This document shows positions 1-64,000 of a DNA stretch of 64,000 nucleotides, piece by piece. The number at the start of each line of letters is the position of its first letter. The stretch's first letter is position 1. The notes below the pieces were generated by a model. That model was not told the DNA's origin. It made no database searches and was given only the letters and a program-made list of their open reading frames with translations. The stretch covers positions 132,770-196,769 of the forward strand of contig DYFR01000002.1 in assembly GCA_020725115.1 (NCBI GenBank). The letters run 5' to 3'. This DNA comes from Thiohalomonas denitrificans. Lineage in GTDB: Bacteria > Pseudomonadota > Gammaproteobacteria > Thiohalomonadales > Thiohalomonadaceae. The position numbers and the translations under genes are program-made.

Positions 1-253
1 CCGTCTCCCCCACCGCCTCGCCGAGCAGGGACGCCATGCGCGCCGCCGCCGCCCGCGCCGCCAGCCGGCGCGGCTCCAGCATCAGAATCCGCCTGCCGGC
101 CAGCCAGGGCTCCTCCAGCAGGGCCAGCGGCACCGCCGTGGTCTTGCCGGCGCCGGGCGGGGCCTGCAACACCAGCCGGCGGCCGGGACCGAGCCGGTTT
201 TTGACTTCGGGCAAAATAGTATAAATGGGTAGCGGGTTCATGGCGGTGCTCAT
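1..253 (-). CDS. hrpB: ATP-dependent helicase HrpB, N-terminal fragment
   Basis: Only the first ~84 codons are in the window; the gene runs off the left edge. The reading from ATG at 253 (a second ATG at 241 gives MNPLPIYTILPEV) carries a Walker A motif, APPGAGKTTAVPLALL, followed by the segment ILMLEPRRLAARAAAARMA. These are motifs I and Ia of DEAH-box HrpA/HrpB helicases, and the short N-terminus before motif I is typical of HrpB. HrpB is a predicted RNA/DNA-dependent ATPase of uncertain cellular role. The gene is divergent from the host-attachment-type gene, with about 100 bp between them. Confidence 0.85.
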   Translation of the reverse strand, partial: MSTAMNPLPIYTILPEVKNRLGPGRRLVLQAPPGAGKTTAVPLALLEEPWLAGRRILMLEPRRLAARAAAARMASLLGEAVGET

Positions 254-350
254 AAAGGGGAAATTGTACCGCAGATGATCAAGCCGCCCTTTTGTGCCAA
301 GCTTCAGGCACGGCTGTATTTCTCATACCGCAAAGTGAAAGGAGAGTCGT

Positions 351-809
351 ATGGAAAATATGTGGGTTTTGGTTGCCAACGGCAGCGAGGCTCGGGTATT
401 CAATCTGGCCAAACGCAGCGACGGGCTGAAGCTGGTCAGCGAACATCTCCATCCCACCAGTCGCATGAAAGGGGAAAAACTCGCCTCGGACCGGCCCGGT
501 ACCTACAAGGACGACAGCAGCAGCATGAGCAGCGGCAGCGGCTATGAGGAAGCGACATCACCCAAGGACTACGAAATCGATCGCTTCGCTCACGAGTTGG
601 CCGGCATCCTCAACAGTGGGCGCACTGCCAACAGCTACGGCAAGCTGGCCGTCGTCGCCCCGCCCGCCTTCCGCGGCATGCTCAACAAGCACATGAACGA
701 CCAGGTGAAAAAACTGGTCAGCCAGCAAGTCGACAAGGACTACACCAAGGTCAACGAACGCGACCTGCTGGGACAGCTCGAACCGCATCTGTTCCCGCTG
801 GTCTCCTGA
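351..809 (+). CDS. Host-attachment-type protein (PF10116-like)
   Basis: A 152-residue protein resembling the family named protein required for attachment to host cells. It begins MENMWVLVANGSEARVF, the usual beta-strand opening of the family (WVLVANGS.AR.F), followed by a Ser/Gly/Asp-rich linker near residues 50-65 and the conserved helix-strand part containing LAVVAPPAFRGML. There is no signal peptide, so it is probably cytoplasmic despite the name, which comes from work in plant-associated alphaproteobacteria. The start has a good Shine-Dalgarno (AAAGGAGAG, about 5 nt before ATG). It is monocistronic, with a terminator just after the stop. The biochemical function is unknown. Confidence 0.75.
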   Translation: MENMWVLVANGSEARVFNLAKRSDGLKLVSEHLHPTSRMKGEKLASDRPGTYKDDSSSMSSGSGYEEATSPKDYEIDRFAHELAGILNSGRTANSYGKLAVVAPPAFRGMLNKHMNDQVKKLVSQQVDKDYTKVNERDLLGQLEPHLFPLVS

Positions 810-823
810 CCGGCATCAAGCGA

Positions 824-848
824 AGGGGGAGCCGAGGCTCCCCCTTTT
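824..848 (+). terminator. Rho-independent terminator
   Basis: GGGGGAGCC and GGCTCCCCC pair around a very short loop and are followed by TTTT. It lies 15 nt after the stop of the host-attachment-type gene. Confidence 0.85.
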
Positions 849-876
849 CATTCCGGCACACCCCAGTCTTCCTGTC

Positions 877-911
877 GTAGGTCGGGTTAGCGACAGCGTA
901 ACCCGACCTAC
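877..911. repeat. Palindromic repeat, family G
   Basis: Perfect 13-bp arms, GTAGGTCGGGTTA and TAACCCGACCTAC, separated by 9 nt (GCGACAGCG). It lies between the convergent host-attachment-type gene and bioA, 4 nt after the bioA stop, so it may also act as a bidirectional 3'-end hairpin. Motifs of this type are dispersed repeats in many gammaproteobacterial genomes. Only one copy is in this window. Confidence 0.7.
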
Positions 912-915
912 ATTA

Positions 916-2304
916 TCAAAACAGCAGAGTCGCCGTGGCACTCGATGCGTCCGACCCGTCGTTCACGGCAACATCGATACTCTCCGTCATCACCTGCGCC
1001 AGGAATTGGATCTGCTCCGGCGTGATGACGTAGGGCGGCATCATGTAGCTGACGTTGCCGAGCGGCCGCAGCAGTGCCCCGCGTGACAGCGCATGCTGAT
1101 ACAGGCGCACGCCGCGCCGCTCCTGCCACGGATACGGCGTGCGGCTTGCCTTGTCCTTCACCATCTCCACCGCCAGGATCATGCCCGTCTGGCGCACCTC
1201 GGCCACGTGCGGATGGTCGCGCAGGTGTACCGTGGCACGCGCCATCTCGGCGGCAAGTTCCTTGTTGCGCTCGATGACCTTGTCTTCGGCGAAGATGTCG
1301 AGCGTGGCCAGCGCCGCGCTGCACGCCAGCGGGTTGCCGGTGTAGGAATGGGAGTGCAGAAAGGCGGAGAGGCGCGCGTAATCGTCGTAGAACGCCTGGT
1401 ACACCGTGTCGTGGGTCAACACCACCGACATCGGCAGATAGCCGCCGGTAAGTCCCTTGGACAGGCACATGAAATCCGGCGTGATGCCGGCCTGTTCGCA
1501 GGCGAACATCGTCCCGGTGCGGCCGAAGCCGACGGCGATCTCGTCGGCGATGAGATGCACGCCGTGCCGATCGCAGGCCGCGCGCAGCAACTTGAGATAC
1601 ACCGGGTCATACATGCGCATGCCGCCGGCGCACTGCACCAGCGGCTCGACGATCACCGCGCACACCTCGTGCGCATGCCGTTCCAGTGCCTGCTCCATAT
1701 GGGCGAAGGCGCGCACCGAATAGTCGGCGCAGCTCTCCCCCGCCTCGCGCTGATAGCAGTCCGGTGACGGCACGGTGATCGGCGTCAGCAGCAGCGGGTG
1801 ATAGGTTTCCTTGAACAGCGACACATCGCCCACCGACAGCGCGCCCAGGGTTTCACCGTGATAGCTGCCGGCCAGGTTGATGAAGCGCGTCTTGCTCTTC
1901 TGCCCCACGTTCTGCCAGTAATGGAAGCTCATCTTGAGCGCCACTTCGATGGCGGCCGAGCCGTTGTCGGCATAGAAACAGTGATTGAGCCCCGGCGGCG
2001 TCAGCCCGATCAGCCGTTCCGACAGACGTACCACCGGTTCATGGGTAAAACCGGCGAGAATCACATGCTCCAGCTCGTCGAGCTGCGCCTTCACCGCATT
2101 GTTGATGCGCGGATTGGCATGACCGAACAGATTCACCCACCACGAGCTGATGGCATCGAGATAGCGCCGGCCCTCGAAGTCCTCCAGCCACACGCCATCG
2201 CCGCGACGGACGGGGATCATCGGCAGTTGTTCGTGATCCTTCATCTGGGTGCAGGGATGCCACACCACGGACAGATCGCGTCTGGCCCAGTCGTGGTTGT
2301 TCAT
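916..2304 (-). CDS. bioA: Adenosylmethionine-8-amino-7-oxononanoate aminotransferase BioA
   Basis: Class III PLP-dependent aminotransferase converting 7-keto-8-aminopelargonate to 7,8-diaminopelargonate with S-adenosylmethionine as amino donor (biotin synthesis, cytoplasm). The 462-residue protein shows [16 protein letters not shown] (substrate pocket, residues ~53-58), [13 protein letters not shown] (PLP phosphate site), [14 protein letters not shown] (PLP-ring Asp) and the Schiff-base lysine in [11 protein letters not shown] (about K283). The start is the ATG at 2304 because it overlaps the ubiA stop as ATGA; an in-frame upstream extension to 2382 lies inside ubiA. No other biotin genes are nearby, so it is unlinked from a bioBFHCD operon here. 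Confidence 0.95.
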
Positions 2305-3167
2305 GTCAGGAGATAGTGCAGCGCGATGCCGATGAAGATCGACGCGCCGAGATAGTGATTGTTGAGAAAGGCGCGGAAGCATTGCTGCGGGTCACGGCCG
2401 CTGATCAGGTACTGTTCGTATACGGCAAAGCCGGCGGCCGCCAGCAGACCGAGGTAATACCAGACGCTCAGGTCAAAACTGAGTCCGGCCAGCACAAACA
2501 GCCCGAACATCACCCCCTGCATCAGGCCGATGATCAGGCGGTCGTGGCGGCCGAACAGGATCGCCGAGGACTTCACGCCAATCTTCAAATCATCCTCGCG
2601 ATCGGCCATGGCGTACATAGTGTCGTAGACCAGCGACCAGAACACGTTGGCGATGAAGAACAGCCAGGCGGCAGGCGGCACCTCGCCCAGCTGCGCGGCG
2701 AAGGCCATGGGCACCGCCCAACCGAAGGCCACGCCCAGATAGGCCTGCGGCAGATAGGTGTAGCGCTTGGTGAACGGGTAGCTGGCGGCGAGCAGCACGC
2801 CGATGAAGGACAACTGAATGGTGAGCGGATTCATCAGCAGCACCAGGGCGAAGGCCGCCAGCGACAGCACGGCGAACACCCACACCGCCTCGCGCGGCCG
2901 GATGGTGCCGGCGGCCAGCGGGCGCTGTTTGGTGCGGCTGACGTGCAGGTCGATGTGCCGATCGGCGTAATCGTTGATGGCGCAGCCGGCGGAGCGCATC
3001 AGCACCGTGCCCAGCATGAACACCACGAACACCAGCAGGTCCGGCCGGCCCTCGCCCGCCACCCACAACGCCCACAGCATCGGCCACATCACCAGATAGA
3101 TGCCGATGGGACGATCGAGGCGGATGAGGCGCACGTACTCACGCAGACGCTGGGTGATGACCGACAC
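2301..3167 (-). CDS. ubiA: 4-hydroxybenzoate polyprenyltransferase UbiA
   Basis: Integral inner-membrane enzyme that prenylates 4-hydroxybenzoate in ubiquinone synthesis. The 288-residue protein has eight to nine hydrophobic segments and both Asp-rich motifs of the UbiA family: NDYADRHID (first) and [20 protein letters not shown] (second). The first residues, [19 protein letters not shown], match the family N-terminus. I chose GTG at 3167 because GGAG lies 6 nt upstream; the longer open frame to 3506 reads through a repeat. The stop overlaps the bioA start, suggesting co-transcription. Presence of ubiA implies a ubiquinone pool for the respiratory complexes in this window. Confidence 0.93.
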
Positions 3168-3198
3168 AAAATTCTCCGCAGACGACAAATACAACACC

Positions 3199-3250
3199 GT
3201 AGGAACCCACTCCGTGGGCGAAAGATTCGCCGAGAGGACTCGGCTCCTAC
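3199..3250. repeat. Palindromic repeat, family D
   Basis: A 52-bp element with ends GTAGGAACCCACTCCGTGGG and GAGGACTCGGCTCCTAC. It contains an inner palindrome CCCACTCCGTGGG and terminal arms GTAGGA/TCCTAC. Further copies occur at 57451-57521 and 63490-63559, with fragments at about 56161-56180, 61328-61347 and 63440-63470. It lies between the divergent ubiA and the cation ATPase genes, so it could influence either leader. Confidence 0.8.
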
Positions 3251-3369
3251 AATTTGAGAAGGCGCACAGTGTAGCGAGTTGGCCCACAAAAATCAGGTGG
3301 ATGAAACTCCCCTGCCGTACGGGCATCATACTGTCACTGGTCAAGAACAATCCGCAGGGAGCTCCACCG

Positions 3370-6084
<2,715 letters not shown>

Positions 6085-6109
6085 GTACCAGCTAGACGCG
6101 GGAGATCCT

Positions 6110-6184
6110 TTACCGCCGCGGCGGCCGGATGGCCCACACCACCAGCGCCACCAGCGCTGCCAGGATGATCAGCTCCACCAACAT
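6110..6184 (-). CDS. Possible 24-residue single-span membrane peptide
   Basis: A very short ORF, MLVELIILAALVALVVWAI followed by RPPRR. It is one hydrophobic helix with a positively charged tail, which by the positive-inside rule would put the C-terminus in the cytoplasm. It has a strong Shine-Dalgarno (GGGGAGG, about 3-6 nt before ATG) and sits in the gap between the ATPase and the TetR gene, on the opposite strand. Small membrane peptides are known to regulate P-type ATPases and transporters, but nothing here shows that. It is below the usual gene-calling threshold. Confidence 0.4.
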   Translation of the reverse strand: MLVELIILAALVALVVWAIRPPRR

Positions 6185-6232
6185 ACCGCCTCCCCGCCAC
6201 CCTTGACAGGGTGGCTGAATTTAGCCTAGTTT

Positions 6233-6250
6233 AGAACGAACGTTCGGTTT
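6233..6250. promoter_or_regulatory. TetR operator upstream of tetR
   Basis: AGAACGAACGTTCGGTTT contains a perfect 10-bp palindrome, CGAACGTTCG, 11 nt before the regulator's ATG. A near-identical site lies before the downstream dsrE-like gene (6892-6909). GAACGAACGTTC-type sites are typical operators of TetR proteins, so autorepression is likely. Confidence 0.8.
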
Positions 6251-6260
6251 TGGTGAGATC

Positions 6261-6854
6261 ATGTCCACGCCCCCGAAAAAAACCCCGCGAGGCGAAGAGT
6301 TGCATGCTGTGGTGCTCGAAACAGCCCTGCGCCTGTTCAGCCGGCACGGCTACTTCAACACTTCGATACACGATATTCGCCGTGAGGCCGGTGTCTCCAT
6401 CGGCGCCATCTACCACCACTTCGCCAACAAGGAAAGCTTGGCCAAGTCCCTATATGATGACCTGCTGGCCCGCCTGGAGACGACTCTGAGCGACATCCTG
6501 AACCGGCATGCCACATGCCACAAGCGCTGCGACGCCATTATCGCTTTCATGTTCGAAACCGCCGAAAACTCGCCGGAGATGATGCGTTTCATCCTTGATG
6601 CCAAGCACCGCGAATTCATGCCGACGGAAAAACCGCTCTGCTCCTCCCGCCCCTTCGAGCTTATGCGTCAGTGCATCGAAGGTGGCATCAAGTCCGGGGC
6701 GGTGCGCCCACTTGATTCCTGGGTAGCCGCCACCGCCGCCTTTGGCGGCGCTATACGCATGATCCAGCTCCACCTGGACGGTGTTCTAGAACAGCCTCTG
6801 AGCCACTATCTGGCCCAAACACAGGAGTGCGCCTGGCGCGCCATACGCATATAG
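6261..6854 (+). CDS. TetR family transcriptional regulator
   Basis: A 197-residue regulator with the canonical TetR helix-turn-helix in residues ~15-60: ALRLFSRHGYFNTSIHDIRREAG, then VSIGAIYHHFANKESLAKSLYDD. The remainder is the variable ligand-binding and dimerisation domain, so the inducer cannot be read. The ATG at 6261 follows the operator at 6233-6250, implying autoregulation, and the same operator precedes the next gene. It probably represses itself and the secreted DsrE-like gene. Confidence 0.92.
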   Translation: MSTPPKKTPRGEELHAVVLETALRLFSRHGYFNTSIHDIRREAGVSIGAIYHHFANKESLAKSLYDDLLARLETTLSDILNRHATCHKRCDAIIAFMFETAENSPEMMRFILDAKHREFMPTEKPLCSSRPFELMRQCIEGGIKSGAVRPLDSWVAATAAFGGAIRMIQLHLDGVLEQPLSHYLAQTQECAWRAIRI

Positions 6855-6891
6855 GCAAATTCACGCCGACAATTTTTTTTCACCCGAAAAT

Positions 6892-6909
6892 AGAACGAAC
6901 GTTCGTTTT
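6892..6909. promoter_or_regulatory. TetR operator upstream of dsrE-like gene
   Basis: AGAACGAACGTTCGTTTT holds a perfect 14-bp palindrome, AACGAACGTTCGTT (6894-6907). It is 22 nt before the ATG of the DsrE-like gene and follows a poly-T stretch. It matches the site before tetR at 16 of 18 positions, tying the two genes into one regulon. Confidence 0.82.
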
Positions 6910-6930
6910 AACCACAACCGGAGGTAACTG

Positions 6931-7422
6931 ATGAAACTTTTAAGGTATTGGCTTGTTTCCCTCATGCTGGCGCTGTGTACCACTACCGCCTTGGCCGACA
7001 AGCCCAGTGACACCGCCGCCCTGCGCGGCGTCCAGCATGGCAAGGTGGTGTTCGACATCAACGCCGCTGACGCCAAGCGGCTGAACCTCTACCTGGCGGT
7101 AATCCGCGAGACCCACGATGACCTTAAGCGGCAAGGCGTGCGGCCCGACATCATTCTCGCTTTCCGTGGCCTCGCGGTCAGTCTCGTCTCCACCGACCGT
7201 GAGCGCTTCGAATTGACTGAGTTCGAACACCTGGATCACGTGGCAGACCAGATCGCCAACCTGCGCCAGCTGGGCGTACATATGGAGGGGTGTTCCATTG
7301 CTACTCGCCTCTTCCAGGTTGATAACACCACTCTGCTGCAAGGCATCACGCCAGTGGGCAACACCTTCGTCTCCCTTATCGGCTATCAGGCGCAAGGCTA
7401 TGCCGTGATCCCAATTTACTGA
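6931..7422 (+). CDS. Secreted DsrE/DsrF-like protein
   Basis: A 163-residue protein with a clear signal peptide (MKLLRYWLVSLMLALCTTTALA, cut before DKPS) and a DsrE/DsrF-like fold: VVFDINAADAKRLNLYLAVIRETHDDL, then DIILAFRGLAVSLVS, then IANLRQLGVHMEGCSIATRLF. Cytoplasmic DsrE/TusD proteins carry sulfur on a cysteine. Here a cysteine is present in the corresponding loop (MEGCS), but the protein is periplasmic, so a classic sulfur-relay role is uncertain. Good Shine-Dalgarno (GGAGG, 7 nt). Expression is probably controlled by the TetR protein encoded just upstream. Confidence 0.8.
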   Translation: MKLLRYWLVSLMLALCTTTALADKPSDTAALRGVQHGKVVFDINAADAKRLNLYLAVIRETHDDLKRQGVRPDIILAFRGLAVSLVSTDRERFELTEFEHLDHVADQIANLRQLGVHMEGCSIATRLFQVDNTTLLQGITPVGNTFVSLIGYQAQGYAVIPIY

Positions 7423-7439
7423 CCAGTCTCCATGCGGCG

Positions 7440-7468
7440 GGCACCGGCCCCTGAAACCGGCCGGTGCC
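7440..7468 (+). terminator. 3' hairpin after dsrE-like gene
   Basis: Perfect 10-bp stem, GGCACCGGCC and GGCCGGTGCC, with a 9-nt loop, 17 nt after the stop. No T-run follows, so it is a weak terminator or an mRNA-stabilising hairpin. Confidence 0.45.
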
Positions 7469-7584
7469 TGTCGCAGATGTCTCACACAAACCACAAGTTT
7501 TCTCCGAACGTGTCGATCTATACTTCCGTCCAGTCTCCGCAATGTTGCGGCAGATTTGGATTGGTGGCTGAACAGGAGAAAACC

Positions 7585-7809
7585 ATGCCGGATCGACTGA
7601 TGCTGTTACCCGCCCACAACTTTGAGCGCATCCGGCTGATACGCATTCCCGACGATTACAGCGAGCGGGATGCGTTGCGCCGCGTGACGGCGCTCATTGC
7701 CGAGGCACAGGAGGAAGCAGAGGAATGGCGCTGGGAGGAGATCGCCGCGACCCTGGAGGATCACGGCTTCACGACAGTGGAGTTTACCCCCGGCCCGGAA
7801 CTGGACTGA
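7585..7809 (+). CDS. Hypothetical protein, 74 residues
   Basis: A small acidic cytoplasmic protein (MPDRLMLLPAHNFERIRLIR onward) with two predicted helices rich in Glu/Ala and Trp (EAQEEAEEWRWEEIAATLED) and a C-terminal strand TTVEFTPGPELD. I recognise no family. The ATG at 7585 has CAGGAG 6 nt upstream, which is better supported than the in-frame upstream starts. It is convergent with the next small gene, 8 nt apart. Confidence 0.6.
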   Translation: MPDRLMLLPAHNFERIRLIRIPDDYSERDALRRVTALIAEAQEEAEEWRWEEIAATLEDHGFTTVEFTPGPELD

Positions 7810-7817
7810 AGGCTGAA

Positions 7818-8075
7818 TCAGAACAACGAAAAATGCTGCTGCTCGGGATTCCAGCTCAGGATGACATGGGAGATTCCCTGGCGCCCCAGGCGGCCGGCGT
7901 ACTCGGTGGCCTGAACGGCGTCATCCAGGGCAATGAAAGGCATCAGTGAGTGATCGGCTTCGCGCAGGGCAACGCAATAGCGCTTTTGCAGCAGGTGGTG
8001 ACGGCACTTGGTACAGAAACGATCAGTCTCTGCGCCCTTGCCGTAGTCCGACACCACGCAGGAGGTGCAGTCCAT
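7818..8075 (-). CDS. Small zinc-ribbon-like protein, 85 residues
   Basis: Begins MDCTSCVVSDYGKG and then FCTKCRHHL, so it has two CXXC pairs (C3/C6 and C21/C24) typical of a structural zinc or redox site. The C-terminal part (HSLMPFIALDDAVQATEYAG, then RLGRQGISHVILSW) looks like a small alpha/beta unit. The ATG at 8075 has AAAGGA 6 nt upstream; a GTG five codons earlier is possible. Family unknown. Confidence 0.6.
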   Translation of the reverse strand: MDCTSCVVSDYGKGAETDRFCTKCRHHLLQKRYCVALREADHSLMPFIALDDAVQATEYAGRLGRQGISHVILSWNPEQQHFSLF

Positions 8076-8294
8076 GATATGTCCTTTCACGATGTCAGCC
8101 CCATCAGATGATGTGCCCGATCAAACTAGCAAGCCGCGTGGAGCGTGTATGTAGGAATAATCTGATTTTCTCCGGCGGCAACCTGGTAATTTCTCCATAT
8201 AAAACAAGTGGCTTTATACAACCCTGGCGCAGTAACCCTCATTGCAGCCTGAGATCGACACTTATCAAGTCGTCGCAAACGACAATAAAAAGCT

Positions 8295-8300
8295 TATAAT
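8295..8300 (+). promoter_or_regulatory. Candidate -10 box of the hyf operon
   Basis: A perfect TATAAT lies about 50 nt before the hyfB GTG start, in an AT-rich stretch that contrasts with the GC-rich surroundings. No convincing -35 hexamer is seen at 16-18 nt upstream, so activation by a regulator is possible. The remaining 8076-8290 region shows nothing else clear. Confidence 0.4.
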
Positions 8301-8350
8301 TGCCCCGCTATCATTGGTGGTCGTGGCCCGGCACGGGAGCATAAGCAGAC

Positions 8351-10366
8351 GTGGCATTACAGCTGATCGCATACGCAGTCATGCTGTCCCTGTTGTCGGG
8401 GCTGGTCGGGCTGGGCGCCAGCCGTTACCGTTCTCTCCTCAGGCTCGTCTGCTTTCCCCTGCTTGGGCTTTCCGGCCTTGCCGCTGCCACAGGCGGTCTG
8501 CTGGTGCTGACCGGCGATGCCGTGGCTGCCCAGCTCCCCCTTGGTCTGCCCTGGCTACCGTGGTCGGTGCGGGTCGATGCCCTGTCCGGCTTCATCCTGC
8601 TGCTTATCGGTGTCGTGGTGTTTGCGGTCGCCGTGTTCGGCCCCGGCTACACCCGCGAATTCCTGCATGGCCGCCATTCGCTGTCCGCCCTGGGTGTATT
8701 CACCGGCCTGTTCGTGGCCGGCATGCAGCTGGTGGTGATCGCCGACGACGCCTTTATGTTCATGGTGGCGTGGGAACTGATGTCGCTGTCGAGCTATTTC
8801 CTGGTGGCCTTCCAGCACGAAAACGCCGCCAATCGCCGTGCCGCCTTCCTCTATCTGCTGATGGCCCATGTCGGCGGCCTCGCCATCCTGCTCGGCTACG
8901 GCGTGCTGGCTGCCTTCGGCGGCGGCTTCACTTTCGAGGCGATGCGCGCGGCCGAACTGCCGGCGTTGTGGGCCGGCGTGGCCTTCGCCCTCGCCTTCTT
9001 CGGCTTCGGCATGAAGGCCGGTCTGGTGCCGCTGCATGCCTGGCTGCCCGAGGCCCATCCGGTGGCGCCGTCGCACATCTCGGCACTGATGTCCGGTGTG
9101 ATGCTCAAGGTGGCGATCTACGGCTTCGTGCGCGTCACCTTCGATCTCATCGGCACGCTGCAGGTGGACTGGGGCGTCATCGTGCTGCTGGTGGGCAGCG
9201 TCTCCGCCCTGCTCGGCGTGCTCTACGCCATGCAGCAGACCGACATCAAGCGCCTGCTGGCCTACTCATCCATCGAGAACGTCGGCGTGATCTTCATGGC
9301 CCTGGGGCTGGCGATGATCTTCCTCGCCTCGGGCCAGCCGCTGCTCGGCAGCCTCGGCCTCATCGCCGCGCTGTATCACGCCCTCAACCACGCCGTATTC
9401 AAGAGCCTTTTGTTCCTCGGCGCCGGCGCGGTGATCCAGCAGACCCACCAGCACAGCCTGGAACACATGGGCGGCCTGCTGAAGCGCCTGCCCTACACCG
9501 GCACCTTCTTCCTCATCGGCTGCCTCAGCATCGCCTCGCTGCCGCCGTTCAACGGCTTCGCCTCCGAGTGGCTCACCCTGCAGACCGCCCTGCAGGGCGT
9601 AGTGCTGGAGAGCGGCGTGCTGCGCATAGTCATCCCGGTCACCGCCGCCATGCTGGCCCTCACCGCGGCCCTCGGCGCCATGCTGTTCGTGCGCCTGTAC
9701 GGTATCGCCTTCCTCGGCCAGCCGCGCACACGCCAGGCGCGCCAGGCGCATCTGCCGTCCTTCGGCATGCGCGCGGCGCAGGGCCTGCTGGCGGTGCTGT
9801 GTCTGCTGCTCGGGGTACTGCCCGCGCTGGCCATCGACGTGATGGGCGCCATCCCGCAGTCCCTCGGCGGCCTGCCCGAGCCGGGCATCACCGGGGAAGG
9901 CTGGCTGTGGCTGACGCCGGTATCGCCCGCCGTGGCCAGTTACAGCGCACCGCTGGTCCTGCTCGGTTTAGGGCTCACCTGGGGACTGTTCTATCTGCTG
10001 TTGCATGGCCGCAAGGAACAGCCTCTGCGCCGCGTCCACCCGTGGGACTGCGGCTTCGGTCCCTTGAGCCCGCGCATGCAGTACACCGCCACTGCTTTCG
10101 CCCAACCGGTGCGGCGCATCTTCCAGCCGGTATGGCAACTGGATGAAAAGGTGGAGCGTCTCAGCGACGACAAGAGCAGCCAACTCACCGGCCTGCGCCA
10201 TCAGCTGCTGGTGACCGATCGCAGCTGGGGCCTGCTCTACGAGCCCATCGGCCGCTGGGTGTTGCGGGCGGCGCGGCGGCTGGCCTTGCTGCAAAGCGGC
10301 AACATCCGTACCTATCTGTCCTATTCCTTCTTCACGCTGCTGTTCCTGCTATGGCTGATTACCTGA
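8351..10366 (+). CDS. hyfB: Hydrogenase-4/Ehr complex membrane subunit HyfB (NuoL/M-like)
   Basis: A 671-residue proton-pumping antiporter-like subunit with about 16 transmembrane segments. Family motifs include VDALSGFILLLIGVVVF, the conserved Glu in MVAWELMSLSSYFLV, the lysine in FGFGMKAGLVPLHAWLPEAH, and DIKRLLAYSSIENVG. It matches HyfB/HycC of group-4 hydrogenase-like complexes. The start codon is GTG (VALQLIAYAV) with a weakly spaced GGGAG. Its 3' end overlaps hyfC by 16 nt. It begins a six-gene set, hyfB-C-E-F-G-I, so it likely forms part of a proton-translocating arm driven by the quinone or ferredoxin side of the complex. Confidence 0.9.
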   Translation: MALQLIAYAVMLSLLSGLVGLGASRYRSLLRLVCFPLLGLSGLAAATGGLLVLTGDAVAAQLPLGLPWLPWSVRVDALSGFILLLIGVVVFAVAVFGPGYTREFLHGRHSLSALGVFTGLFVAGMQLVVIADDAFMFMVAWELMSLSSYFLVAFQHENAANRRAAFLYLLMAHVGGLAILLGYGVLAAFGGGFTFEAMRAAELPALWAGVAFALAFFGFGMKAGLVPLHAWLPEAHPVAPSHISALMSGVMLKVAIYGFVRVTFDLIGTLQVDWGVIVLLVGSVSALLGVLYAMQQTDIKRLLAYSSIENVGVIFMALGLAMIFLASGQPLLGSLGLIAALYHALNHAVFKSLLFLGAGAVIQQTHQHSLEHMGGLLKRLPYTGTFFLIGCLSIASLPPFNGFASEWLTLQTALQGVVLESGVLRIVIPVTAAMLALTAALGAMLFVRLYGIAFLGQPRTRQARQAHLPSFGMRAAQGLLAVLCLLLGVLPALAIDVMGAIPQSLGGLPEPGITGEGWLWLTPVSPAVASYSAPLVLLGLGLTWGLFYLLLHGRKEQPLRRVHPWDCGFGPLSPRMQYTATAFAQPVRRIFQPVWQLDEKVERLSDDKSSQLTGLRHQLLVTDRSWGLLYEPIGRWVLRAARRLALLQSGNIRTYLSYSFFTLLFLLWLIT

Positions 10367-11316
10367 CCCTGCAAGGCTGGCTGCTGGCGCTGTTGCAGAC
10401 GGCGCTGTTCGTGACGGCGGCGCCGCTGCTGGTGGGCTGGCTACGCCTGCTCAAGGCACGACTGCAGAACCGCAGCGCACCGGCGCTGACCCAGCCCTAC
10501 CGCGACCTCAGCAAACTGTTCCGCAAGGAGGTGATCGTCGCCGATACCGCCTCGCCGCTGTTCCGCGCCGCGCCCTACGTGGTGTTCTCGGCCACCGTGG
10601 TCACCGCGGCGGTGATCCCGCTGCTCGCCGTCCATCTGCCCACCGCGGCCATTGCCGACGTCATCGTGCTGGTGGGCTTTCTCGCCCTGGCGCGCTTCTT
10701 TCTCGCCCTCGCCGGCATGGATGTGGGCACCGCCTTCGGCGGCATGGGCTCGTCGCGCGAAATGACCATCGCCTCACTGGCCGAACCGGCCATGCTGATG
10801 GCCATCTTTACCCTCACCATGACGGCGCAGAGCAGCAACATCTCCCATGCCATCGACTTCCTGCTGGCGCAGGGCCTGGTGCTGCGGCCGTCGTTCATGT
10901 TCGCCCTGCTCGCCCTGTTACTGGTGGCGGTGGCCGAGACCGGCCGCATCCCGGTGGACAATCCCACCACCCACCTGGAACTGACCATGGTGCATGAGGC
11001 GATGATCCTCGAATACAGCGGCCGCCACCTGGCGCTGATGGAATGGGCGGCACAACTCAAGCTGATGATCTACGGCGTGCTCATCGCCAACATCTTCTTC
11101 CCCTGGGGTATCGCCGTGGAGAGCACGCCGACCGCGCTGCTGCTCGGCCTCGCCGCCATTACCGGCAAACTGATGCTGCTGTGCGTGGTGCTGGCGGTAG
11201 CGGAAACCGCGTTGGCCAAGATGCGCCTGTTCCGCGTGCCGGGCTATCTCAACCTCGCCTTCCTCTTCGCCCTGCTCGGCATGCTGAGCCATGTGATCCT
11301 TGAGGTGGGAGCATGA
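10351..11316 (+). CDS. hyfC: Complex subunit HyfC (NuoH-like)
   Basis: A 321-residue membrane protein of the HyfC/HycD/NuoH family, which anchors the soluble arm and couples redox to the antiporter arm. Visible motifs are PYRDLSKLFRKE, ALAGMDVGTAFGGMGSSRE, AETGRIPVDNPTTHLELTMV and HEAMILEYSGRHLALMEWA. About eight transmembrane segments. It overlaps hyfB. Its last bases form ATGA (11313-11316), after which a family-A repeat separates it from hyfE. Confidence 0.92.
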   Translation: MADYLTLQGWLLALLQTALFVTAAPLLVGWLRLLKARLQNRSAPALTQPYRDLSKLFRKEVIVADTASPLFRAAPYVVFSATVVTAAVIPLLAVHLPTAAIADVIVLVGFLALARFFLALAGMDVGTAFGGMGSSREMTIASLAEPAMLMAIFTLTMTAQSSNISHAIDFLLAQGLVLRPSFMFALLALLLVAVAETGRIPVDNPTTHLELTMVHEAMILEYSGRHLALMEWAAQLKLMIYGVLIANIFFPWGIAVESTPTALLLGLAAITGKLMLLCVVLAVAETALAKMRLFRVPGYLNLAFLFALLGMLSHVILEVGA

Positions 11317-11331
11317 GTCCGGCGTGGAACA

Positions 11332-11458
11332 TTTCACCGCAGAGACGCAGAGGACGCCGAGAAAGGCCATGGCGTTCGCTTCATATCAACGGCCGCTGTC
11401 GTGCTGCGGGCAGTATGAACACCGTTTCTCTCTGCGCACTCTGCGCCTCTGCGGTGAG
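11332..11458. repeat. Inverted-repeat element, family A (hyfC-hyfE spacer)
   Basis: A 127-bp imperfect hairpin. The left arm begins TTTCACCGCAGAGACGCAGA; the right arm ends CTCTGCGCCTCTGCGGTGA. It fills the space between hyfC and hyfE. TCCGGC(G/A)TG-(G)AAC occurs on both flanks, suggesting a target duplication. Related copies lie at 12186-12323, 15508-15644 and 48053-48155. Confidence 0.85.
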
Positions 11459-11467
11459 TAATCCGGC

Positions 11468-12172
11468 ATGAACTTCGCCCAGTTCACCCTGCAGGAACAG
11501 GGCGTGGTGATCCTCGCTGCGCTGGTACTGTTTACCTCCTTTTCCCTGCTGGCGCAGACGCGCATCATCGCCTGCATCCACGCCTTCGCCTGGCAGGGCG
11601 CGCTGGTGGCCGCGGCCACGGCCATGGTCGCGCTGGTCGCCGGCCAGCATCACCTGTACATCTCCGCGCTGATCACCTTCGCCCTCAAGGCGGTGCTGAT
11701 CCCCTGGGTACTGCACCGCATCGTGGTCAAGCTGCAGATAACGCGCGAGGTGGAGACGGTGGTGAACCCGTCGCTGGTGCTGCTGGCCGCCGCGGCGCTG
11801 GTGGCCTTCAGCTATTACGTCGCGCTGCCGGTGGAGAAGCTGTCGACGCTGGCCACCCGCAACACCATCGCCATCAGCATGGCAGTGGTGCTGCTCGGCA
11901 TGCTGATGATGGTAACGCGGCGTCAGGCCATCACCCAGGTGGTGGGCTTCATGTCCATCGAGAACGGCCTGTTCTTCGCCGCGGTGGTATCCACCCACGG
12001 TATGCCCATGGTGGTGGAATTGGGCGTCGCCTTCGATCTGTTGGTGGCAACAGTGATCTTCGGTGTGTTCTTCTTCCAGATCCGCCAGAGCATCGACTCG
12101 CTGGATGTGGACCGCCTCAGCCGCCTGGCGGAAAGCACCGAGGAGGAAGAACAGCAGGATAACCACGGATGA
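11468..12172 (+). CDS. hyfE: Complex subunit HyfE (NuoK-like extended)
   Basis: A 234-residue membrane protein with about seven transmembrane segments. The MSIENGLFFAAVV segment is the conserved Glu-containing helix of HyfE/NuoK proteins, and the tail is charged (LSRLAESTEEEEQQDNHG). It belongs to the membrane arm of the complex. Start ATG 11468 lies 9 nt after the family-A element and its Shine-Dalgarno is poor, so the insertion may have changed expression. The gene ends in ATGA (12169-12172), followed by another element. Confidence 0.9.
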   Translation: MNFAQFTLQEQGVVILAALVLFTSFSLLAQTRIIACIHAFAWQGALVAAATAMVALVAGQHHLYISALITFALKAVLIPWVLHRIVVKLQITREVETVVNPSLVLLAAAALVAFSYYVALPVEKLSTLATRNTIAISMAVVLLGMLMMVTRRQAITQVVGFMSIENGLFFAAVVSTHGMPMVVELGVAFDLLVATVIFGVFFFQIRQSIDSLDVDRLSRLAESTEEEEQQDNHG

Positions 12173-12185
12173 CCAAGAACACGAC

Positions 12186-12323
12186 TTTCACCGCAGAGGC
12201 GCAGAGTTCGCAGAGGAATTTCATGCGGTTGCCAGCGCGTTCAGAATCTCCTGGTTGGATCATGTGCCGGTGTAAGGCCCAAGAGATGTGGTTTCTCTGC
12301 GTCCTCGGCGCCTCGGCGGTGAG
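12186..12323. repeat. Inverted-repeat element, family A (hyfE-hyfF spacer)
   Basis: A 138-bp element with arms TTTCACCGCAGAGGCGCAGA on the left and CTCGGCGCCTCGGCGGTGA on the right. Same family as 11332-11458. It starts 14 nt after the hyfE stop and ends 9 nt before the hyfF ATG. Confidence 0.85.
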
Positions 12324-12332
12324 ATATTCACA

Positions 12333-13820
12333 ATGAACGCCCTGTTCGCCACCCTGCTCATTCCCCTGCTCGGCACGCTGCTGATGGCCGTGGTACCGCG
12401 CTGCCGCATCGCCGGCTGGGTCAACGTGGCCTTTGCCGCCGCCACCACCGCGGCCTCTATCGTGTTGGCGCTGGAGATATTCGAAAGCGGCCCGCTGCTG
12501 TCGCCCGGCAAGTTCTTCTACGTCGACGCCTTCAATGTCTATCTGCTGGTGCTCACCGCCTTCGTCGCCACCACCACGGCGATCTTCTCGCGGCCTTATA
12601 TGGATCACGAACTGGCGCAGGGCCGCGTCAACAACCGGCGCATGCGCCTGTATCACGCCATGTATCAGGGCTTTCTGTTCACCATGTTGCTGGCGCTGTC
12701 CACCAACAACCTCGGCATCCTGTGGGTGGCGCTGGAGGGTGCAACCCTCGCCACCGTGTTGCTGGTGTCGTTGTACCGCACGCCGGAATCGGTGGAGGCG
12801 GCGTGGAAGTATTTCATCCTCTGCGGCGTCGGCATCGCGCAGGCGCTGTTCGGTACCGTGTTGCTGTACTTCGCCGCCGCCTCGGTGCTCACCTCGGCGG
12901 AGGACGGCCTGCTGTGGACCACGCTGCACGGCATCGCCGGCCAGCTCGACCCCACGGTGATGAGCATCGCCTTCGTGTTCCTGCTGGTGGGTTACGGCAC
13001 CAAGGTCGGCCTGGTGCCGCTGCACAACTGGCTGCCCGATGCCCACTCGGAAGGTCCAACGCCGATGTCGGCGGTGCTGTCCGGCCTGCTGCTCAACGTC
13101 GCGCTGTATGCGGTGGTGCGCACCAAGATGCTGGTGGACGGCGCGCTGGCGGCTGCGCCCAACGTGCCGCAGCCGCAACTGGCCGGTTATCTGATGATGG
13201 CCTTCGGCCTGCTGTCCTTCCTGGTGGCCGGCCTGTTCCTGCACCGCCAGCGCGACATCAAGCGCATGTTCAGCTATTCCTCCATCGAACACATGGGGTT
13301 GATGACCTTCGCCTTCGGCCTGGGCGGCCCGCTCGCCACCTTCGCCGCGCTGCTGCACATGACGCTGCACTCGCTGGTGAAGTCGGCCATCTTCGTCACC
13401 GTCGGCCACGCCACCCACATCGCCGGCACCCAGGCCATCGACAAGATCCGCGGCCTCATTCGCACCCAGCCGACCGTAGGCTGGGGCCTGCTGCTCGGCA
13501 CCGCCGCCATCGCCGGCTTCCCGCCCTTCGGCCTGTTCGTGAGCGAATTCCTGCTGCTCATCGCCACCATGCAGAGCTGGCCCTGGCTCACCGTGGTCCT
13601 CTTGTCGGGCCTGGCCATCGCCTTCGCCGGCCTGTTCCGCAACATCCATCCCATGGTCTACGGCAATCAGCCGGAGGGTCAGACGCCGGTGAAAGCCAAC
13701 ATGCTGCCGGTGTACCTGCATCTGCTGCTGGCGCTGTGGTTCGGCCTCGCCATTCCCGCCGTGCTGGCGCAGTGGTTCGATCAGGCGACGCAGCTCATCG
13801 CCGGCAAGGGAGTGTTATGA
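12333..13820 (+). CDS. hyfF: Complex subunit HyfF (NuoN/M-like)
   Basis: A 495-residue antiporter-like subunit. It shows the Glu motif WVALEGATLATVLLVSLY, the lysine motif VGYGTKVGLVPLHNWLPDAH, GPTPMSAVLSGLLLNVALY and DIKRMFSYSSIEHMGLMTF. About 13-14 transmembrane helices. With HyfB it gives the complex two antiporter-type pumps. ATG 12333 was chosen because the upstream 15 codons are repeat sequence. The gene ends in ATGA (13817-13820) and is followed by a different repeat. Confidence 0.92.
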   Translation: MNALFATLLIPLLGTLLMAVVPRCRIAGWVNVAFAAATTAASIVLALEIFESGPLLSPGKFFYVDAFNVYLLVLTAFVATTTAIFSRPYMDHELAQGRVNNRRMRLYHAMYQGFLFTMLLALSTNNLGILWVALEGATLATVLLVSLYRTPESVEAAWKYFILCGVGIAQALFGTVLLYFAAASVLTSAEDGLLWTTLHGIAGQLDPTVMSIAFVFLLVGYGTKVGLVPLHNWLPDAHSEGPTPMSAVLSGLLLNVALYAVVRTKMLVDGALAAAPNVPQPQLAGYLMMAFGLLSFLVAGLFLHRQRDIKRMFSYSSIEHMGLMTFAFGLGGPLATFAALLHMTLHSLVKSAIFVTVGHATHIAGTQAIDKIRGLIRTQPTVGWGLLLGTAAIAGFPPFGLFVSEFLLLIATMQSWPWLTVVLLSGLAIAFAGLFRNIHPMVYGNQPEGQTPVKANMLPVYLHLLLALWFGLAIPAVLAQWFDQATQLIAGKGVL

Positions 13821-13825
13821 AGAAC

Positions 13826-13893
13826 AGTTGCAAGTTACAAGTTGCAAGTTACAAGTGTGTTTTTCTTGCCACTTGTAACTTGACACTTGAAAC
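13826..13893. repeat. Inverted-repeat element, family H (hyfF-hyfG spacer)
   Basis: Left arm has GCAAGTTACAAGT twice in tandem; the right arm reads CACTTGTAACTTGACACTTG. About 68 bp, AT-rich compared with its neighbours, and only one copy in this window. It fills the hyfF-hyfG spacer in the same way as the family-A elements. Confidence 0.8.
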
Positions 13894-13905
13894 TGGTTTT
13901 AAGCC

Positions 13906-15489
13906 ATGAACCACTTTGACTGGTTGTCCGAACTCCTCGCCCGCTATCAGGATGAACACATCCTGGTGCGGCGCGGTTCGGCCACGCAACTGGCTCCGGC
14001 CCATCTGCTGGAGATCGATCCGGAGGACTGGGGCCGCGCCGCGCAGGTGGCGGCGGGCTATGCCTGCCGCTGGGCGGGCGTGTGGGCCGAACAGCGCGAT
14101 GAGGAATTCGTCATCACCGCCGCCGTGGTGCGCGAAGGGGATCACCTGTTGCTGCGCACGCAGGTTCCCGTCAGCGCGCCGCTGCTGACCTCCCACACGC
14201 CCTACTTCCCCGGCGCCGATCGTATGGAACGGCACGTGCAGGACATGTACGGACTGGTCTTCAGTGACCATCCGGATGCGCGGCGCTGGAGTCGCCATAA
14301 CCGCTGGGCTCCCGACAGCTATCCACTGCGCAAGGCGTTTGCGCTCGACAGCATGCCGCTCCCTGCCGCACCTGAACAGGACTACAACTTCATCCAGACA
14401 CAAGGTGCCGGTGCCTATGAGATCCCGGTGGGGCCGGTACACGCCGGCATCATCGAACCAGGCCACTTCCGCTTCCAGGCGGTGGGCGAGACGGTGCTCA
14501 ACCTGGAGGAACGCCTCGGCTACGTGCACAAGGGCATCGAGAAGATCGCCGAAGGACGCGACGCGCCCGGCCTCGCGCGCCTCGCCGGTCGCGTCTCCGG
14601 CGACAGCACGGTGCATCATGCCTGGGCCGCCTGCATGGCGATGGAGCGCGCGGCACGCATCATGGTGCCGCCGCGTGCACTGGCCCTGCGTGCCGTACTG
14701 GCCGAGCGCGAGCGCATCGCCAATCATCTGGGCGACATCGGCGCCATCTGCAACGACGTCGCCTTTGCCTTCATGTGGCAGCAGTTCGCCCGCCTGCGCG
14801 AACTGTGGCTGCGCGACAACGCCGCCTGCTGCGGCCACCGCCTGCTGATGGATTGCATCGTGCCCGGCGGTGTGGCGCACGATCCGGATGCCGCGCAACT
14901 CAGCCATCTGCGCGCCGCCATCGACCCGCTGCGCCGTGAACTGGCCACGCTGTATCCGATCCTCGACGATCATCCCTCGCTGGAGGATCGCCTCGCCACC
15001 ACCGGCGTGCTGAGCGCGGAACAGGCCCGGCGCCTCGGCTGCCTCGGCTATGTGGGCAAGGCCAGCGGCCTGGACTATGACCTGCGCCGAGACCATCCCT
15101 ACGCGCCCTACGATCGCCTGCATGTGCATTCGCCGACGTTCACCGCCGGCGACGTGGAGGCACGCATGCAGGTGCGCATGCAGGAAATACTGGATTCACT
15201 GGAGCTGCTGGTGACCCTGCTCGACACCTTGCCCGACGGCCCGGTATCCGCACCATGGCAGGCGCCCGCCGCCGGCGGCGAAGGCATCGGCCTGGTGGAA
15301 GGCTGGCGCGGCGAGATCATCAGTTACGTGAGATTTGGCGCCGACGGCCGCATCGCCCGCTACTTCCCGCGTGATCCGAGCTGGCTCAACTGGCCGGCAC
15401 TGGAACTTCTCATCCACGGCAACATCGTTCCCGACTTCCCGGTGTGCAACAAATCGGTGAACGGCTCCTACTCGGGACACGACCTGTGA
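13906..15489 (+). CDS. hyfG: Ehr-type large subunit HyfG (NuoC-NuoD fusion) lacking NiFe ligands
   Basis: A 527-residue fusion of a 30-kDa NuoC-like domain (residues ~1-160, with ERHVQDMYGLVFSDHPDARR and SYPLRKAF) and a NuoD/HyfG large-subunit domain (PVGPVHAGIIEPGHFRF, LNLEERLGYVHKGIEK). Hydrogenases bind NiFe with CXXC near RICGIC and near the C-terminal DPC. Here the first reads GRVSGDSTVHH (S231, S234) and the second PDFPVCNKSVNGSYSGHDL (C514, S517), so three of four ligands are serine. There is also no cleavable C-terminal extension. By family knowledge this is an energy-converting hydrogenase-related (Ehr) complex, not an active hydrogenase. Its electron partner is unknown. Confidence 0.9.
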   Translation: MNHFDWLSELLARYQDEHILVRRGSATQLAPAHLLEIDPEDWGRAAQVAAGYACRWAGVWAEQRDEEFVITAAVVREGDHLLLRTQVPVSAPLLTSHTPYFPGADRMERHVQDMYGLVFSDHPDARRWSRHNRWAPDSYPLRKAFALDSMPLPAAPEQDYNFIQTQGAGAYEIPVGPVHAGIIEPGHFRFQAVGETVLNLEERLGYVHKGIEKIAEGRDAPGLARLAGRVSGDSTVHHAWAACMAMERAARIMVPPRALALRAVLAERERIANHLGDIGAICNDVAFAFMWQQFARLRELWLRDNAACCGHRLLMDCIVPGGVAHDPDAAQLSHLRAAIDPLRRELATLYPILDDHPSLEDRLATTGVLSAEQARRLGCLGYVGKASGLDYDLRRDHPYAPYDRLHVHSPTFTAGDVEARMQVRMQEILDSLELLVTLLDTLPDGPVSAPWQAPAAGGEGIGLVEGWRGEIISYVRFGADGRIARYFPRDPSWLNWPALELLIHGNIVPDFPVCNKSVNGSYSGHDL

Positions 15490-15507
15490 TATACGCGAAC
15501 ACACAGA

Positions 15508-15644
15508 TGTCGCAGAGACGCAGAGGCGCAGAGATTGGAATAGGGCCGTTTGTATTGTCTGAGTCGTTTGGCGCAGTAGCACACCAACGTAATGCGGCGT
15601 TATTGTGCAATGGATTACTCTGCGTCTCGGCGTCTCTGCGACAG
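15508..15644. repeat. Inverted-repeat element, family A (hyfG-hyfI spacer)
   Basis: Arms TGTCGCAGAGACGCAGAGGC (left) and CTCGGCGTCTCTGCGACA (right), about 137 bp. It differs from the other family-A copies in its ends (TGTCGCAGAG instead of TTTCACCGCAGAG). The upstream gene ends in GTGA. Confidence 0.82.
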
Positions 15645-15667
15645 GTTGTTAACTCTGGTAAACGCCG

Positions 15668-16174
15668 ATGCTGCGCATACTGAACAAGATCCGCCGAACC
15701 GGGCTCATCACCGAGGACCTGCCGCGCGAGCCGGTGCTGGAACAGGTGGGTGAACAACTGCGCGCCGGTGTCGCCCGGCAGTTCCAGGGCAGCCTTGCCA
15801 TCCGCCAGGTGGATGCCGGCTCCTGCAATGCCTGCGAGCTGGAGATCCACGCCCTCAACAACGGCTACTATGACATCGAACGCTACGGCGTCCACTTCGT
15901 CGCCTCACCGCGCCACGCCGACGTACTGCTGGTCACCGGCCCGGTGTCGGTGCACATGGAAACGGCACTGCTCCGCACCTATGAAGCAACACCCGCCCCC
16001 AAGCTGGTGATCGCCGCCGGCGACTGCGCTGCCTGCGGCGGCGAGTTCGGCTGCTCCTACGCCAGCCGCGGTGCGGTGAGCAACGTCATCCCCGTCGACG
16101 CCGTCATCCCAGGCTGCCCGCCGACGCCTCTGGCCCTGATGCAGGGCATCCTGCAAGCGCTGGAACAGACCTGA
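15668..16174 (+). CDS. hyfI: Complex small subunit HyfI (NuoB-like, 4Fe-4S)
   Basis: A 168-residue NuoB/HyfI protein holding the N2-type [4Fe-4S] cluster. The four likely ligands are visible: C53 and C56 in AGSCNACELEI, C120 in AAGDCAACGG and C150 in IPGCPPTP. It passes electrons to the site formed with HyfG. It closes the operon. No ferredoxin-type HyfH/NuoI subunit and no hyp maturation genes follow, in keeping with the non-hydrogenase large subunit. Confidence 0.93.
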   Translation: MLRILNKIRRTGLITEDLPREPVLEQVGEQLRAGVARQFQGSLAIRQVDAGSCNACELEIHALNNGYYDIERYGVHFVASPRHADVLLVTGPVSVHMETALLRTYEATPAPKLVIAAGDCAACGGEFGCSYASRGAVSNVIPVDAVIPGCPPTPLALMQGILQALEQT

Positions 16175-16364
16175 CCAGGTGTTCCGAATGGGTATCCACC
16201 TCACCTGAGGGATTTCAAAAAATCTTTACTAACGGGAAGTTAGACGGGATTTCGAAGATTGACTCCAGGTTTCTATCCCAAATGAGTCCACCCTATCCCC
16301 TGCCCCTGCCGCACGCCTTGTTCTAGTCTTGACCCGATTCACAACAAACAGCGAGGGGCTAGCC

Positions 16365-16571
16365 ATGTTTTCTGTGATGACTTCATTGCCAGGCGCACTG
16401 CTGGAAGATATATCGGAAGAAGAACTGCGCAACGACATCCTCTACTACAAATCCATGCTGGCCGAGACTACACGCAAGACCGGTTCGCCGAGTCACCTCA
16501 CACCGACGACACTGCGCCAGCACCTGCAGGACTGCGAGAGTCGCCTGCAACGGTTGCGTGGCAAGCGTTGA
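16365..16571 (+). CDS. Hypothetical protein, 68 residues
   Basis: A small, mostly helical cytoplasmic protein (MFSVMTSLPGALLEDISEEE onward) ending in a basic tail (RLQRLRGKR). ATG 16365 has GAGGGG about 6 nt upstream; an in-frame ATG at 16329 lacks a ribosome site. No family recognised. The region before it (16175-16364) contains a fragment of family-E repeat (GTTCCGAATGGGTATCCACC). Confidence 0.5.
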   Translation: MFSVMTSLPGALLEDISEEELRNDILYYKSMLAETTRKTGSPSHLTPTTLRQHLQDCESRLQRLRGKR

Positions 16572-16700
16572 CGCTGCAAGCTCAACGCTTCAGCGCAACA
16601 CTGCCGTTCACACAGAACATGCCATCGCCGCGCGGCGTCCATTTACCTGTGCGCACAGGCGATCTCCGCACTTCACCAAAGAGGCTCCCGCAATCCGATA

Positions 16701-17777
16701 TCAATATGTCGCGATACTGCGAGATAAAAATTCGTTGCTTTTGCCATTACTCAACCTCCCCGACCTTAATCTCTGCAATGACGCAATATTGTCTGCAGCG
16801 TGCCTCGCCGTCTGCAACACCGGCTGCTCAGGCAGCCCGGCGGCCGGCGAAGAATCACGCGTATAAAAGGCCCGCATCACCTTGTCGCAGGTAAGCTGCG
16901 GCGCCAGCAACTCGACAAATTCATACCCGTATCTGCGCATGACGCTCTCACGGCGCATGCAGATATAGGCGGAAACCGGTGCAAACAAACCGCTCCCGCC
17001 GCTCACCTGCATTAAACCATCGGGCAACTTCTCACGAGAATTTCCACATATGATACCTATGACATCGCTATCCAGAACAATGGATGCACACAATTCAGCA
17101 TCATTGGATTCATAGACAATATCAGGCAGCACATTGGCTGCGGCAAATGCCGCATCGACACTGGCTCGCCCGGCATGCCCTGAAATATAGGTTGCCAGCG
17201 GATAGTCGGCCAATGCAGGAAGCGTCAAATTCTCTTCCTGGCTGAGCGGATGCCCCCGGGACATCACGATCGACAGCTCATGCTGTGCATACGGCAGCGC
17301 AACCAGATCGTCAAACCGGGTCATATCCCCCATGATCAGTGCACAATCCACACTCCCGTCACTCACCAGGCGAATCATCTCCTGAGTGGAGCCGCGCAAT
17401 ATATTGACCATCACCCCAGGATAAATCTTCCTGAAAGCGGCAACCGCCGGAGGCAAAGCACCAACTGCGCACACATCATCGCTGCCAACGGCAAATCTTC
17501 CATCGGCAGCATGCTGCATGACCTGTGCCATGCGTTGCAATCCGTCCGCGCTATCCAGAACAGCAACCACCATATCCATGATCCTGTTCCCTTCCGGCGT
17601 CAATCCGACGAGCCTTCCTCCGGCACGATTGAACATGCGTACCGAAAGCTCTTCCTCAAGCATGCGGATATAGCGACTAACGTTAGGCGGCGTATTGTCC
17701 AAGGCGCGCGCCGCAGCGGAAATATTCAAGCCATTACGCACAACCTCCTGAATGCTGCGCAGCTGCTGCAAAGTCAT
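16701..17777 (-). CDS. CysB-like LysR-type transcriptional regulator
   Basis: A 358-residue LysR protein: N-terminal winged HTH (MTLQQLRSIQEVVRNGLNIS, then AAARALDNTPPNVSRYIRML) and an effector domain. The opening and the overall length match the CysB subgroup rather than typical 300-residue LysR proteins, but the recognition helix is diverged (TPPNVSRY against TSQPGISKQ in the neighbour). The last ~40 residues are an unusual low-similarity tail. It overlaps the DUF3579 gene as TGATG, so both are probably one transcript. Confidence 0.85.
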   Translation of the reverse strand: MTLQQLRSIQEVVRNGLNISAAARALDNTPPNVSRYIRMLEEELSVRMFNRAGGRLVGLTPEGNRIMDMVVAVLDSADGLQRMAQVMQHAADGRFAVGSDDVCAVGALPPAVAAFRKIYPGVMVNILRGSTQEMIRLVSDGSVDCALIMGDMTRFDDLVALPYAQHELSIVMSRGHPLSQEENLTLPALADYPLATYISGHAGRASVDAAFAAANVLPDIVYESNDAELCASIVLDSDVIGIICGNSREKLPDGLMQVSGGSGLFAPVSAYICMRRESVMRRYGYEFVELLAPQLTCDKVMRAFYTRDSSPAAGLPEQPVLQTARHAADNIASLQRLRSGRLSNGKSNEFLSRSIATY

Positions 17778-18262
17778 CAGCCTTCTCCCAAGCCATCAAA
17801 ATACAGCTGCAACCCATTGCTCTTGCCAAACATGATCATGAAGTCATACAAAGGTGGATCTACATCCACCAAGGCCCTGGATACCAGCAACGAATGGATG
17901 CCGTCATCAATGACGACCTTGACGTGTGGATTTACCTTGCGACCACGAATATCGCTGCAATATGAGCAGTTGATTGTCGCTGCCGCAGCAAGCCGCTGAC
18001 ACCAGTCACTGGGGCGAAATGGAAGTCCTGCGTGCGTAACGCCTCTGATAACAATTGCGGAACCAGAGCCTGAATCATCACATCCGCCTACGCGCTCTTT
18101 TGCATTGCCTAAATCCTGTAATCGCGGTTCTACTTCCGGCGTCACCCACACCAGTTCTTCTGACAACACAGCAACCTCGCTATAGATTTCCAGATGCCAG
18201 GCGTGCAGAATATGCAACGCATGACGGGGCCCAAGAACAGATTCGGTTTGGCACCCTAACAA
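17777..18262 (-). CDS. DUF3579-like protein
   Basis: The C-terminal ~95 residues (IVIRGVTHAGLPFRPSDWCQ onward, ending VDVDPPLYDFMIMFGKSNGL) match the DUF3579 pattern of FRPSDW.(E/Q)RL followed by V.P.V.DG and L..V.PP.Y.F...F. The first ~65 residues are extra and have no recognisable homology. The only long-frame start is TTG at 18262, so the real N-terminus is uncertain; the protein may begin further downstream at a GTG. DUF3579 proteins have no assigned function. The gene is divergent from a CysB-family gene with only 60 bp between them. Confidence 0.65.
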   Translation of the reverse strand: MLGCQTESVLGPRHALHILHAWHLEIYSEVAVLSEELVWVTPEVEPRLQDLGNAKERVGGCDDSGSGSAIVIRGVTHAGLPFRPSDWCQRLAAAATINCSYCSDIRGRKVNPHVKVVIDDGIHSLLVSRALVDVDPPLYDFMIMFGKSNGLQLYFDGLGEG

Positions 18263-18322
18263 TGGATTTACAGGATGTAAAAGATCATCTTTTCCTATCC
18301 ATAGACGAGCAGGTTATAAGGA

Positions 18323-19294
18323 ATGAAGCTGCAGCAATTACGTTATGTCTGGGAAGTAAGTCGTCAGGGTCTTAATATTTCCGCAGCCGCCGCTGCGCTG
18401 CACACCTCACAGCCAGGCATCAGCAAGCAGATACGGTTACTCGAGGAAGAGCTCGGGCTGGAACTGTTTACCCGTACCGGCAAACAGCTGGCGGCCATCA
18501 CCCCGGCAGGACAACGCATCGTTGATCTGGCGGGGCACATCGTTGCAGATGCAACGACCATCAAACAGCTTGCCCTGGAGCATACCGATCCACATAGCGG
18601 CAATCTGTCGATTGCCACCACCCACACCCAGGCACGTTACTGGTTGCCGAAACGCATTGCCGGATTCATCCGCCGCTATCCTGGTGTACGCCTGCACATG
18701 AATCAGGGCACCCCGATGCAAATTGCCGAGATGGTATCCATGGGGCTTGTGGACATGGCCATCGCCACCGAAGCAATGGAGCATTTTGACAATTTGCTAC
18801 TTCTGCCGCTGTACCGCTGGAATCGTAGCATCGTAGTACCCGCCGACCATCCCCTGAACGAGGTACGGCCGCTTACCCTGGAAGCAATAGCGGAATACCC
18901 TATCGTGACCTATGTCTTCGGTTTCACCGGCCGCTTCCAGCTCGACTCCGCCTTTGCTGCGCTCGGCCTCACACCCAATGTCGTGTTTACCGCTACCGAT
19001 GCCGACGTCATCAAAACCTATGTGCGCCTCGGCCTTGGCATCGGCATCGTTGCGCATATGGCCTACGACCCGAAAATCGATTGTGATCTGTGCGCCCTGG
19101 AAGCGAACCACCTTTTCGACAGCAACGTAACCAAAATCGGCATGAAACGCGGCACCTTCATGCGTCGCTACATGTATGACCTGCTTGAAATTCTTGCACC
19201 GCACCTGACCCGGGCCACGGTGGAACAGGCCATAGCCATGCCCAGCCAGGCAGAGATTGACGCACTATTCGAGCTGGATCTGCCGGTATATTGA
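18323..19294 (+). CDS. CysB-family LysR regulator
   Basis: A 323-residue protein matching CysB: MKLQQLRYVWEVSRQGLNIS, AAAAALHTSQPGISKQIRLL for the HTH, then the sulfate/acetylserine-type effector domain with LSIATTHTQARYWLPKRI and TYVFGFTGRFQLDSAF. CysB activates sulfate assimilation genes in response to N-acetylserine. The start has a Shine-Dalgarno (AAGGA, 1-5 nt before ATG, rather close). It lies divergent to the DUF3579-LysR pair, so the 60-bp gap probably holds shared control sites. Confidence 0.88.
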   Translation: MKLQQLRYVWEVSRQGLNISAAAAALHTSQPGISKQIRLLEEELGLELFTRTGKQLAAITPAGQRIVDLAGHIVADATTIKQLALEHTDPHSGNLSIATTHTQARYWLPKRIAGFIRRYPGVRLHMNQGTPMQIAEMVSMGLVDMAIATEAMEHFDNLLLLPLYRWNRSIVVPADHPLNEVRPLTLEAIAEYPIVTYVFGFTGRFQLDSAFAALGLTPNVVFTATDADVIKTYVRLGLGIGIVAHMAYDPKIDCDLCALEANHLFDSNVTKIGMKRGTFMRRYMYDLLEILAPHLTRATVEQAIAMPSQAEIDALFELDLPVY

Positions 19295-19305
19295 ATGGCG
19301 GCTGG

Positions 19306-19650
19306 TTATTGCATGAAAGCTGAACGCAAGTAGGCCAACACATCGTACATTTCCCGCTCATTGAGCATCTGTGGCGGCATCATGCCGGCGGTGTAGGTTC
19401 GTCCGGGCGTGCTGAGGCCATTGCGCAGGCTCTGCATCAGTTCGGTATCCGACTTGGTAAGGCGGTACCACTCCTCGCGAAAATCCACTGCCATGCCGTT
19501 ATTGCCACGCCCATCCGTGCCATGGCAAATACTGCACCGCTGCATGAAGATATCCTGCCCCTGCCCGGAGTCACCCTGAAAGGCCTGTGCCGCCCCACCC
19601 AGGCCCGTCAACACCAGACACAACAGCAACGCCTTCGTCTTGTGATTCAT
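19306..19650 (-). CDS. Monohaem c-type cytochrome (class I)
   Basis: A 114-residue periplasmic cytochrome with a signal peptide (MNHKTKALLLCLVLTGLGGA, cut after AQA), one haem motif CSICHGTDGRG and a distal methionine in GMMPPQMLNEREM. It is a small soluble electron shuttle. Start ATG 19650 has GAGGTG 8 nt upstream. It is the last gene of the minus-strand cytochrome cluster and ends 12 nt from the convergent CysB gene. Confidence 0.92.
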   Translation of the reverse strand: MNHKTKALLLCLVLTGLGGAAQAFQGDSGQGQDIFMQRCSICHGTDGRGNNGMAVDFREEWYRLTKSDTELMQSLRNGLSTPGRTYTAGMMPPQMLNEREMYDVLAYLRSAFMQ

Positions 19651-19688
19651 CGCAGTTTCACCTCAATTGGAAATCCACGGCGCACAAA

Positions 19689-21299
19689 TCATTGTGCATT
19701 CTTGCGTGCCGGATAGGGTGTGCGCACACTGGTCTGGATGACCGGCACTGGTGCACCACCGAATGCGCCGGCGGCAAAGCGGCAACCTGGAACCGTATCG
19801 CCATCCTGATCGGCAATCTCACGCACGAAGGCGGCGATGCGCTCGCCCTGTTCCACAGCGGGCACGGCAGCCACTTCTGCCGCAAGGACTGCGCCACGCT
19901 GTGCCAGCGCCTGCTCCAGAGATTGAGGTTCGCCGCTTTGCGGCGGCTCGCACTGCAGCAGGCCGCCCTGCTTCCATACGCCCTGGAGCAGCAATTCGCC
20001 ACGCCGCATCGCCTCTGCATTACCCTGCCGACGTAACCAGCGCAGGGTCAGTGAGAACATATGTCCGTCATAGGCCGAGGCGGTAAAACCGGCGGCCGTG
20101 CGGTACAGTCCCGCCTCCGCGGACCAGTAGTCGGCTTCCAGCCTGTCACTGAGGAGTTGCGGCAACTCGCCCACATCCTGCACACCAAACTGTTCCGCCA
20201 GTTGCAGTATGGACAGTATCGCCAGCGTCTCCTCCAGCGAACGTACCGTGGCACGCAATGGGACAGCCTTGCGCACCAGATAGCCGCGTGGTGGCGGCTC
20301 CTTGCCGGTCTCTGCCCGCAGCAGGAACTGTATCTGCTCCCGTGCCAGCTGTTGTGCCCGTGACCGCAGCGCACTCGGCTGGGACGGCTGCGCCATCAAA
20401 GCCAGGGCCTCCAGCCACTGCACCATGTCCTCCAGCATCACACGGTCGCCACGCCCCTTGTCCGGATCATGAACGTCAACCACGCTGCCTGCTTCCACAT
20501 CGTGATGGCGGCGTACCAGGCCGGCAAACAGGGTATCGATACTGCGCTGTACCTGCACACGCCAGTCTTTCGCCGAGGCGCCCAGTGTTGCCAGAGCCGC
20601 CTCGGTTTCGATCAGTCCGCGCAGCAGGGCCGCCTGCGAAAACAGTCGGCTGCGCCCGTCTACCACCACCCAGGTGTTCCCCTCCCGGCGCACCACCTCC
20701 GGCATGTAACCGTACGGCGCCAGGGTAAGCAACTGGGCTGACAGCTCATCATATTCGCGACGCAAGCTTGCCTGTAGCCATTGCCGTTCCGGTGCAGCGG
20801 CAGGCAGACGACTCAGCAGCAGAGCCTTGGCCGACAGCGACTTCCCAATCGCCGCCGGCGTAGTGCGCGGCTCCATCCCGTCACTACGCCAGATCCGGCT
20901 GTCCGGCCGCGCCACATCAGGTTCCTGACTGTAGCGTGGCAGGGCGCGCAGATAGCCAATGCCGAGCAACTCCTGCCCGGTTGCCGGGCCGGCACGCGAA
21001 TCACGCACCACCGACTCCATGCCGGCGAGTATGGTCGCCATGACTTCATCACGTACTGCGGCAGGCACGTCTGGCTGTTCAATCCAGAGCAGGAGTTCGC
21101 GGTATGCCGCCATGGCGTGCAGCGGCGAGTAGTAAAAGTCGATGTGATATTTATCCTGCCGGTTAAGGTCGTAGCTGCGGGCGAATTTCTCCACCCGCTG
21201 CAACACCTGCTGCTGCGCCTCATTGCTGTTCGCCACGGCCAGCACCGGCAACAGGCACAAGCCGGCCAACGCCGCACATACCGAGTATCGTCGCATCAT
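19689..21299 (-). CDS. Exported protein of unknown function in cytochrome cluster
   Basis: A 536-residue protein with a signal peptide (MMRRYSVCAALAGLCLLPVLAVA). There is no haem motif, lipobox or membrane helix in the mature part. The sequence is mostly helical, with many Leu/Ala/Gln-rich segments (e.g. FSQAALLRGLIETEAALATL, YDGHMFSLTLRWLRRQGNAE) that look like an alpha/alpha-barrel or solenoid. I recognise no family. ATG 21299 has AGGAGG 5 nt upstream. Position between the maturation genes and the monohaem cytochrome suggests a periplasmic accessory for cytochrome assembly or export. Confidence 0.7.
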   Translation of the reverse strand: MMRRYSVCAALAGLCLLPVLAVANSNEAQQQVLQRVEKFARSYDLNRQDKYHIDFYYSPLHAMAAYRELLLWIEQPDVPAAVRDEVMATILAGMESVVRDSRAGPATGQELLGIGYLRALPRYSQEPDVARPDSRIWRSDGMEPRTTPAAIGKSLSAKALLLSRLPAAAPERQWLQASLRREYDELSAQLLTLAPYGYMPEVVRREGNTWVVVDGRSRLFSQAALLRGLIETEAALATLGASAKDWRVQVQRSIDTLFAGLVRRHHDVEAGSVVDVHDPDKGRGDRVMLEDMVQWLEALALMAQPSQPSALRSRAQQLAREQIQFLLRAETGKEPPPRGYLVRKAVPLRATVRSLEETLAILSILQLAEQFGVQDVGELPQLLSDRLEADYWSAEAGLYRTAAGFTASAYDGHMFSLTLRWLRRQGNAEAMRRGELLLQGVWKQGGLLQCEPPQSGEPQSLEQALAQRGAVLAAEVAAVPAVEQGERIAAFVREIADQDGDTVPGCRFAAGAFGGAPVPVIQTSVRTPYPARKNAQ

Positions 21300-21329
21300 C
21301 ACCACCTCCTCGCCTGCGACCAGGCCAAG

Positions 21330-21941
21330 TCAGTCGTGGGCAGCCAACAGCCGCAAGGCTACCCGCGCGTTGCTTACCGTGTTGAAGTCGGGGTAGTCAC
21401 GGAACAGCCAGCCCTTGTCCACCACCGCATTGTTGTGCAGCACACTCACCTGCAAGGCGGGGTTCGACAGCTCATCCCCGTCGCTGGTGGCCTGCGAGAA
21501 ATCGCTCATGTAGGCCGGCAGGAAGGCGCCGATCAGCAGACTGAGATCGTCCTGCCCCAGCGCTACCTGTTCTCCCGGCGCCACCCGCAACTCACGCTTC
21601 GTCCCGCCCAGCGTCACCTCCAGCGTCACACTCTTCCAGCGTGCACGCACACTGTCCGGCACGACTACCGCAGGCTCGTTGCGCGGTCGCATCGTGTGAC
21701 CGGCAGGGGCAGCGGGCTGATCCGTCAATCCCTCCAGCGTCGGGTGACCGGCGGGCAGCTGTGCCAGCACCTCTGCCGGCTCCACCTGCACCTCGGTCGG
21801 CGGATGATCCGCCGGCATGGCCGGCTGCACTGCGGCGTTCGGTTTGGGAACTGTTGTCTCCTGCGCCGGCTCCTTGCCACAACCCGACATCAACAATGCT
21901 GTCACCATCACACCTGCCACCATTGAAAAAACACGCTTCAT
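21330..21941 (-). CDS. Lipoprotein with DUF2155-like C-terminal domain
   Basis: A 203-residue lipoprotein: MKRVFSMVAGVMVTALLMSG followed by the lipobox cysteine (LMSGC). A Pro/Ala/Gln-rich linker covers residues ~22-90, then a domain with WKSVTLEVTLGGTKRELRV, LIGAFLPAYMSDFS and a final KGWLFRDYPDFNTVS. The last part resembles DUF2155 (GW.F...P), a family seen near cytochrome biogenesis genes; this match is tentative. ATG 21941 has GGAG 7 nt upstream (a tandem ATG at 21944 is equally possible). It sits directly after ccsA in the transcript. Confidence 0.7.
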   Translation of the reverse strand: MKRVFSMVAGVMVTALLMSGCGKEPAQETTVPKPNAAVQPAMPADHPPTEVQVEPAEVLAQLPAGHPTLEGLTDQPAAPAGHTMRPRNEPAVVVPDSVRARWKSVTLEVTLGGTKRELRVAPGEQVALGQDDLSLLIGAFLPAYMSDFSQATSDGDELSNPALQVSVLHNNAVVDKGWLFRDYPDFNTVSNARVALRLLAAHD

Positions 21942-21998
21942 CATCACACTCCAATCAACGATTAGACTCAGAAACAGCAACATCACTACCTGTCGCCA

Positions 21999-22799
21999 TC
22001 AACGGAACAGATACTGGCCATGCATGCTGTAACGCACCAGCACCAGACCATAGGTGGTGAACAGCAACATGGCATACGGCAACAAGGCCAGCCGGCAGCC
22101 ACGCAATCCTGCCCACGCCGGGCGCAACATCAGATGGCACACGACGGCATAGGCCAGCGCCGTCGCCAATGCCCAGCTCTCGATGGGATCCCAGCCCCAG
22201 AAACGTCCCCAGGCCAGATAGGCCCAATAGGCACCGGTCGCCACCATTACGCTCCACAACAACAGCACCCACCACAACAGTCGGCCACAGCGCCCCTCCT
22301 CGGCTTTTCCACCCAGCAGGGCCAGTGAGGCACACAAGGTCGCCAGCGCCATCGCCAGACTGTTCAGTGGTGCATGGATCTGCAACCAGAAGATGCGCAG
22401 CGCCGGACTCCATGGATAGAAATCCTGGCTGTAGCTCAGTGCAGCGAGCGCCAACACCCCCGCCGCCGCCAGCATCAAGGCAGCGGCCCGACGCAATTCG
22501 GCTCGTCTCCACTGTGCCAGCAGATAGACCACGACCAGGAACAGCGCATCCACGGTGAGGTCTTCGTAGCGCGTGACCAGTGGCAGTTGCCCCTGGCCAT
22601 GCCAGCGCAACATGAACAACATCACGTGCACCAGCAACGCCCCCGCCACCAGCATGAGTGCAGTAAGCTGTAACCGTGGCCACAGCACCATCAGCGCCGC
22701 CGCCAGCATATAGATCACGGCGATGCCGCCCTGCAATACCATCACCAGTTCCGGCATCAGCATCGTTGCCGCCACCTTCGCCCCAGCCTCCGTCACCAC
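21999..22799 (-). CDS. ccsA: Cytochrome c biogenesis protein CcsA/ResC (System II)
   Basis: A 266-residue membrane protein with about eight helices and the haem-handling WWD-type motif YLAWGRFWGWDPIESWALAT, plus periplasmic-loop histidines (LQIHAPLNSLA and YSMHGQYLF). CcsA with ResB exports haem and attaches it to CXXCH motifs. ResB stops at 22793 and the start is GTG, at 22799 or at 22796, the latter forming GTGA with that stop. It is inside the multihaem cluster and separate from the System I operon at 42.4-49.5 kb. Confidence 0.92.
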   Translation of the reverse strand: MVTEAGAKVAATMLMPELVMVLQGGIAVIYMLAAALMVLWPRLQLTALMLVAGALLVHVMLFMLRWHGQGQLPLVTRYEDLTVDALFLVVVYLLAQWRRAELRRAAALMLAAAGVLALAALSYSQDFYPWSPALRIFWLQIHAPLNSLAMALATLCASLALLGGKAEEGRCGRLLWWVLLLWSVMVATGAYWAYLAWGRFWGWDPIESWALATALAYAVVCHLMLRPAWAGLRGCRLALLPYAMLLFTTYGLVLVRYSMHGQYLFR

Positions 22800-23842
22800 C
22801 GTCGTCCGATCAGATGAAACACGAAGCCCATGACCGCCAGAACCACACCGGCGAACACCCAGGGCACCCCACGGTCGGCGGCCAGATACAGTCCGGCCCA
22901 GGGACTCACCTGTCGTAGCGTCATGCGCTCGCCGCCCACTTCCGCGCTGTCACCGAGATTCAACCAACCCTCGAACAGCTGCTCGGCACCACGACTCACA
23001 TTCATGTGCAACCTTGCCGGCTCTCCCTCCAGCCGCAACCGGAAGGAGCGTATCTCGTCACCGGTGTTGATGGCGCGACCGTGTTCGACCTGCCAATTCA
23101 TCGCCCCCCACTGCGCGCGCGGCAAGGGAAAATGCACCAGCAGCAGACGGCGACTGCCATCGCGCAACACGCGTTCCAGTACGGCGCTATGGCCGAAGGT
23201 GTTATCGGGATAGATGCGGTACCCCGCAACATGCAATGGCCGGTTCGAACTGATCTCGCCCGCTTGCGCCGCACCTCCCGCCTCCTGCCAGCTCACTGCC
23301 AGGCGCAAGTCACGCAACCTGCTGCCCTGCTCCACCACAGCCTCTACCTTGTCGAGGCGCAGCATGCCGGAAAATTCATCTGCGTGGCCGCGATCCACCA
23401 CCAGCTTGTTTGGCGCACCACTCCATACCTCACCTTCCGTGAGCTCCAGGTGGGCGCCAAAACCGGACACTGCACTCGCCATGGCACCGGCGATGAGCAG
23501 CACCAGGCCGCCATGCCCCAGCGCCACGCCCCACATCCCCGGCTCGCGCCGGCCCCGCAAGCGCATCATCAGTTGCAGCGTGCCCGTCACCAGATTGAGC
23601 AGCAACAGCGCACACACCAGCCAGAACCACCAGGCTCCAAACACATCGGACAGACGCAGACTGTCCAGCCAGCCGCTGCTCGCACTCCACTCCTGCTGCC
23701 AGCCCTGCCGCTCCTGCGGGTTGAGCCGCGCCGTCTGCGGCAGGGTGCCGCCCAGCATGGCCAGCAGCGCCAGCACCCCCAACAGCACCGTGGCCAACTG
23801 GTGTGAACCCAGCAGATGCCACAGGCGGATCAATTGGCGCAA
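22793..23842 (-). CDS. resB: Cytochrome c biogenesis protein ResB/Ccs1 (System II)
   Basis: A 349-residue ResB protein: three N-terminal helices (LATVLLGVLALLAMLGGTLP, WFWLVCALLLLNLVTGTLQL, and MWGVALGHGGLVLLIAGAMA), a large periplasmic domain (residues ~120-320) and a last helix. Pairs with CcsA as the System II haem lyase. The start is uncertain: TTG at 23842, or TTG at 23833, which overlaps the 11-haem cytochrome stop as TTGA and has GGGAAG 9 nt upstream. Either way it is translationally coupled to that cytochrome. Confidence 0.9.
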   Translation of the reverse strand: MRQLIRLWHLLGSHQLATVLLGVLALLAMLGGTLPQTARLNPQERQGWQQEWSASSGWLDSLRLSDVFGAWWFWLVCALLLLNLVTGTLQLMMRLRGRREPGMWGVALGHGGLVLLIAGAMASAVSGFGAHLELTEGEVWSGAPNKLVVDRGHADEFSGMLRLDKVEAVVEQGSRLRDLRLAVSWQEAGGAAQAGEISSNRPLHVAGYRIYPDNTFGHSAVLERVLRDGSRRLLLVHFPLPRAQWGAMNWQVEHGRAINTGDEIRSFRLRLEGEPARLHMNVSRGAEQLFEGWLNLGDSAEVGGERMTLRQVSPWAGLYLAADRGVPWVFAGVVLAVMGFVFHLIGRRW

Positions 23843-25800
23843 CTTCCCACGCCGGACACCCCGCTGCTGCCGGTATAGCTGGCGCCATGGCAGTCCGTCC
23901 TTCTCCAGTTACCGCTGCCGATGGTATCGAGCGGGATGCTGGAATTGAGGCCATAGTAGACGCTGCCATTGATGGGGAAACGATAGTGGGCATTGTAGGG
24001 TGCCGGATCCGGGTCACCGGTACCGAACACCAGCAGCGCCCGCCGCTGCCAGCCATGCGGCACCGCCACATGGCAGGCCAGGCAGGGCATGTTGCGAAAC
24101 CCAATATGGCGGTTGTGCAGGTTCTTCCGCGCCCCGTCGAACCGGCCGGAGAAACCCGTGCTGTACTCGCTGGTATTGGTGCCACCACCATAGACGCCCC
24201 AGTCATGGCACTTGAAACACAGGTGATTGCTGGTGTCGCTCATGCCGGTGGTGAAATCATAGGGCGCCCACAGGATCGGCCACACGTCGGAACCGTGCGG
24301 CCCCTTCAGACCATCGATGCCCTGACTGTCGGAATGACAGTCGGCACAGGTCATGGTACTGGTCGGGGTCATGCCGTTGATCAGGGCGGCGGAGTAATTG
24401 GCCCCGTCAGAGGCGATGAAATCATTCTTGCCCTGCGCCACCACCGGGTGGTAGGACTTGTTGTTGGGATTGAACTCCTTGGCCTGATCGGTGAGCAGAC
24501 CATCACCGCCGATCAGTCCGTAGGGGTCGAGCGGCGGACTGTTGCCGAAGGCGTAATAGGAGTGGCATTTGAAACAGAGCTGGTGCTGGTACTGCACATC
24601 GTCCACCACACTGTAACTGGTCACATCCTGCCAATTGCCGGGCCAGACCGGCTCCACCCCCCATATGCCCTTCAGCACGTTGGAGGCCAGATTGTTGGTC
24701 GGTGTGCCACTGCCGACGCTGGGCGACACACCCGGCGAGACCGCATGCGGATTGTGACAGTCGGGACACTCGGCGTGGCGGTTGGCCAGATTGGCCTGCG
24801 CCTCACGCACGGTGTTGGCATCGATACGCTCAGTACTGTGGACACCATTGATGGTAGAGACGGGATGCGTATAGGTCTTGGTCAATGCCGTGGCGATGTC
24901 CTTCGAGCCGGTGGCGACATTACCGTTGTGGCACACCAGGCAGACACCGGCCTCGCCATCCTGCTTGAGCAGCTCACGTCCGCCGCCACCGCTGTGCGGG
25001 CGATGACAGCTCTCGCAACCATTGGCCTTGGGCGTGGAATTGGCATCGTTGGCCAGGTTGTGGCCGGGCAGGTGCCACGGATTGGTGCCAGCGCCATTCC
25101 ACTGGGCGATGGATTCGCGGTGGCCCTGATTGACAACTGTGGACCAGTATTTCTTGTCATGGCAGGTGCGACACAGCGGCGAACCGTAACCTGCCTCGTC
25201 GGTAAAACCGATGCGCAGGAATTTCGGATAGGTGTCACTGTGCGGCTCATGGCAGCTGGTGCACTGCAATTCGCCGTTGTGATCCGGCTTGATGCTGCCG
25301 GTGAGCAGTGCCGGTGACACCAGCTCGAGATTCTGGCCGGCCAGGGCGGTGTCGTAAACGAACGAAATGGGATGGTCGTCGCTCAGGTCCGTGCTGAGCG
25401 ATGACGCGCCGGCCAGCACGGCCTCCAGACCCGGCACCACGCCGGCACCATTGCCACTGCCGAACGGCAGATTATGGACACTGCCCAGGGCTACGGTGCC
25501 GTCATGGCAGGACAGACAAAGCTTGCTGGCCCCGGTAGGCTGGCCGGGACTCGCCACCATCGTCGGGCTGTCATAAAGTGCATAGGTCGCCCCGGACATT
25601 TCATGATTCCACAGGGGAACCGCCGGTGAGGCATTGTGCGGCGTGTGACAGAACACGCAGATCTGCTGTTCGCTGGTGGCCTTGTAGGTACCGGGGCCAT
25701 CGGCGGAAAGATTGTGCCTGGTGGTGGCGATACCGGCCCAGGCCGTGCCCTGCACGAACAGCACCAGTACCACGCAAAGACGATGCAGATACCCGTTCAT
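23830..25800 (-). CDS. Undecahaem c-type cytochrome
   Basis: A 656-residue exported cytochrome (signal peptide MNGYLHRLCVVLVLFVQGTA, cut after WA) with eleven CXXCH motifs: CVFCH, CLSCH, CTSCH, CRTCH, CESCH, CLVCH, CPDCH, CFKCH, CADCH, CFKCH and CLACH. Several are followed by PH or NPH, the doubled-CXXCH pattern. Near the C-terminus RTDCHG looks like a twelfth motif that lost its first cysteine. The N-terminal four-haem part matches the separate 4-haem protein encoded at 38389-39084. No lipobox is seen. Likely periplasmic or surface electron carrier; comparable cytochromes occur in metal-respiring and iron-oxidising bacteria. Overlaps the NHL gene as ATGA. Confidence 0.93.
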   Translation of the reverse strand: MNGYLHRLCVVLVLFVQGTAWAGIATTRHNLSADGPGTYKATSEQQICVFCHTPHNASPAVPLWNHEMSGATYALYDSPTMVASPGQPTGASKLCLSCHDGTVALGSVHNLPFGSGNGAGVVPGLEAVLAGASSLSTDLSDDHPISFVYDTALAGQNLELVSPALLTGSIKPDHNGELQCTSCHEPHSDTYPKFLRIGFTDEAGYGSPLCRTCHDKKYWSTVVNQGHRESIAQWNGAGTNPWHLPGHNLANDANSTPKANGCESCHRPHSGGGGRELLKQDGEAGVCLVCHNGNVATGSKDIATALTKTYTHPVSTINGVHSTERIDANTVREAQANLANRHAECPDCHNPHAVSPGVSPSVGSGTPTNNLASNVLKGIWGVEPVWPGNWQDVTSYSVVDDVQYQHQLCFKCHSYYAFGNSPPLDPYGLIGGDGLLTDQAKEFNPNNKSYHPVVAQGKNDFIASDGANYSAALINGMTPTSTMTCADCHSDSQGIDGLKGPHGSDVWPILWAPYDFTTGMSDTSNHLCFKCHDWGVYGGGTNTSEYSTGFSGRFDGARKNLHNRHIGFRNMPCLACHVAVPHGWQRRALLVFGTGDPDPAPYNAHYRFPINGSVYYGLNSSIPLDTIGSGNWRRTDCHGASYTGSSGVSGVGSCAN

Positions 25801-26828
25801 GGCCGCCCGGCCTCCCGCAGATACTGAAACACCTGCACGCGCTTGTTGTAGGAGTCGGCCACATACAGCCGGTCATCCTCGCCCATGGCCAACCCGGTAG
25901 GCAGCCAGAACATCCCTGGTGCCTGTCCGCTGGCACCGAAAAACAGCAACAAGCGACCTTCCGTATCGAAGATTTGAATATTGTCGAAACTGGCATCGGC
26001 CACATAGGTATGGCCGCTACTGTCCAGCGCCACCCCCTTGGGTGCCGAGAAATCACCGGAACCATCGCCACGCTGCCCGATGCTGCGCACGAAGCCCCCC
26101 TGTGCATCGAACACCTGGATACGACCATTGAGGGCGTCGGTGACGAAGACCTGGCCGCGGTGATCGACAGTGATGAAGCTGGGGTAGTTGAATTCTCCAT
26201 CCAGCATGCCGCGGCGACCGATGTTCTCTGTCATCGCACCACTGGTCAAATCGAATACCCGCACCACATGCGCCGGGGTATCCACCACATAGAGCCGGCC
26301 CCGGGCGGCATCCACCGCGGCGGCAGTCGGCCGCTGCAACGACTCGCTACCACCGTAACTGCGTCGCCACTCCTTTGCATCTGCCCAGACATGTACCTGA
26401 CGCTGTTCACTGTCAACGACATACAGATTGCCCCGCCCATCGCCGCTCACGGCCATGGGATGCTGCAACACGTGCTTGTTCACCGTGGTCAGTGCCCAGT
26501 ACTTTCCCCGCGCCTCGTCAAACACATGCACACGTTTGTCCGCCGGATCGGCCACGGCCAACCAGCCGCCGACCTGATCTACAGCCACCCCCATCGGCTT
26601 GCGCATTTCCATCTGCTCCGGTCCGACAATAAAGTCCCACAGACGGGCAAAAAATCCCTTGGGACCCGTCACATCCTCCACCGTGGAAATCGATTTCACA
26701 TATTGAATGCGCGCCGGCGCCGGCGGTGCCGGCCAGACCAGTACCTGCGCCTCTGCCACGACATGAGACGGCAACATCAGCATGGCGCAGTACATGGTGA
26801 GCGCAGCGATGATTTTCCGTCGGTTCAT
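25797..26828 (-). CDS. Exported NHL-repeat beta-propeller protein
   Basis: A 343-residue protein with a signal peptide (MNRRKIIAALTMYCAMLMLP, cut after VVA) and about six NHL repeats, e.g. KPMGVAVDQVGGWLAVADPA, HPMAVSGDGRGNLYVVDSEQ and APKGVALDSSGHTYVADASF. The mature N-terminus has VLVWPAPPAPARIQYVKSI, a motif shared with the NHL lipoprotein at 39139-40230. ATG 26828 has AGGAGAG 6-12 nt upstream; the open frame further upstream is the 3' end of the 24-haem gene. NHL propellers in cytochrome clusters are thought to be scaffolds or surface adhesins; no enzyme site is visible. Confidence 0.88.
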   Translation of the reverse strand: MNRRKIIAALTMYCAMLMLPSHVVAEAQVLVWPAPPAPARIQYVKSISTVEDVTGPKGFFARLWDFIVGPEQMEMRKPMGVAVDQVGGWLAVADPADKRVHVFDEARGKYWALTTVNKHVLQHPMAVSGDGRGNLYVVDSEQRQVHVWADAKEWRRSYGGSESLQRPTAAAVDAARGRLYVVDTPAHVVRVFDLTSGAMTENIGRRGMLDGEFNYPSFITVDHRGQVFVTDALNGRIQVFDAQGGFVRSIGQRGDGSGDFSAPKGVALDSSGHTYVADASFDNIQIFDTEGRLLLFFGASGQAPGMFWLPTGLAMGEDDRLYVADSYNKRVQVFQYLREAGRP

Positions 26829-26839
26829 GCCTTTCTCTC

Positions 26840-29800
26840 CTAGCGATACAAGCGATGCGGGACGCGCGAGGTCTCGCCATGAAAATACTTGTAGCGGAAC
26901 AGCGCATCGAGGCCGTGGCAGTTGGTGCACAAATTGAAATTGCTCTTGTTGCGCAGGAAGCTGTTCAGCGCATTGCCTTCCACATTGCGCCCCGGCCCCT
27001 CGCGCTCCACCCCCGCCTGCCATTGATGGGCGTTATGGCAGGTGGGACAGGAGATCACGCCACTGTCCACCACGGCTCCGTCCTTATCGTACACGGGATA
27101 AGAACCGAAAATCTCTCCTGGTCGCGGCCAGCCGCGCACCGATACCACCTGGATATCCTGCGGGTGGTTGAGTCTGACCGGCACCTTGCCCGCCGCCACC
27201 TTGTCCGGTGCATGGCAGCTGCGGCACAGACTCTCCATCACCTCCTGCCCCTCGGTGGTGCTGCGTCCCCACAAGCGCGTGCGAAGCTGGGCGTTATGCA
27301 CCGCATGGCATTGGCCACAGACACCGGATTCCTGCACCGTCTGCCCGCGTGCATTGCGCTGTTGCGGTGCGGTGATGCGCAGATCATGTTCGGTATTGCG
27401 CACCCAGCGGGCATCCATATGGCAGTCCGCGCACAGATCACCTGCCGGTGCCGCCGGCAGACGCAGAAAGCTATCGCTTGCCTGCCCCTCCACCCTGGCA
27501 CTGGCTCCTGCCTTGCTGTGTGCCTCACCCGGCACCCATTGGTGCGGATTGTGGCAGGTCGGGCAGCTGACGCGACCATCGTCCGGATCGCGCGTGCCAT
27601 CGACACGAAACAGCGGCAGCGAGGTCTCGACACCGACATTCTTCACATCGACCCGTAGTGGATGGGAATGCTGTCCCACCTGCTTCTCCTGCGCCAGGCC
27701 ACCATCCTGGTGGCAACCCTGGCACAGCTGCGCCATGGTGTCGGCACCCTCGCCGCTATAGGTTGCCCACAGGCGGGCACCACCGGCATTGTGCGGCTGA
27801 TGACACTGGGCACAGACATTCACCTTCTGCGCCGCCTGCCTGTCCTTGGGACGGGACAGTTTCAGATTGTGCTTGGACCAGGCCACCATCCCCTTGTCGG
27901 TGTGGCAGTTGCGGCACAGCGTAGCCTCGGCATCATTGGCCAGACGCAGGAACTTGCCCTCCTTCGCCGGCTGCCGGTGCGGGTCATGGCAGCTGGCGCA
28001 GGCGACATTCCCCCCCGCCGCCACCTTGCGCCCATCGGCGGCGAACAAGGGCAGCGGCCGCAAGACACCGGTTTCAAACAGATCACGCACCTGGCTCAAC
28101 CAGCCCTGCGCAGTGGCGACAATGCCGATGCGCGCAATGGGCACATCCACCGGATGGGTATGCTCACCCACGGTGCGGCCATGCGCCGCCCCCTGCTCCC
28201 GGTGGCAGGAAAGGCAGATGGAGGACACCGGATCCACACCCGGCTCCGGCGCCAGCGCCCACATGCGCGGCCCCTCTCCCTGATGTACCCGATGGCATGT
28301 ATCACATACCCCGTTCACCTCCGGCAGACTGACATGCTGCTTCATCTTGCTGCGGTCATGCGGCGTTCCGGCCAGCGCCTTCTTTTCCTCATGACAACCG
28401 AGACACAGTGACGAGCCACGCACATTGTCGCGGCGCAAGAAACTGTTGCTGGCATCCCCCTCGGTCTGCAGATCGTCGACCACCTTGTCATCGGGCGCCC
28501 AGCGGTGTGGATCATGGCAGCTGGCACAGGTCACCTGGCCGCCACTGCTGACGGCCAGCCCCTCGGGACTGTAAGCCGGCAGGTCAGTGCCGGCATTGAT
28601 GCCCTGCATGGCGCGTCCCACCGGGTGACTATGAATGCCGGGCAGCTTGGCCTCGGCCACTGCCCCTTTCTGGTGGCAGCTCAGACAATTGGCCGCCATG
28701 GGATCATCGCTGCCGCCCGGTGATCGTGCCCACATCTTCGGCCCGCTGCCGCCATGGGGCAGATGACAGCTGGCACATACACCGTTCGCTGCCGGCTGCT
28801 CCCTGATGTTGGTGACGTCAGGATGGCTGCCTGTCAGATTGTGCCGCGTGGCCGTCACGCTGCGCTCGCGCTGATGGCATTCCTGACACAGCGCCGAATC
28901 CTCATTGCTGCGGATCAGTATCTTTCCCTCCGACAGGGCGCCATGGGGACGATGACAGGTCTGGCAAACCACCTCGCCCGATGTGCCCAGGCGCGCACCA
29001 TCATCCAGCAGTTGCTGCGGCACCTTCACCTTGTCCGGACGCACATTCACCGGATGGGTACCCTTGCGTGCGGCCTCGCTGCGCGTCGTGGCATGACGGT
29101 CATCGTGGCAAGTAGCGCACAGGGCCGAATTGGTGTTGTCCACCACCAGCAGTTTTTCCGCCGTGGCGGCACCATGCACCCGATGACACGACTGACAGAT
29201 CACCTCATCATCATTGCCACCGAACTTGGCGCCGCCTTGCTCCAGCACCGCCGGCTTGTGTTCCAACGGTTTGAACACCGGATGATTGCCCTCGCCGCTG
29301 CCGGTACTGCGATCCAGGTGACAGGCCAGACACAGACTGGAGTCAACGTTTTCCACACGCATGAACACCGGCGAATACTCCTGCTCCCAATTCACGCCAT
29401 GGGCACTGTGACAGGTGCCGCAATACAGCCGACCATCATCATTGAGCGGGAAGATCTCCTTGCCGTCCTTGCGCGGGATGTGGATCTTCTCGGAAGGCTG
29501 GATACCCAGGGGATGAAAATGTTCCCGTTTGGCCCAGACGAAGCGCGAATCGCGCACAAAACCATCGTGACAGGAGAAACACATGCGCTCGGTACTGACC
29601 ACATCCTGCCGCCCGGTCGGTTCCACTGGACGTGGCTCGTAAGGGATCAGGGTGGTGACATTCTCGCGCTGGAAATCATCCAGCCACATCACATGGCAAA
29701 TGGAACACTCGCGCTTGGGTGAAATATCGCGCGCCCCGGCCGTTGTTGCCCACAACAGGCACAGGCACAGCAACCACGCCAGACCTCGCCCGCCCATCAT
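26840..29800 (-). CDS. 24-haem c-type cytochrome
   Basis: A 986-residue exported cytochrome (signal peptide MMGGRGLAWLLCLCLLWATT, cut after AGA) with 24 CXXCH motifs, none missing a residue. Much of the protein is built from repeats in which a CXXCH-xPH(R/Q)W motif is followed by SFLR and then LCxxCH, e.g. CASCHDPHRWAPDD then SNSFLRRDN, CPTCHNPHQWVPGE then SDSFLRLP, and CPTCHNAHQWQAGV then NSFLRNKS. No lipobox. Cytochromes with more than 20 haems next to a barrel porin fit the outer-face partner of a porin-cytochrome conduit. ATG 29800 or 29797 is the start; the ribosome site is weak and may rely on coupling to the NHL gene 18 nt upstream. Confidence 0.94.
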   Translation of the reverse strand: MMGGRGLAWLLCLCLLWATTAGARDISPKRECSICHVMWLDDFQRENVTTLIPYEPRPVEPTGRQDVVSTERMCFSCHDGFVRDSRFVWAKREHFHPLGIQPSEKIHIPRKDGKEIFPLNDDGRLYCGTCHSAHGVNWEQEYSPVFMRVENVDSSLCLACHLDRSTGSGEGNHPVFKPLEHKPAVLEQGGAKFGGNDDEVICQSCHRVHGAATAEKLLVVDNTNSALCATCHDDRHATTRSEAARKGTHPVNVRPDKVKVPQQLLDDGARLGTSGEVVCQTCHRPHGALSEGKILIRSNEDSALCQECHQRERSVTATRHNLTGSHPDVTNIREQPAANGVCASCHLPHGGSGPKMWARSPGGSDDPMAANCLSCHQKGAVAEAKLPGIHSHPVGRAMQGINAGTDLPAYSPEGLAVSSGGQVTCASCHDPHRWAPDDKVVDDLQTEGDASNSFLRRDNVRGSSLCLGCHEEKKALAGTPHDRSKMKQHVSLPEVNGVCDTCHRVHQGEGPRMWALAPEPGVDPVSSICLSCHREQGAAHGRTVGEHTHPVDVPIARIGIVATAQGWLSQVRDLFETGVLRPLPLFAADGRKVAAGGNVACASCHDPHRQPAKEGKFLRLANDAEATLCRNCHTDKGMVAWSKHNLKLSRPKDRQAAQKVNVCAQCHQPHNAGGARLWATYSGEGADTMAQLCQGCHQDGGLAQEKQVGQHSHPLRVDVKNVGVETSLPLFRVDGTRDPDDGRVSCPTCHNPHQWVPGEAHSKAGASARVEGQASDSFLRLPAAPAGDLCADCHMDARWVRNTEHDLRITAPQQRNARGQTVQESGVCGQCHAVHNAQLRTRLWGRSTTEGQEVMESLCRSCHAPDKVAAGKVPVRLNHPQDIQVVSVRGWPRPGEIFGSYPVYDKDGAVVDSGVISCPTCHNAHQWQAGVEREGPGRNVEGNALNSFLRNKSNFNLCTNCHGLDALFRYKYFHGETSRVPHRLYR

Positions 29801-29817
29801 GCCATTCAATCCCGGGG

Positions 29818-30741
29818 TTACCGAAGTTCGAACACGGAAACGCGATTGGCCAACATCTCCGTCACGTACAGACGCCCGTCCAGGCTTGCCGCCAGACCTA
29901 CCGGCGCAACAAACCGGTGCGGCCTGCCCCCCTGCCCCAGGACATGCAACAGCCGATAACCGCTGTCGAACACCTGCACCACTTCCATATAACTGTCGCT
30001 GATGTAATAGCGCCCGGCCTGATCGATCGCAATCCCCTTGGGCCGGAACAACTGCCCCGGCAACACGCCCCACTCACCCAGCTGATAGTGGTAACGACCA
30101 TCTTCATCAAATATCTGAACCCGCGTATTGAGCACATCCACCACCGCGACCAGCCCCTCACGCACCGCCAGCGTGGCCGGATAGCGGAACTGCCCCTGGG
30201 CCACGCCTTCGCCGCCCCAGGAACCCAATACCTCACCCTGCGGCGAGAGTTTCATCACCCGATGGGTGTTATTGCCGGTAACGAACAGATTTCCGCTCAG
30301 CTCGCTGACCGCCACATCGGCCGGACGTACCGGTTTGCCGCCATCCAGCAACGGCAGGGAACGCAGGAAACGCCCCTCCCCATCCAGTACCTGAATGCGA
30401 TGATTGCCGGCATCGGCCACATACACCAGTCCATGACGATCGACGGCCACACCGAGCGGCTCGGCAAACTGCGCGGCACCGGCGCCATGCTGGCCGACGG
30501 CGGCGATGAAGCCACCCAGCGCGTCATAGATCACCAGGCGATGATTGCCGCCATCCACCACATACGCGCGGCCGTTGCCGGCCACCGCCACATCGCTGGG
30601 CAAGGCCAGCGGCATACCGCCGGCACCGGCGAGCCGATGCAGCGGGGCGATCTCGCCGATGCGCAAATCCTGCGCCACGGCCAGGCCCACCCATCCCATC
30701 AGCACCATCAGCACCATCAGCAGCCAATACCGCATCGTCAT
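29818..30741 (-). CDS. Exported NHL-repeat beta-propeller protein
   Basis: A 307-residue protein with a signal peptide (MTMRYWLLMVLMVLMGWVGL, cut after AVA) and about six NHL repeats: LPSDVAVAGNGRAYVVDGGN, EPLGVAVDRHGLVYVADAGN, RPADVAVSELSGNLFVTGNN, YPATLAVREGLVAVVDVLNT and RPKGIAIDQAGRYYISDSYM. Unlike the other two NHL proteins it lacks the WPAPP leader. ATG 30741 was chosen at the signal peptide; in-frame sequence up to 30792 is possible but unlikely. A 126-bp repeat separates it from the upstream trihaem gene. Confidence 0.87.
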   Translation of the reverse strand: MTMRYWLLMVLMVLMGWVGLAVAQDLRIGEIAPLHRLAGAGGMPLALPSDVAVAGNGRAYVVDGGNHRLVIYDALGGFIAAVGQHGAGAAQFAEPLGVAVDRHGLVYVADAGNHRIQVLDGEGRFLRSLPLLDGGKPVRPADVAVSELSGNLFVTGNNTHRVMKLSPQGEVLGSWGGEGVAQGQFRYPATLAVREGLVAVVDVLNTRVQIFDEDGRYHYQLGEWGVLPGQLFRPKGIAIDQAGRYYISDSYMEVVQVFDSGYRLLHVLGQGGRPHRFVAPVGLAASLDGRLYVTEMLANRVSVFELR

Positions 30742-30812
30742 CCAGCCATCCGAACCACGTATGAATAAAACCGTTTCTCTTGCCCGCGCCATCCCTGGCG
30801 ACCGCCATGCGG

Positions 30813-30938
30813 CTAAATAAGCGTTCCGAATCGGTATCCACCTTATCTTCGGTGTGTCATAGGGCGGGCCGTGCCCGCCGCCGCACGGCGCCCATGGGAC
30901 GCCCTATGCCTGGTTATGAATTCGGAACAGCTATTTAG
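30813..30938. repeat. MITE-like element, family E (copy 1)
   Basis: A 126-bp element with terminal inverted repeats CTAAATAAGCGTTCCGAAT and ATTCGGAACAGCTATTTAG and an inner GGGCGGGC/GCCCGCC palindrome. It has no ORF. Copy 2 at 57125-57250 is the same length and differs at two positions. Its right end supplies the TAA stop codon (30935-30937) of the trihaem cytochrome. Confidence 0.9.
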
Positions 30939-32011
30939 CGTCGCCCGCCCGGCGGATTGTCATAATTGTCACGCCACCACGAGCGCGGATCGTCACGCAG
31001 CTGCCGGCTCGGCTCCGGAAGTTTTACCTCCTTGCCGACCAACACCTCCTTGCTTGCCGGATCCGTACCGCCATGGAAGATGGTAGGAATATAGAACTCG
31101 CGGTATTTTTGCACGATGCCAACGATGTTCAGATTGGTCAGTGCCGCCACACGGGCATCGGCAAAGCCCAGCTCGCGGAACGGAATGTAACTCTCCTTCT
31201 CGTCGACATGGCAGCGGGTACAGAACCGCCCCACCGGATTGACGGTAGCGTGGAACATCTTCTTGATGGCCCCCTGCTGCTGCGGAGTAAGTTCGCCGCG
31301 TACGGCAAGGAAATTGCGCGCGTCCTCGCTCTGCTCGGTTATCTCCAGCAGTTTTTCCGTACCGTTGGGCAGCATCTGGTAGGGGACGATCTTGGAGAAA
31401 TAATCATCCGTCAGTGCCAGACTGCCGGTGGCCGGATTCACCTCCAGACCAAAAGGCTTGCCCTTGACCTCAATGCCGGAGTAGTTGAGCCAGCGCAGGC
31501 GAATATCCTTTTCCGGTACCTTGGCATCATCGGCATGACAGGTCATGCAACCGGCAAACTGGGTGTGCATGTTGAGCAGGGTGCGCACCATCGGCTTGGC
31601 GGAATGCGGATATTCGCCGTGACAGGAGTAGCAGATGGGCTGCACGCCGCTGCTGTATGCATTAGTGGCCGGCAGGTTATGGAAATGGCGGACACGCTCC
31701 GCCAGATGCTCCTTGTCAAGACTTGCGAACAGAACATTCTCCTGCGGCTTGGCCATCAGTCTGTGGCCGAACATCTTGTACAGCGAAGCGCCGGCAAGAA
31801 GCAGGATGATGGACCACAGCATCATTGACACCATCCACGACCACATTGGATGACTGGTACGCCTGCCGGCAATACTGGTGAGGTCATCGGTGGCAGGCGC
31901 GGGGATACGGGCCTTGTGGTCAACGATGATCAAAATGGCAATGGTGAAGAAGATGAACATCAACACCGCCAGCGCGATGAAAATACTGTCTAGTTGTACG
32001 ATGGTATGCAT
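30935..32011 (-). CDS. Membrane-anchored trihaem c-type cytochrome
   Basis: A 358-residue protein starting MHTIVQLDSIFIALAVLMFI with two N-terminal transmembrane helices (residues ~8-30 and ~56-78) and a periplasmic domain with three haem motifs: CYSCHGEYPH, CMTCHADD and CTRCHVDE. Adjacent cytochrome b and a 37-residue membrane peptide suggest a quinone:cytochrome c oxidoreductase unit at the inner membrane. The open frame upstream of ATG 32011 covers the small gene. The final codons PPGGRR* use a stop provided by the family-E repeat, so the natural C-terminus may have been cut or changed. Confidence 0.9.
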   Translation of the reverse strand: MHTIVQLDSIFIALAVLMFIFFTIAILIIVDHKARIPAPATDDLTSIAGRRTSHPMWSWMVSMMLWSIILLLAGASLYKMFGHRLMAKPQENVLFASLDKEHLAERVRHFHNLPATNAYSSGVQPICYSCHGEYPHSAKPMVRTLLNMHTQFAGCMTCHADDAKVPEKDIRLRWLNYSGIEVKGKPFGLEVNPATGSLALTDDYFSKIVPYQMLPNGTEKLLEITEQSEDARNFLAVRGELTPQQQGAIKKMFHATVNPVGRFCTRCHVDEKESYIPFRELGFADARVAALTNLNIVGIVQKYREFYIPTIFHGGTDPASKEVLVGKEVKLPEPSRQLRDDPRSWWRDNYDNPPGGRR

Positions 32012-32027
32012 GGCAGTCGCCCCAATC

Positions 32028-32141
32028 CTATTCAGTGAGCATGAGCCAGATAACGAAGATGCCGAACACCGTCCAGGCGAGGATGATCGCCAGCGTGGTG
32101 TAGGCAAACACCTTTTGCAGCGGGGTCAATGGCGTAATCAC
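32028..32141 (-). CDS. 37-residue single-span membrane protein
   Basis: Reads VITPLTPLQKVFAYTTLAII LAWTVFGIFVIWLMLTE, one transmembrane helix. GTG 32141 overlaps the cytochrome b stop as GTGA, and the stop is 17 nt before the trihaem ATG, so it is tightly coupled on both sides. Its size and place resemble CcoQ-like or CydX-like accessory subunits of membrane cytochrome complexes; this is inference from position. Confidence 0.7.
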   Translation of the reverse strand: MITPLTPLQKVFAYTTLAIILAWTVFGIFVIWLMLTE

Positions 32142-33100
32142 GACACCGTGCTCCGCACCATATCCATTTGCAGCAGCGCGCCGGCATCTTCCTCCACGGG
32201 CTGCGCCAGGCCGCGTTCCTGCAGCATCTCCCGCAGCAGGCGCCGTTCTTCCGGCAGCTCCACCAGGCAGCGCAGATACTCCAGGAAGTGCTCTTCCATC
32301 TGGTGTTCGCGGGTGATAAATCCCGTCAGATAGGTCCATTGCATGGGGAAACGCCCCGGCGCCAGATGAACGTTGTACCAATGCCAGAAGGCGATGGTGA
32401 GCAGGGCCAGCAGTGCCTCGTGCGGATGGGACAGACGCATGATTTCCTGAAAATGCGACGCCACCGTGCTGGGCAGGATACTGGCCCATACATCGGGGAA
32501 CAGGAAGCTGGAGCCGGAGACCACCATCACTGTGTTGCCGAATGCCGCGGCAAAATAGTGGATCTTCTGCTTGTACATGAACTTGTCCATTTCCGGCCGT
32601 TGCACGCGCTTGCCGGCGAAATACAGCATATCCTCCTTGAAGTCGCGGGCATCCTTCCACAGCGGAATGATGGTACGTCGAATATCGAAGCGCCGCGCCC
32701 CGATGCGCTGGATCGTACCGAACAACAGGGTTCCGATGTGATACACCATGGAGAAGATCATCACCACCGCCAGCGTACGGTGGATTACGCGCGTCACCTC
32801 CACCCCGCCCAGCATGTTGTTGAACGGTTCTGCCCAGAATGCGTCGTTGTAATAAATGGGCAGGCCGGTGAAGGCCAGCAGCAGGAAGGTGGTAAAGGTC
32901 AGCAGATGCTGAATGCGGATATGAATATTGTAACGCGGCAAATCACCAATCGGATTGGACACCACATTCTTGTACAGCCGCTTGCGGTCATCCGGCATCA
33001 TGGCAATCAGCTCATCCAGCTCCTTGATCTCCTCCCAGGAGAGTTCACGCTGCCGGATACTGGTTTCCAGGACGGCCTTGGCTTCAGTGGAAAGTTTCAT
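32138..33100 (-). CDS. Di-haem-type cytochrome b membrane subunit
   Basis: A 320-residue membrane protein with four helices in the centre (e.g. IQHLLTFTTFLLLAFTGLPI, VIHRTLAVVMIFSMVYHIGT, YFAAAFGNTVMVVSGSSFLF, EALLALLTIAFWHWYNVHLA). The histidines in IQH, VIHRT, VYHIG and FWHWYNVH fit b-haem ligation as in formate dehydrogenase gamma/thiosulfate reductase cytochrome b. Long hydrophilic N- and C-termini are cytoplasmic. It probably exchanges electrons between quinol and the neighbouring multihaem proteins. ATG 33100 has GAGGA 5 nt upstream. Confidence 0.88.
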   Translation of the reverse strand: MKLSTEAKAVLETSIRQRELSWEEIKELDELIAMMPDDRKRLYKNVVSNPIGDLPRYNIHIRIQHLLTFTTFLLLAFTGLPIYYNDAFWAEPFNNMLGGVEVTRVIHRTLAVVMIFSMVYHIGTLLFGTIQRIGARRFDIRRTIIPLWKDARDFKEDMLYFAGKRVQRPEMDKFMYKQKIHYFAAAFGNTVMVVSGSSFLFPDVWASILPSTVASHFQEIMRLSHPHEALLALLTIAFWHWYNVHLAPGRFPMQWTYLTGFITREHQMEEHFLEYLRCLVELPEERRLLREMLQERGLAQPVEEDAGALLQMDMVRSTVS

Positions 33101-33135
33101 GTCAGTCCTCGTGCGAATTCGTCAGTATGCTGCAA

Positions 33136-34281
33136 TCAGTTATCCAGGCCATTACGGCGCCGGCGCCAGGAACTGCCACGAACAAAGCGCCAGCTCACGC
33201 CATCGCGCAGACGCCCGACTGTCTCCACGAACGCCATGCCAACAAGACCAATCATCACCGCGTCACCGACGATGGTATAGATCAGCTCGGCATAGTAGTT
33301 GAACGGATTGATGGCCTTGGCGCTGGTTGGATGCGGATCGATGGCCGCGTAGTTGGCATCCGCCACCTTGTGACAACGCTGACAGGTCTCGACCCTGTTG
33401 TTGGCATGTACGGGCGAGACCGGATCACGTGACGGTCGCAACTCATGCACACTCATGTAGTAGTTTTCAGAAGCCGCATGACAATCAAGGCAGTTGGCCA
33501 CATCGGATGTACCATACTTGGTCATCTTGCCGTGAAAACTGAGCTGATAGGACTCACCGGCAATGGGGAATTTATGACCCAGCTCCCTGCCCTCTTCCTT
33601 GGCCAGTTGCACACGCCGCTCCACCAGCTCCTTGTCGTTGTGACAGGAGAGGCACATGGCGACAATTTCCTGTGACGAACGCTTCACCTCACGGATGCGG
33701 CGACTGGTGTGGTTGTACCATTTTTCGGAAAACTGCTGATCCTCATGACAGACCACGCAGCGCTCGATGATGTGCGGCGGCGGTGCCTCCTCGGCAGCGT
33801 TATAGAGCGGATTGGTGTGGCAGGTGATGCAGTAGGGCTTGTCGCCATCCGGCCCCAGCTCGACCTTCTGCCGCCCATGCACACTCTCCTTGAAGGCATC
33901 ATTGATCGACTTGTGACTGAAGGGCTTGCCGGTCGAGGGGTTGGTCACCGAATGACACTCGCTGTCGCAGCGCACCCCCTGCACCAGGGGCTTGTGTGGC
34001 AGCTCCTTGATTTCGCTGTGGCAGTCACGGCAGGGTACGTTGCGGTGCACCGTGCGGGAAAAGACATCCGGCAGGATGTAATAGTTCTTCTGCACACCCT
34101 CCTCGGTGACACGACCCATCTTTGGATATTTGTGACACATCAGGCAGGCCTCATCGTCCTCGAAGGCCATGACCTGCGTACCCGACAGCAGGAGCAGCGT
34201 GACGGCCAGCCACCAGCCCCAACGGACGGTGCACCGTTGCACTCCCTCCCGACTCCCCTTTTTCATTGTTGTCCACCCCAT
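33136..34281 (-). CDS. Octahaem c-type cytochrome with C-terminal membrane anchor
   Basis: A 381-residue protein with a signal peptide (WWLAVTLLLLSGTQVMA) and eight haem sites: CLMCH, CRDCH, an unusual CX3CH (CDSECH), CITCH, CVVCH, CLSCH, CLDCH and CQRCH. A transmembrane helix near residues ~325-345 (LIYTIVGDAVMIGLVGMAFV) followed by an Arg-rich tail anchors it in the inner membrane from the periplasmic side. ATG 34281 is preferred (AAGGAG 10 nt upstream); TTG 34302 is the longest possibility. Beside cytochrome b it is a candidate for the first periplasmic electron acceptor or donor. Confidence 0.92.
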   Translation of the reverse strand: MGWTTMKKGSREGVQRCTVRWGWWLAVTLLLLSGTQVMAFEDDEACLMCHKYPKMGRVTEEGVQKNYYILPDVFSRTVHRNVPCRDCHSEIKELPHKPLVQGVRCDSECHSVTNPSTGKPFSHKSINDAFKESVHGRQKVELGPDGDKPYCITCHTNPLYNAAEEAPPPHIIERCVVCHEDQQFSEKWYNHTSRRIREVKRSSQEIVAMCLSCHNDKELVERRVQLAKEEGRELGHKFPIAGESYQLSFHGKMTKYGTSDVANCLDCHAASENYYMSVHELRPSRDPVSPVHANNRVETCQRCHKVADANYAAIDPHPTSAKAINPFNYYAELIYTIVGDAVMIGLVGMAFVETVGRLRDGVSWRFVRGSSWRRRRNGLDN

Positions 34282-34334
34282 CTGTTGTTTACTCCTTCGC
34301 AAACCGGCCAGCTCGCCCCATCATGCCGTTGGCA

Positions 34335-35339
34335 TCATTTGTTGTGACAGGTCACGCAGATCTCCTGCACACCGCGGCGCAAGCGGCGTATGCCGTCTGC
34401 CCCCACATCGGCCCGCGCCTGAAACTGCACTCCGCGTTCATGCGGGTTATGGCAGGTGGCACAGGTAACCTTGCCGCTGATCGGATCCAGCGGCAGTATT
34501 TCTTTGCCTTCCAGTTCAATCCTGGCAATCCGTTCCACCACTTCCGGCGAAGGTACCACCAGATGATTCGGACCCTTGCCGCCCGACTGTTGTGCGTAAC
34601 GTGCCCAGCCTCCACCCGGGTGCATGCGCCAGGGATGGCACCCGGTACACAGTTGCGACAATTCCGCCACCACATTGAACTGCACATCGGTCACCCCACG
34701 CGCCGTCTTGCGATCAGGCATGGCGCTGTGACAGACAAAGCAACGCGAACCATCCAGCACCCCCTCATCCGAAATCTGGTCATGCGGATTGAACCGCTCG
34801 TATTGCTGCCGGTCATGGCAACGGAAACACAGTTCGGTGCGTACCGGGTAGGGTCCGCCACGGAAAAAGAACGGATTCAGCCCCCGCTCCCTGGCCCGCT
34901 CCTCCTTGCACTGCATCGGCAGATCATGGCAGGTGAGGCAGCTCACCACATTGCCGTGCCGCACCACCGCCTGATGAAAATCGTCCGGCATGCGCTCGAC
35001 AAATTCCGGCGGCGGCGTCATGCCGACCGCATGGATATAGGCCGCCACACTGGCCGTTTCGTGGCAGCTGTTGCACAGCATATTGGCATCCGTCTGCCGC
35101 AACTTCGCCTCCGCAGGATCGCCCGCATGGCAGGCGGTACAGCCGTCCTTGCGCCAGTGCGGGTTGGGCACCTCATCCGGCTGCAGTTCGCCGCTTTCCA
35201 GTTGCTGTAAAATCATCTCCGGATTCTGCAACAGGGACGCCTCGCGCGCCGCATCGGCTGCCACAGCCCACGGAACACCGCCGGCCGGCACGATGACACA
35301 GGCGGCGGCAAACAGGCCTATCCATCCACGCCCCATCAT
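34335..35339 (-). CDS. Octahaem c-type cytochrome, periplasmic
   Basis: A 334-residue exported cytochrome (signal peptide MMGRGWIGLFAAACVIVPAG, cut near AVAA) with eight CXXCH motifs: CTACH, CNSCH, CLTCH, CFRCH, CFVCH, CTGCH, CATCH and CVTCH. The C-terminus ends directly after the last motif (CVTCHNK). ATG 35339 overlaps the preceding stop as TGATG. With a barrel and a propeller encoded just upstream, this may be the periplasmic cytochrome that docks at the porin. Confidence 0.92.
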   Translation of the reverse strand: MMGRGWIGLFAAACVIVPAGGVPWAVAADAAREASLLQNPEMILQQLESGELQPDEVPNPHWRKDGCTACHAGDPAEAKLRQTDANMLCNSCHETASVAAYIHAVGMTPPPEFVERMPDDFHQAVVRHGNVVSCLTCHDLPMQCKEERARERGLNPFFFRGGPYPVRTELCFRCHDRQQYERFNPHDQISDEGVLDGSRCFVCHSAMPDRKTARGVTDVQFNVVAELSQLCTGCHPWRMHPGGGWARYAQQSGGKGPNHLVVPSPEVVERIARIELEGKEILPLDPISGKVTCATCHNPHERGVQFQARADVGADGIRRLRRGVQEICVTCHNK

Positions 35340-36430
35340 TGCAACCGCAGCAGCTCACCGGTGAGCGTGGTGACGAAAACTCCCTGGGCCGACAATGCCG
35401 GCTGGGCATGCACCGCCCCGCTCACGAACACCCGCCCCATCACCTTGCCCTGTGCCAGATCCAGCGTCACCACCTCGCCCCCCACCGTACCCAGCAGCGC
35501 ATGCCCATGGCGCCCCACTACCGGGCCATGACGCAATTCGCTGCCCAAATCAATACGCCACTCCACCGCACCATCATCACGGTTCAGCGCCAGCACCTCG
35601 CCGTTGCGGCAGGCCACATGCACGCGCCCGCCGTGCAGCAGCACCGCCCCCTGCGGCCAGTCGGCAAGGGCGCTGCGCCACAACACGGCACCGTCGCTCT
35701 GCCGCAAGGCATACAGATGGCGATCGTAACTGCCGATATAGATGCGTCCGTCCGCGATCACCGGTGCGGCATACATCGCCGAACCCAGGCGTGTGCGCCA
35801 GCGCATCACGCCGGTGCGTGCCTCCACCGCATAGAACCAGGCATTCTTCACGCCGAAATACACCGTATCGTCGGCATAGGTCGCCGGGGCATACAGGCCG
35901 CCATATTTATAGTCCGGCGCCTCGAAGCGCCAGCGCAACTGACCGCTGTCGGCCGCCAGGGCATACAGGTAGTGGTCCGTCGCACCGACATAAACCGTAT
36001 CCTTGTGCGCCAGCAGTGCCGCCACCACGCGCCCCCGTGTCCGATATTCCCAGCCGCGGCTACCCGTGCTCCGATCCAGCGCCCGCACCACGCCATCCTT
36101 GCCGGCGATGATCAGCCAGCGCCCGACCAGCACCGGCGTCGCCGACATCTCGCTGCTGTTTTCCACCTGCCACAGCAGCCTGCCATGCGCAGCGTGACGG
36201 GCCTGTACGCTGCGCCCGGCCACGGTATAGATCGCCTCCGCCGCCGTCACTGCGGAGGCAAAGACCGGCGCGCCCAACGGCTGTTGCCAGCTCAGTTGCG
36301 GTTGCTCCGCCACATTGACGACCACCTGCGCGCTGCGCTGCGCATCCCCGCCCAATTGTGACCAGGCGACCCCCGTCGCCGGCATGAAGAGCATCAGCAA
36401 CAAGCCCCAAAGTCGTCGCCGCATCCACAT
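35336..36430 (-). CDS. Exported PQQ-type beta-propeller protein (BamB-like fold)
   Basis: A 364-residue exported protein (signal peptide MWMRRRLWGLLLMLFMPATG, cut after VAW or nearby) made of PQQ/quinoprotein-type propeller repeats: LLWQVENSSEMSATPVLVGR, VVRALDRSTGSRGWEYRTRG, LYALAADSGQLRWRFEAPDY, VEARTGVMRWRTRLGSAMYA and VLALNRDDGAVEWRIDLGSE. No dehydrogenase active-site signature is visible, so a structural or docking role is more likely than PQQ catalysis. The gene overlaps both neighbours (TGATG at each side), showing tight coupling with the beta-barrel and the octahaem cytochrome. Confidence 0.88.
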   Translation of the reverse strand: MWMRRRLWGLLLMLFMPATGVAWSQLGGDAQRSAQVVVNVAEQPQLSWQQPLGAPVFASAVTAAEAIYTVAGRSVQARHAAHGRLLWQVENSSEMSATPVLVGRWLIIAGKDGVVRALDRSTGSRGWEYRTRGRVVAALLAHKDTVYVGATDHYLYALAADSGQLRWRFEAPDYKYGGLYAPATYADDTVYFGVKNAWFYAVEARTGVMRWRTRLGSAMYAAPVIADGRIYIGSYDRHLYALRQSDGAVLWRSALADWPQGAVLLHGGRVHVACRNGEVLALNRDDGAVEWRIDLGSELRHGPVVGRHGHALLGTVGGEVVTLDLAQGKVMGRVFVSGAVHAQPALSAQGVFVTTLTGELLRLQ

Positions 36431-38259
36431 CAGAATCGCGTTCCGAAACGACGCCGGCCATAGAACATGATCGTCTGCTCCTGCCGCTCGCTCAGCCCCT
36501 GTTCCGTTTCACGCAGCCTGTACTGCAAGCGAAATTGCCATAGCCCACGCGTATAACCGGCATCTCCCTCCACGGTCTTGCGCTGCAATTCATCCGCCGT
36601 GGAGTATCCCTCCCGCTCATGCCGCAACAACAGGTTGTACTGAATATTGCCCAGCCCATGCACCCCCCCTGTCAGGCGTGCCTGCAGGTGGCTGCGATCA
36701 GTTGCGCTGCTGCTGGTGCTGGAAAAACTGCCGCCGGGCTCGCCAAATTCGTCATAACTGATACCGGTTAGTGTGTTGCTGCCTTCATTACGGGTATGTC
36801 CCCCGCTCACATTGAGGCTGGTCATGGCCTGCAGGCGACGAGTCCACGACAGGGTAATGCGCTGGGTCTGTATCTGCCGCTTGCCTTGTGAGTCCTGCTC
36901 GCGAAAGTCACGCACCTCCGCCACGCCATTCACGGTGTCACGCGCACTGGGCAGACTGGTTACCGCATAACGGGCAGTGTGTTCCACGCTGTCACGGGGG
37001 CCATGGTAGATCGCCAGGCGGTAGTCGGCGCTGTCCTGCCACAGAGGATTGGCACTGCGTGCATAACCGAGGCTGAGCGTATTGCGTATTGTGGAGGAGT
37101 CAGCATCAGTCACAGTGTCATCGTAGCGCTGCTCCACCGCCAGCGTATAGCCGCCACGCAGCATGAAATCACCCAGCCGATTGTTGTACCGCACCCCACT
37201 CTCGGCACTATACTGCTGAATATTGGCAACTGTGGCAGATTGCATCTCGCTACGGCGCACATCAACACTGGCGTGTTGTTGCCAGCGACTGTTATAGCTG
37301 TAGTCCAGCCCCGCACGGCCACTGTAGGTGGTGCTCACATAGTCATTGATCTCGTTGCGGCTGCTACTCAATACATAGGAGTGGCGCAACTGTTCCGAAG
37401 CGTGAAGATTGAGACTGGCGGTGCCAGAGAAGAATCGGCTGTCCTGTACTTGGGCGCCATCCGCAATGGTCGCGCCGCTCCAGACATCATGCCGGTCGTA
37501 ATAGGTTGCATTGGCATTAAAAAAGGCTGTTGGACTTAATGTGGTTCTGTCGCTCAGGAACAAATGGTGCTGCCGTCGTGCCGTACCTCGTGTACTGTCG
37601 GTGGCATTGTTATAACGATAGCCATAATTCAGATCAGATGCGGCACCACCGGAACTGGTGAATCGTTTGGCGGCCTCCACAGCGGCATTCTCGATGGTTT
37701 CATCGCGCTGTACGGCTCCCCCGGCGGCCAGGTTATCGATGCGGTCTGCCGACAAGCGTACCGCCCCAAGCAACTCGGAGCTGAACCCCCAATGACCACC
37801 GGCCGTTTGTGTTTCCAGCTCATAGGCAGGCGCGACATAATCAGCGATAGTGCTGCGCGAACGACTGGCATGCAGTGTCAACGGATTGGGACGGGCACCA
37901 AACCAGGTGGTATTCACGTTGTAGCCCAGCATGCTGTAATCGCTGTCACCCTGACTGGAACGGGTTGCCTGTTCACGCAGATTGAGGCCGATATTGAAAC
38001 GCAGAAAGCGCGGATCCCAGATATGGCCGCTGCCGGCCAGATCCAGTTCCTGGCGTACTTGCTGCCGGCTGTAGGAGGAACCACCACTTTCATACTCATA
38101 GTCCTCCATCCGCAGACCGATGGCCCCCGACAACGTGTAGCGTGAGGCCGTCTCGGCCAGCGGCATGGCCAGCAGACGCAACGGCGCCACGACAGCGGCC
38201 AAGCACAGCCATCGTCCCAGTTTCTTTGCACGTATGGTCTTCACCCCAAAACCCAGCAC
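36430..38259 (-). CDS. Outer-membrane beta-barrel protein of cytochrome conduit
   Basis: A 609-residue protein with a signal peptide (GRWLCLAAVVAPLRLLAMPL region) and a long series of alternating amphipathic strands, e.g. ASDLNYGYRYNNATDSTRGT, YSGRAGLDYSYNSRWQQHAS and LWQFRLQYRLRETEQGL. It ends in phenylalanine (GRRRFGTRF), the usual C-terminal signature of outer-membrane barrels. Size and context fit the porin of a porin-cytochrome conduit (MtrB/PioB/OmbB-like role), although direct homology cannot be judged here. The start codon is GTG at 38259, or GTG at 38244. Confidence 0.87.
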   Translation of the reverse strand: MLGFGVKTIRAKKLGRWLCLAAVVAPLRLLAMPLAETASRYTLSGAIGLRMEDYEYESGGSSYSRQQVRQELDLAGSGHIWDPRFLRFNIGLNLREQATRSSQGDSDYSMLGYNVNTTWFGARPNPLTLHASRSRSTIADYVAPAYELETQTAGGHWGFSSELLGAVRLSADRIDNLAAGGAVQRDETIENAAVEAAKRFTSSGGAASDLNYGYRYNNATDSTRGTARRQHHLFLSDRTTLSPTAFFNANATYYDRHDVWSGATIADGAQVQDSRFFSGTASLNLHASEQLRHSYVLSSSRNEINDYVSTTYSGRAGLDYSYNSRWQQHASVDVRRSEMQSATVANIQQYSAESGVRYNNRLGDFMLRGGYTLAVEQRYDDTVTDADSSTIRNTLSLGYARSANPLWQDSADYRLAIYHGPRDSVEHTARYAVTSLPSARDTVNGVAEVRDFREQDSQGKRQIQTQRITLSWTRRLQAMTSLNVSGGHTRNEGSNTLTGISYDEFGEPGGSFSSTSSSATDRSHLQARLTGGVHGLGNIQYNLLLRHEREGYSTADELQRKTVEGDAGYTRGLWQFRLQYRLRETEQGLSERQEQTIMFYGRRRFGTRF

Positions 38260-38339
38260 CGCTCAGCCGAACGGCACTCTCTGCAATGACATCTCGAAAT
38301 TCAGCGCCCCAGCAGCACTGCCCAGCTCATCTCGCCACT

Positions 38340-38366
38340 CCCCTGGCGCACCAGGTGCGCCAGGGG
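38340..38366 (-). terminator. Strong hairpin after 4-haem cytochrome gene
   Basis: A perfect 12-bp stem, CCCCTGGCGCAC paired with GTGCGCCAGGGG, with a 3-nt loop. It lies 23 nt after the 4-haem cytochrome stop and before the barrel gene. No T-run follows in the direction of transcription, so it is likely a 3'-end stabiliser or partial terminator that would raise the level of the 4-haem mRNA relative to the rest of the operon. Confidence 0.65.
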
Positions 38367-38388
38367 ATGCCGTCTGATGGTCTTGTTG

Positions 38389-39084
38389 TTACTTGTTGTG
38401 GCACTCAAGGCAGAGGGCGCTGCCATTCATGCTGGCCCGCAGGAATGCGCCCTTGCCGCCGCTGGTATCACTGGTATGGGGATCGTGGCAGGAAGCACAC
38501 TGCACCTTGCCATTGAACAGGCGGGCATTCGTCAGTGTGCCAGGTGCATGCAGGCCACCATCTGCTGTCACCAGCGCCGCGTCATAGGTGAAGTTGATCG
38601 GGTGATCATTGGTGAGATGGCTGCCCAGATTGCTATTGCCTGCGGGCAACATTCCGGCATCGGTACCTTGCATGGTCGTGGTCGGATTGATGTTCGAGGC
38701 ATTGTTGAGTGAATTGATCGCCACGGTGCCGTCGTGGCACGACAGGCACAGGTTGGTCACCGCCGCCGTTTCAGCGGTCACTCCGCCGACTTCGGCAGCA
38801 TCCGTCGCATTGAAGGTTGGGCTGGTATATACCCCGTACGTTGCCACCGAAGACAAGGTATGGTTCCACAGCGGGATATTGTCGTTCTTGATGGCGTCAT
38901 GCGGTGTATGACAGAAGATGCAAATTTCCGGGTTGTCTGTTGACTTGATGGTACCCGTACCCGATGACGACAGATTGTGTTTGGTATCGGCAATACCGGC
39001 ATGGGCCGGCCCTGCCAGTAAAAACAGCGCGGCGACCGTAGCGCCGACTAACCCTATGCGTTGAATAACATTATCTTTTTTCAT
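38389..39084 (-). CDS. Tetrahaem c-type cytochrome (paralogue of 11-haem N-terminus)
   Basis: A 231-residue exported cytochrome (signal peptide ending AGPAHA) with four CXXCH motifs: CIFCH, CLSCH, CASCH and CLECH. Its sequence AGIADTKHNLSSSG, then CIFCHTPHDAIKNDNIPLWN, then NLCLSCHDGTVAINSLNNAS follows the N-terminal part of the 11-haem cytochrome (AGIATTRHNLSADG, CVFCHTPHNASPAVPLWN, KLCLSCHDGTVALGSVHN) almost line by line. Good Shine-Dalgarno (GGAGGAG). Likely an abundant periplasmic electron carrier, given the hairpin at its 3' end. Confidence 0.93.
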   Translation of the reverse strand: MKKDNVIQRIGLVGATVAALFLLAGPAHAGIADTKHNLSSSGTGTIKSTDNPEICIFCHTPHDAIKNDNIPLWNHTLSSVATYGVYTSPTFNATDAAEVGGVTAETAAVTNLCLSCHDGTVAINSLNNASNINPTTTMQGTDAGMLPAGNSNLGSHLTNDHPINFTYDAALVTADGGLHAPGTLTNARLFNGKVQCASCHDPHTSDTSGGKGAFLRASMNGSALCLECHNK

Positions 39085-39138
39085 GGTAACTCCTCCGTAT
39101 TGCGACTTGGTAATAATTATTTCCCGCCATCATCTTCC

Positions 39139-40230
39139 CTAGTGGGAGACGCTGGCGGGATTGCTGCCCCCAGACATAACCGAACCTAAATATTGAAATA
39201 CCTGCACGCGGGAATTCACTGCATCCACGACATACACCCGATCCTCTTCATCAATGTACATCCCCGCCGGGATCCAGAATTTCCCTGGCTCCCGCCCCAG
39301 GGAGCCAACGAACAGCATGATGTTGCCGTTGACATCGAAGATCTGAAAATTGTTGAAGGCGGCATCGGCCACGTAGACATGGCCTTCACTATCCAAGGCA
39401 ATCCCCTTGGGACGCGTCATGGCACCGTAGGAATCGCCCACCCGACCGAAACTGCGCAGTGGCGTACCGTCCGGCGCGAATATCTGCACGCGGAAATTGC
39501 CGCTGTCCACCACATAAAGATTGCCGTCCTTGTCCAGCGCCAGATTGACCGGGTAGTTGAACTGACCGGGATCGCTGCCGCGCTCGCCGTAGGCATGCAG
39601 GTACTTGCCGTCCATGCCATACACCACGATGCGGTGAGCACCGGTGTCGGCGACATAGATGCGGCCGTTGGCCTCATCCAGCGCCAGGCCGGTGGGACGT
39701 TGCAGGTTCTCTGTCTTGCCCAGGGAGAGCAGCGTCTTGCCCTGCGGCGAATAGATGTTGAGACGCGCATGCACCGAATCGGTGACATAGAGGTTGCCGT
39801 GTCGGTCGAGCCGCACCTCGATGGGCGAAACCAGGCGGGATTGGGCGTCGGTACGGAAGGGGCTGAGTGTCTTGGCCTGCAAGTCGAACACCATGACGGC
39901 ACGCAACTTGGTGTCAGTCACATAGATGCGCTGACCGTCCGCACTGGCGGTCACGCCATAGGGCTTTTCCAGTGCAGGTACGACCTTGCTGTCACCCAGC
40001 AGACGGGCCTTGAAGCCCGGGCCAGTGCCGAGATCGTTCTGGCTGCGGTATTCGGCCAGGAAGCGGAGACGCGGCTCCTCCGGCGGTGCCGGCCAGACCA
40101 GCTCGCCCGTGTCGGCGCGTTGCGGCGCGGCGGCACAACCCGCCAGCAGCACCATGGCGATGCATACCAGCAGCCCGCCCCAACGGTAGCCGGCCTGCGC
40201 TGCCCCAATATGATTGAATCGTTTCTCCAC
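39139..40230 (-). CDS. NHL-repeat lipoprotein
   Basis: A 363-residue lipoprotein (lipobox in AMVLLAGCAAAP) with about six NHL repeats: KPYGVTASADGQRIYVTDTK, SPIEVRLDRHGNLYVTDSVH, RPTGLALDEANGRIYVADTG, YPVNLALDKDGNLYVVDSGN and RPKGIALDSEGHVYVADAAF. Mature N-terminus has ELVWPAPPEEPRLRFLAEYR, shared with the NHL protein at 25797-26828. GTG 40230 has GGGGAG 6 nt upstream. It is the first gene of the minus-strand cytochrome operon, so it probably sits in the outer membrane as part of the same surface assembly. Confidence 0.9.
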   Translation of the reverse strand: MEKRFNHIGAAQAGYRWGGLLVCIAMVLLAGCAAAPQRADTGELVWPAPPEEPRLRFLAEYRSQNDLGTGPGFKARLLGDSKVVPALEKPYGVTASADGQRIYVTDTKLRAVMVFDLQAKTLSPFRTDAQSRLVSPIEVRLDRHGNLYVTDSVHARLNIYSPQGKTLLSLGKTENLQRPTGLALDEANGRIYVADTGAHRIVVYGMDGKYLHAYGERGSDPGQFNYPVNLALDKDGNLYVVDSGNFRVQIFAPDGTPLRSFGRVGDSYGAMTRPKGIALDSEGHVYVADAAFNNFQIFDVNGNIMLFVGSLGREPGKFWIPAGMYIDEEDRVYVVDAVNSRVQVFQYLGSVMSGGSNPASVSH

Positions 40231-40530
40231 CCCGTGCTCCCCTCATCATCCGGTTCCCTCCGGCCAGATATTTCCATTTGTTATATGGATATCACTTACA
40301 TTTATATAATCTATGAGGCCATGTCTTTTTTTTATTTCGCGAGAATGTAACAGCACTGAACGGGTGATTGCAATAACCACTTTCGTGGTACGACATATAT
40401 CATTTTTTTCCCATATTCCAGTCAGATAGCCATAGCACAGGCTGTCTCCACAGTCCGAATCGGCTACACTCGGCGCATCCCTTGGCGCACCTAATATCTG
40501 GCCGCATGACACCGCAAGGAGTACGCAAAC
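40231..40530. promoter_or_regulatory. Divergent promoter region of the cytochrome cluster
   Basis: 300 bp between two divergent transcripts, markedly AT-rich at 40267-40345. It contains TATATAA-like boxes (about 40303-40310) and an imperfect palindrome GATATTTCCAT/ATATGGATATC (40267-40293) that could bind a regulator. No credible coding sequence is present; the open frame at 40246-40584 on the minus strand lacks ribosome-site support. Confidence 0.45.
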
Positions 40531-41067
40531 ATGGAAGAGGCACCAGGAAGTACGCGCCCAATTACCCTGTCCATACGCCTGCAATTGCTATCGCTGGTCG
40601 CCCTGACCACCAGTGTCGTGGCCATTGGTGCGCTGGTGATCATGCTGTTCGTCATCGGCCATGACGGCGAGGCGGTATACGCGCAGGCACTGCGCAGCCA
40701 TCGCCTGACCGAACAACTGCTGGGGCCTGCCCTGCTGCTGACCGGAGCAGTGCTGTTGCTGATCGTGGGGATCATTACCTGGCTGGCTGCCAGTCAGGTG
40801 AGTTTCCATGTGGCGGGACCCTTGTTCCGGCTGCGCCAGAATTTCACTGCGCTGACGCGCGGCGAGGCGATACACGGCATCCGCCACAACGATCAGCTAC
40901 AGGACTTGTCGCGCCAGATGCAGGACAGCATCGCGGCACTGCACTCCCACTATCAGCAGCTGGAACAGCTCGCCGCGCAGGCAGAAATGCAGAGTGCCGA
41001 CAGCGCAGCGCTGGGGCAGACGCTGCAACAAATCCAACGGGAGGCTGCGCGTGTCCGCCTCCAGTAA
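40531..41067 (+). CDS. HAMP-domain-like membrane protein
   Basis: A 178-residue protein with two transmembrane helices (residues ~18-43 and ~66-91: LLGPALLLTGAVLLLIVGII) around a short periplasmic loop, then a HAMP-like segment VAGPLFRLRQNFTALTRGEA and a coiled coil to the end (DLSRQMQDSIAALHSHYQQL). It has no kinase, methyl-accepting or cyclase output domain. AAGGAG lies 9 nt before the ATG. Its 3' end overlaps the 7-haem cytochrome start by 17 nt. A similar protein follows that cytochrome. Confidence 0.8.
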   Translation: MEEAPGSTRPITLSIRLQLLSLVALTTSVVAIGALVIMLFVIGHDGEAVYAQALRSHRLTEQLLGPALLLTGAVLLLIVGIITWLAASQVSFHVAGPLFRLRQNFTALTRGEAIHGIRHNDQLQDLSRQMQDSIAALHSHYQQLEQLAAQAEMQSADSAALGQTLQQIQREAARVRLQ

Positions 41068-41842
41068 ACCGCCCGTTGCCCTGCTCCTCGCCTTGCTGTG
41101 CGGCACCTTGCTCGCTGGTATCGGCAACGGCAATGCCGGCAATCAGCATCCGGCGCAGACACCCTGCGCTGAATGCCACCTGGCCGGCACCGACACCAAT
41201 CGCACCAACGCCGCGCAACTGACCCGCAGTCAGGAAGCCCTGTGTGGCGGCTGCCACCCCGGCGCCCTCACTGTCGCCCACCCCACCGGCTTCCCCGCCG
41301 CGCGTCCCCTGCCGGCGGAATACCCGCTCGACTGGAAGGGCGACGTCACCTGCAGCACCTGCCATGTCACTCATGGCACGCAACCGGGACGACTGCACGG
41401 TGACAAGCGCCACAAGGCGCTGTGCCTCTCCTGCCACGAGGCGGCGTTCTTTGAGCGCATGGTGGATGCGGGACTGTCGCTGCAACGCAGCGGCCACATC
41501 GCCGCCGGTGTGGAACAGTTGTCCGGCGTCGAACTCGATCCCTACTCACTGCACTGCCTCGGTTGCCATTCCGACAAGATCCGCGGCGGCAGCGTAACGG
41601 TGGATCAGCGCGGCGTGCTGCGTCATGCCAGCGGCTCGGTCAACCATCCCATCGGCACGCATTATCCCGGCAACCGGCCCAGCGCCCGCTTCCACCCGGC
41701 GGCCAGCCTGCGACCGCAGGTATTGCTGCCCGAGGGCCGGCTGAGTTGCGTCACCTGCCACGAAGGTTATGCAGAAACACATGGCGCCCTGGTGATGTCC
41801 AATCACGGCTCCGCCCTCTGTCTGGAATGCCACGACATATGA
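41051..41842 (+). CDS. Heptahaem c-type cytochrome
   Basis: A 263-residue exported cytochrome. GTG 41051 was chosen because GGGAGG lies 6 nt upstream and the next residues form a signal peptide (VSASSKPPVALLLALLCGTL, cut after LAG or nearby). Seven CXXCH motifs: CAECH, CGGCH, CSTCH, CLSCH, CLGCH, CVTCH and CLECH. It ends shortly after the last motif. Sandwiched and overlapping (ATGA) between two HAMP-like membrane proteins, so it may be held at the inner membrane. Confidence 0.92.
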   Translation: MSASSKPPVALLLALLCGTLLAGIGNGNAGNQHPAQTPCAECHLAGTDTNRTNAAQLTRSQEALCGGCHPGALTVAHPTGFPAARPLPAEYPLDWKGDVTCSTCHVTHGTQPGRLHGDKRHKALCLSCHEAAFFERMVDAGLSLQRSGHIAAGVEQLSGVELDPYSLHCLGCHSDKIRGGSVTVDQRGVLRHASGSVNHPIGTHYPGNRPSARFHPAASLRPQVLLPEGRLSCVTCHEGYAETHGALVMSNHGSALCLECHDI

Positions 41843-42393
41843 GTCAGCACACCACATCTGCCCCCCAGCGGCGTCGACGCTGCTATATCGACCGTGTCCT
41901 GCAGGGGCCGTTGCTCGCCGGCCTGCTGCTGTTCGAGTTGCTGCTGTTCATCGCCGCCCTGCTGCTGTTGCAGCACAATCTGACTGTCGCCGTGGAGCAG
42001 CAGATTTATCGTGCCCACCAGTTGCCCACTTCCACCCTGCCCATGCTGGTAGAGGAGTTGCTGTGGGTGGGGCTATGGCTGATCGGCATCAACGTCGTCG
42101 CCATCGCGTTGATGGCGCGGCTATGGAGCGGCATGGTGAGACGCGTGGTAAATCCACTGCAACACATGTTGGGGGCGGTGGCCCAACTGGATTTGCGGCC
42201 AGCGGAAGGAATGTGTGCGGAACATGAGGTATTGCAGCAGGCCGATCTCTGGCTGCGTCACGAGCGTGAGCGCTGCAGGCAGATTCACGCGCTGGTCGCG
42301 CAACTGGATGCCGAGACCACAGCGGACGGCCTGCACACCACCCTGCAGGCGGTGCGCAGGCTGACATCAATCAGCGCGAACGGGAAAGGATAG
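41839..42393 (+). CDS. HAMP-domain-like membrane protein
   Basis: A 184-residue protein with a basic N-terminus (MSQHTTSAPQRRRRC), two transmembrane helices (residues ~23-46 and ~68-93) and a HAMP-like region (MVRRVVNPLQHMLGAVAQLD) followed by a short helix with cysteines. No output domain. It resembles the upstream 178-residue protein in layout, suggesting a pair. ATG 41839 overlaps the cytochrome stop as ATGA. It ends 30 nt from the convergent ccmI gene, where a short hairpin AGCCGC/GCGGCT (42392-42413) lies. Confidence 0.75.
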   Translation: MSQHTTSAPQRRRRCYIDRVLQGPLLAGLLLFELLLFIAALLLLQHNLTVAVEQQIYRAHQLPTSTLPMLVEELLWVGLWLIGINVVAIALMARLWSGMVRRVVNPLQHMLGAVAQLDLRPAEGMCAEHEVLQQADLWLRHERERCRQIHALVAQLDAETTADGLHTTLQAVRRLTSISANGKG

Positions 42394-42423
42394 CCGCCGT
42401 GACCTGCGCGGCTGTGCAGCATT

Positions 42424-43617
42424 TTATGGCACGGTGCGTTCGATGACGATCGTGGCCTTGCCCTCGCCTGCGGCCCAGCGCGCCTCGCCATAGAGGTCGC
42501 CACTGCGCGTCGTCGCCTCACCGCTGCGGGAGATGCGCGCCACCAGCTTGAGTGCAGGCAGGTCGGCCAGGCGGCGACCCGGTTGCAACAGCGTCGAATC
42601 ATCCAGCACCACCTCCGCCGGGAAGGCGGCGGCACGCCGCACACTGGCGATGGGCATGCGACCGCCGGCCGGATCCTGGGCATAGACGAACAACACATCC
42701 TGTGCCGTCAGCTCCGCGCGCAGCGCATCGGCCAGGCGCACGGTGATCCGCACCGCCGCATCAGCCGCTGCCGCAGGCGATGGCACGGTGGCGCCGAGCC
42801 GCGTGCGCGCCTCGGCCAGACTGTCCCGAACCATCTGGCTCATGCGACCATCATCCGGAATCAGGGCCAGCAATCGCTCCCAATGCTTCACCGCTGCGGC
42901 AAAATCTCCTCGCTCGCTGGCGGCAAAACCACTCAGCCAAAGTGCAATGACGGCATCAGGGTCAAGCTCCAGTGCTCGCAATGCCAACTGTTCCGGCTGT
43001 CCACTGACCTGGCCCTGGACCATCGCCAGCGCCTCGGCATAGAGGGCCAGCACATCGGCCTGCTCACCGACGTTGCGCAAGGCCTCCGCGTAGATATCTG
43101 CTGCTGCGGCGTACTTCTGCTGCACGGTCAATGAACGCCCCAGCAGCAGCCAGCCTTCCACATCGCCAGGGTTGCTCGCCAGCCTCGCACGCAGGCGTGT
43201 CACCGCCTCATCCATGGATCCCATGTCGGCGCCGGCCTGATGCTGTGTCGCACGCTCCACATCGATAAAGTCAGGCGCGCCCAGCCACAGATACAAGCCG
43301 CCGGCCAGCAGCGGCAACAACGCTGCCAGTACGAATGCGGTACGCATTGAGCGCGCATGTTCGCCAGCGGGTCCTTCGGGCACGACGTTTTCCAGCAGAT
43401 CACGCTGCAACTCCACACGCGCCAGATCAAACTGTTCTGCGGAAAGCGCACCGCTGTCCCGCTCCTCCTCCAGCTCGGCCAGCCGATCACGATACAGCGC
43501 TACATTGATGCTCTCCCGACCAGGGCCTGCGTTCTTGCGGTTTGCATATAACGGCCACACCACCAGCGCAATCGCCAGCAGCACCATACACAGGGCAACA
43601 AGTCCGAATACAAACAT
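42424..43617 (-). CDS. ccmI: Cytochrome c maturation protein CcmI
   Basis: A 397-residue CcmI/CycH protein: N-terminal helix (VFGLVALCMVLLAIALVVWP), the conserved LYRDRLAELEEERDSGALSA stretch, a second helix (~residues 93-110) and TPR repeats (GDVEGWLLLGRSLTVQQKYA, AALRALELDP type). The C-terminal ~100 residues (PSPAAAADAAVRITVRLADA onward) form the periplasmic domain that binds apocytochromes. Part of System I, last gene of the ccm operon; start ATG 43617. Confidence 0.93.
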   Translation of the reverse strand: MFVFGLVALCMVLLAIALVVWPLYANRKNAGPGRESINVALYRDRLAELEEERDSGALSAEQFDLARVELQRDLLENVVPEGPAGEHARSMRTAFVLAALLPLLAGGLYLWLGAPDFIDVERATQHQAGADMGSMDEAVTRLRARLASNPGDVEGWLLLGRSLTVQQKYAAAADIYAEALRNVGEQADVLALYAEALAMVQGQVSGQPEQLALRALELDPDAVIALWLSGFAASERGDFAAAVKHWERLLALIPDDGRMSQMVRDSLAEARTRLGATVPSPAAAADAAVRITVRLADALRAELTAQDVLFVYAQDPAGGRMPIASVRRAAAFPAEVVLDDSTLLQPGRRLADLPALKLVARISRSGEATTRSGDLYGEARWAAGEGKATIVIERTVP

Positions 43618-43620
43618 TCC

Positions 43621-44085
43621 CTACTCTCCCCGCCGACGCAGTATCTGTTCCAGCCGTTTCTGCTCTGCAACATCCAGTTGCGCATCATCGTTCCCCGTGC
43701 CTGAGGCACGCTGTCGCACCAGGCGTCCCAACACCACGACGCCAAGCAGCAACAATACGAAGGGACCCACCCACAGCAGCACAGTTGCGGCCCTCAGCGG
43801 CGGTCGATACAACACAAAGTCACCATAACGCTCGGTCATGAATTCAACGATATCGGCATTGCTCTTTCCGGCCAGGATCATGGTATGCACCTGGCGCCGC
43901 AGATCGAGCGCCAGTTCCGCATTGGAGTCGGCCAGACTCTGGTTCTGGCATACCAGACAGCGGAGTTCTTCGGACAGGCGCTTGAAGCGCACTTCCTGTT
44001 CCGGCGTTTCGAATTCATACACGCCAATGGATGCCACCGCGGAGGTAGCGACGAGCAGCAACAACGCCAGGCAGAAAATACGCAT
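43621..44085 (-). CDS. ccmH: Cytochrome c maturation protein CcmH
   Basis: A 154-residue periplasm-facing thiol oxidoreductase that reduces apocytochrome cysteines. It has a signal peptide (MRIFCLALLLLVATSAVA), the redox motif RCLVCQNQSLADSNAELALD and a C-terminal helix (VLLWVGPFVLLLLGVVVLGR). ATG 44085 overlaps the ccmG stop as TGATG; the open frame back to 44139 lies in ccmG. ccmI starts 4 nt after it. Confidence 0.94.
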   Translation of the reverse strand: MRIFCLALLLLVATSAVASIGVYEFETPEQEVRFKRLSEELRCLVCQNQSLADSNAELALDLRRQVHTMILAGKSNADIVEFMTERYGDFVLYRPPLRAATVLLWVGPFVLLLLGVVVLGRLVRQRASGTGNDDAQLDVAEQKRLEQILRRRGE

Positions 44086-44624
44086 CAGGCACCCCCTTGT
44101 TGCAGCTGGCGCACCACGGGTTCCATCTTCTCGCGCCATACCTGCGGCGTGATGGGGCCGATGTGCTTGTATCGGATCACGCCGCGGCCATCGACGACGA
44201 AGGTCTCCGGCACGCCATATACGCCCCAGTCGATACCCACGCGGCCATCCAGGTCGTGACCCGAGACACGATACGGATTGCCGTGGCGCTTGAGCCAGGC
44301 AATGGCATCGGCACGTTCATCCTTGTAGTTGAGGCCATAGATGGGAACATCGCCGCGTTGCGCCAGCTCCATCAGGAAGGGGTGCTCCTGCCTGCAGGCC
44401 ACGCACCAGCTGGCCCATATATTGACCAGCGCGACCGGTTGCTGTGTCAGTTCACGGCTGCCGAAGCTTGCCTCCGGTGCATGCAGCTGGGGCAGGGTGA
44501 ACGTCGGTGCCTGCTTGTCGATGAGCGGCGATGGCACCTCGCGTGGATTGAGACCGAGTCCCACGGCAAACAGCACCACCAGCGCCGCGAACAGCCCCAG
44601 GGGAAGAAGGAAACGTGCCTTCAT
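44085..44624 (-). CDS. ccmG: Thiol:disulfide interchange protein CcmG/DsbE
   Basis: A 179-residue thioredoxin-fold protein anchored by an N-terminal helix (LPLGLFAALVVLFAVGLGLN). The active site is WCVAC in LVNIWASWCVACRQEHPFLM, with the cis-proline region GVYGVPETFVVD. It keeps the apocytochrome CXXCH cysteines reduced. Overlaps ccmF by 4 nt (ATGA). Confidence 0.95.
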   Translation of the reverse strand: MKARFLLPLGLFAALVVLFAVGLGLNPREVPSPLIDKQAPTFTLPQLHAPEASFGSRELTQQPVALVNIWASWCVACRQEHPFLMELAQRGDVPIYGLNYKDERADAIAWLKRHGNPYRVSGHDLDGRVGIDWGVYGVPETFVVDGRGVIRYKHIGPITPQVWREKMEPVVRQLQQGGA

Positions 44625-46576
44625 GATGCGGCCTCGGTGGCGACATTACGCTTCAGTCGATAGCGCCGATCGGCAGCCGCCAGCAGGCCACCCAGCGCCA
44701 TCAGCAACGAACCGAGCCAGATCCAGCGCACATACGGCTTGTGATAAAGTCGCACGGCCCAGGCGCCGTCGCCGAGCGGCTCGCCCAGCGCCACATAGAG
44801 ATCGCGCGTCAGACCCCAGTCGATGCCGGCCTCGGTCATCGGCATGCCCTGCACCTTATAGAGCCTCTTCTCGCTATGCAGCACCACATCCCGCTGCCCT
44901 TCCTTCGAAACGCGGAGGTTCGCCCTGGTCGCCGTATAGTTGGGGCCTTCATGCTCGCTGATCCCCTCGAACAGGAATCGGTACTCACCCATGACATGGG
45001 ACTCTCCGGGTGCCAGGCGTACATCATGCTCCTGGCTGTAGTAGCTGGAGAAGGTGATGCCGATGGCCGTCACCGCCACGCCCAGATGCGCCGCCACCAT
45101 GCCATAGAAACTGCGGCTCTGACGCCGCAATCCCTGCCACAGTCCCGCACTGTTGCGCAGGCGAAGACGCAGATCGAGCAATGCCGAGGCAAGGATCCAT
45201 ACCCCCAGAACAGCACCCAGCATTGCCATCGGCTCCCAGGAACGGAACAGCAACCACGGCAACAACGCACCAATCACTACGCTCACCGCCAGCGTATACC
45301 GCACCGTCTGCTCCAGCCGGCCGATACTGTCCTGTTTCCAGCGCGCCAGCGTACCGATACCGATCATGAACAGCAGCGGCACCATCAAAGGAATAAACAC
45401 CGTGTTGAAGTAGGGCGGGCCAACAGATATCTTGCCCATCCCGAGGGCATCAAGCAGTAGTGGATAGAGCGTACCCAACATCACCGAACCCATGGCCACC
45501 ACCAGCAACACGTTGTTACCGAGCAGCAGGGTCTCGCGCGACACCACAGCGAAATGTCCCGTGCTCTTCACCTGCGGCGCACGCCAGGCATAAATCAGCA
45601 ACGATGCACCCACCATCACCGCCAGCAGCATGAGGATGAAGACGCCACGCTTCGGATCATTGGCAAAGGCATGCACCGAAGTCACCACACCGGAACGCAC
45701 CAGGAAGGCGCCGAGCAGACTGAGCGCGAAGGTCAGAATGGCCAGCAACACGGTCCAGTTCTTGAACGCACTGCGCTTCTCCGACACAGCCAGCGAATGG
45801 ATCAGTGCGGTACCCACCAGCCAGGGCAGGAACGAGGCATTCTCCACCGGATCCCAGAACCACCACCCGCCCCAGCCCAGTTCGTAATAAGCCCACCAGG
45901 AGCCGAGCGAGATGCCCAGGGTCATGAATACCCATGCCGTCGTGGTCCACGGCCGTGACCAGCGTGCCCAGGTGGCGTCCAGCCTGCCACCCAGCAATGC
46001 CGCGATGGCAAAGGCGAAGGCCACGGAAAAACCCACATAACCCATGTAGAGCATGGGCGGATGCAACACCAGACCGATGTCCTGCAACAGCGGATTGAGG
46101 TCGCGCCCGTCGGCGGGTATCGGCCATAGCCGTTCAAAGGGACTGGAGGTGAACAGCAGGAAGGCGAGGAAACCGACACTCACCAGTCCCATCACCCCCA
46201 GCACCCGCGCCACCATCAGCGTCGGCAGATGACGGCTGAAAGTACCGACGGCCACAGTCCAGCCGCCGAGCAGAAAGACCCACAGCAGCAGCGAACCTTC
46301 ATGACCACCCCACACGGCAGAGACCCGGTAGATGGTGGGCAACAGGGTGTTGGAATGCTGAGCCACATAGGCGACGGAAAAATCGTTGGTCACGAAGGCG
46401 GTCATCAACAGCAGGAAAGCGATGCCCATGAACAGGAATTGCCCCCACGCCGCCGGTCGTGCCACCGCAACCCAGCTATCCACGTTGCGCGCTGCACCGG
46501 CCAGCGGCACCACACCCAGCACCAATGCCATGCACAGAGCCAGTATCAAAGCGAAATGACCAAGTTCAGGGAGCAT
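44621..46576 (-). CDS. ccmF: Haem lyase subunit CcmF
   Basis: A 651-residue membrane protein with about 15 helices. The WWD domain GWGGWWFWDPVENASFLPWL and the flanking periplasmic histidines (LIHSLAVSEKR, SAVWGGHEGSLLLW) identify CcmF, the haem lyase core of System I. ATG 46576 has GGGAGC 1-6 nt upstream. The 72-bp gap to ccmE has nothing notable. Confidence 0.96.
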   Translation of the reverse strand: MLPELGHFALILALCMALVLGVVPLAGAARNVDSWVAVARPAAWGQFLFMGIAFLLLMTAFVTNDFSVAYVAQHSNTLLPTIYRVSAVWGGHEGSLLLWVFLLGGWTVAVGTFSRHLPTLMVARVLGVMGLVSVGFLAFLLFTSSPFERLWPIPADGRDLNPLLQDIGLVLHPPMLYMGYVGFSVAFAFAIAALLGGRLDATWARWSRPWTTTAWVFMTLGISLGSWWAYYELGWGGWWFWDPVENASFLPWLVGTALIHSLAVSEKRSAFKNWTVLLAILTFALSLLGAFLVRSGVVTSVHAFANDPKRGVFILMLLAVMVGASLLIYAWRAPQVKSTGHFAVVSRETLLLGNNVLLVVAMGSVMLGTLYPLLLDALGMGKISVGPPYFNTVFIPLMVPLLFMIGIGTLARWKQDSIGRLEQTVRYTLAVSVVIGALLPWLLFRSWEPMAMLGAVLGVWILASALLDLRLRLRNSAGLWQGLRRQSRSFYGMVAAHLGVAVTAIGITFSSYYSQEHDVRLAPGESHVMGEYRFLFEGISEHEGPNYTATRANLRVSKEGQRDVVLHSEKRLYKVQGMPMTEAGIDWGLTRDLYVALGEPLGDGAWAVRLYHKPYVRWIWLGSLLMALGGLLAAADRRYRLKRNVATEAAS

Positions 46577-46648
46577 GTTTCATTAACCTTGCAAGCTAAA
46601 GAATCCAGGGCAGGAACGAATTCCTCTGTGCCCCGGGTATCACCATCG

Positions 46649-47110
46649 TCATTGCGGACTGTGCGGATTGGGCAGTGCGCCCTCCTGCTCCGCCTTCATC
46701 AGCGCCTCGGCCACTTCCGGCGGCATGTAGTTCTCATCGTGCTTGGCCAGCACCTGATCGGCGGTGAAGCGACCGTTGGCAGCCAGCCGCCCCTGCGCCA
46801 CGATGCCCTGCCCCTCGCGGAACAGATCAGGCAGGATGCCGGTGTACTCGACGGTCACGTTGTGGGGGCCGTCGGTGACATCGAAACTGACCTGCAATCC
46901 CTGTCCATCGCGGCGCACGCTACCCTCGCGCACCAGGCCGCCGATACGGAAGTTATGACCCTGCGGCACCTCGCCGCGCACCACCTGGGTGGGGCTGTAG
47001 AACAGATTGATGTTCTCGTTCAGCGCGACCAGCGCCAGGGCCACGGCCGTGCCCACGCCTGCTACCACCAGGGCGATGATCAACAGCCGGTTACGACGTT
47101 TCGGATTCAC
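46649..47110 (-). CDS. ccmE: Haem chaperone CcmE
   Basis: A 153-residue haem chaperone: cytoplasmic basic start (NPKRRNRLLIIALVVAGVGT), one membrane helix and an OB-fold. The covalent haem-binding histidine is in VLAKHDENYMPPEVAEA. GTG 47110 is preferred because the family begins MNP(K/R)R and AGGA lies 8 nt upstream; ATG 47125 five codons earlier is possible. Either start overlaps the end of ccmD. Confidence 0.93.
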   Translation of the reverse strand: MNPKRRNRLLIIALVVAGVGTAVALALVALNENINLFYSPTQVVRGEVPQGHNFRIGGLVREGSVRRDGQGLQVSFDVTDGPHNVTVEYTGILPDLFREGQGIVAQGRLAANGRFTADQVLAKHDENYMPPEVAEALMKAEQEGALPNPHSPQ

Positions 47111-47270
47111 GCATTCTTTCCTCATGTTTTCGGCGTCGTGTCAGTTGACGCCATACCTCGCGCTCGGCGCGCCAGGGTTGCCACAGATTTACCGCCACCA
47201 CCAACAGGCCGAGCAGATAACTGGCCCAGACATAGATGGCATAACCGCCCATGTGCAGAAAGTCGCTCAT
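47091..47270 (-). CDS. ccmD: Cytochrome c maturation protein CcmD
   Basis: A 59-residue single-span protein, MSDFLHMGGYAIYVWASYLL onward, with a basic C-terminus (RRRKHEERMRE). The YAIYVWASYLL segment is the CcmD hallmark. It connects CcmC with CcmE to release haem-loaded CcmE. ATG 47270 overlaps the ccmC stop. It fits exactly between ccmC and ccmE in the operon. Confidence 0.92.
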   Translation of the reverse strand: MSDFLHMGGYAIYVWASYLLGLLVVAVNLWQPWRAEREVWRQLTRRRKHEERMRESETS

Positions 47271-48025
47271 TACCGCCTCCCTCCGCCTTGACGCCCATCA
47301 ATCAGCTCGCGCACCCACTGACTTTCACGCTCACGTCGCAGCAGCTCCGTGCGCGCCAGCCGCAGTGCCACCGCGACGTAGAACAGCGTGGCCGAGAAGG
47401 CCATCAGCAACAGCGGCCGCAACATGGTCCAGTCGATGGACGGCTTGTCGAACTTGGTCACCGTGGCGCCCTGATGCAGGGTGCTCCACCACTCCACCGA
47501 GTAGTGGATGATGGGGATATTCACTACACCCACCAGGGCCAATACCGCCGCGGCGCGGGCCGCCGTTTCGCGTTCCTCGATAGCGGCGAGCAAACCGATA
47601 TAGCCTAGATAGAGAAACAGCAGAATAAGTTCCGAAGTCAGGCGCGCATCCCAGATCCACCAGGTGCCCCACATCGGCTTGCCCCACAGCGAGCCGGTGG
47701 CCAGGGCGAGGAAGGTGAACCACGCGCCGATGGGCGCGCTGGCCGCCGCAAACATATCCGCCACCTTGATGCGCCACACCAGGGAAACCAGCGAGGCCGC
47801 GGCGATATTCATGTAGATGAACATCGACAGCCACGCTGCCGGCACATGCACGTACATGATGCGCACGCTCTCGCCCTGCTGGTAATCCGGCGGCGAGGCG
47901 AACAGCGCGTAATACAAACCGGCGACGCCGAGCAGCAGACTGCCCCAGCCGGCCCAGCGCGCCAGCGTGCCTGACCAGTTATAGAAGCGCTTCGGCGAAC
48001 CCTGTCGATGCAGCCAAGCCCACAT
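47270..48025 (-). CDS. ccmC: Haem exporter/handler CcmC
   Basis: A 251-residue membrane protein with six helices and the WWD motif KPMWGTWWIWDARLTSELIL between two periplasmic histidines (VHVPAAWLSMF and NIPIIHYSVEWW). It loads haem onto CcmE. ATG 48025 begins MWAWLHRQGSP. A 103-bp family-A repeat lies between it and ccmB. Confidence 0.95.
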   Translation of the reverse strand: MWAWLHRQGSPKRFYNWSGTLARWAGWGSLLLGVAGLYYALFASPPDYQQGESVRIMYVHVPAAWLSMFIYMNIAAASLVSLVWRIKVADMFAAASAPIGAWFTFLALATGSLWGKPMWGTWWIWDARLTSELILLFLYLGYIGLLAAIEERETAARAAAVLALVGVVNIPIIHYSVEWWSTLHQGATVTKFDKPSIDWTMLRPLLLMAFSATLFYVAVALRLARTELLRRERESQWVRELIDGRQGGGRR

Positions 48026-48052
48026 GACCCTACCCCTCTAATTCCAAACCTG

Positions 48053-48155
48053 TTTCACCGCAAAGGCGCAAACCACTTAACCCCCCGGCGCAGAGACGCA
48101 GAGACGCGGAGAACATTACCCTGCTTTCTCTGCGGCTCTGCGTCTCCGCGGCGGA
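48053..48155. repeat. Inverted-repeat element, family A (ccmB-ccmC spacer)
   Basis: About 103 bp; arms TTTCACCGCAAAGGCGCAAA and CTCTGCGTCTCCGCGGCGGA with a middle stretch CGCAGAGACGCAGAGACGC. Same family as the elements in the hyf operon. It splits ccmB from ccmC, which are otherwise adjacent genes. ccmB ends in TTGA. Confidence 0.85.
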
Positions 48156-48173
48156 TTCGGTTTCCCATCCGGT

Positions 48174-48857
48174 TCAATCCAGCGAAATGCGCAGCGCTGC
48201 CGCCGTGGCCAGCGGTGCCAGGGCCACCGCCAGCGCCAGCAGGGCACCGAGGAAGGCGAGCTGGCCGGTCACGGCCATGCCGGCCTGGGCATTGCCCACG
48301 GCGCCGGCGGCGAAGATCAGCACCGGCACGTACAGCGGCAGCACCAGCAGCGACAGCAGCACGCCGCCGCGGCGCAGTCCCACCGTCAGCGCCACGCCGA
48401 TGGCGCCGATGAGGCTGAGCAGCGGCGTGCCCAGGGCCAGGCTGGCCAGCAGTATGACCATCGCCTCGCCTTCAAGATTCAACAGCAGTGCCAGTAGCGG
48501 CGCCACCAGCAGCAGCGGCAGGCCGGTGACCAGCCAGTGCGCCGCCACCTTGGCCAGTACCAGCAGCGGCAGCGGATACGGCGTCAGCAGCATCTGCTCC
48601 AGCGCACCGTCGTCGAAATCGGAACGGAACATGCTCTCCAGCGCCAGCATCGCCGCCAGCAGCGCGCCCACCCAGATCACCCCGGGGGCGATGTTGCGCA
48701 GCAGCGCCGGATCGGGATTCATGCCGAGGGGAAACAGCGCCACCACCAGCACGAAAAACAGCAGCGGATTGGCCAGCTGGCCACGCTGGCGCAGCGCCAG
48801 CATCACGTCGCGGCGCAGTAGCGCGAACCAGGCATGGGCAAGCGAAGGGGTATTCAT
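48174..48857 (-). CDS. ccmB: Haem ABC transporter permease CcmB
   Basis: A 227-residue membrane protein with six helices; it starts NTPSLAHAWFALLRRDVMLA after Met and contains the conserved FRSDFDDGALEQMLLTPYPL loop. With CcmA and CcmC it forms the CcmABCD complex. Overlaps ccmA by 4 nt (ATGA). Confidence 0.95.
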   Translation of the reverse strand: MNTPSLAHAWFALLRRDVMLALRQRGQLANPLLFFVLVVALFPLGMNPDPALLRNIAPGVIWVGALLAAMLALESMFRSDFDDGALEQMLLTPYPLPLLVLAKVAAHWLVTGLPLLLVAPLLALLLNLEGEAMVILLASLALGTPLLSLIGAIGVALTVGLRRGGVLLSLLVLPLYVPVLIFAAGAVGNAQAGMAVTGQLAFLGALLALAVALAPLATAAALRISLD

Positions 48858-49486
48858 CCGAGATACAGCTGTTGCACGGTGCTGCCCGCCAGATCCACGG
48901 CATGGTGTGAGGTGACCACCGCCATGCCACCGCGCGCGGCATGCTCACGCAGCAGCGACTCCACCAGCCCGCGCCCGGACACATCCAGGGCAGTAAAAGG
49001 TTCATCCAGTATCCACAGGCGCGAGGAAGACAGCAGCAGGCGCGCCAGGGCCACGCGCCGACGCTGACCGGCGGAAAGTTTGCGGCAGGGAATGTCTTCG
49101 CACTCAAAGGGCAGGCCGATGCGTTGCAGCGCCTGCTCCGGCGTGACGCGTCCGTTCGTGCCTCCCAGGGCAGCGGCAAAAACCAGATTTTCCAGGGGGG
49201 TCAACTCTTCCTTGATACCGGCGTGGTGTCCGACATAGACGAGCTCCGTGGCGTAGGCAGCGTAATTGTCACGAATGTCCTCGCCGGCCCAGCGCACACA
49301 GCCGGCGGCTGGCCGGGTCAGGCCGCACAAGGTGCGCAACAGCGTCGTCTTGCCGCAACCGTTGGGGCCCTCGATCTGCAACACCTCACCCGAGCGCAAC
49401 ATGAAGCTCACATCGCGAAACAGGGTGCGTTCGGCACGGCGGCAGGCCAGGGCCTCGGCACTCAGACCTTCGGCTACAGTGGACAT
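48854..49486 (-). CDS. ccmA: Haem ABC transporter ATPase CcmA
   Basis: A 210-residue ABC ATPase with Walker A GPNGCGKTTLLRTLCGL, signature KLSAGQRRRVALARLLL and Walker B RLWILDEPFTALD. It powers release of haem-CcmE. First gene of the ccm operon; transcription would begin near 49500. ATG 49486 begins MSTVAEGLSAEALACRR. Confidence 0.95.
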   Translation of the reverse strand: MSTVAEGLSAEALACRRAERTLFRDVSFMLRSGEVLQIEGPNGCGKTTLLRTLCGLTRPAAGCVRWAGEDIRDNYAAYATELVYVGHHAGIKEELTPLENLVFAAALGGTNGRVTPEQALQRIGLPFECEDIPCRKLSAGQRRRVALARLLLSSSRLWILDEPFTALDVSGRGLVESLLREHAARGGMAVVTSHHAVDLAGSTVQQLYLG

Positions 49487-49509
49487 GAAACGGCGGAGCG
49501 GCTGTCGTC

Positions 49510-49746
49510 TCAGGCGCGCAACATGGTGTACAGCTCATCCTTGAGCTTCACACGGCGCATCTTCAGCTTTTCGGTGTAGGCATCGGACGGTGTCTCGACC
49601 TCCTGCTCGATACGCCGTACCTCGCGATCCACCTCGTGATATTCGTCGAACAGTTTTGCAAAATGTGCATTGCCGGTCTTCAGCGCATGAATGCGATCGT
49701 GAAATTCGGGAAAATCGTGCTGCAGATCGTGGTGCTCAATGGGCAT
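49510..49746 (-). CDS. YdcH/DUF465 family protein
   Basis: A 78-residue, all-helical basic/acidic coiled-coil protein: MPIEHHDLQHDFPEFHDRIH, then LKTGNAHFAKLFDEYHEVDR, then LKMRRVKLKDELYTMLRA. This is the DUF465 (YdcH) pattern; function unknown. ATG 49746 is the family start; longer in-frame starts lack support. It is 24 nt from ccmA on the same strand. Confidence 0.88.
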   Translation of the reverse strand: MPIEHHDLQHDFPEFHDRIHALKTGNAHFAKLFDEYHEVDREVRRIEQEVETPSDAYTEKLKMRRVKLKDELYTMLRA

Positions 49747-49964
49747 GACAGTACCTGTAAATACATGGGGAAACATCCGTGTCCGTTTTCCTCTCCCGTA
49801 GCGGGAAGGAGCGACAGGGAGCGCGCCAGGCGCAGGTTTCACGGTAACACATAGCCGGCTGCCAAGCCTACCCGACGCCCCGTTCCGTGCTCAAGCAGTT
49901 TTCGCCATGTTAAATAATCGTTATAGTGGCTGTACTTGCGTTTACCGTAACGCCACGCTCAAAC

Positions 49965-49991
49965 ACGCCGGCCCCGTGACGGGGCCGGCGT
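49965..49991 (+). promoter_or_regulatory. Leader hairpin upstream of mrp operon
   Basis: An 11-bp perfect stem, ACGCCGGCCCC and GGGGCCGGCGT, with loop GTGAC, 46 nt before the mrpA ATG and followed by only two Ts. Upstream sequence TTATAGT (49921-49926 region) could be a -10 box. The hairpin may be an attenuator or 5' mRNA stabiliser; no riboswitch core was recognised. Confidence 0.45.
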
Positions 49992-50037
49992 TGTCATGTA
50001 TAAACCGTTCCACTCATCGTGTAGCGCTGATCCGACC

Positions 50038-52836
50038 ATGAATCTCCTGTTCATCGTTCTGCTTCCCCTGCTCGGCGCCCTGCTGCCGCCGCTGGCCATC
50101 CGCTTCGGCCGCAGCGCCAGCGCCTGGACCGCGACGGCGATCACGGCGGCGGCCCTGCTGCTCGCCGTGGAGCCGATGGCGGCGGTCTTCGCCGGCACAC
50201 CGGCAGAGGCGCACTGGCCCTGGCTGCCGCAGGCCGGCCTCGACATCCACCTGCGCATGGACGGCCTCGCCGCCCTGTTCGTACTGCTGATCCTGGGCAT
50301 CGGCCTGCTGGTGATCCTGTACGCACGCTACTATCTGTCCGAGCGCGACCCCATGGGCCGCTTCTACGGCATGCTGCTGCTGTTCATGGGCGCCATGCTC
50401 GGCATCGCCCTGTCCGATCACCTGCTGCAGCTGCTGGTGTTCTGGGAGCTGACCTCGCTCAGCTCCTTCCTCCTCATCAGCTACTGGCACCACCGCTCCG
50501 ACGCCCGCCGCGGCGCGCGCATGGCCCTGGCCATCACCGGTGCCGGCGGCCTGGCCATGCTGGCCGGCTTCCTGCTCCTGGGCCACATCGTCGGCAGCTA
50601 CCAGATTTCGGTGATCCTGGACTCCGGCGACCTGATCCGCGCCCACCCGCTGTATGCACCGATGCTGCTATTGGTGTTGATGGGGGCCTTCACCAAGTCG
50701 GCGCAGTTCCCGTTCCACTTCTGGCTGCCCCACGCCATGGCGGCCCCCACCCCGGTCAGCGCCTATCTGCACTCGGCCACCATGGTGAAGGCCGGCGTGT
50801 TCCTGCTGGCGCGGCTCTACCCGGCCCTGTCGGGCACCGAGCTGTGGTTCTTCGTGGTGGGCGGCGTCGGCCTCGCCACCCTGCTCGTCGCCGCCTACAC
50901 CGCCCTGTTCAAGCACGACCTCAAGGGCCTGCTGGCCTACTCCACCATCAGCCACCTGGGCCTCATCACCCTGCTGTTCGGCATCGGCACCCCTCTGGCC
51001 GCGGTGGCCGGCGTGTTCCACATCATCAACCACGCCATCTTCAAGGCCTCGCTGTTCATGGCCGCCGGCATCATCGACCACGAAACCGGCACCCGCGACA
51101 TGCGCCTCATCAACGGCATGTGGAAGTACATGCCGCACACCGCCACCCTGGCCATGGTGGCCGCCGCCTCCATGGCCGGCGTGCCGCTGCTGAACGGTTT
51201 CCTGTCCAAGGAGATGTTCTTCGCCGAGACCCTGCACCTGGCCCCGCTGGGCTCGTTCAACTGGGCGCTGCCGGCGGCGGCCACCCTGGCCGGCATCTTC
51301 GCCGTGGCCTACTCGGCCCGCTTCATCCACGACGTGTTCTTCAACGGCGAACCCATCGACCTGCCCAAGTACCCGCCCCACGAACCGCCGCGCTACATGA
51401 AGGTGCCGGTGGAGATCCTGGTGGCCCTGTGCCTGCTGGTGGGCATCCTGCCGGCCCTCACCGTGGCGCCGCTGCTGGCGGTGGCGGCGGGCGCGGTGCT
51501 GAACGGCCCGCTGCCCGAGTACAGCCTGGCCATCTGGCACGGCTTCAACACCCCCTTCGTCATGAGCCTCATCGCCCTGGCCGGCGGCATCGCCCTGTAC
51601 ACCCAGCGCCAGAAGCTGTTCGACTTCCATGACCACGTCTTTCCCTTCCCCGATGCGCGCGCCATGTTCTGGGTCGCCATCGAGCGGCTGATGGACGCGG
51701 CGCAGGCGGCGACGCGGGCGCTGGAAAACGGCTCCCTCCAGCGCTATGCCGCCCTGCTGCTGCTCGCCGCCGTGGCCGCCGTCGCCTGGCCTTTCCTCGA
51801 CAGCGCGGCGCCCCTCGCCGGTCCGGTGCCGGCCGCGCCCATCGACGCCCTCACCCTGCTCGGCGCCCTGGTGATGATGGCCGCAGCCGTGGTCACCACC
51901 GTGTGGCAGCGCCAGCGCCTCACCGCCGTCATCGCCCTCAGCGTGGTGGGGCTGGTGGTGTCGCTGGCCTTCGTGCGCTGGTCGGCGCCGGACCTGGCCC
52001 TGACCCAACTGTCGGTGGAGGTGGTGACCATCGTGCTGTTGCTGCTGGCGCTGTACTTCCTGCCGCAGCGGGCGGCGGCGGATTCGTCCAACCTGCGCCG
52101 CGGCCGCGACCTGCTGCTGGCCCTGGGCGTGGGCGGCGGCGTCGGCCTCATCACCTGGGCCATGCTCACCCGTCCCTACACCACCATCGCCAACTACTTC
52201 GTGGAAAACAGCCTGCCCGGCGGCGGCGGCGCCAACGTGGTCAACGTGATCCTGGTGGACTTCCGCGGCTTCGACACCATGGGCGAGATCACCGTGCTGG
52301 CCATCGCCGCCATCGGCATCTTCGCCCTGCTCGACAACCTGCGCCTGGATATGCCGGCCACCGACGGCGGCGGCCGCCCCTGGTCCAGCGAGCGCCATCC
52401 GGTAGTGCTGTCCCAGCTCACCCGCTTCCTGCTGCCGCTGGCCCTGCTGGTGTCGGTGTACCTGTTCCTGCGCGGCCACAACGCGCCGGGCGGCGGCTTC
52501 ATCGCCGGCCTGGTCACCGCCGTGGCGCTGATCCTGCAATACATGGCCAGCGGCATCGAATGGACGCGCCAGCGCTGGCAGGTGCAATACCATCCGATGC
52601 TCGCCGCCGGCGTGCTCATCGCCGCCGCCACCGGCCTCGGCAGCTGGCTGTTCGACCGCCCCTTCCTCACCTCCGCCTTCGGCCACTTCCACCTGCCCCT
52701 GGCCGGCGAGTTCGAGCTGGCCACCGCCATGCTGTTCGACCTGGGCGTCTACCTCACGGTGGTGGGCGTGGTGATGCTGATCCTGGCCAACCTGGGCAAG
52801 CTGACCCAGCGCAGCGCCGGCGAGGGGGGAGCATGA
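50038..52836 (+). CDS. mrpA: Na+/H+ antiporter subunit MrpA fused to MrpB
   Basis: A 932-residue polytopic protein. The N-terminal ~650 residues are the NuoL-like antiporter domain ([60 protein letters not shown]). The middle carries the MrpA C-terminal part with [20 protein letters not shown] and [20 protein letters not shown]. The last ~150 residues are an MrpB domain ([20 protein letters not shown]). This fused A/B form defines group-2 Mrp systems. ATG 50038 lacks a strong ribosome site. It ends in ATGA followed by a repeat. Confidence 0.94.
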
Positions 52837-52872
52837 GCTCGTGTTGTCAAATACAGAATCAACATCCAAGCA

Positions 52873-52945
52873 GTCCGCCAATGAACGCAAATGCACGCGA
52901 ATATGAAACAGTCTTATTTGCGTATATTCGCGTTCATTCGCGGAC
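52873..52945. repeat. Inverted-repeat element, family B (mrpA-mrpC spacer)
   Basis: A 73-bp palindrome: left arm GTCCGCCAATGAACGCAAAT, right arm ATTCGCGTTCATTCGCGGAC. A second copy lies at 53341-53476. It separates mrpA from mrpC by about 160 bp in total. Confidence 0.87.
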
Positions 52946-52994
52946 GTCTTTCCGTTGTTTTGCCGATCTCGCCACTGTCGCTTAGGACATCAGA

Positions 52995-53324
52995 ATGGAA
53001 GCCCTGGCTGCCTTGACTCTTGCCGTACTGGTGACCTGCGGGGTCTATCTGGTGCTGCGCGCGCGCACCTTTCCCGTGGTGCTCGGCCTGTCGCTGCTGT
53101 CCTACGCCGTCAACCTGTTCCTGTTCTTCACCGGTCGTCTGGTCACCGGCGCCCCGCCCCTGGCCGGCGGCGCCCTGCCCACCGCCGACCCGCTGCCCCA
53201 GGCCCTGGTGCTCACCGCCATCGTCATCGGTTTCGGCATGACCGCCTTTGTGGTGATCCTGGCCCTGCGCGCCCGCGGCGAACTGGGCAACGACCACGTC
53301 GACGGCAAGGGAGACGGCCAATGA
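52995..53324 (+). CDS. mrpC: Na+/H+ antiporter subunit MrpC
   Basis: A 109-residue, three-helix NuoK-like subunit: GVYLVLRARTFPVVLGLSLL, SYAVNLFLFFTGRLV and ALVLTAIVIGFGMTAFVVIL. The linker ADPLPQALVLTAIVI is the MrpC/NuoK signature. ATG 52995. It ends in ATGA (53321-53324) and is followed by a family-B element. Confidence 0.94.
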   Translation: MEALAALTLAVLVTCGVYLVLRARTFPVVLGLSLLSYAVNLFLFFTGRLVTGAPPLAGGALPTADPLPQALVLTAIVIGFGMTAFVVILALRARGELGNDHVDGKGDGQ

Positions 53325-53340
53325 ATCCGATAAAGACTGA

Positions 53341-53476
53341 GTCCGCAAATGAACGCGAATGGACGCAAATTGTTCAGAACCAAGAGGCCGCCGTATCGCG
53401 CCGTAAGTCGGATGGGCAGCTGCGCTCCTTTTGTAACACCATCACCATTCGCGTTCATTCGCGTTCATTCGCGGAC
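53341..53476. repeat. Inverted-repeat element, family B (mrpC-mrpD spacer)
   Basis: A 136-bp element: left GTCCGCAAATGAACGCGAAT, right with GCGTTCATTC twice in tandem and end GCGGAC. The bases ATGAATC occur both at the mrpC end (53321) and at the mrpD start (53494), as expected for a target duplication. Confidence 0.87.
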
Positions 53477-53493
53477 CGAGTGAGGTTCACAGG

Positions 53494-54984
53494 ATGAATC
53501 ACTGGCTCATCGCCCCCCTGCTGCTGCCGCTGCTCGCCGGCATGCTGATCCTGCTGCTGGTGGGCCGGCGCGGCGTGCAGCGCGCCGTGTCCATCGGCGC
53601 CACCGCCGGCCTGCTGCCCATCGCCATCCTGCTCGTTTGCTTCGCCGGCGACGACCAGTTCGGCGTCTACCAGCTGGGCAACTGGCCCGCGCCCTTCGGC
53701 ATCGTGCTGGTGCTCGATCGCCTCAGTGCCCTGATGCTGCTGCTCACGGCGGTGCTGGCGCTGCTGGTGGTGCTCTACGCCGTCAACGGCGACGACAAGC
53801 GCGGCCGCGACTTCCACGTGCTGTTCCAGCTGCAGCTGCTCGGCATCAACGGCGCCTTCCTCACCGGCGACCTGTTCAACCTGTTCGTGTTCTTCGAGAT
53901 CCTGCTCATCGCCTCCTACGGCCTGGCCCTGCACGGCGCCGGCCCGGAGCGCACCAAGGCGGGCCTGCACTACGTGGTGCTGAACCTCATCGGCTCCAGC
54001 CTGTTCCTCATCGGCGTCGGCATCCTCTACGCCGTCACCGGCACCCTGAACATGGCCGACCTGGCCGTGAAGGTGGCGGCCAGCGCACCGGAAAACGCCA
54101 CCCTGCTGCGCGCCAGCGCCCTGCTGCTGCTCGCCGTGTTCGGCCTCAAGGCGGCCCTGCTGCCTTTGCACCTCTGGCTGCCGGCGCTGTACGGCAACGC
54201 CGTCGCCCCGGTGGCCGCGCTGTTCGCCATCATGACCAAGGTGGGCGTCTACGCCATCCTGCGCACCTACACCCTGATCTTCCCGGCCGACGGCGCCATC
54301 GCCGACGTGGGCGCGTGGCTGCTGCCGCTGGCCCTGCTCACCCTGGCGGTGGGTGCGGTGGGTGTACTGGGCAGCCAGCGCCTGCGCGTGCTCGTCGCCT
54401 ATCTGGTGGTGGTATCGGTGGGCACCCTGATGGCGGGCATCGGCCTGTTCAACGTCGGCGGCATCAGTGCCGCCCTGTACTACCTGCCGCACACCACTCT
54501 GGTCGGCGCCGGGCTGTTCCTGCTTGCCGACCTCATCGCGCGCCAGCGCGGCATCCACGGCGACCATTTCGTGATCGGCCCGCCCCTGGCCCAGCCCACC
54601 CAACTCGGTGCGCTGTTCTTCCTCGGCGCCGTGGCCGCTGCCGGCCTGCCGCCGCTGTCCGGCTTCATCGGCAAGCTGCTGCTGCTGCGCGCGGTGGCGC
54701 CGGAACAGGCGGCCTGGCTGTGGGGCATCGTCCTGGTCGGCAGCCTGGCCGCACTCATCGCCCTGAGCCGCGCCGGCAGCCGCATCTTCTGGAAGACCGA
54801 AGGCGACCGCGCCGTCGCGGGGCAAGCCAGTCTGGCGCACCTCGCGCCTACCGCCCTGCTGCTGGCGATGAGCATCGCCATGACGGTGTTCGCCGCGCCC
54901 ATCACCCGCTACGCCGAGGCGACCGCCGTGCAGCTGCTGACGCCGCAGCAGTACATCGCTGCCGTATTGGGAGTACAACGATGA
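53494..54984 (+). CDS. mrpD: Na+/H+ antiporter subunit MrpD
   Basis: A 496-residue antiporter-like subunit with about 14 helices. Motifs: LFNLFVFFEILLIASYGLAL (conserved Glu), LFGLKAALLPLHLWLPALYG (conserved Lys) and GVLGSQRLRVLVAYLVVVSV. It begins MNHWLIAPLLLPLLAGMLIL. The last bases are ATGA (54981-54984), followed by a family-C element. Confidence 0.94.
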   Translation: MNHWLIAPLLLPLLAGMLILLLVGRRGVQRAVSIGATAGLLPIAILLVCFAGDDQFGVYQLGNWPAPFGIVLVLDRLSALMLLLTAVLALLVVLYAVNGDDKRGRDFHVLFQLQLLGINGAFLTGDLFNLFVFFEILLIASYGLALHGAGPERTKAGLHYVVLNLIGSSLFLIGVGILYAVTGTLNMADLAVKVAASAPENATLLRASALLLLAVFGLKAALLPLHLWLPALYGNAVAPVAALFAIMTKVGVYAILRTYTLIFPADGAIADVGAWLLPLALLTLAVGAVGVLGSQRLRVLVAYLVVVSVGTLMAGIGLFNVGGISAALYYLPHTTLVGAGLFLLADLIARQRGIHGDHFVIGPPLAQPTQLGALFFLGAVAAAGLPPLSGFIGKLLLLRAVAPEQAAWLWGIVLVGSLAALIALSRAGSRIFWKTEGDRAVAGQASLAHLAPTALLLAMSIAMTVFAAPITRYAEATAVQLLTPQQYIAAVLGVQR

Positions 54985-55015
54985 ACCGCAAGATGCTATT
55001 GGCCATGGGAACAGC

Positions 55016-55077
55016 GTGGGAGCCCGATTTATCGGGCGATAGCGGCGCCGACATCGCCCGGCAAGCCAGGCTCCCAC
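55016..55077. repeat. Inverted-repeat element, family C (mrpD-mrpE spacer)
   Basis: A 62-bp element with ends GTGGGAGCC/GGCTCCCAC and inner ATCGGGCGAT...ATCGCCCGG. ATGAACCG is found at both its left flank (54981) and the mrpE start region (55097). Related copies: 59932-60002, 61394-61513, 63851-63971 and a half copy near 63707-63763. Confidence 0.88.
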
Positions 55078-55087
55078 GAGACTTGAC

Positions 55088-55588
55088 ATGAGCATGATGA
55101 ACCGACTGCTGCCGCAACCCCTGTTCAGTGTGTTCCTGCTGCTGGTCTGGCTGCTGCTGGTGAATACCGTCGCACCGGGCCATCTGGTGCTCGGCACCGT
55201 GCTCGCCATCGCCCTGCCACTGTTCAGCAGCCGCTTCTGGCCCGACCGACCGCGCATCCACAGCCCGTGGAAACTGTTGCGCTACATCGCCGTGCTGCTG
55301 TGGGACATCGGTCTCGCCAACCTCGCCGTGGCGCGGCTGATCCTCGGCCCCACGCGCAAGCTGCGCCCGGCCTTCATCCACCTGCCGCTGGATCTGCAGA
55401 ACGAGTTCGCCATCAGCGTGCTGGCCAGCACCATCTCGCTCACGCCGGGCACCGTGTCGTCCGACCTGAGCGCGGATCGCAAGACCCTGCTGATTCACGC
55501 CCTGGATGTGGAGGATGAGGCGGCGGTGATCGCCGCCATCAAGCAGCGTTACGAACAGCCGCTGCGGGAGATATTCGAACCATGCTGA
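55088..55588 (+). CDS. mrpE: Na+/H+ antiporter subunit MrpE
   Basis: A 166-residue membrane protein: two helices in FSVFLLLVWLLLVNTVAPGH and LVLGTVLAIALPLFSSRFWP, then YIAVLLWDIGLANLAVARLI, and the MrpE core LPLDLQNEFAISVLASTISL, TPGTVSSDLSADRKTLLIHA. ATG 55088 gives MSMMNRLLPQP; the relic ATGAACCG upstream of the repeat suggests the ancestral start was the ATG at 55097. Overlaps mrpF by 7 nt. Confidence 0.93.
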   Translation: MSMMNRLLPQPLFSVFLLLVWLLLVNTVAPGHLVLGTVLAIALPLFSSRFWPDRPRIHSPWKLLRYIAVLLWDIGLANLAVARLILGPTRKLRPAFIHLPLDLQNEFAISVLASTISLTPGTVSSDLSADRKTLLIHALDVEDEAAVIAAIKQRYEQPLREIFEPC

Positions 55589-55851
55589 ACGCCGCCATCG
55601 CCTTCGCCTTTATCTGCATCGCCGCCGCCCTGCTGCTCAACTTCTGGCGCCTGCTGCGCGGCCCCAGCGCGCCCGACCGCATCCTGGCGCTGGACACCAT
55701 GTACATCAACACCATCGCCCTGCTGGTGGTGTTCGGCATCTACCTCGACCTCACCGCCTTCTTCGAGGCGGCCCTGCTCATCGCCATGATGGGCTTCGTC
55801 GGCACCGTGGCGCTGTGCAAATACCTGCTGCGCGGCGACATCATCGAATAA
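55582..55851 (+). CDS. mrpF: Na+/H+ antiporter subunit MrpF
   Basis: An 89-residue, three-helix subunit: LNAAIAFAFICIAAALLLNF, RGPSAPDRILALDTMYINTI (the MrpF motif) and FFEAALLIAMMGFVGTVALC. It overlaps mrpE and is 11 nt from mrpG, so this end of the operon kept tight spacing without repeat insertion. Confidence 0.94.
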   Translation: MLNAAIAFAFICIAAALLLNFWRLLRGPSAPDRILALDTMYINTIALLVVFGIYLDLTAFFEAALLIAMMGFVGTVALCKYLLRGDIIE

Positions 55852-55862
55852 GGAGCAACGAC

Positions 55863-56159
55863 GTGCTGGAAACCCTCATCGCCCTGTTCCTGGTCATCGG
55901 CGGCGCCTTCGCCCTCATCGGCTCCATCGGCCTCGCCCGCCTGCCCGACCTGTTCACCCGCCTGCACGGCCCCACCAAGGCCACCACCGTGGGCGTCGGC
56001 GGCATCCTCATCGCCTCCGTGCTGCACTTCTCCAGCCGCGGCGACGGCCTCAGCCTGCACGAACTGCTGGTCACCCTGTTCCTGTTCATCACCGCGCCGA
56101 TCAGCGCCTACCTCATCGCCCGCGCCATGCTGCACCTGCGCGGGGGCAAGGAATCTTAG
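55863..56159 (+). CDS. mrpG: Na+/H+ antiporter subunit MrpG
   Basis: A 98-residue, three-helix protein: LIALFLVIGGAFALIGSIGL, ARLPDLFTRLHGPTKATTVG (the MrpG signature) and ELLVTLFLFITAPISAYLIA. GTG 55863 has AAGGAG 7 nt upstream; the longer frame overlaps mrpF. Last gene of the mrp operon. Confidence 0.94.
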   Translation: MLETLIALFLVIGGAFALIGSIGLARLPDLFTRLHGPTKATTVGVGGILIASVLHFSSRGDGLSLHELLVTLFLFITAPISAYLIARAMLHLRGGKES

Positions 56160-56196
56160 AAGCCTACTCCGTGGGCGAAACAACGCCTGACTTCTA

Positions 56197-56347
56197 TCGC
56201 TCCCACGCTCTGCGTGGGAGCGGGGTTCTGGACGCTCCGCGTCCACCGCGACGCAAAGCGTCGCAAACGGTATTCCCACGCAGGTCGCTCCTGCGCATCC
56301 TGCGCCCGCGACATACCGCCATCCATGGACATAAGCGTGGGAACGAT
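56197..56347. repeat. Composite palindromic repeat, family F
   Basis: Contains CTCCCACGCTCTGCGTGGGAG, then GGACGCTCCGCGTCC and GACGCAAAGCGTC, and ends CGTGGGAACGATAA. Related to 57296-57420. It and a family-D fragment (about 56161-56180) occupy the gap between mrpG and the toxin-antitoxin pair; the rest of the gap shows no gene. Confidence 0.8.
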
Positions 56348-56378
56348 AAAACTTGCCCAACCCTCCCCCCGCCTATAG

Positions 56379-56403
56379 ACTTAGTCCACAAACTTAGTCC
56401 ACA
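56379..56403 (+). promoter_or_regulatory. Tandem operator-like repeats of toxin-antitoxin operon
   Basis: ACTTAGTCCACA occurs twice, 1 nt apart (56379-56390 and 56392-56403), directly before the antitoxin Shine-Dalgarno. Phd/YefM antitoxins bind such sites to repress their own operon. The first copy overlaps a TATAGACT stretch that could be the -10. Confidence 0.65.
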
Positions 56404-56415
56404 TGGAGGCATGTG

Positions 56416-56649
56416 ATGACCACCATCGTCAACGTCCACGAAGCCAAAACCCACTTCTCGAAACTGCTGGAACTGGCCCATGCGGGGCAGGAGATCATCC
56501 TCGCCAAGGCGGGCAAGCCCTATGCACGCCTGGTTCCCCTGGCGCCCGTCCCGGCACAACGCCAGCCCGGGCGCCTCGCCGGACGGGTCGGTGACGCGTT
56601 CTTCGAACCGCTTCCCGAAGATGAACTACAGGCGTGGGAAAGACCATGA
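56416..56649 (+). CDS. Phd/YefM-family antitoxin
   Basis: A 77-residue protein: MTTIVNVHEAKTHFSKLLEL, then AHAGQEIILAKAGKPYARLV, the Phd/YefM DNA-binding fold, and a C-terminal toxin-binding tail (RVGDAFFEPLPEDELQAW). ATG 56416 has GGAGG about 7 nt upstream. It overlaps the toxin gene as ATGA. Confidence 0.9.
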   Translation: MTTIVNVHEAKTHFSKLLELAHAGQEIILAKAGKPYARLVPLAPVPAQRQPGRLAGRVGDAFFEPLPEDELQAWERP

Positions 56650-57032
56650 GACTCCTGCTCGACACCCATACGCTGCTGTGGTGGTTCACCGACGACCCAC
56701 GCCTCTCCATCACCGCCCGGCAGGCCATCACAGACATGGGTAACGAGATATTTGCCAGCGCGGCAAGCGCCTGGGAAATCGCCACCAAGCAAAGACTGGG
56801 AAAACTGGATGAAGTGCCGCAGGCAAACGCGCGCTATGCGGAACTGGTGGAGCAAGATGGCTTCATTCACCTGCCCATGACCCACCGGCACAGCCTGCGC
56901 GCCGGTACTTACGACGTCGTTCACCGCGACCCTTTCGATCGCATGCTGGCTGCACAAAGCGAGTTCGAGGACCTGATCCTGGTGACGCGCGATCCTGCGT
57001 TCGCGGCCTTCGGCACACGGACACTTTGGTAA
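56646..57032 (+). CDS. PIN-domain toxin (VapC-like)
   Basis: A 128-residue PIN-domain ribonuclease: MRLLLDTHTLLWWFTDDPRL carries the first catalytic Asp, SAWEIATKQRLGKL the Glu, and DPFDRMLAAQSEFEDLILVT and RDPAFAAFG the remaining acidic residues. It cleaves RNA when released from the antitoxin. Coupled to the antitoxin by a 4-nt overlap. The pair sits in a repeat-rich zone between mrp and the DUF4197 gene. Confidence 0.92.
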   Translation: MRLLLDTHTLLWWFTDDPRLSITARQAITDMGNEIFASAASAWEIATKQRLGKLDEVPQANARYAELVEQDGFIHLPMTHRHSLRAGTYDVVHRDPFDRMLAAQSEFEDLILVTRDPAFAAFGTRTLW

Positions 57033-57124
57033 AATTACGCCGGGCAGTACGCATGGTGGATGCGCTCCGCTTATCCAGCCTACGTGCCTACAGTGCGAAT
57101 CGCTGTAGGGCCGGTTTCAACCGT

Positions 57125-57250
57125 CTAAATAAGCGTTCCGAATTGGTATCCACCTTATCTTCGGTGTGTCATAGGGCGGGCCGTGCCCGCCGCAGCACGG
57201 CGCCCATGGGACGCCCTATGCCTGGTTATGAATTCGGAACAGCTATTTAG
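57125..57250. repeat. MITE-like element, family E (copy 2)
   Basis: 126 bp, identical to 30813-30938 except for two substitutions. TIRs CTAAATAAGCGTTCCGAAT and ATTCGGAACAGCTATTTAG. No ORF. No clear target duplication at its borders. Confidence 0.92.
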
Positions 57251-57295
57251 GCCGCCTGAAGCCGGCCCTACGGTGAAGGGCAGTGTAATTTTTAT

Positions 57296-57420
57296 CGTTC
57301 CCACGCTCTGCTTTTTATCGTTCCCACGCTCTGCGTGGGAACGGGATTCTGGACGCTCCGCGTCCACCGCGACGCAGAGCGTCGCAAACGGTATTCCCAC
57401 GCAGAGCGTGGGAACGATAA
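57296..57420. repeat. Composite palindromic repeat, family F
   Basis: CGTTCCCACGCTCTGC is followed by the palindrome CGTTCCCACGCTCTGCGTGG/GAACG, then GGACGCTCCGCGTCC and GACGCAGAGCGTC, and closes with CCCACGCAGAGCGTGGGAACG. Together with neighbouring family E and D elements it fills 57033-57530, which holds no gene. Confidence 0.85.
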
Positions 57421-57450
57421 AGCGGGAACGATAAATAAAACGATCCTTTC

Positions 57451-57521
57451 GTAGGAGCCCACTCCGTGGGCGAATCGCCGCCCAACCTCGGTACCATACG
57501 CCGAGAGGACTCGGCTCCTAC
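57451..57521. repeat. Palindromic repeat, family D
   Basis: 71 bp, GTAGGAGCCCACTCCGTGGG at the left and CGAGAGGACTCGGCTCCTAC at the right, as at 3199-3250. It ends 9 nt from the DUF4197 gene stop and may act as its 3' hairpin. Confidence 0.87.
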
Positions 57522-57530
57522 AATGTTCTC

Positions 57531-58271
57531 TTACCCCTTGCTGCCGAATACCTTACGCAGCAGTTCTGTGGTACGCGCCGCCGGATTGTCGCGGATCAGT
57601 TTTTCCTCTGCCGCCAGCTTGTGGAACAAACCGTCCAGGGCACGGGCCGTGACATAACCGTCGATATCCTGCGCCTCCTTGTCGACGAGCGAGGCCAGCG
57701 GCCCGGCACGGCGCAGCATGTCCTTGTAGGACGAGGTCACGCCCACCTGGGCGGTGGCGCGCTCGATCACCGGGCGCAGCCTGTCGCTCAATCTCACCTC
57801 GGAACGCTGGCGGAAGAAGCGTGTCGCGGCATCGTCGGGGCCGTTGAGAATGTTGCGCGCATCCTCCAGCGTCATGCTGCTGATGACATCAACAAAGATA
57901 TCCACCGCCTCGGGCACCGCACGCTCGGCAGCCCGATTCAGGGTGGTGATGAACCCATCCACCGCCTTGCCCTGACCCAGGTCGCGCAGGGTGCGCTCCA
58001 CACCGCGCAGCGACTCCGGCACCGGAATACGCACCTGCAAATCGTTGAGATAACCGCCGTCCTTGCTAAGCAACTGCACCGCGCGCTGCGTGCCCACCTG
58101 CAGCGCTTCCTTCAGGCCGGCGATGATCTCCGCCTCGCCGAGCTTGCCCTGACCGGCGGCACTGGCCGCCGCATCACTGATGCGGCGCGACCAGTCATCA
58201 CGATTGGTACACCCCGCGATCAACAGCATCAGCAGTGTCGTCACGAGCCACAGTTTCATCGCATTCCGCAT
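57531..58271 (-). CDS. DUF4197 lipoprotein
   Basis: A 246-residue lipoprotein (MKLWLVTTLLMLLIAGC after a short extension) with the DUF4197 core: EIIAGLKEALQVGTQRAVQL, KAVDGFITTLNRAAERAVPE and MTLEDARNILNGPDDAATRF, FRQRSEVRLSDRLRPVIERA. Function unknown. ATG 58271 has GGAG 8 nt upstream and overlaps the reductase gene by 16 nt. Confidence 0.88.
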   Translation of the reverse strand: MRNAMKLWLVTTLLMLLIAGCTNRDDWSRRISDAAASAAGQGKLGEAEIIAGLKEALQVGTQRAVQLLSKDGGYLNDLQVRIPVPESLRGVERTLRDLGQGKAVDGFITTLNRAAERAVPEAVDIFVDVISSMTLEDARNILNGPDDAATRFFRQRSEVRLSDRLRPVIERATAQVGVTSSYKDMLRRAGPLASLVDKEAQDIDGYVTARALDGLFHKLAAEEKLIRDNPAARTTELLRKVFGSKG

Positions 58272-59251
58272 TGACGTTTCTCCATGATAAAAATACGTTC
58301 TTCCACCGCACCGAATTTACGCAGGGCATTGCGCAAGCCCTCGTTCAGTGTTGCCGTACCGGCCAGATAAAAATCGCATTGCGCCGGCCCGTTCACACCG
58401 GATGCAATGACCTCTGCCGTCACCACCTCGCCCCCCGGCTCCAGGTGCAGCGGCTGATAGGTAAAATCATCCAGCGCATCCACCCAGGAGCGGCATAGAT
58501 TGGACATATAGAATCCGTCATCGTAGGCACTGACCCATACCAGGGTCAGTGGCTGCATCAGCTCCAGCGCGATGGCGTGCTCCAGCAGGCTCTTGAGCGG
58601 CGCAAACCCCGTATCCTGGGCCACCATCACCAGCGGCCGCTGCGAGCTCTCGTCCAGCACAAAGTCACCGAATGGCCCCGCCACCTCGACCGGTTCATTG
58701 ACACGCAGACGTTCAAACACATGTTGCGTAAACGGCTCATCCAGGCGCAGCGCCAGGTGGAACTGAAGAAACATGCCGTTGCAGGGACAGCTGGCGACAG
58801 CCGCATCACAGCTCAGTTCCTTGCCGATGCGCAATTCGACATGCTGACCCGCCAGAAACTGCAGGGTCTGGCTGCGTGGCGTACGCAGGGTCAGATTCAC
58901 ATAGTGCTCGCCCAGCCGCTCAATCCGTGCCACACGCGTCGGCACCTGCTGGTGCGGAATCTGATGGGTGGTGCCGATTTCATCAACCGCCAGCGTCATG
59001 TCACTGCCGGCACTGATGCTGCACAACAGGACATGGCCCTGTGCCTTTTCTGATTCAGTAAAGACATAGTCATGAAAGCGGTGCGTCCCAATCTGCCCGG
59101 ACAGCAGGCGCGCCTTGCATGCACCGCAACTTCCGCCGCTGCAGTTATAGGGGAGGTTCACACCATTGCGCAGCGCCGCCTCCAGCACGCTTTCCTGGGC
59201 CTCGGCAGTAAACTCGCGCCCACTGGGAATCAGCCGGATACGATGGCTCAT
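58256..59251 (-). CDS. 2Fe-2S ferredoxin/FNR-type oxidoreductase
   Basis: A 331-residue protein: plant-type [2Fe-2S] ferredoxin domain (NLPYNCSGGSCGACKARLLS with the later cysteine in HVLLCSISAG), then an FAD domain (LAGQHVELRIGKELSC) and an NAD domain (MVAQDTGFAPLKSLLEHAIA, FYLAGTATLNEGL). It resembles CDP-6-deoxy-delta-3,4-glucoseen reductase-like proteins. The usual FAD RxYS motif is not obvious (CDAAVASCP in that region), so flavin binding may be altered. Partner enzyme unknown. Confidence 0.85.
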   Translation of the reverse strand: MSHRIRLIPSGREFTAEAQESVLEAALRNGVNLPYNCSGGSCGACKARLLSGQIGTHRFHDYVFTESEKAQGHVLLCSISAGSDMTLAVDEIGTTHQIPHQQVPTRVARIERLGEHYVNLTLRTPRSQTLQFLAGQHVELRIGKELSCDAAVASCPCNGMFLQFHLALRLDEPFTQHVFERLRVNEPVEVAGPFGDFVLDESSQRPLVMVAQDTGFAPLKSLLEHAIALELMQPLTLVWVSAYDDGFYMSNLCRSWVDALDDFTYQPLHLEPGGEVVTAEVIASGVNGPAQCDFYLAGTATLNEGLRNALRKFGAVEERIFIMEKRQCGMR

Positions 59252-59260
59252 GACGACCTG

Positions 59261-59692
59261 CTATTTTTCCAGCCGCGCCAGCAGCCAGCGGTTGATTTCG
59301 GCCACGACCCGACGCTGCTCCGGATCATCACAGTCCTGCATCGCATCCAGCTTGCGGCTGAGCGCATCGATGAGTTCACGGTACTTCTTGGCCATGGCGC
59401 GCTCCAGTGACAGTTCGGAGTTGCGCTTTCCGAGCTGTATCTCCAGGGCATCATGATCGGGGGTCAGTGTGCTGCGCACGCGGCGGGAGAATGCCGTGGT
59501 CTTGATAAGCTGCACTCGTTCGAGCATGAGGGATTCATTCAGGGCAAGGCGCGGATAAAGCTGGCGCAACAGATCGATGTCGACCATGCCTTCCGGTGCC
59601 GGCAACTCACCGTCATGAATCAGACGCTGCAACTCGGCACGCTTGATGCCGAGCAAGCGAACCGCAGTGGCCACTGCGACTTTCTGTCCCAC
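59261..59692 (-). CDS. Hypothetical HTH-like protein, 143 residues
   Basis: N-terminus VGQKVAVATAVRLLGIKRAE, then LQRLIHDGELPAPEGMVDID, looks like a MerR/excisionase-type winged helix; the rest is a long helix (RVRSTLTPDHDALEIQLGKR onward). GTG 59692 has GAGG 6 nt upstream. It is 9 nt from the reductase gene, likely one transcript. I recognise no named family, so DNA binding is only suggested. Confidence 0.65.
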   Translation of the reverse strand: MGQKVAVATAVRLLGIKRAELQRLIHDGELPAPEGMVDIDLLRQLYPRLALNESLMLERVQLIKTTAFSRRVRSTLTPDHDALEIQLGKRNSELSLERAMAKKYRELIDALSRKLDAMQDCDDPEQRRVVAEINRWLLARLEK

Positions 59693-59781
59693 ATCACACC
59701 TCGGTCGCAAGCTTAGTGTTACCGCTTACTGTACCTTCTTTTGTGCCGGGATGCGCCTCTTGCCACACAGGGATGACCAGC

Positions 59782-59905
59782 TAAATAACTGTTCCGAAAT
59801 CGCAGCCACCCATAGGGCACCCCGTGGGCGTCGTGACTCGGCGCGCACGGCCCACCCTATAGATTGCCTTTCTTGCAGTAGATGGCAATCCGTGCGCCTA
59901 TTTAG
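59782..59905. repeat. Degenerate family-E element
   Basis: 124 bp; ends CTAAATAACTGTTCCGAA and GCGCCTATTTAG. The centre differs from copies 1 and 2 but keeps CATAGGGCACCCCGTGGGCG. Part of a ~460-bp gene-free stretch (59693-60154). Confidence 0.75.
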
Positions 59906-59912
59906 GCTTAAC

Positions 59913-60046
59913 GTAACTACTCGCCCCCATTGTGGGAGCCCGATTCATCGGGCGATGGAGGCCGTTCCGGCGTCGCTTTCGCCCGATGAATCGGGCTCCC
60001 ACCACATCGTGTCGGACGCGGAACATGGGAGGGGCGAGTAGTTACG
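59913..60046. repeat. Nested palindrome with family-C core
   Basis: Outer arms GTAACTACTCGCCCCC and GGGGCGAGTAGTTAC enclose a complete family-C element (59932-60002; ends GTGGGAGCCCGATTCATCGG and CCGATGAATCGGGCTCCCAC) whose long arms are almost perfect. The outer motif recurs as a fragment at about 61354-61370. Confidence 0.85.
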
Positions 60047-60154
60047 GCTTGACAAGATTCCCTTGCTGCTGCTCCGCGTGGGAACGATGAATGACCCGCG
60101 CCCCGAGGATAACCATCCCCACAGGTCAGACAAATACCGTCCTGCGTTCTTCCC

Positions 60155-61243
60155 CTACTCCGCCCGCTCCACCCGGTTGCGTCCGCCCTGCTTCGCCTTG
60201 TAAACCGCCTCGTCGGCCTGGGCCACCAGCCGCTCTCCGGCCGCCGGCAAATCCCCATCGCAATCACCTGCGCCCAGCAAGGCCATGCCGACCGACATGG
60301 TCACCGCCAGATTGTGATCCCCTCCCAGGCGGAAGGGCTCGGCGGCAATCCCGGCACGGATACGTTCGGCGATATCCAGGGCCTGCTCCGCGTCGGTCTG
60401 CACCAGCAGGGCGGCAAACTCCTCGCCGCCATAGCGCCCGAGCGAGTCGGACAGGCGCAACTGTGCCTTGATGCGCGCGGCCACCTCCTGCAACACACGA
60501 TCGCCCACCTGATGGCCGTAGGTGTCATTGACCTTCTTGAAGTGATCCACGTCGAGAAACAGACAGGCCAGCGGCTGACCGGTTCGCTGCACCCGCTCCA
60601 CCTCCTCAATCAGGCGGCGATCGAAATAGCGGCGGTTATGCACCCCGGTCAGGGCATCGGTCAAACCGATGTGTTTGAGGCGTTCATGATTGATGGCGTT
60701 TTCCAGTCCGATGGCAACCACCGCACCGAGCCGCTCCAGAAAATCGGTGGCGCTGCCGGGAATGAAACGCCCTTCCTCGCGGCTGCCCAGATTGAGGCTG
60801 CCGATGAGACGGCGCTGACGCAGCAGAGGCAGCACCGCCACACTGGCGGGGGGCGGGCCGAGATGAAACAGTGCTGCATGATGCTCGGCACGATAACTGC
60901 CCAGCTTGGGCAACTGTGCCGTTCCGAAGAAAGCAGCCAGTTCCTCGCCCGATTCCAGAAAGCGCAGCTCCGGAAAACCGTCACTGCAACCGAGATCCAC
61001 CAGCAGACGCTGCAGTTCGTACTCCGGATCGATCAGCGTCATGCTCACCGTCTCCAGCCCGAACACCTGCCGATGGCCAACGACGGCATGACGCAACAGA
61101 TCGATCAAACCGCCCGCGCTGAGCAGGCAAAGCTCCTGCTCATGAAAGCGCCGCAGCCGCTCCTCGTTATGTCGCGCGTTGGCCATCACCGCCGTCAGGC
61201 GACGGCGCAGATCCTTGTTTTCATTCAGCAGTTCAGTGCTCAT
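60155..61243 (-). CDS. DUF484-GGDEF diguanylate cyclase
   Basis: A 362-residue protein: coiled N-terminus and a DUF484/GAF-like sensor (residues ~20-185: LIDLLRHAVVGHRQVFGLET), then a GGDEF domain with DALTGVHNRRYFDRRL, LFLDVDHFKKVNDTYGHQVG and the active site RYGGEEF (G272-F276). An RxxD inhibitory site (RLSD, 263-266) lies five residues upstream. It makes c-di-GMP and is probably product-inhibited. No EAL domain. ATG 61243. Confidence 0.93.
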   Translation of the reverse strand: MSTELLNENKDLRRRLTAVMANARHNEERLRRFHEQELCLLSAGGLIDLLRHAVVGHRQVFGLETVSMTLIDPEYELQRLLVDLGCSDGFPELRFLESGEELAAFFGTAQLPKLGSYRAEHHAALFHLGPPPASVAVLPLLRQRRLIGSLNLGSREEGRFIPGSATDFLERLGAVVAIGLENAINHERLKHIGLTDALTGVHNRRYFDRRLIEEVERVQRTGQPLACLFLDVDHFKKVNDTYGHQVGDRVLQEVAARIKAQLRLSDSLGRYGGEEFAALLVQTDAEQALDIAERIRAGIAAEPFRLGGDHNLAVTMSVGMALLGAGDCDGDLPAAGERLVAQADEAVYKAKQGGRNRVERAE

Positions 61244-61393
61244 GGCGACATTCCATGTACAGAAGTTCCCGTCTTTTACACCACGCCTTCAGCAGTGAAC
61301 GTGAAGGCCACAACATTATTGATCAACATCCCCACTCCGTGGGCGAACGATTCGCCGGGGTAACTACTCGCCCCCGTTGTGGGACTCGCCCCT

Positions 61394-61513
61394 GTGGGAG
61401 CCCGATTTTTGGCCATGGAAGGCCTTATGTGGCGAGAGGACAGGAAGTCCGTAGCCACCATCGGGCGATGCGGCATCGGACAGGCCCCATCGCCCGGCAA
61501 GCCGGACTCCCAC
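61394..61513. repeat. Long family-C element (left of TRAP genes)
   Basis: 120 bp: GTGGGAGCCCGATTTTTGGC, then GGCCATGGAAGGCC, then a stem-loop GGAC-AGGAA-GTCC inside GTGGC/GCCAC, then CATCGCCCGGCAAGCCGGAC and TCCCAC. A near-identical copy lies at 63851-63971. The 61244-61629 gap also holds a family-D fragment and one copy of the 37-bp unit seen at 63767-63847, but no gene. Confidence 0.85.
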
Positions 61514-61629
61514 AACAAGCAACACCTCACCCACCTGTGGGAGCAGCACCCTCTGTTGACAGTTCCTGCCCTTTTACAGGAGCGAATCGTATTCGCGATA
61601 CCTGTGTCCCATCCGGTAACCGCCCCGCA

Positions 61630-62916
61630 TTACGGCCCCGCCCGCCCCGGCAAATACAGGCTCAACGCCGGCCAATAGGTAATGATCAATACCGTCATCA
61701 GCAGGATGAAGAAAAACGGCAGCGTCGCGTGGTAGATCTGCATCACCGGTATCCTGAAGCGATAGCTGGCAATGAACAGGTTCATGCCCACCGGCGGCGT
61801 GAAATAGCCGAGCTGCATATTGGCCAGGAAGATGATGCCGAGATGCAACGGGTCGATGCCATAGCCCAGCGCGATGGGCAGCAGCAGCGGCACCATGATC
61901 ACCAGGGCGGAAAAGATATCCAGCATCATGCCCAGGATCAGCAGGAAGATGTTGAGCAGGATGAGAAAGGTCAGCGGATCCTTGATGTGTTCGCGGATGG
62001 CGTCGAACAAACGCGTCGGCACCTCGGCATCGATCAGGTAATTGGTGGAGGCCAGCGACACGCCGAGGATCACCAGAATGCCGCCCACCAGCACCATGGA
62101 CTCGCGGATGATGCGCGGCAGGTCGCGGTACTTGACCTCGCGGTGGATCATCACCTCGACGATCAGCACATACAGCGCCGTCACCGCCGCCGCCTCGGAC
62201 ACGGCAAAATAACCGCTGTAGATGCCGCCCAGCACAATGAACGGCAGCGGTATCTCCCACATCGCCTCGCGCAGCGCCTTGCCGATCTTGGTGCCGGCAA
62301 CGCCGTGCAATGGCTGGCCGCGATTGACCCACATGCTCCAGGCCGACAGCGCCGCCACCATCAGCAGGCCCGGCAGGATACCGGCCAGGAACAGGTCGTC
62401 GATAGTGATGGAGCTGCCAACGCCCAGCTGCTGTGCAATGACGCCGTAGAGGATCAGCGGCAGCGATGGCGCAAACAACAGCCCCAGACTGCCGGAAGTG
62501 GTGATCAGGCCGAGACTGAAGCGCCGGTTGTAACCGGCCTGCGCCAGCGCCGGATAGAGCAGCGCACCCAGTGCAACGATGGTCACACCCGAGGCACCGG
62601 TAAAGGCGGTGAAGATGGCGCAGGCGATCAACGCCACCACGGCCAGCCCCCCCGGCATCCATCCCAGCAGGGCACCGGTAACGTGCACCAGGCGGCGCGG
62701 CGCATTGCTCTCGCTGAGCAGGTAACCGGCGAAGGTGAACAGCGGGATAGCCAGCAGGATCGGCATCTCCGCCAGGCGGTAAAACTCGATCACCACCACG
62801 GAGAGATCGATATCGGCCGTATGAAATCCGATCAAGGCACTGGCGGCGATCACCGCAAACAGCGGCGCCCCCAGCAGGGCCAGCCCGAGCAACAGCAGAC
62901 CTATGGCGGCGCTCAT
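61630..62916 (-). CDS. dctM: TRAP transporter large permease DctM
   Basis: A 428-residue membrane protein with about 12 helices and DctM motifs: LAEMPILLAIPLFTFAGYLL, GALLGWMPGGLAVVALIACA, FTGASGVTIVALGALLYPAL and LIMLGMMLDIFSAL-like LLILGMMLDIFSALVIMVPL. Uses an ion gradient to import organic acids with a periplasmic DctP, which is not present in the window. Overlaps dctQ as ATGA. Confidence 0.94.
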   Translation of the reverse strand: MSAAIGLLLLGLALLGAPLFAVIAASALIGFHTADIDLSVVVIEFYRLAEMPILLAIPLFTFAGYLLSESNAPRRLVHVTGALLGWMPGGLAVVALIACAIFTAFTGASGVTIVALGALLYPALAQAGYNRRFSLGLITTSGSLGLLFAPSLPLILYGVIAQQLGVGSSITIDDLFLAGILPGLLMVAALSAWSMWVNRGQPLHGVAGTKIGKALREAMWEIPLPFIVLGGIYSGYFAVSEAAAVTALYVLIVEVMIHREVKYRDLPRIIRESMVLVGGILVILGVSLASTNYLIDAEVPTRLFDAIREHIKDPLTFLILLNIFLLILGMMLDIFSALVIMVPLLLPIALGYGIDPLHLGIIFLANMQLGYFTPPVGMNLFIASYRFRIPVMQIYHATLPFFFILLMTVLIITYWPALSLYLPGRAGP

Positions 62917-63404
62917 GCCGGCTCCGGTATCGGCCGGATGGTGACCACGAGAAACCGCAGCGCCATCACAGCGAATCCTAGGGGAATGATCAGCTCACAA
63001 CACCAGGCGGGAATACCGGAAAACAGGATCGTGCCCGCCTCATACTCCATGGCGACGAAGCGCGCGCCATGCCAGGCCAGCACTGCGCACACTGCCGAGG
63101 CGAAAATTCCGGTAACCCACTGCCCGGCCCGCTTGAGCAGCGGCGGCAGGAAACGGGACAACACATCCACCGTGATGTGATTGTTGTGACGGGTCGCCGC
63201 CATGGCGCCCAGCAGACCGACCCACAACACCATCACCCGCAACAAGGGGTCGGCCCAGACCAGCCCGACACCCCACACATTGCGCAACACAATCTGGCTG
63301 GCCGCCAGCAGGATCATGGCCAGCACCAGCACCACAATCAGCGCATCTTCCGCCAGGCGCACGCCGCGGATGATGCGATCCAGCCTGTCCCCCATCCGCA
63401 TCAT
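62913..63404 (-). CDS. dctQ: TRAP transporter small permease DctQ
   Basis: A 163-residue, four-helix protein: ALIVVLVLAMILLAASQIVL, GLVWADPLLRVMVLWVGLLG, AATRHNNHITVDVLSRFLPP (the DctQ signature) and IPLGFAVMALRFLVVTIRPI. ATG 63404 has AGGGG 5 nt upstream. Upstream there are about 600 bp of repeats instead of the expected dctP. Confidence 0.92.
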   Translation of the reverse strand: MMRMGDRLDRIIRGVRLAEDALIVVLVLAMILLAASQIVLRNVWGVGLVWADPLLRVMVLWVGLLGAMAATRHNNHITVDVLSRFLPPLLKRAGQWVTGIFASAVCAVLAWHGARFVAMEYEAGTILFSGIPAWCCELIIPLGFAVMALRFLVVTIRPIPEPA

Positions 63405-63489
63405 GCTGTCCCCTTCAATCCCCAACGCCCAACCCCGGCACCTATTCGCCGAGAAGACTCGGCTCCCACAATCTACAATAAAGTCCCCC

Positions 63490-63559
63490 GTAGGAGCCCA
63501 CTCCGTGGGCGAAACGGCGCTTGAACCTACAAGAATTCGCCCACGGAGTGGGCGCCTAC
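63490..63559. repeat. Palindromic repeat, family D
   Basis: 70 bp, GTAGGAGCCCACTCCGTGGG at the left and CCACGGAGTGGGCGCCTAC at the right, so both ends carry the CCCACTCCGTGGG core. A half copy (CGAGAAGACTCGGCTCCCAC) lies just before it at about 63440-63470. Confidence 0.85.
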
Positions 63560-63566
63560 AATGTCC

Positions 63567-63763
63567 CTAAATAGGCGTTCCGAATTCGTGACCAGGCATA
63601 GGGCACCCCATGGGCGCCGTGCTTATGTCCATGGATGGACGGTATTTCGGCGCGCCAGGAGGAAGCGCGCCGAAGCGGCGGGCGCGGCCCGCCCTATGAC
63701 ACTGATTCATCGGGCGATGGCAGCGCCGGACAGGCCGCATCGCCCGGCAAGCCTGGCTCCCAC
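63567..63763. repeat. Hybrid of family-E and family-C elements
   Basis: The left part has the family-E terminus CTAAATAGGCGTTCCGAATT and CATAGGGCACCCCATGGGCG; after GCCCGCCCTATGACA it switches to the family-C half TTCATCGGGCGATGGCAGCG ending GGCTCCCAC. One end of each family is lost, as if one element inserted in or recombined with the other. Confidence 0.75.
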
Positions 63764-63766
63764 AAC

Positions 63767-63847
63767 AAGCACACCTCACCCACCTGTGGCAGCAGCACCC
63801 TCTCCCACACAAGCACACCTCACCCACCTGTGGCAGCAGCACCCTCT
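63767..63847. repeat. Tandem 37-bp repeats
   Basis: AAGCACACCTCACCCACCTG/TGGCAGCAGCACCCTCT occurs at 63767-63803 and 63811-63847 (44-bp period); a third copy starts at 63975 and is cut by the window edge. A variant is at about 61518-61555. No ORF. Confidence 0.85.
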
Positions 63848-63850
63848 GTT

Positions 63851-63971
63851 GTGGGAGCCCGATTTTTGGCCATGGAAGGCCTTGTGTGGCGAGAGGACAG
63901 GAAGTCCGTAGCCACCATCGGGCGATGCGGCAATCGGACAGGCCCCATCGCCCGGCAAGCCTGGCTCCCAC
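63851..63971. repeat. Long family-C element (right of TRAP genes)
   Basis: 121 bp, about 95% identical to 61394-61513 and in the same orientation, including the inner stem-loop segment. Together the two copies form direct repeats about 2.45 kb apart around dctMQ. Confidence 0.87.
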
Positions 63972-64000
63972 AACAAGCACACCTCACCCACCTGTGGCAG

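Follow-up and report, generated by a model that had tools for sequence, protein, structure and literature searches.

Several described systems resemble the locus reported here. In Candidatus Tenderia electrophaga and some Gallionella, the Uet cluster (uetABCDEFGHIJ) unites undecahaem and tetrahaem cytochromes with a barrel and with NHL proteins, a combination also seen here (PMC10734462, PMC12575090). OmcE of Geobacter sulfurreducens builds a filament (PDB 7TFS) in which one haem is reported to be ligated by a histidine from the adjacent subunit (PMC12954529, PMC9473688). The osc cluster (OmcS companion cluster) of Geobacter is described as encoding a nanowire subunit alongside large multihaem cytochromes, a propeller and secretion proteins (PMC13194489), and PCC3 combines a porin and an inner-membrane protein with multihaem cytochromes of very large size, likewise found here (PMC5566968). 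MtrCAB, MtoAB and PioAB share with the present locus a large barrel. The cytochrome-rich occ cluster of Candidatus Dechloromonas occultata is said to include an undecahaem protein; it may be of the same type as the cluster described below, and would then be the main threat to its novelty.

Composition of the cluster in relation to described systems

The window, by which we mean the whole stretch of Thiohalomonas denitrificans DNA that was analysed (64,000 nucleotides), contains a 20-gene cluster within 19306-42393, consisting of 17 minus-strand genes and a divergent plus-strand trio (40531-42393); features named below lie on the minus strand unless stated otherwise. A preceding sequence-only reading had counted 66 haem sites across eight c-type cytochromes, and our recount agrees: the individual genes carry 1, 11, 24, 3, 7 CXXCH plus one CX3CH, 8, 4 and 7 motifs, that is, 65 CXXCH and one CX3CH (CDSECH). 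When each of the eight proteins was subjected to 500 residue shuffles, the maximum count was 2 for the 24-haem protein, 1 for six others and 0 for the monohaem protein, and because shuffled proteins never exceeded 2, the haem motif counts are not due to chance. Pfam also confirmed the cytochrome b, the one PQQ-type and the three NHL propellers named in that reading, and the Phe reported at the C-terminus of the barrel is seen in the sequence. Several genes probably start inside the listed open reading frames, namely those for the 24-haem protein (29800), the NHL propellers before the 11-haem (26828) and the 24-haem gene (30741), the 3-haem protein (32011), the 8-haem membrane protein (34266) and the 7-haem protein (41051), as judged from the sequence.

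The idea that this cluster stands apart from described systems is not supported: its core of tetrahaem cytochrome, barrel, NHL propellers and 11-haem cytochrome has the composition reported for Uet (PMC10734462), and very large haem numbers have been reported for PCC3 (PMC5566968). UetA (tetrahaem), UetC (barrel) and UetHI (NHL) have counterparts, matched by composition, in c4 (38389-39084), the barrel (36430-38259) and the three NHL propellers, and c11 (23830-25800), with 11 CXXCH motifs and a position following an NHL gene, may correspond to UetJ. No peptidyl-prolyl isomerase (UetB) came up when the 20 cluster genes, five of which have no family match at all, were scanned against Pfam, and none of the 20 genes encodes a small periplasmic trihaem cytochrome of the UetDEG kind, the sole 3-haem protein being c3h with 358 residues and two hydrophobic segments. 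Relative to Uet, this cluster adds cytb, c8TM, c3h, c24, c8, the PQQ-type propeller and ResB/ResC.

Compared with osc, the subunit encoded here is of the OmcE and not the OmcS type, a quinone module is present, no isomerase gene was seen, and there is no 6-haem gene in the cluster that could encode a hexahaem OmcS-type subunit. The inner-membrane motifs of PCC3, SGXXG and two WX3HX13H, occurred in 0 of 22 cytb relatives (two of these rows being the same contig). With respect to the Mtr and Pio systems, neither the barrel nor the host genome yielded a match to PF11854 (MtrB_PioB), and the best-scoring protein for the MtrA/DmsE decahaem model TIGR03508, c24, reached 91.8 bits where the cut-off is 192.2.

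OmcE-type cytochromes and a predicted outer-membrane barrel

Among solved chains c4 matches OmcE and not OmcS, aligning over its full length (query 11-231) with the OmcE filament (PDB 7TFS, E 2.5e-31) and with 9YUQ (E 6.3e-31), and is, on the evidence of its sequence, a full-length OmcE homologue. Residues 11-216 of c11 match the same domain (7TFS, E 1.9e-31; 9YUQ, E 1.9e-21), and, unlike OmcE, this protein fuses the domain to seven further haems. Besides its 4 CXXCH motifs c4 has four non-motif histidines, H36, H62, H161 and H203, which are kept in 47, 43, 47 and 47 of 47 c4 proteins, respectively, and the same four are kept in 45-47 of 47 c11 heads. In the 94-row tree of these sequences, 2 changes suffice to part the c4 proteins from the c11 heads, compared with a mean of about 31.7 after shuffling, and the fusion of the OmcE-type domain into c11 thus looks old. 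The OmcE-type domains of c4 and of the c11 N-terminus lay beyond what the sequence-only reading could see.

We propose that c4, the barrel and c11 form a cytochrome nanowire for which c11 is the likely anchor in the barrel and which is probably connected with the quinone pool, a proposal to which we give slightly less than an even chance. On this reading, c4 would polymerise extracellularly like OmcE, and c11 would cap or seed the wire through its OmcE-type head, its seven-haem tail being placed within or beneath the barrel, so that the haem chain of the wire would run on across the outer membrane. The anchoring of nanowires and their electrical joining to cell membranes are named as unresolved in a 2025 review (PMC12307469). 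As a protein that starts with a filament subunit, carries seven more haems and recurs by a barrel, c11 offers a concrete candidate for this wire-membrane junction. In a literature search of limited reach, UetJ-type proteins were nowhere described as containing an OmcE domain, although such a description may exist.

AlphaFold predicts the barrel with confidence (pLDDT 89.4) as a 28-stranded outer-membrane fold, and in Foldseek the first match among solved structures is MtrB (E 1.8e-10), which agrees with the porin expected from the sequence-only reading, an outcome that covers the barrel alone. The protein has no Pfam or NCBIfam match and is homologous to barrels preceding c11 in other loci. 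The MtrB match, together with a gene set that would suffice for it, speaks for a plain porin-cytochrome conduit, in which c4 would be monomeric at the surface and c11 or c8 would sit inside the barrel with an MtrCAB-like flow, and homology to a filament subunit is no proof of polymerisation; however, c4 is homologous to OmcE over its full length and retains the four histidines, and we regard such a conduit as rather unlikely. Alternatively, c11 could stay in the periplasm and charge the wire or help to assemble it, a role that a 12-haem protein of osc might have towards OmcS, with c8 or another cytochrome filling the barrel. The osc cytochromes are listed as periplasmic (PMC13194489), and in the window the genes for c8 (34335-35339; 8 CXXCH), the PQQ/BamB-type beta-propeller (35336-36430; PF13570, PF13360) and the barrel overlap. 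Yet c8 lies outside the widespread core, in which barrel, NHL gene and c11 co-recur, and the filament domain sits in c11 itself; we regard this partner role, too, as rather unlikely.

The extent of this core was assessed from a c11 protein search, of which 120 of 5829 matches were listed, and from a scan of loci for the best 80 of 305 relatives. The scan gave 79 loci; four without a recognisable c11 open reading frame and 28 with less than 6.5 kb upstream were omitted, and 47 with at least 6.5 kb were counted. Upstream of c11 in these 47 loci, an NHL gene was adjacent in 37, a c4-like gene was found in 33 and a barrel in 40, with all three in 29. The barrel count contains some circularity: its HMM derives from 52 open reading frames selected for their size and their location ahead of c11, and some of these may be something other than barrels (the barrel of the window did not enter the model). 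Judged by length, L039 and G045 are one contig. In a wider reading, which we put forward only tentatively and do not hold to be probable, UetJ-type undecahaem cytochromes would anchor OmcE-type nanowires through an ancient fusion of subunit and seven-haem plug, the present cluster would be a circuit, complete in itself, from quinone to nanowire, and the core of tetrahaem protein, barrel, propeller and undecahaem protein, which occurs across many phyla, would be a general nanowire base.

The proposed quinone module and its conservation with the core

In the proposed system c24, perhaps with c8, would carry electrons across the periplasm, and a bc-type inner-membrane complex of cytb, c8TM and c3h would trade electrons with quinone. 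The proposed quinone site is in cytb (32138-33100), a b561-type cytochrome b with conserved His and with matches to PF01292 and DUF4405 just over cut-off, for which no solved relative was found at E 0.1. Its putative partners are c8TM (33136-34266), an 8-haem cytochrome (7 CXXCH and 1 CX3CH) with a C-terminal hydrophobic segment and Pfam multihaem matches, and c3h (30935-32011), a membrane-anchored cytochrome with 3 CXXCH and hydrophobic segments at residues 12-30 and 59-77. The candidate periplasmic wire, c24 (26840-29800), has 24 CXXCH, and similarity between its haem contexts peaks at a lag of four haems. Three NHL beta-propellers (PF01436), namely NHL_I adjoining c11 (25797-26828), NHL_H of the quinone module (29818-30741; colinear in G122, G094, G126 and G384) and NHL_L with a lipoprotein-like start, LLAGC (39139-40230), might act with the PQQ-type propeller as assembly or scaffold proteins.

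That the cluster is one system, as the sequence-only reading had supposed, is well supported by gene order, the genes being co-conserved and not scattered: all 17 minus-strand genes recur in identical order in G384, a family relative, and in more distant gammaproteobacteria core and quinone module occur together in changed order. Both in the window and in G384 the module is flanked by barrel and NHL_I, and in five others (G122, G094, G126, L022 and L026) it follows c11. The complete genome of G122 has c4, barrel, NHL genes, c11, c8, c8TM, cytb, c3h and c24. Such variation in block order, and the frequent occurrence of the core without the module, would fit two independent neighbours, one an OmcE/Uet-like core and the other a cytochrome module linked to quinone. 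However, c11 was in the stretch around cytb in six of nine genomes with a cytb of at least 70% (the host included), the other three being cut by contig ends; in this cytb-based search, the 70%-type module was near the core in 6/6 sufficiently long stretches despite rearrangement, and two separate systems appear very improbable.

Direction of electron flow and accompanying genes

In the quinone-linked nanowire that we propose, electrons would likely flow, on balance, into the cell, the donor being insoluble, for example a mineral or a cathode, and iron or cathode oxidation may be the role of the system. The same machinery could also work in reverse, as an electron outlet to Mn(III/IV) or Fe(III) under oxygen shortage; Geobacter OmcE is linked to metal oxide reduction (PMC12307469), and Mn-reducing Ca. 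Dechloromonas occultata is reported to have an undecahaem cytochrome (PMC13264449). Indirect evidence against an outlet comes from the host genome, which has RuBisCO and two COX1 genes, and from Uet, reported in cathode-oxidising Tenderiales (PMC10734462), and we take outward flow to be a genuine but not a probable option. The cluster would then be a single genetic unit leading from the quinone pool to the exterior in a RuBisCO-bearing bacterium, for which minerals or cathodes might be a source of electrons.

The cluster also holds a ResB/ResC-like haem-lyase pair (21999-23833), unnamed as such in the sequence-only reading, which may aid haem loading. It comprises a ResC/CcsA-like subunit (21999-22799; PF01578; 59% in G384) and a ResB-like subunit (22793-23833; PF05140), the latter gene having a 4-base overlap with c11. 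In the same part of the cluster are lipo218 (21330-21986), lipoprotein-like by its sequence start and with LLMSGC in its sequence, hyp538 (19689-21305; 538 residues, without Pfam match) and cyc1h (19306-19650), an exported monohaem cytochrome c (1 CXXCH, PF00034), and these three recur together in L002, L003 and G384. Next to cyc1h, on the plus strand, lies a LysR-type regulator (18323-19294; Pfam LysR_substrate, HTH_1), probably CysB-like, which is a candidate regulator of the cluster; a gene 59% identical to it adjoins the related cluster in L003.

The plus-strand trio consists of the small membrane proteins mem178 (40531-41067) and mem_p (41839-42393), both with hydrophobic segments, and, between them, c7 (41051-41842), an exported cytochrome with 7 CXXCH. 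Relatives of c7 are present in L003 (53%) and G067 (46%), and in both mem178 and mem_p recur next to it. A System I ccm operon, with most of its genes, begins at 42424.

Layout and haem content of the cluster

The window is part of contig C8 in a draft genome of 2.9 Mb, 40 contigs and 91% completeness. From 40230 down to 19306, seventeen minus-strand genes follow one another, never more than 193 bases apart, and the pairs ResC/ResB, ResB/c11 (the 11-haem cytochrome), c11/NHL_I (the adjoining NHL propeller), c8/PQQ (an 8-haem cytochrome and a PQQ-type propeller) and PQQ/barrel overlap. Divergent from these is a plus-strand trio (40531–42393) in which a 7-haem cytochrome, c7, is placed between two small membrane proteins, mem178 and mem_p, neither of which matches a Pfam family. 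The 66 haem sites counted in the sequence-only reading were recovered as 65 CXXCH motifs plus one CX3CH; shuffled proteins reach at most two each.

Two kinds of haem-attachment genes are present, namely the cluster's own haem-lyase-like ResB/ResC pair (21999–23833, minus strand) and, directly next to the cluster, the greater part of a System I ccm operon (42424–49486, minus strand; CcmI/CycH, CcmH, a thioredoxin-like protein, CcmF, a CcmC-like protein, CcmB and a CcmA-like protein). Plus-strand complex-I-like/antiporter blocks flank the cytochrome cluster, one on each side, at 8351–15489 (NADHdh and 49/30-kDa-type subunits alongside those of proton antiporters) and 49996–54984 (Mrp-type antiporter).

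Co-conservation of the core and the quinone module

An alignment scan of named species genomes with c11 yielded 79 loci, the top-ranking ones among 305 relatives, and 47 of these had enough upstream sequence for the core to be counted. An adjacent NHL gene was present at 37 of the 47, a gene like that of the tetrahaem cytochrome c4 at 33, a barrel at 40 and all three at 29, the last in organisms of about nine phyla as judged from organism names. At core loci of other phyla and of gammaproteobacteria (e.g. L073, L074), small 3-haem cytochromes often lie near the tetrahaem gene; none like them occurs in the window.

The quinone module, comprising a b561-type cytochrome b (cytb), an 8-haem cytochrome with a hydrophobic C-terminal segment (c8TM) and a membrane-anchored 3-haem cytochrome (c3h), is rarer than the core: among the best 79 of 305, c8TM and cytb were found in the examined flanks of 13 loci, with c3h as well in six. 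A class search detected cytb at E 1e-30 in 12 of 369 genomes and at 70% identity or above in nine, the window's own included. The three module genes are neighbours in eight of the nine, the contig of the ninth (G067) ending just past cytb, and c11 was seen in the examined stretch of six, those of G099, G212 and G313 (19,000 of 28,808 bases covered) being cut by contig ends. The order c4 – NHL – barrel – NHL – c11 – c8 – c8TM – cytb – c3h – NHL – c24 (the 24-haem cytochrome) is shared by G122, G094, G126, L022, where the contig starts within c4, and L026; G126 carries an additional inverted c8TM-cytb-c3h set within this block, and in G045 core and module face each other. In G384, a member of the window's family, 17 of 17 genes are found again and arranged as in the window, with identities of 31–75% that are lowest for barrel and PQQ. 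That the parts stayed together though block order changed argues, at the level of gene order, for one system, in line with the initial proposal.

Of note, G126, G045, G212, G313 and L002 carry, next to the main module, a further c8TM-cytb-c3h set of more distant relationship (about 30–35% identical), which is inverted in G126, G212 and G313. In L002, L003 and G384, too, ResB/ResC immediately follow c11, and in the same three a 538-aa protein without a Pfam family (19689–21305, minus strand) is found together with the monohaem cytochrome and the lipoprotein. L003 also has a gene 59% identical to the LysR gene at 18323. Among named CcmF proteins, those of Sulfurivermis fontis (79%) and of Thiohalomonadaceae come nearest, and a gammaproteobacterium of the Sulfurivermis group is the likely source of the window. 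Judged by sequence searches, the cluster is not found throughout the genus, since c11 turned up at E 1e-40 in none of its four further genomes and cytb at E 1e-30 was absent from the same-genus genome G125.

The predicted barrel, the OmcE-type domains and a proposed electron path

The 609-aa barrel protein (36430–38259) has no family match, and a protein search with it returned seven proteins, its own included. Proteins encoded ahead of c11 in other phyla are its homologues by hhalign (probability 99.1%, E 1.6e-18, 296 columns), and an HMM built from them picks it up at 8.7e-32, against 0.46 for the top-scoring one among 200 shuffled copies. Its AlphaFold model has 28 strands (mean pLDDT 89.4) and MtrB of the Mtr complex as first Foldseek match (E 1.8e-10, TM-score 0.44); in VIA-align, MtrB is on par with small porins by Z but covers more residues. 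The predicted fold supports an outer-membrane barrel, as had been proposed, and a large one, but is no proof that a cytochrome threads it. Between the window and G384, barrel (31%) and PQQ propeller (33%; together 35336–38259) diverge far faster than the surrounding cytochromes (57–75% identical), both genomes being of one family.

Against PDB sequences, c4 (38389–39084) aligns along its full length with 7TFS (E 2.5e-31), the OmcE filament according to PMC12954529, and also matches 9YUQ, another multihaem chain (E 6.3e-31). Residues 11–216 of c11 (23830–25800) match the same entries (E 1.9e-31 and 1.9e-21); c24 gave weak matches. The non-motif histidines H36, H62, H161 and H203 of c4 are kept in 47, 43, 47 and 47 of 47 c4 proteins and their equivalents in 46, 45, 46 and 47 of 47 c11 heads; their number, four, fits the second ligands of four haems, and in OmcE one such histidine reaches across the subunit interface. 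In a quick tree of 94 rows, with several long branches, two changes suffice to part the c4 proteins from the c11 heads (mean of shuffles near 31.7), and 46 heads fall in one strongly supported set, so that the c11 head appears to be an ancient fusion that has remained distinct from the free subunit.

From these homologies, the conserved histidines and the co-conservation, and with the barrel as predicted, we propose that c4 would form an extracellular OmcE-type wire and that c11, its head presenting the same surface, would sit at the wire's base with the tail inside or beneath the barrel. The barrel's partner might instead be c8, as the c8, PQQ and barrel genes overlap in the window; we prefer c11 because c8 is no part of the widespread core. 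The periplasm would be spanned by c24, in which haem contexts resemble one another most at a lag of four, and cytb, c8TM and c3h would constitute a bc-type inner-membrane complex; ResB/ResC may serve haem loading of c11. The suggested link between the quinone pool and extracellular donors or acceptors would run along this path, direction being the least certain step. We favour uptake, since the genome holds RuBisCO and oxidases (two COX1 genes) and Uet is described in PMC10734462 for cathode-oxidising Tenderiales; OmcE itself serves reduction in Geobacter, as stated in PMC12307469. Taken whole, the mechanism is tentative, and we incline to it slightly less than to its being wrong in some step; we are more confident that the cluster is one extracellular electron-transfer system. 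It suggests how OmcE-type nanowires might join the cell, an idea open to direct testing.

Relation to described systems

The cluster is real, co-conserved and of an electron-transfer kind, but the view that it is distinct from textbook systems finds no support: the core composition is that given for Uet in PMC10734462 and PMC12575090, making the cluster a variant of an already described kind. We regard it as Uet-like and not as a Uet member, because it is without the isomerase and the small trihaem genes reported for Uet and adds the quinone module. The osc cluster for OmcS, as far as outlined in PMC13194489, is a parallel in kind. Tests of membership placed the cluster outside PCC3 and, on the window's barrel and its own genome, outside Mtr; no MtrB/PioB barrel was found in that genome. 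In Candidatus Dechloromonas occultata, the occ cluster reportedly bears an undecahaem cytochrome; it may be of the same type, and this possibility is the largest threat to novelty.

The mem178-c7-mem_p trio recurs in L003 and G067. Both small membrane proteins look HAMP-like by eye, which makes a redox sensor possible.
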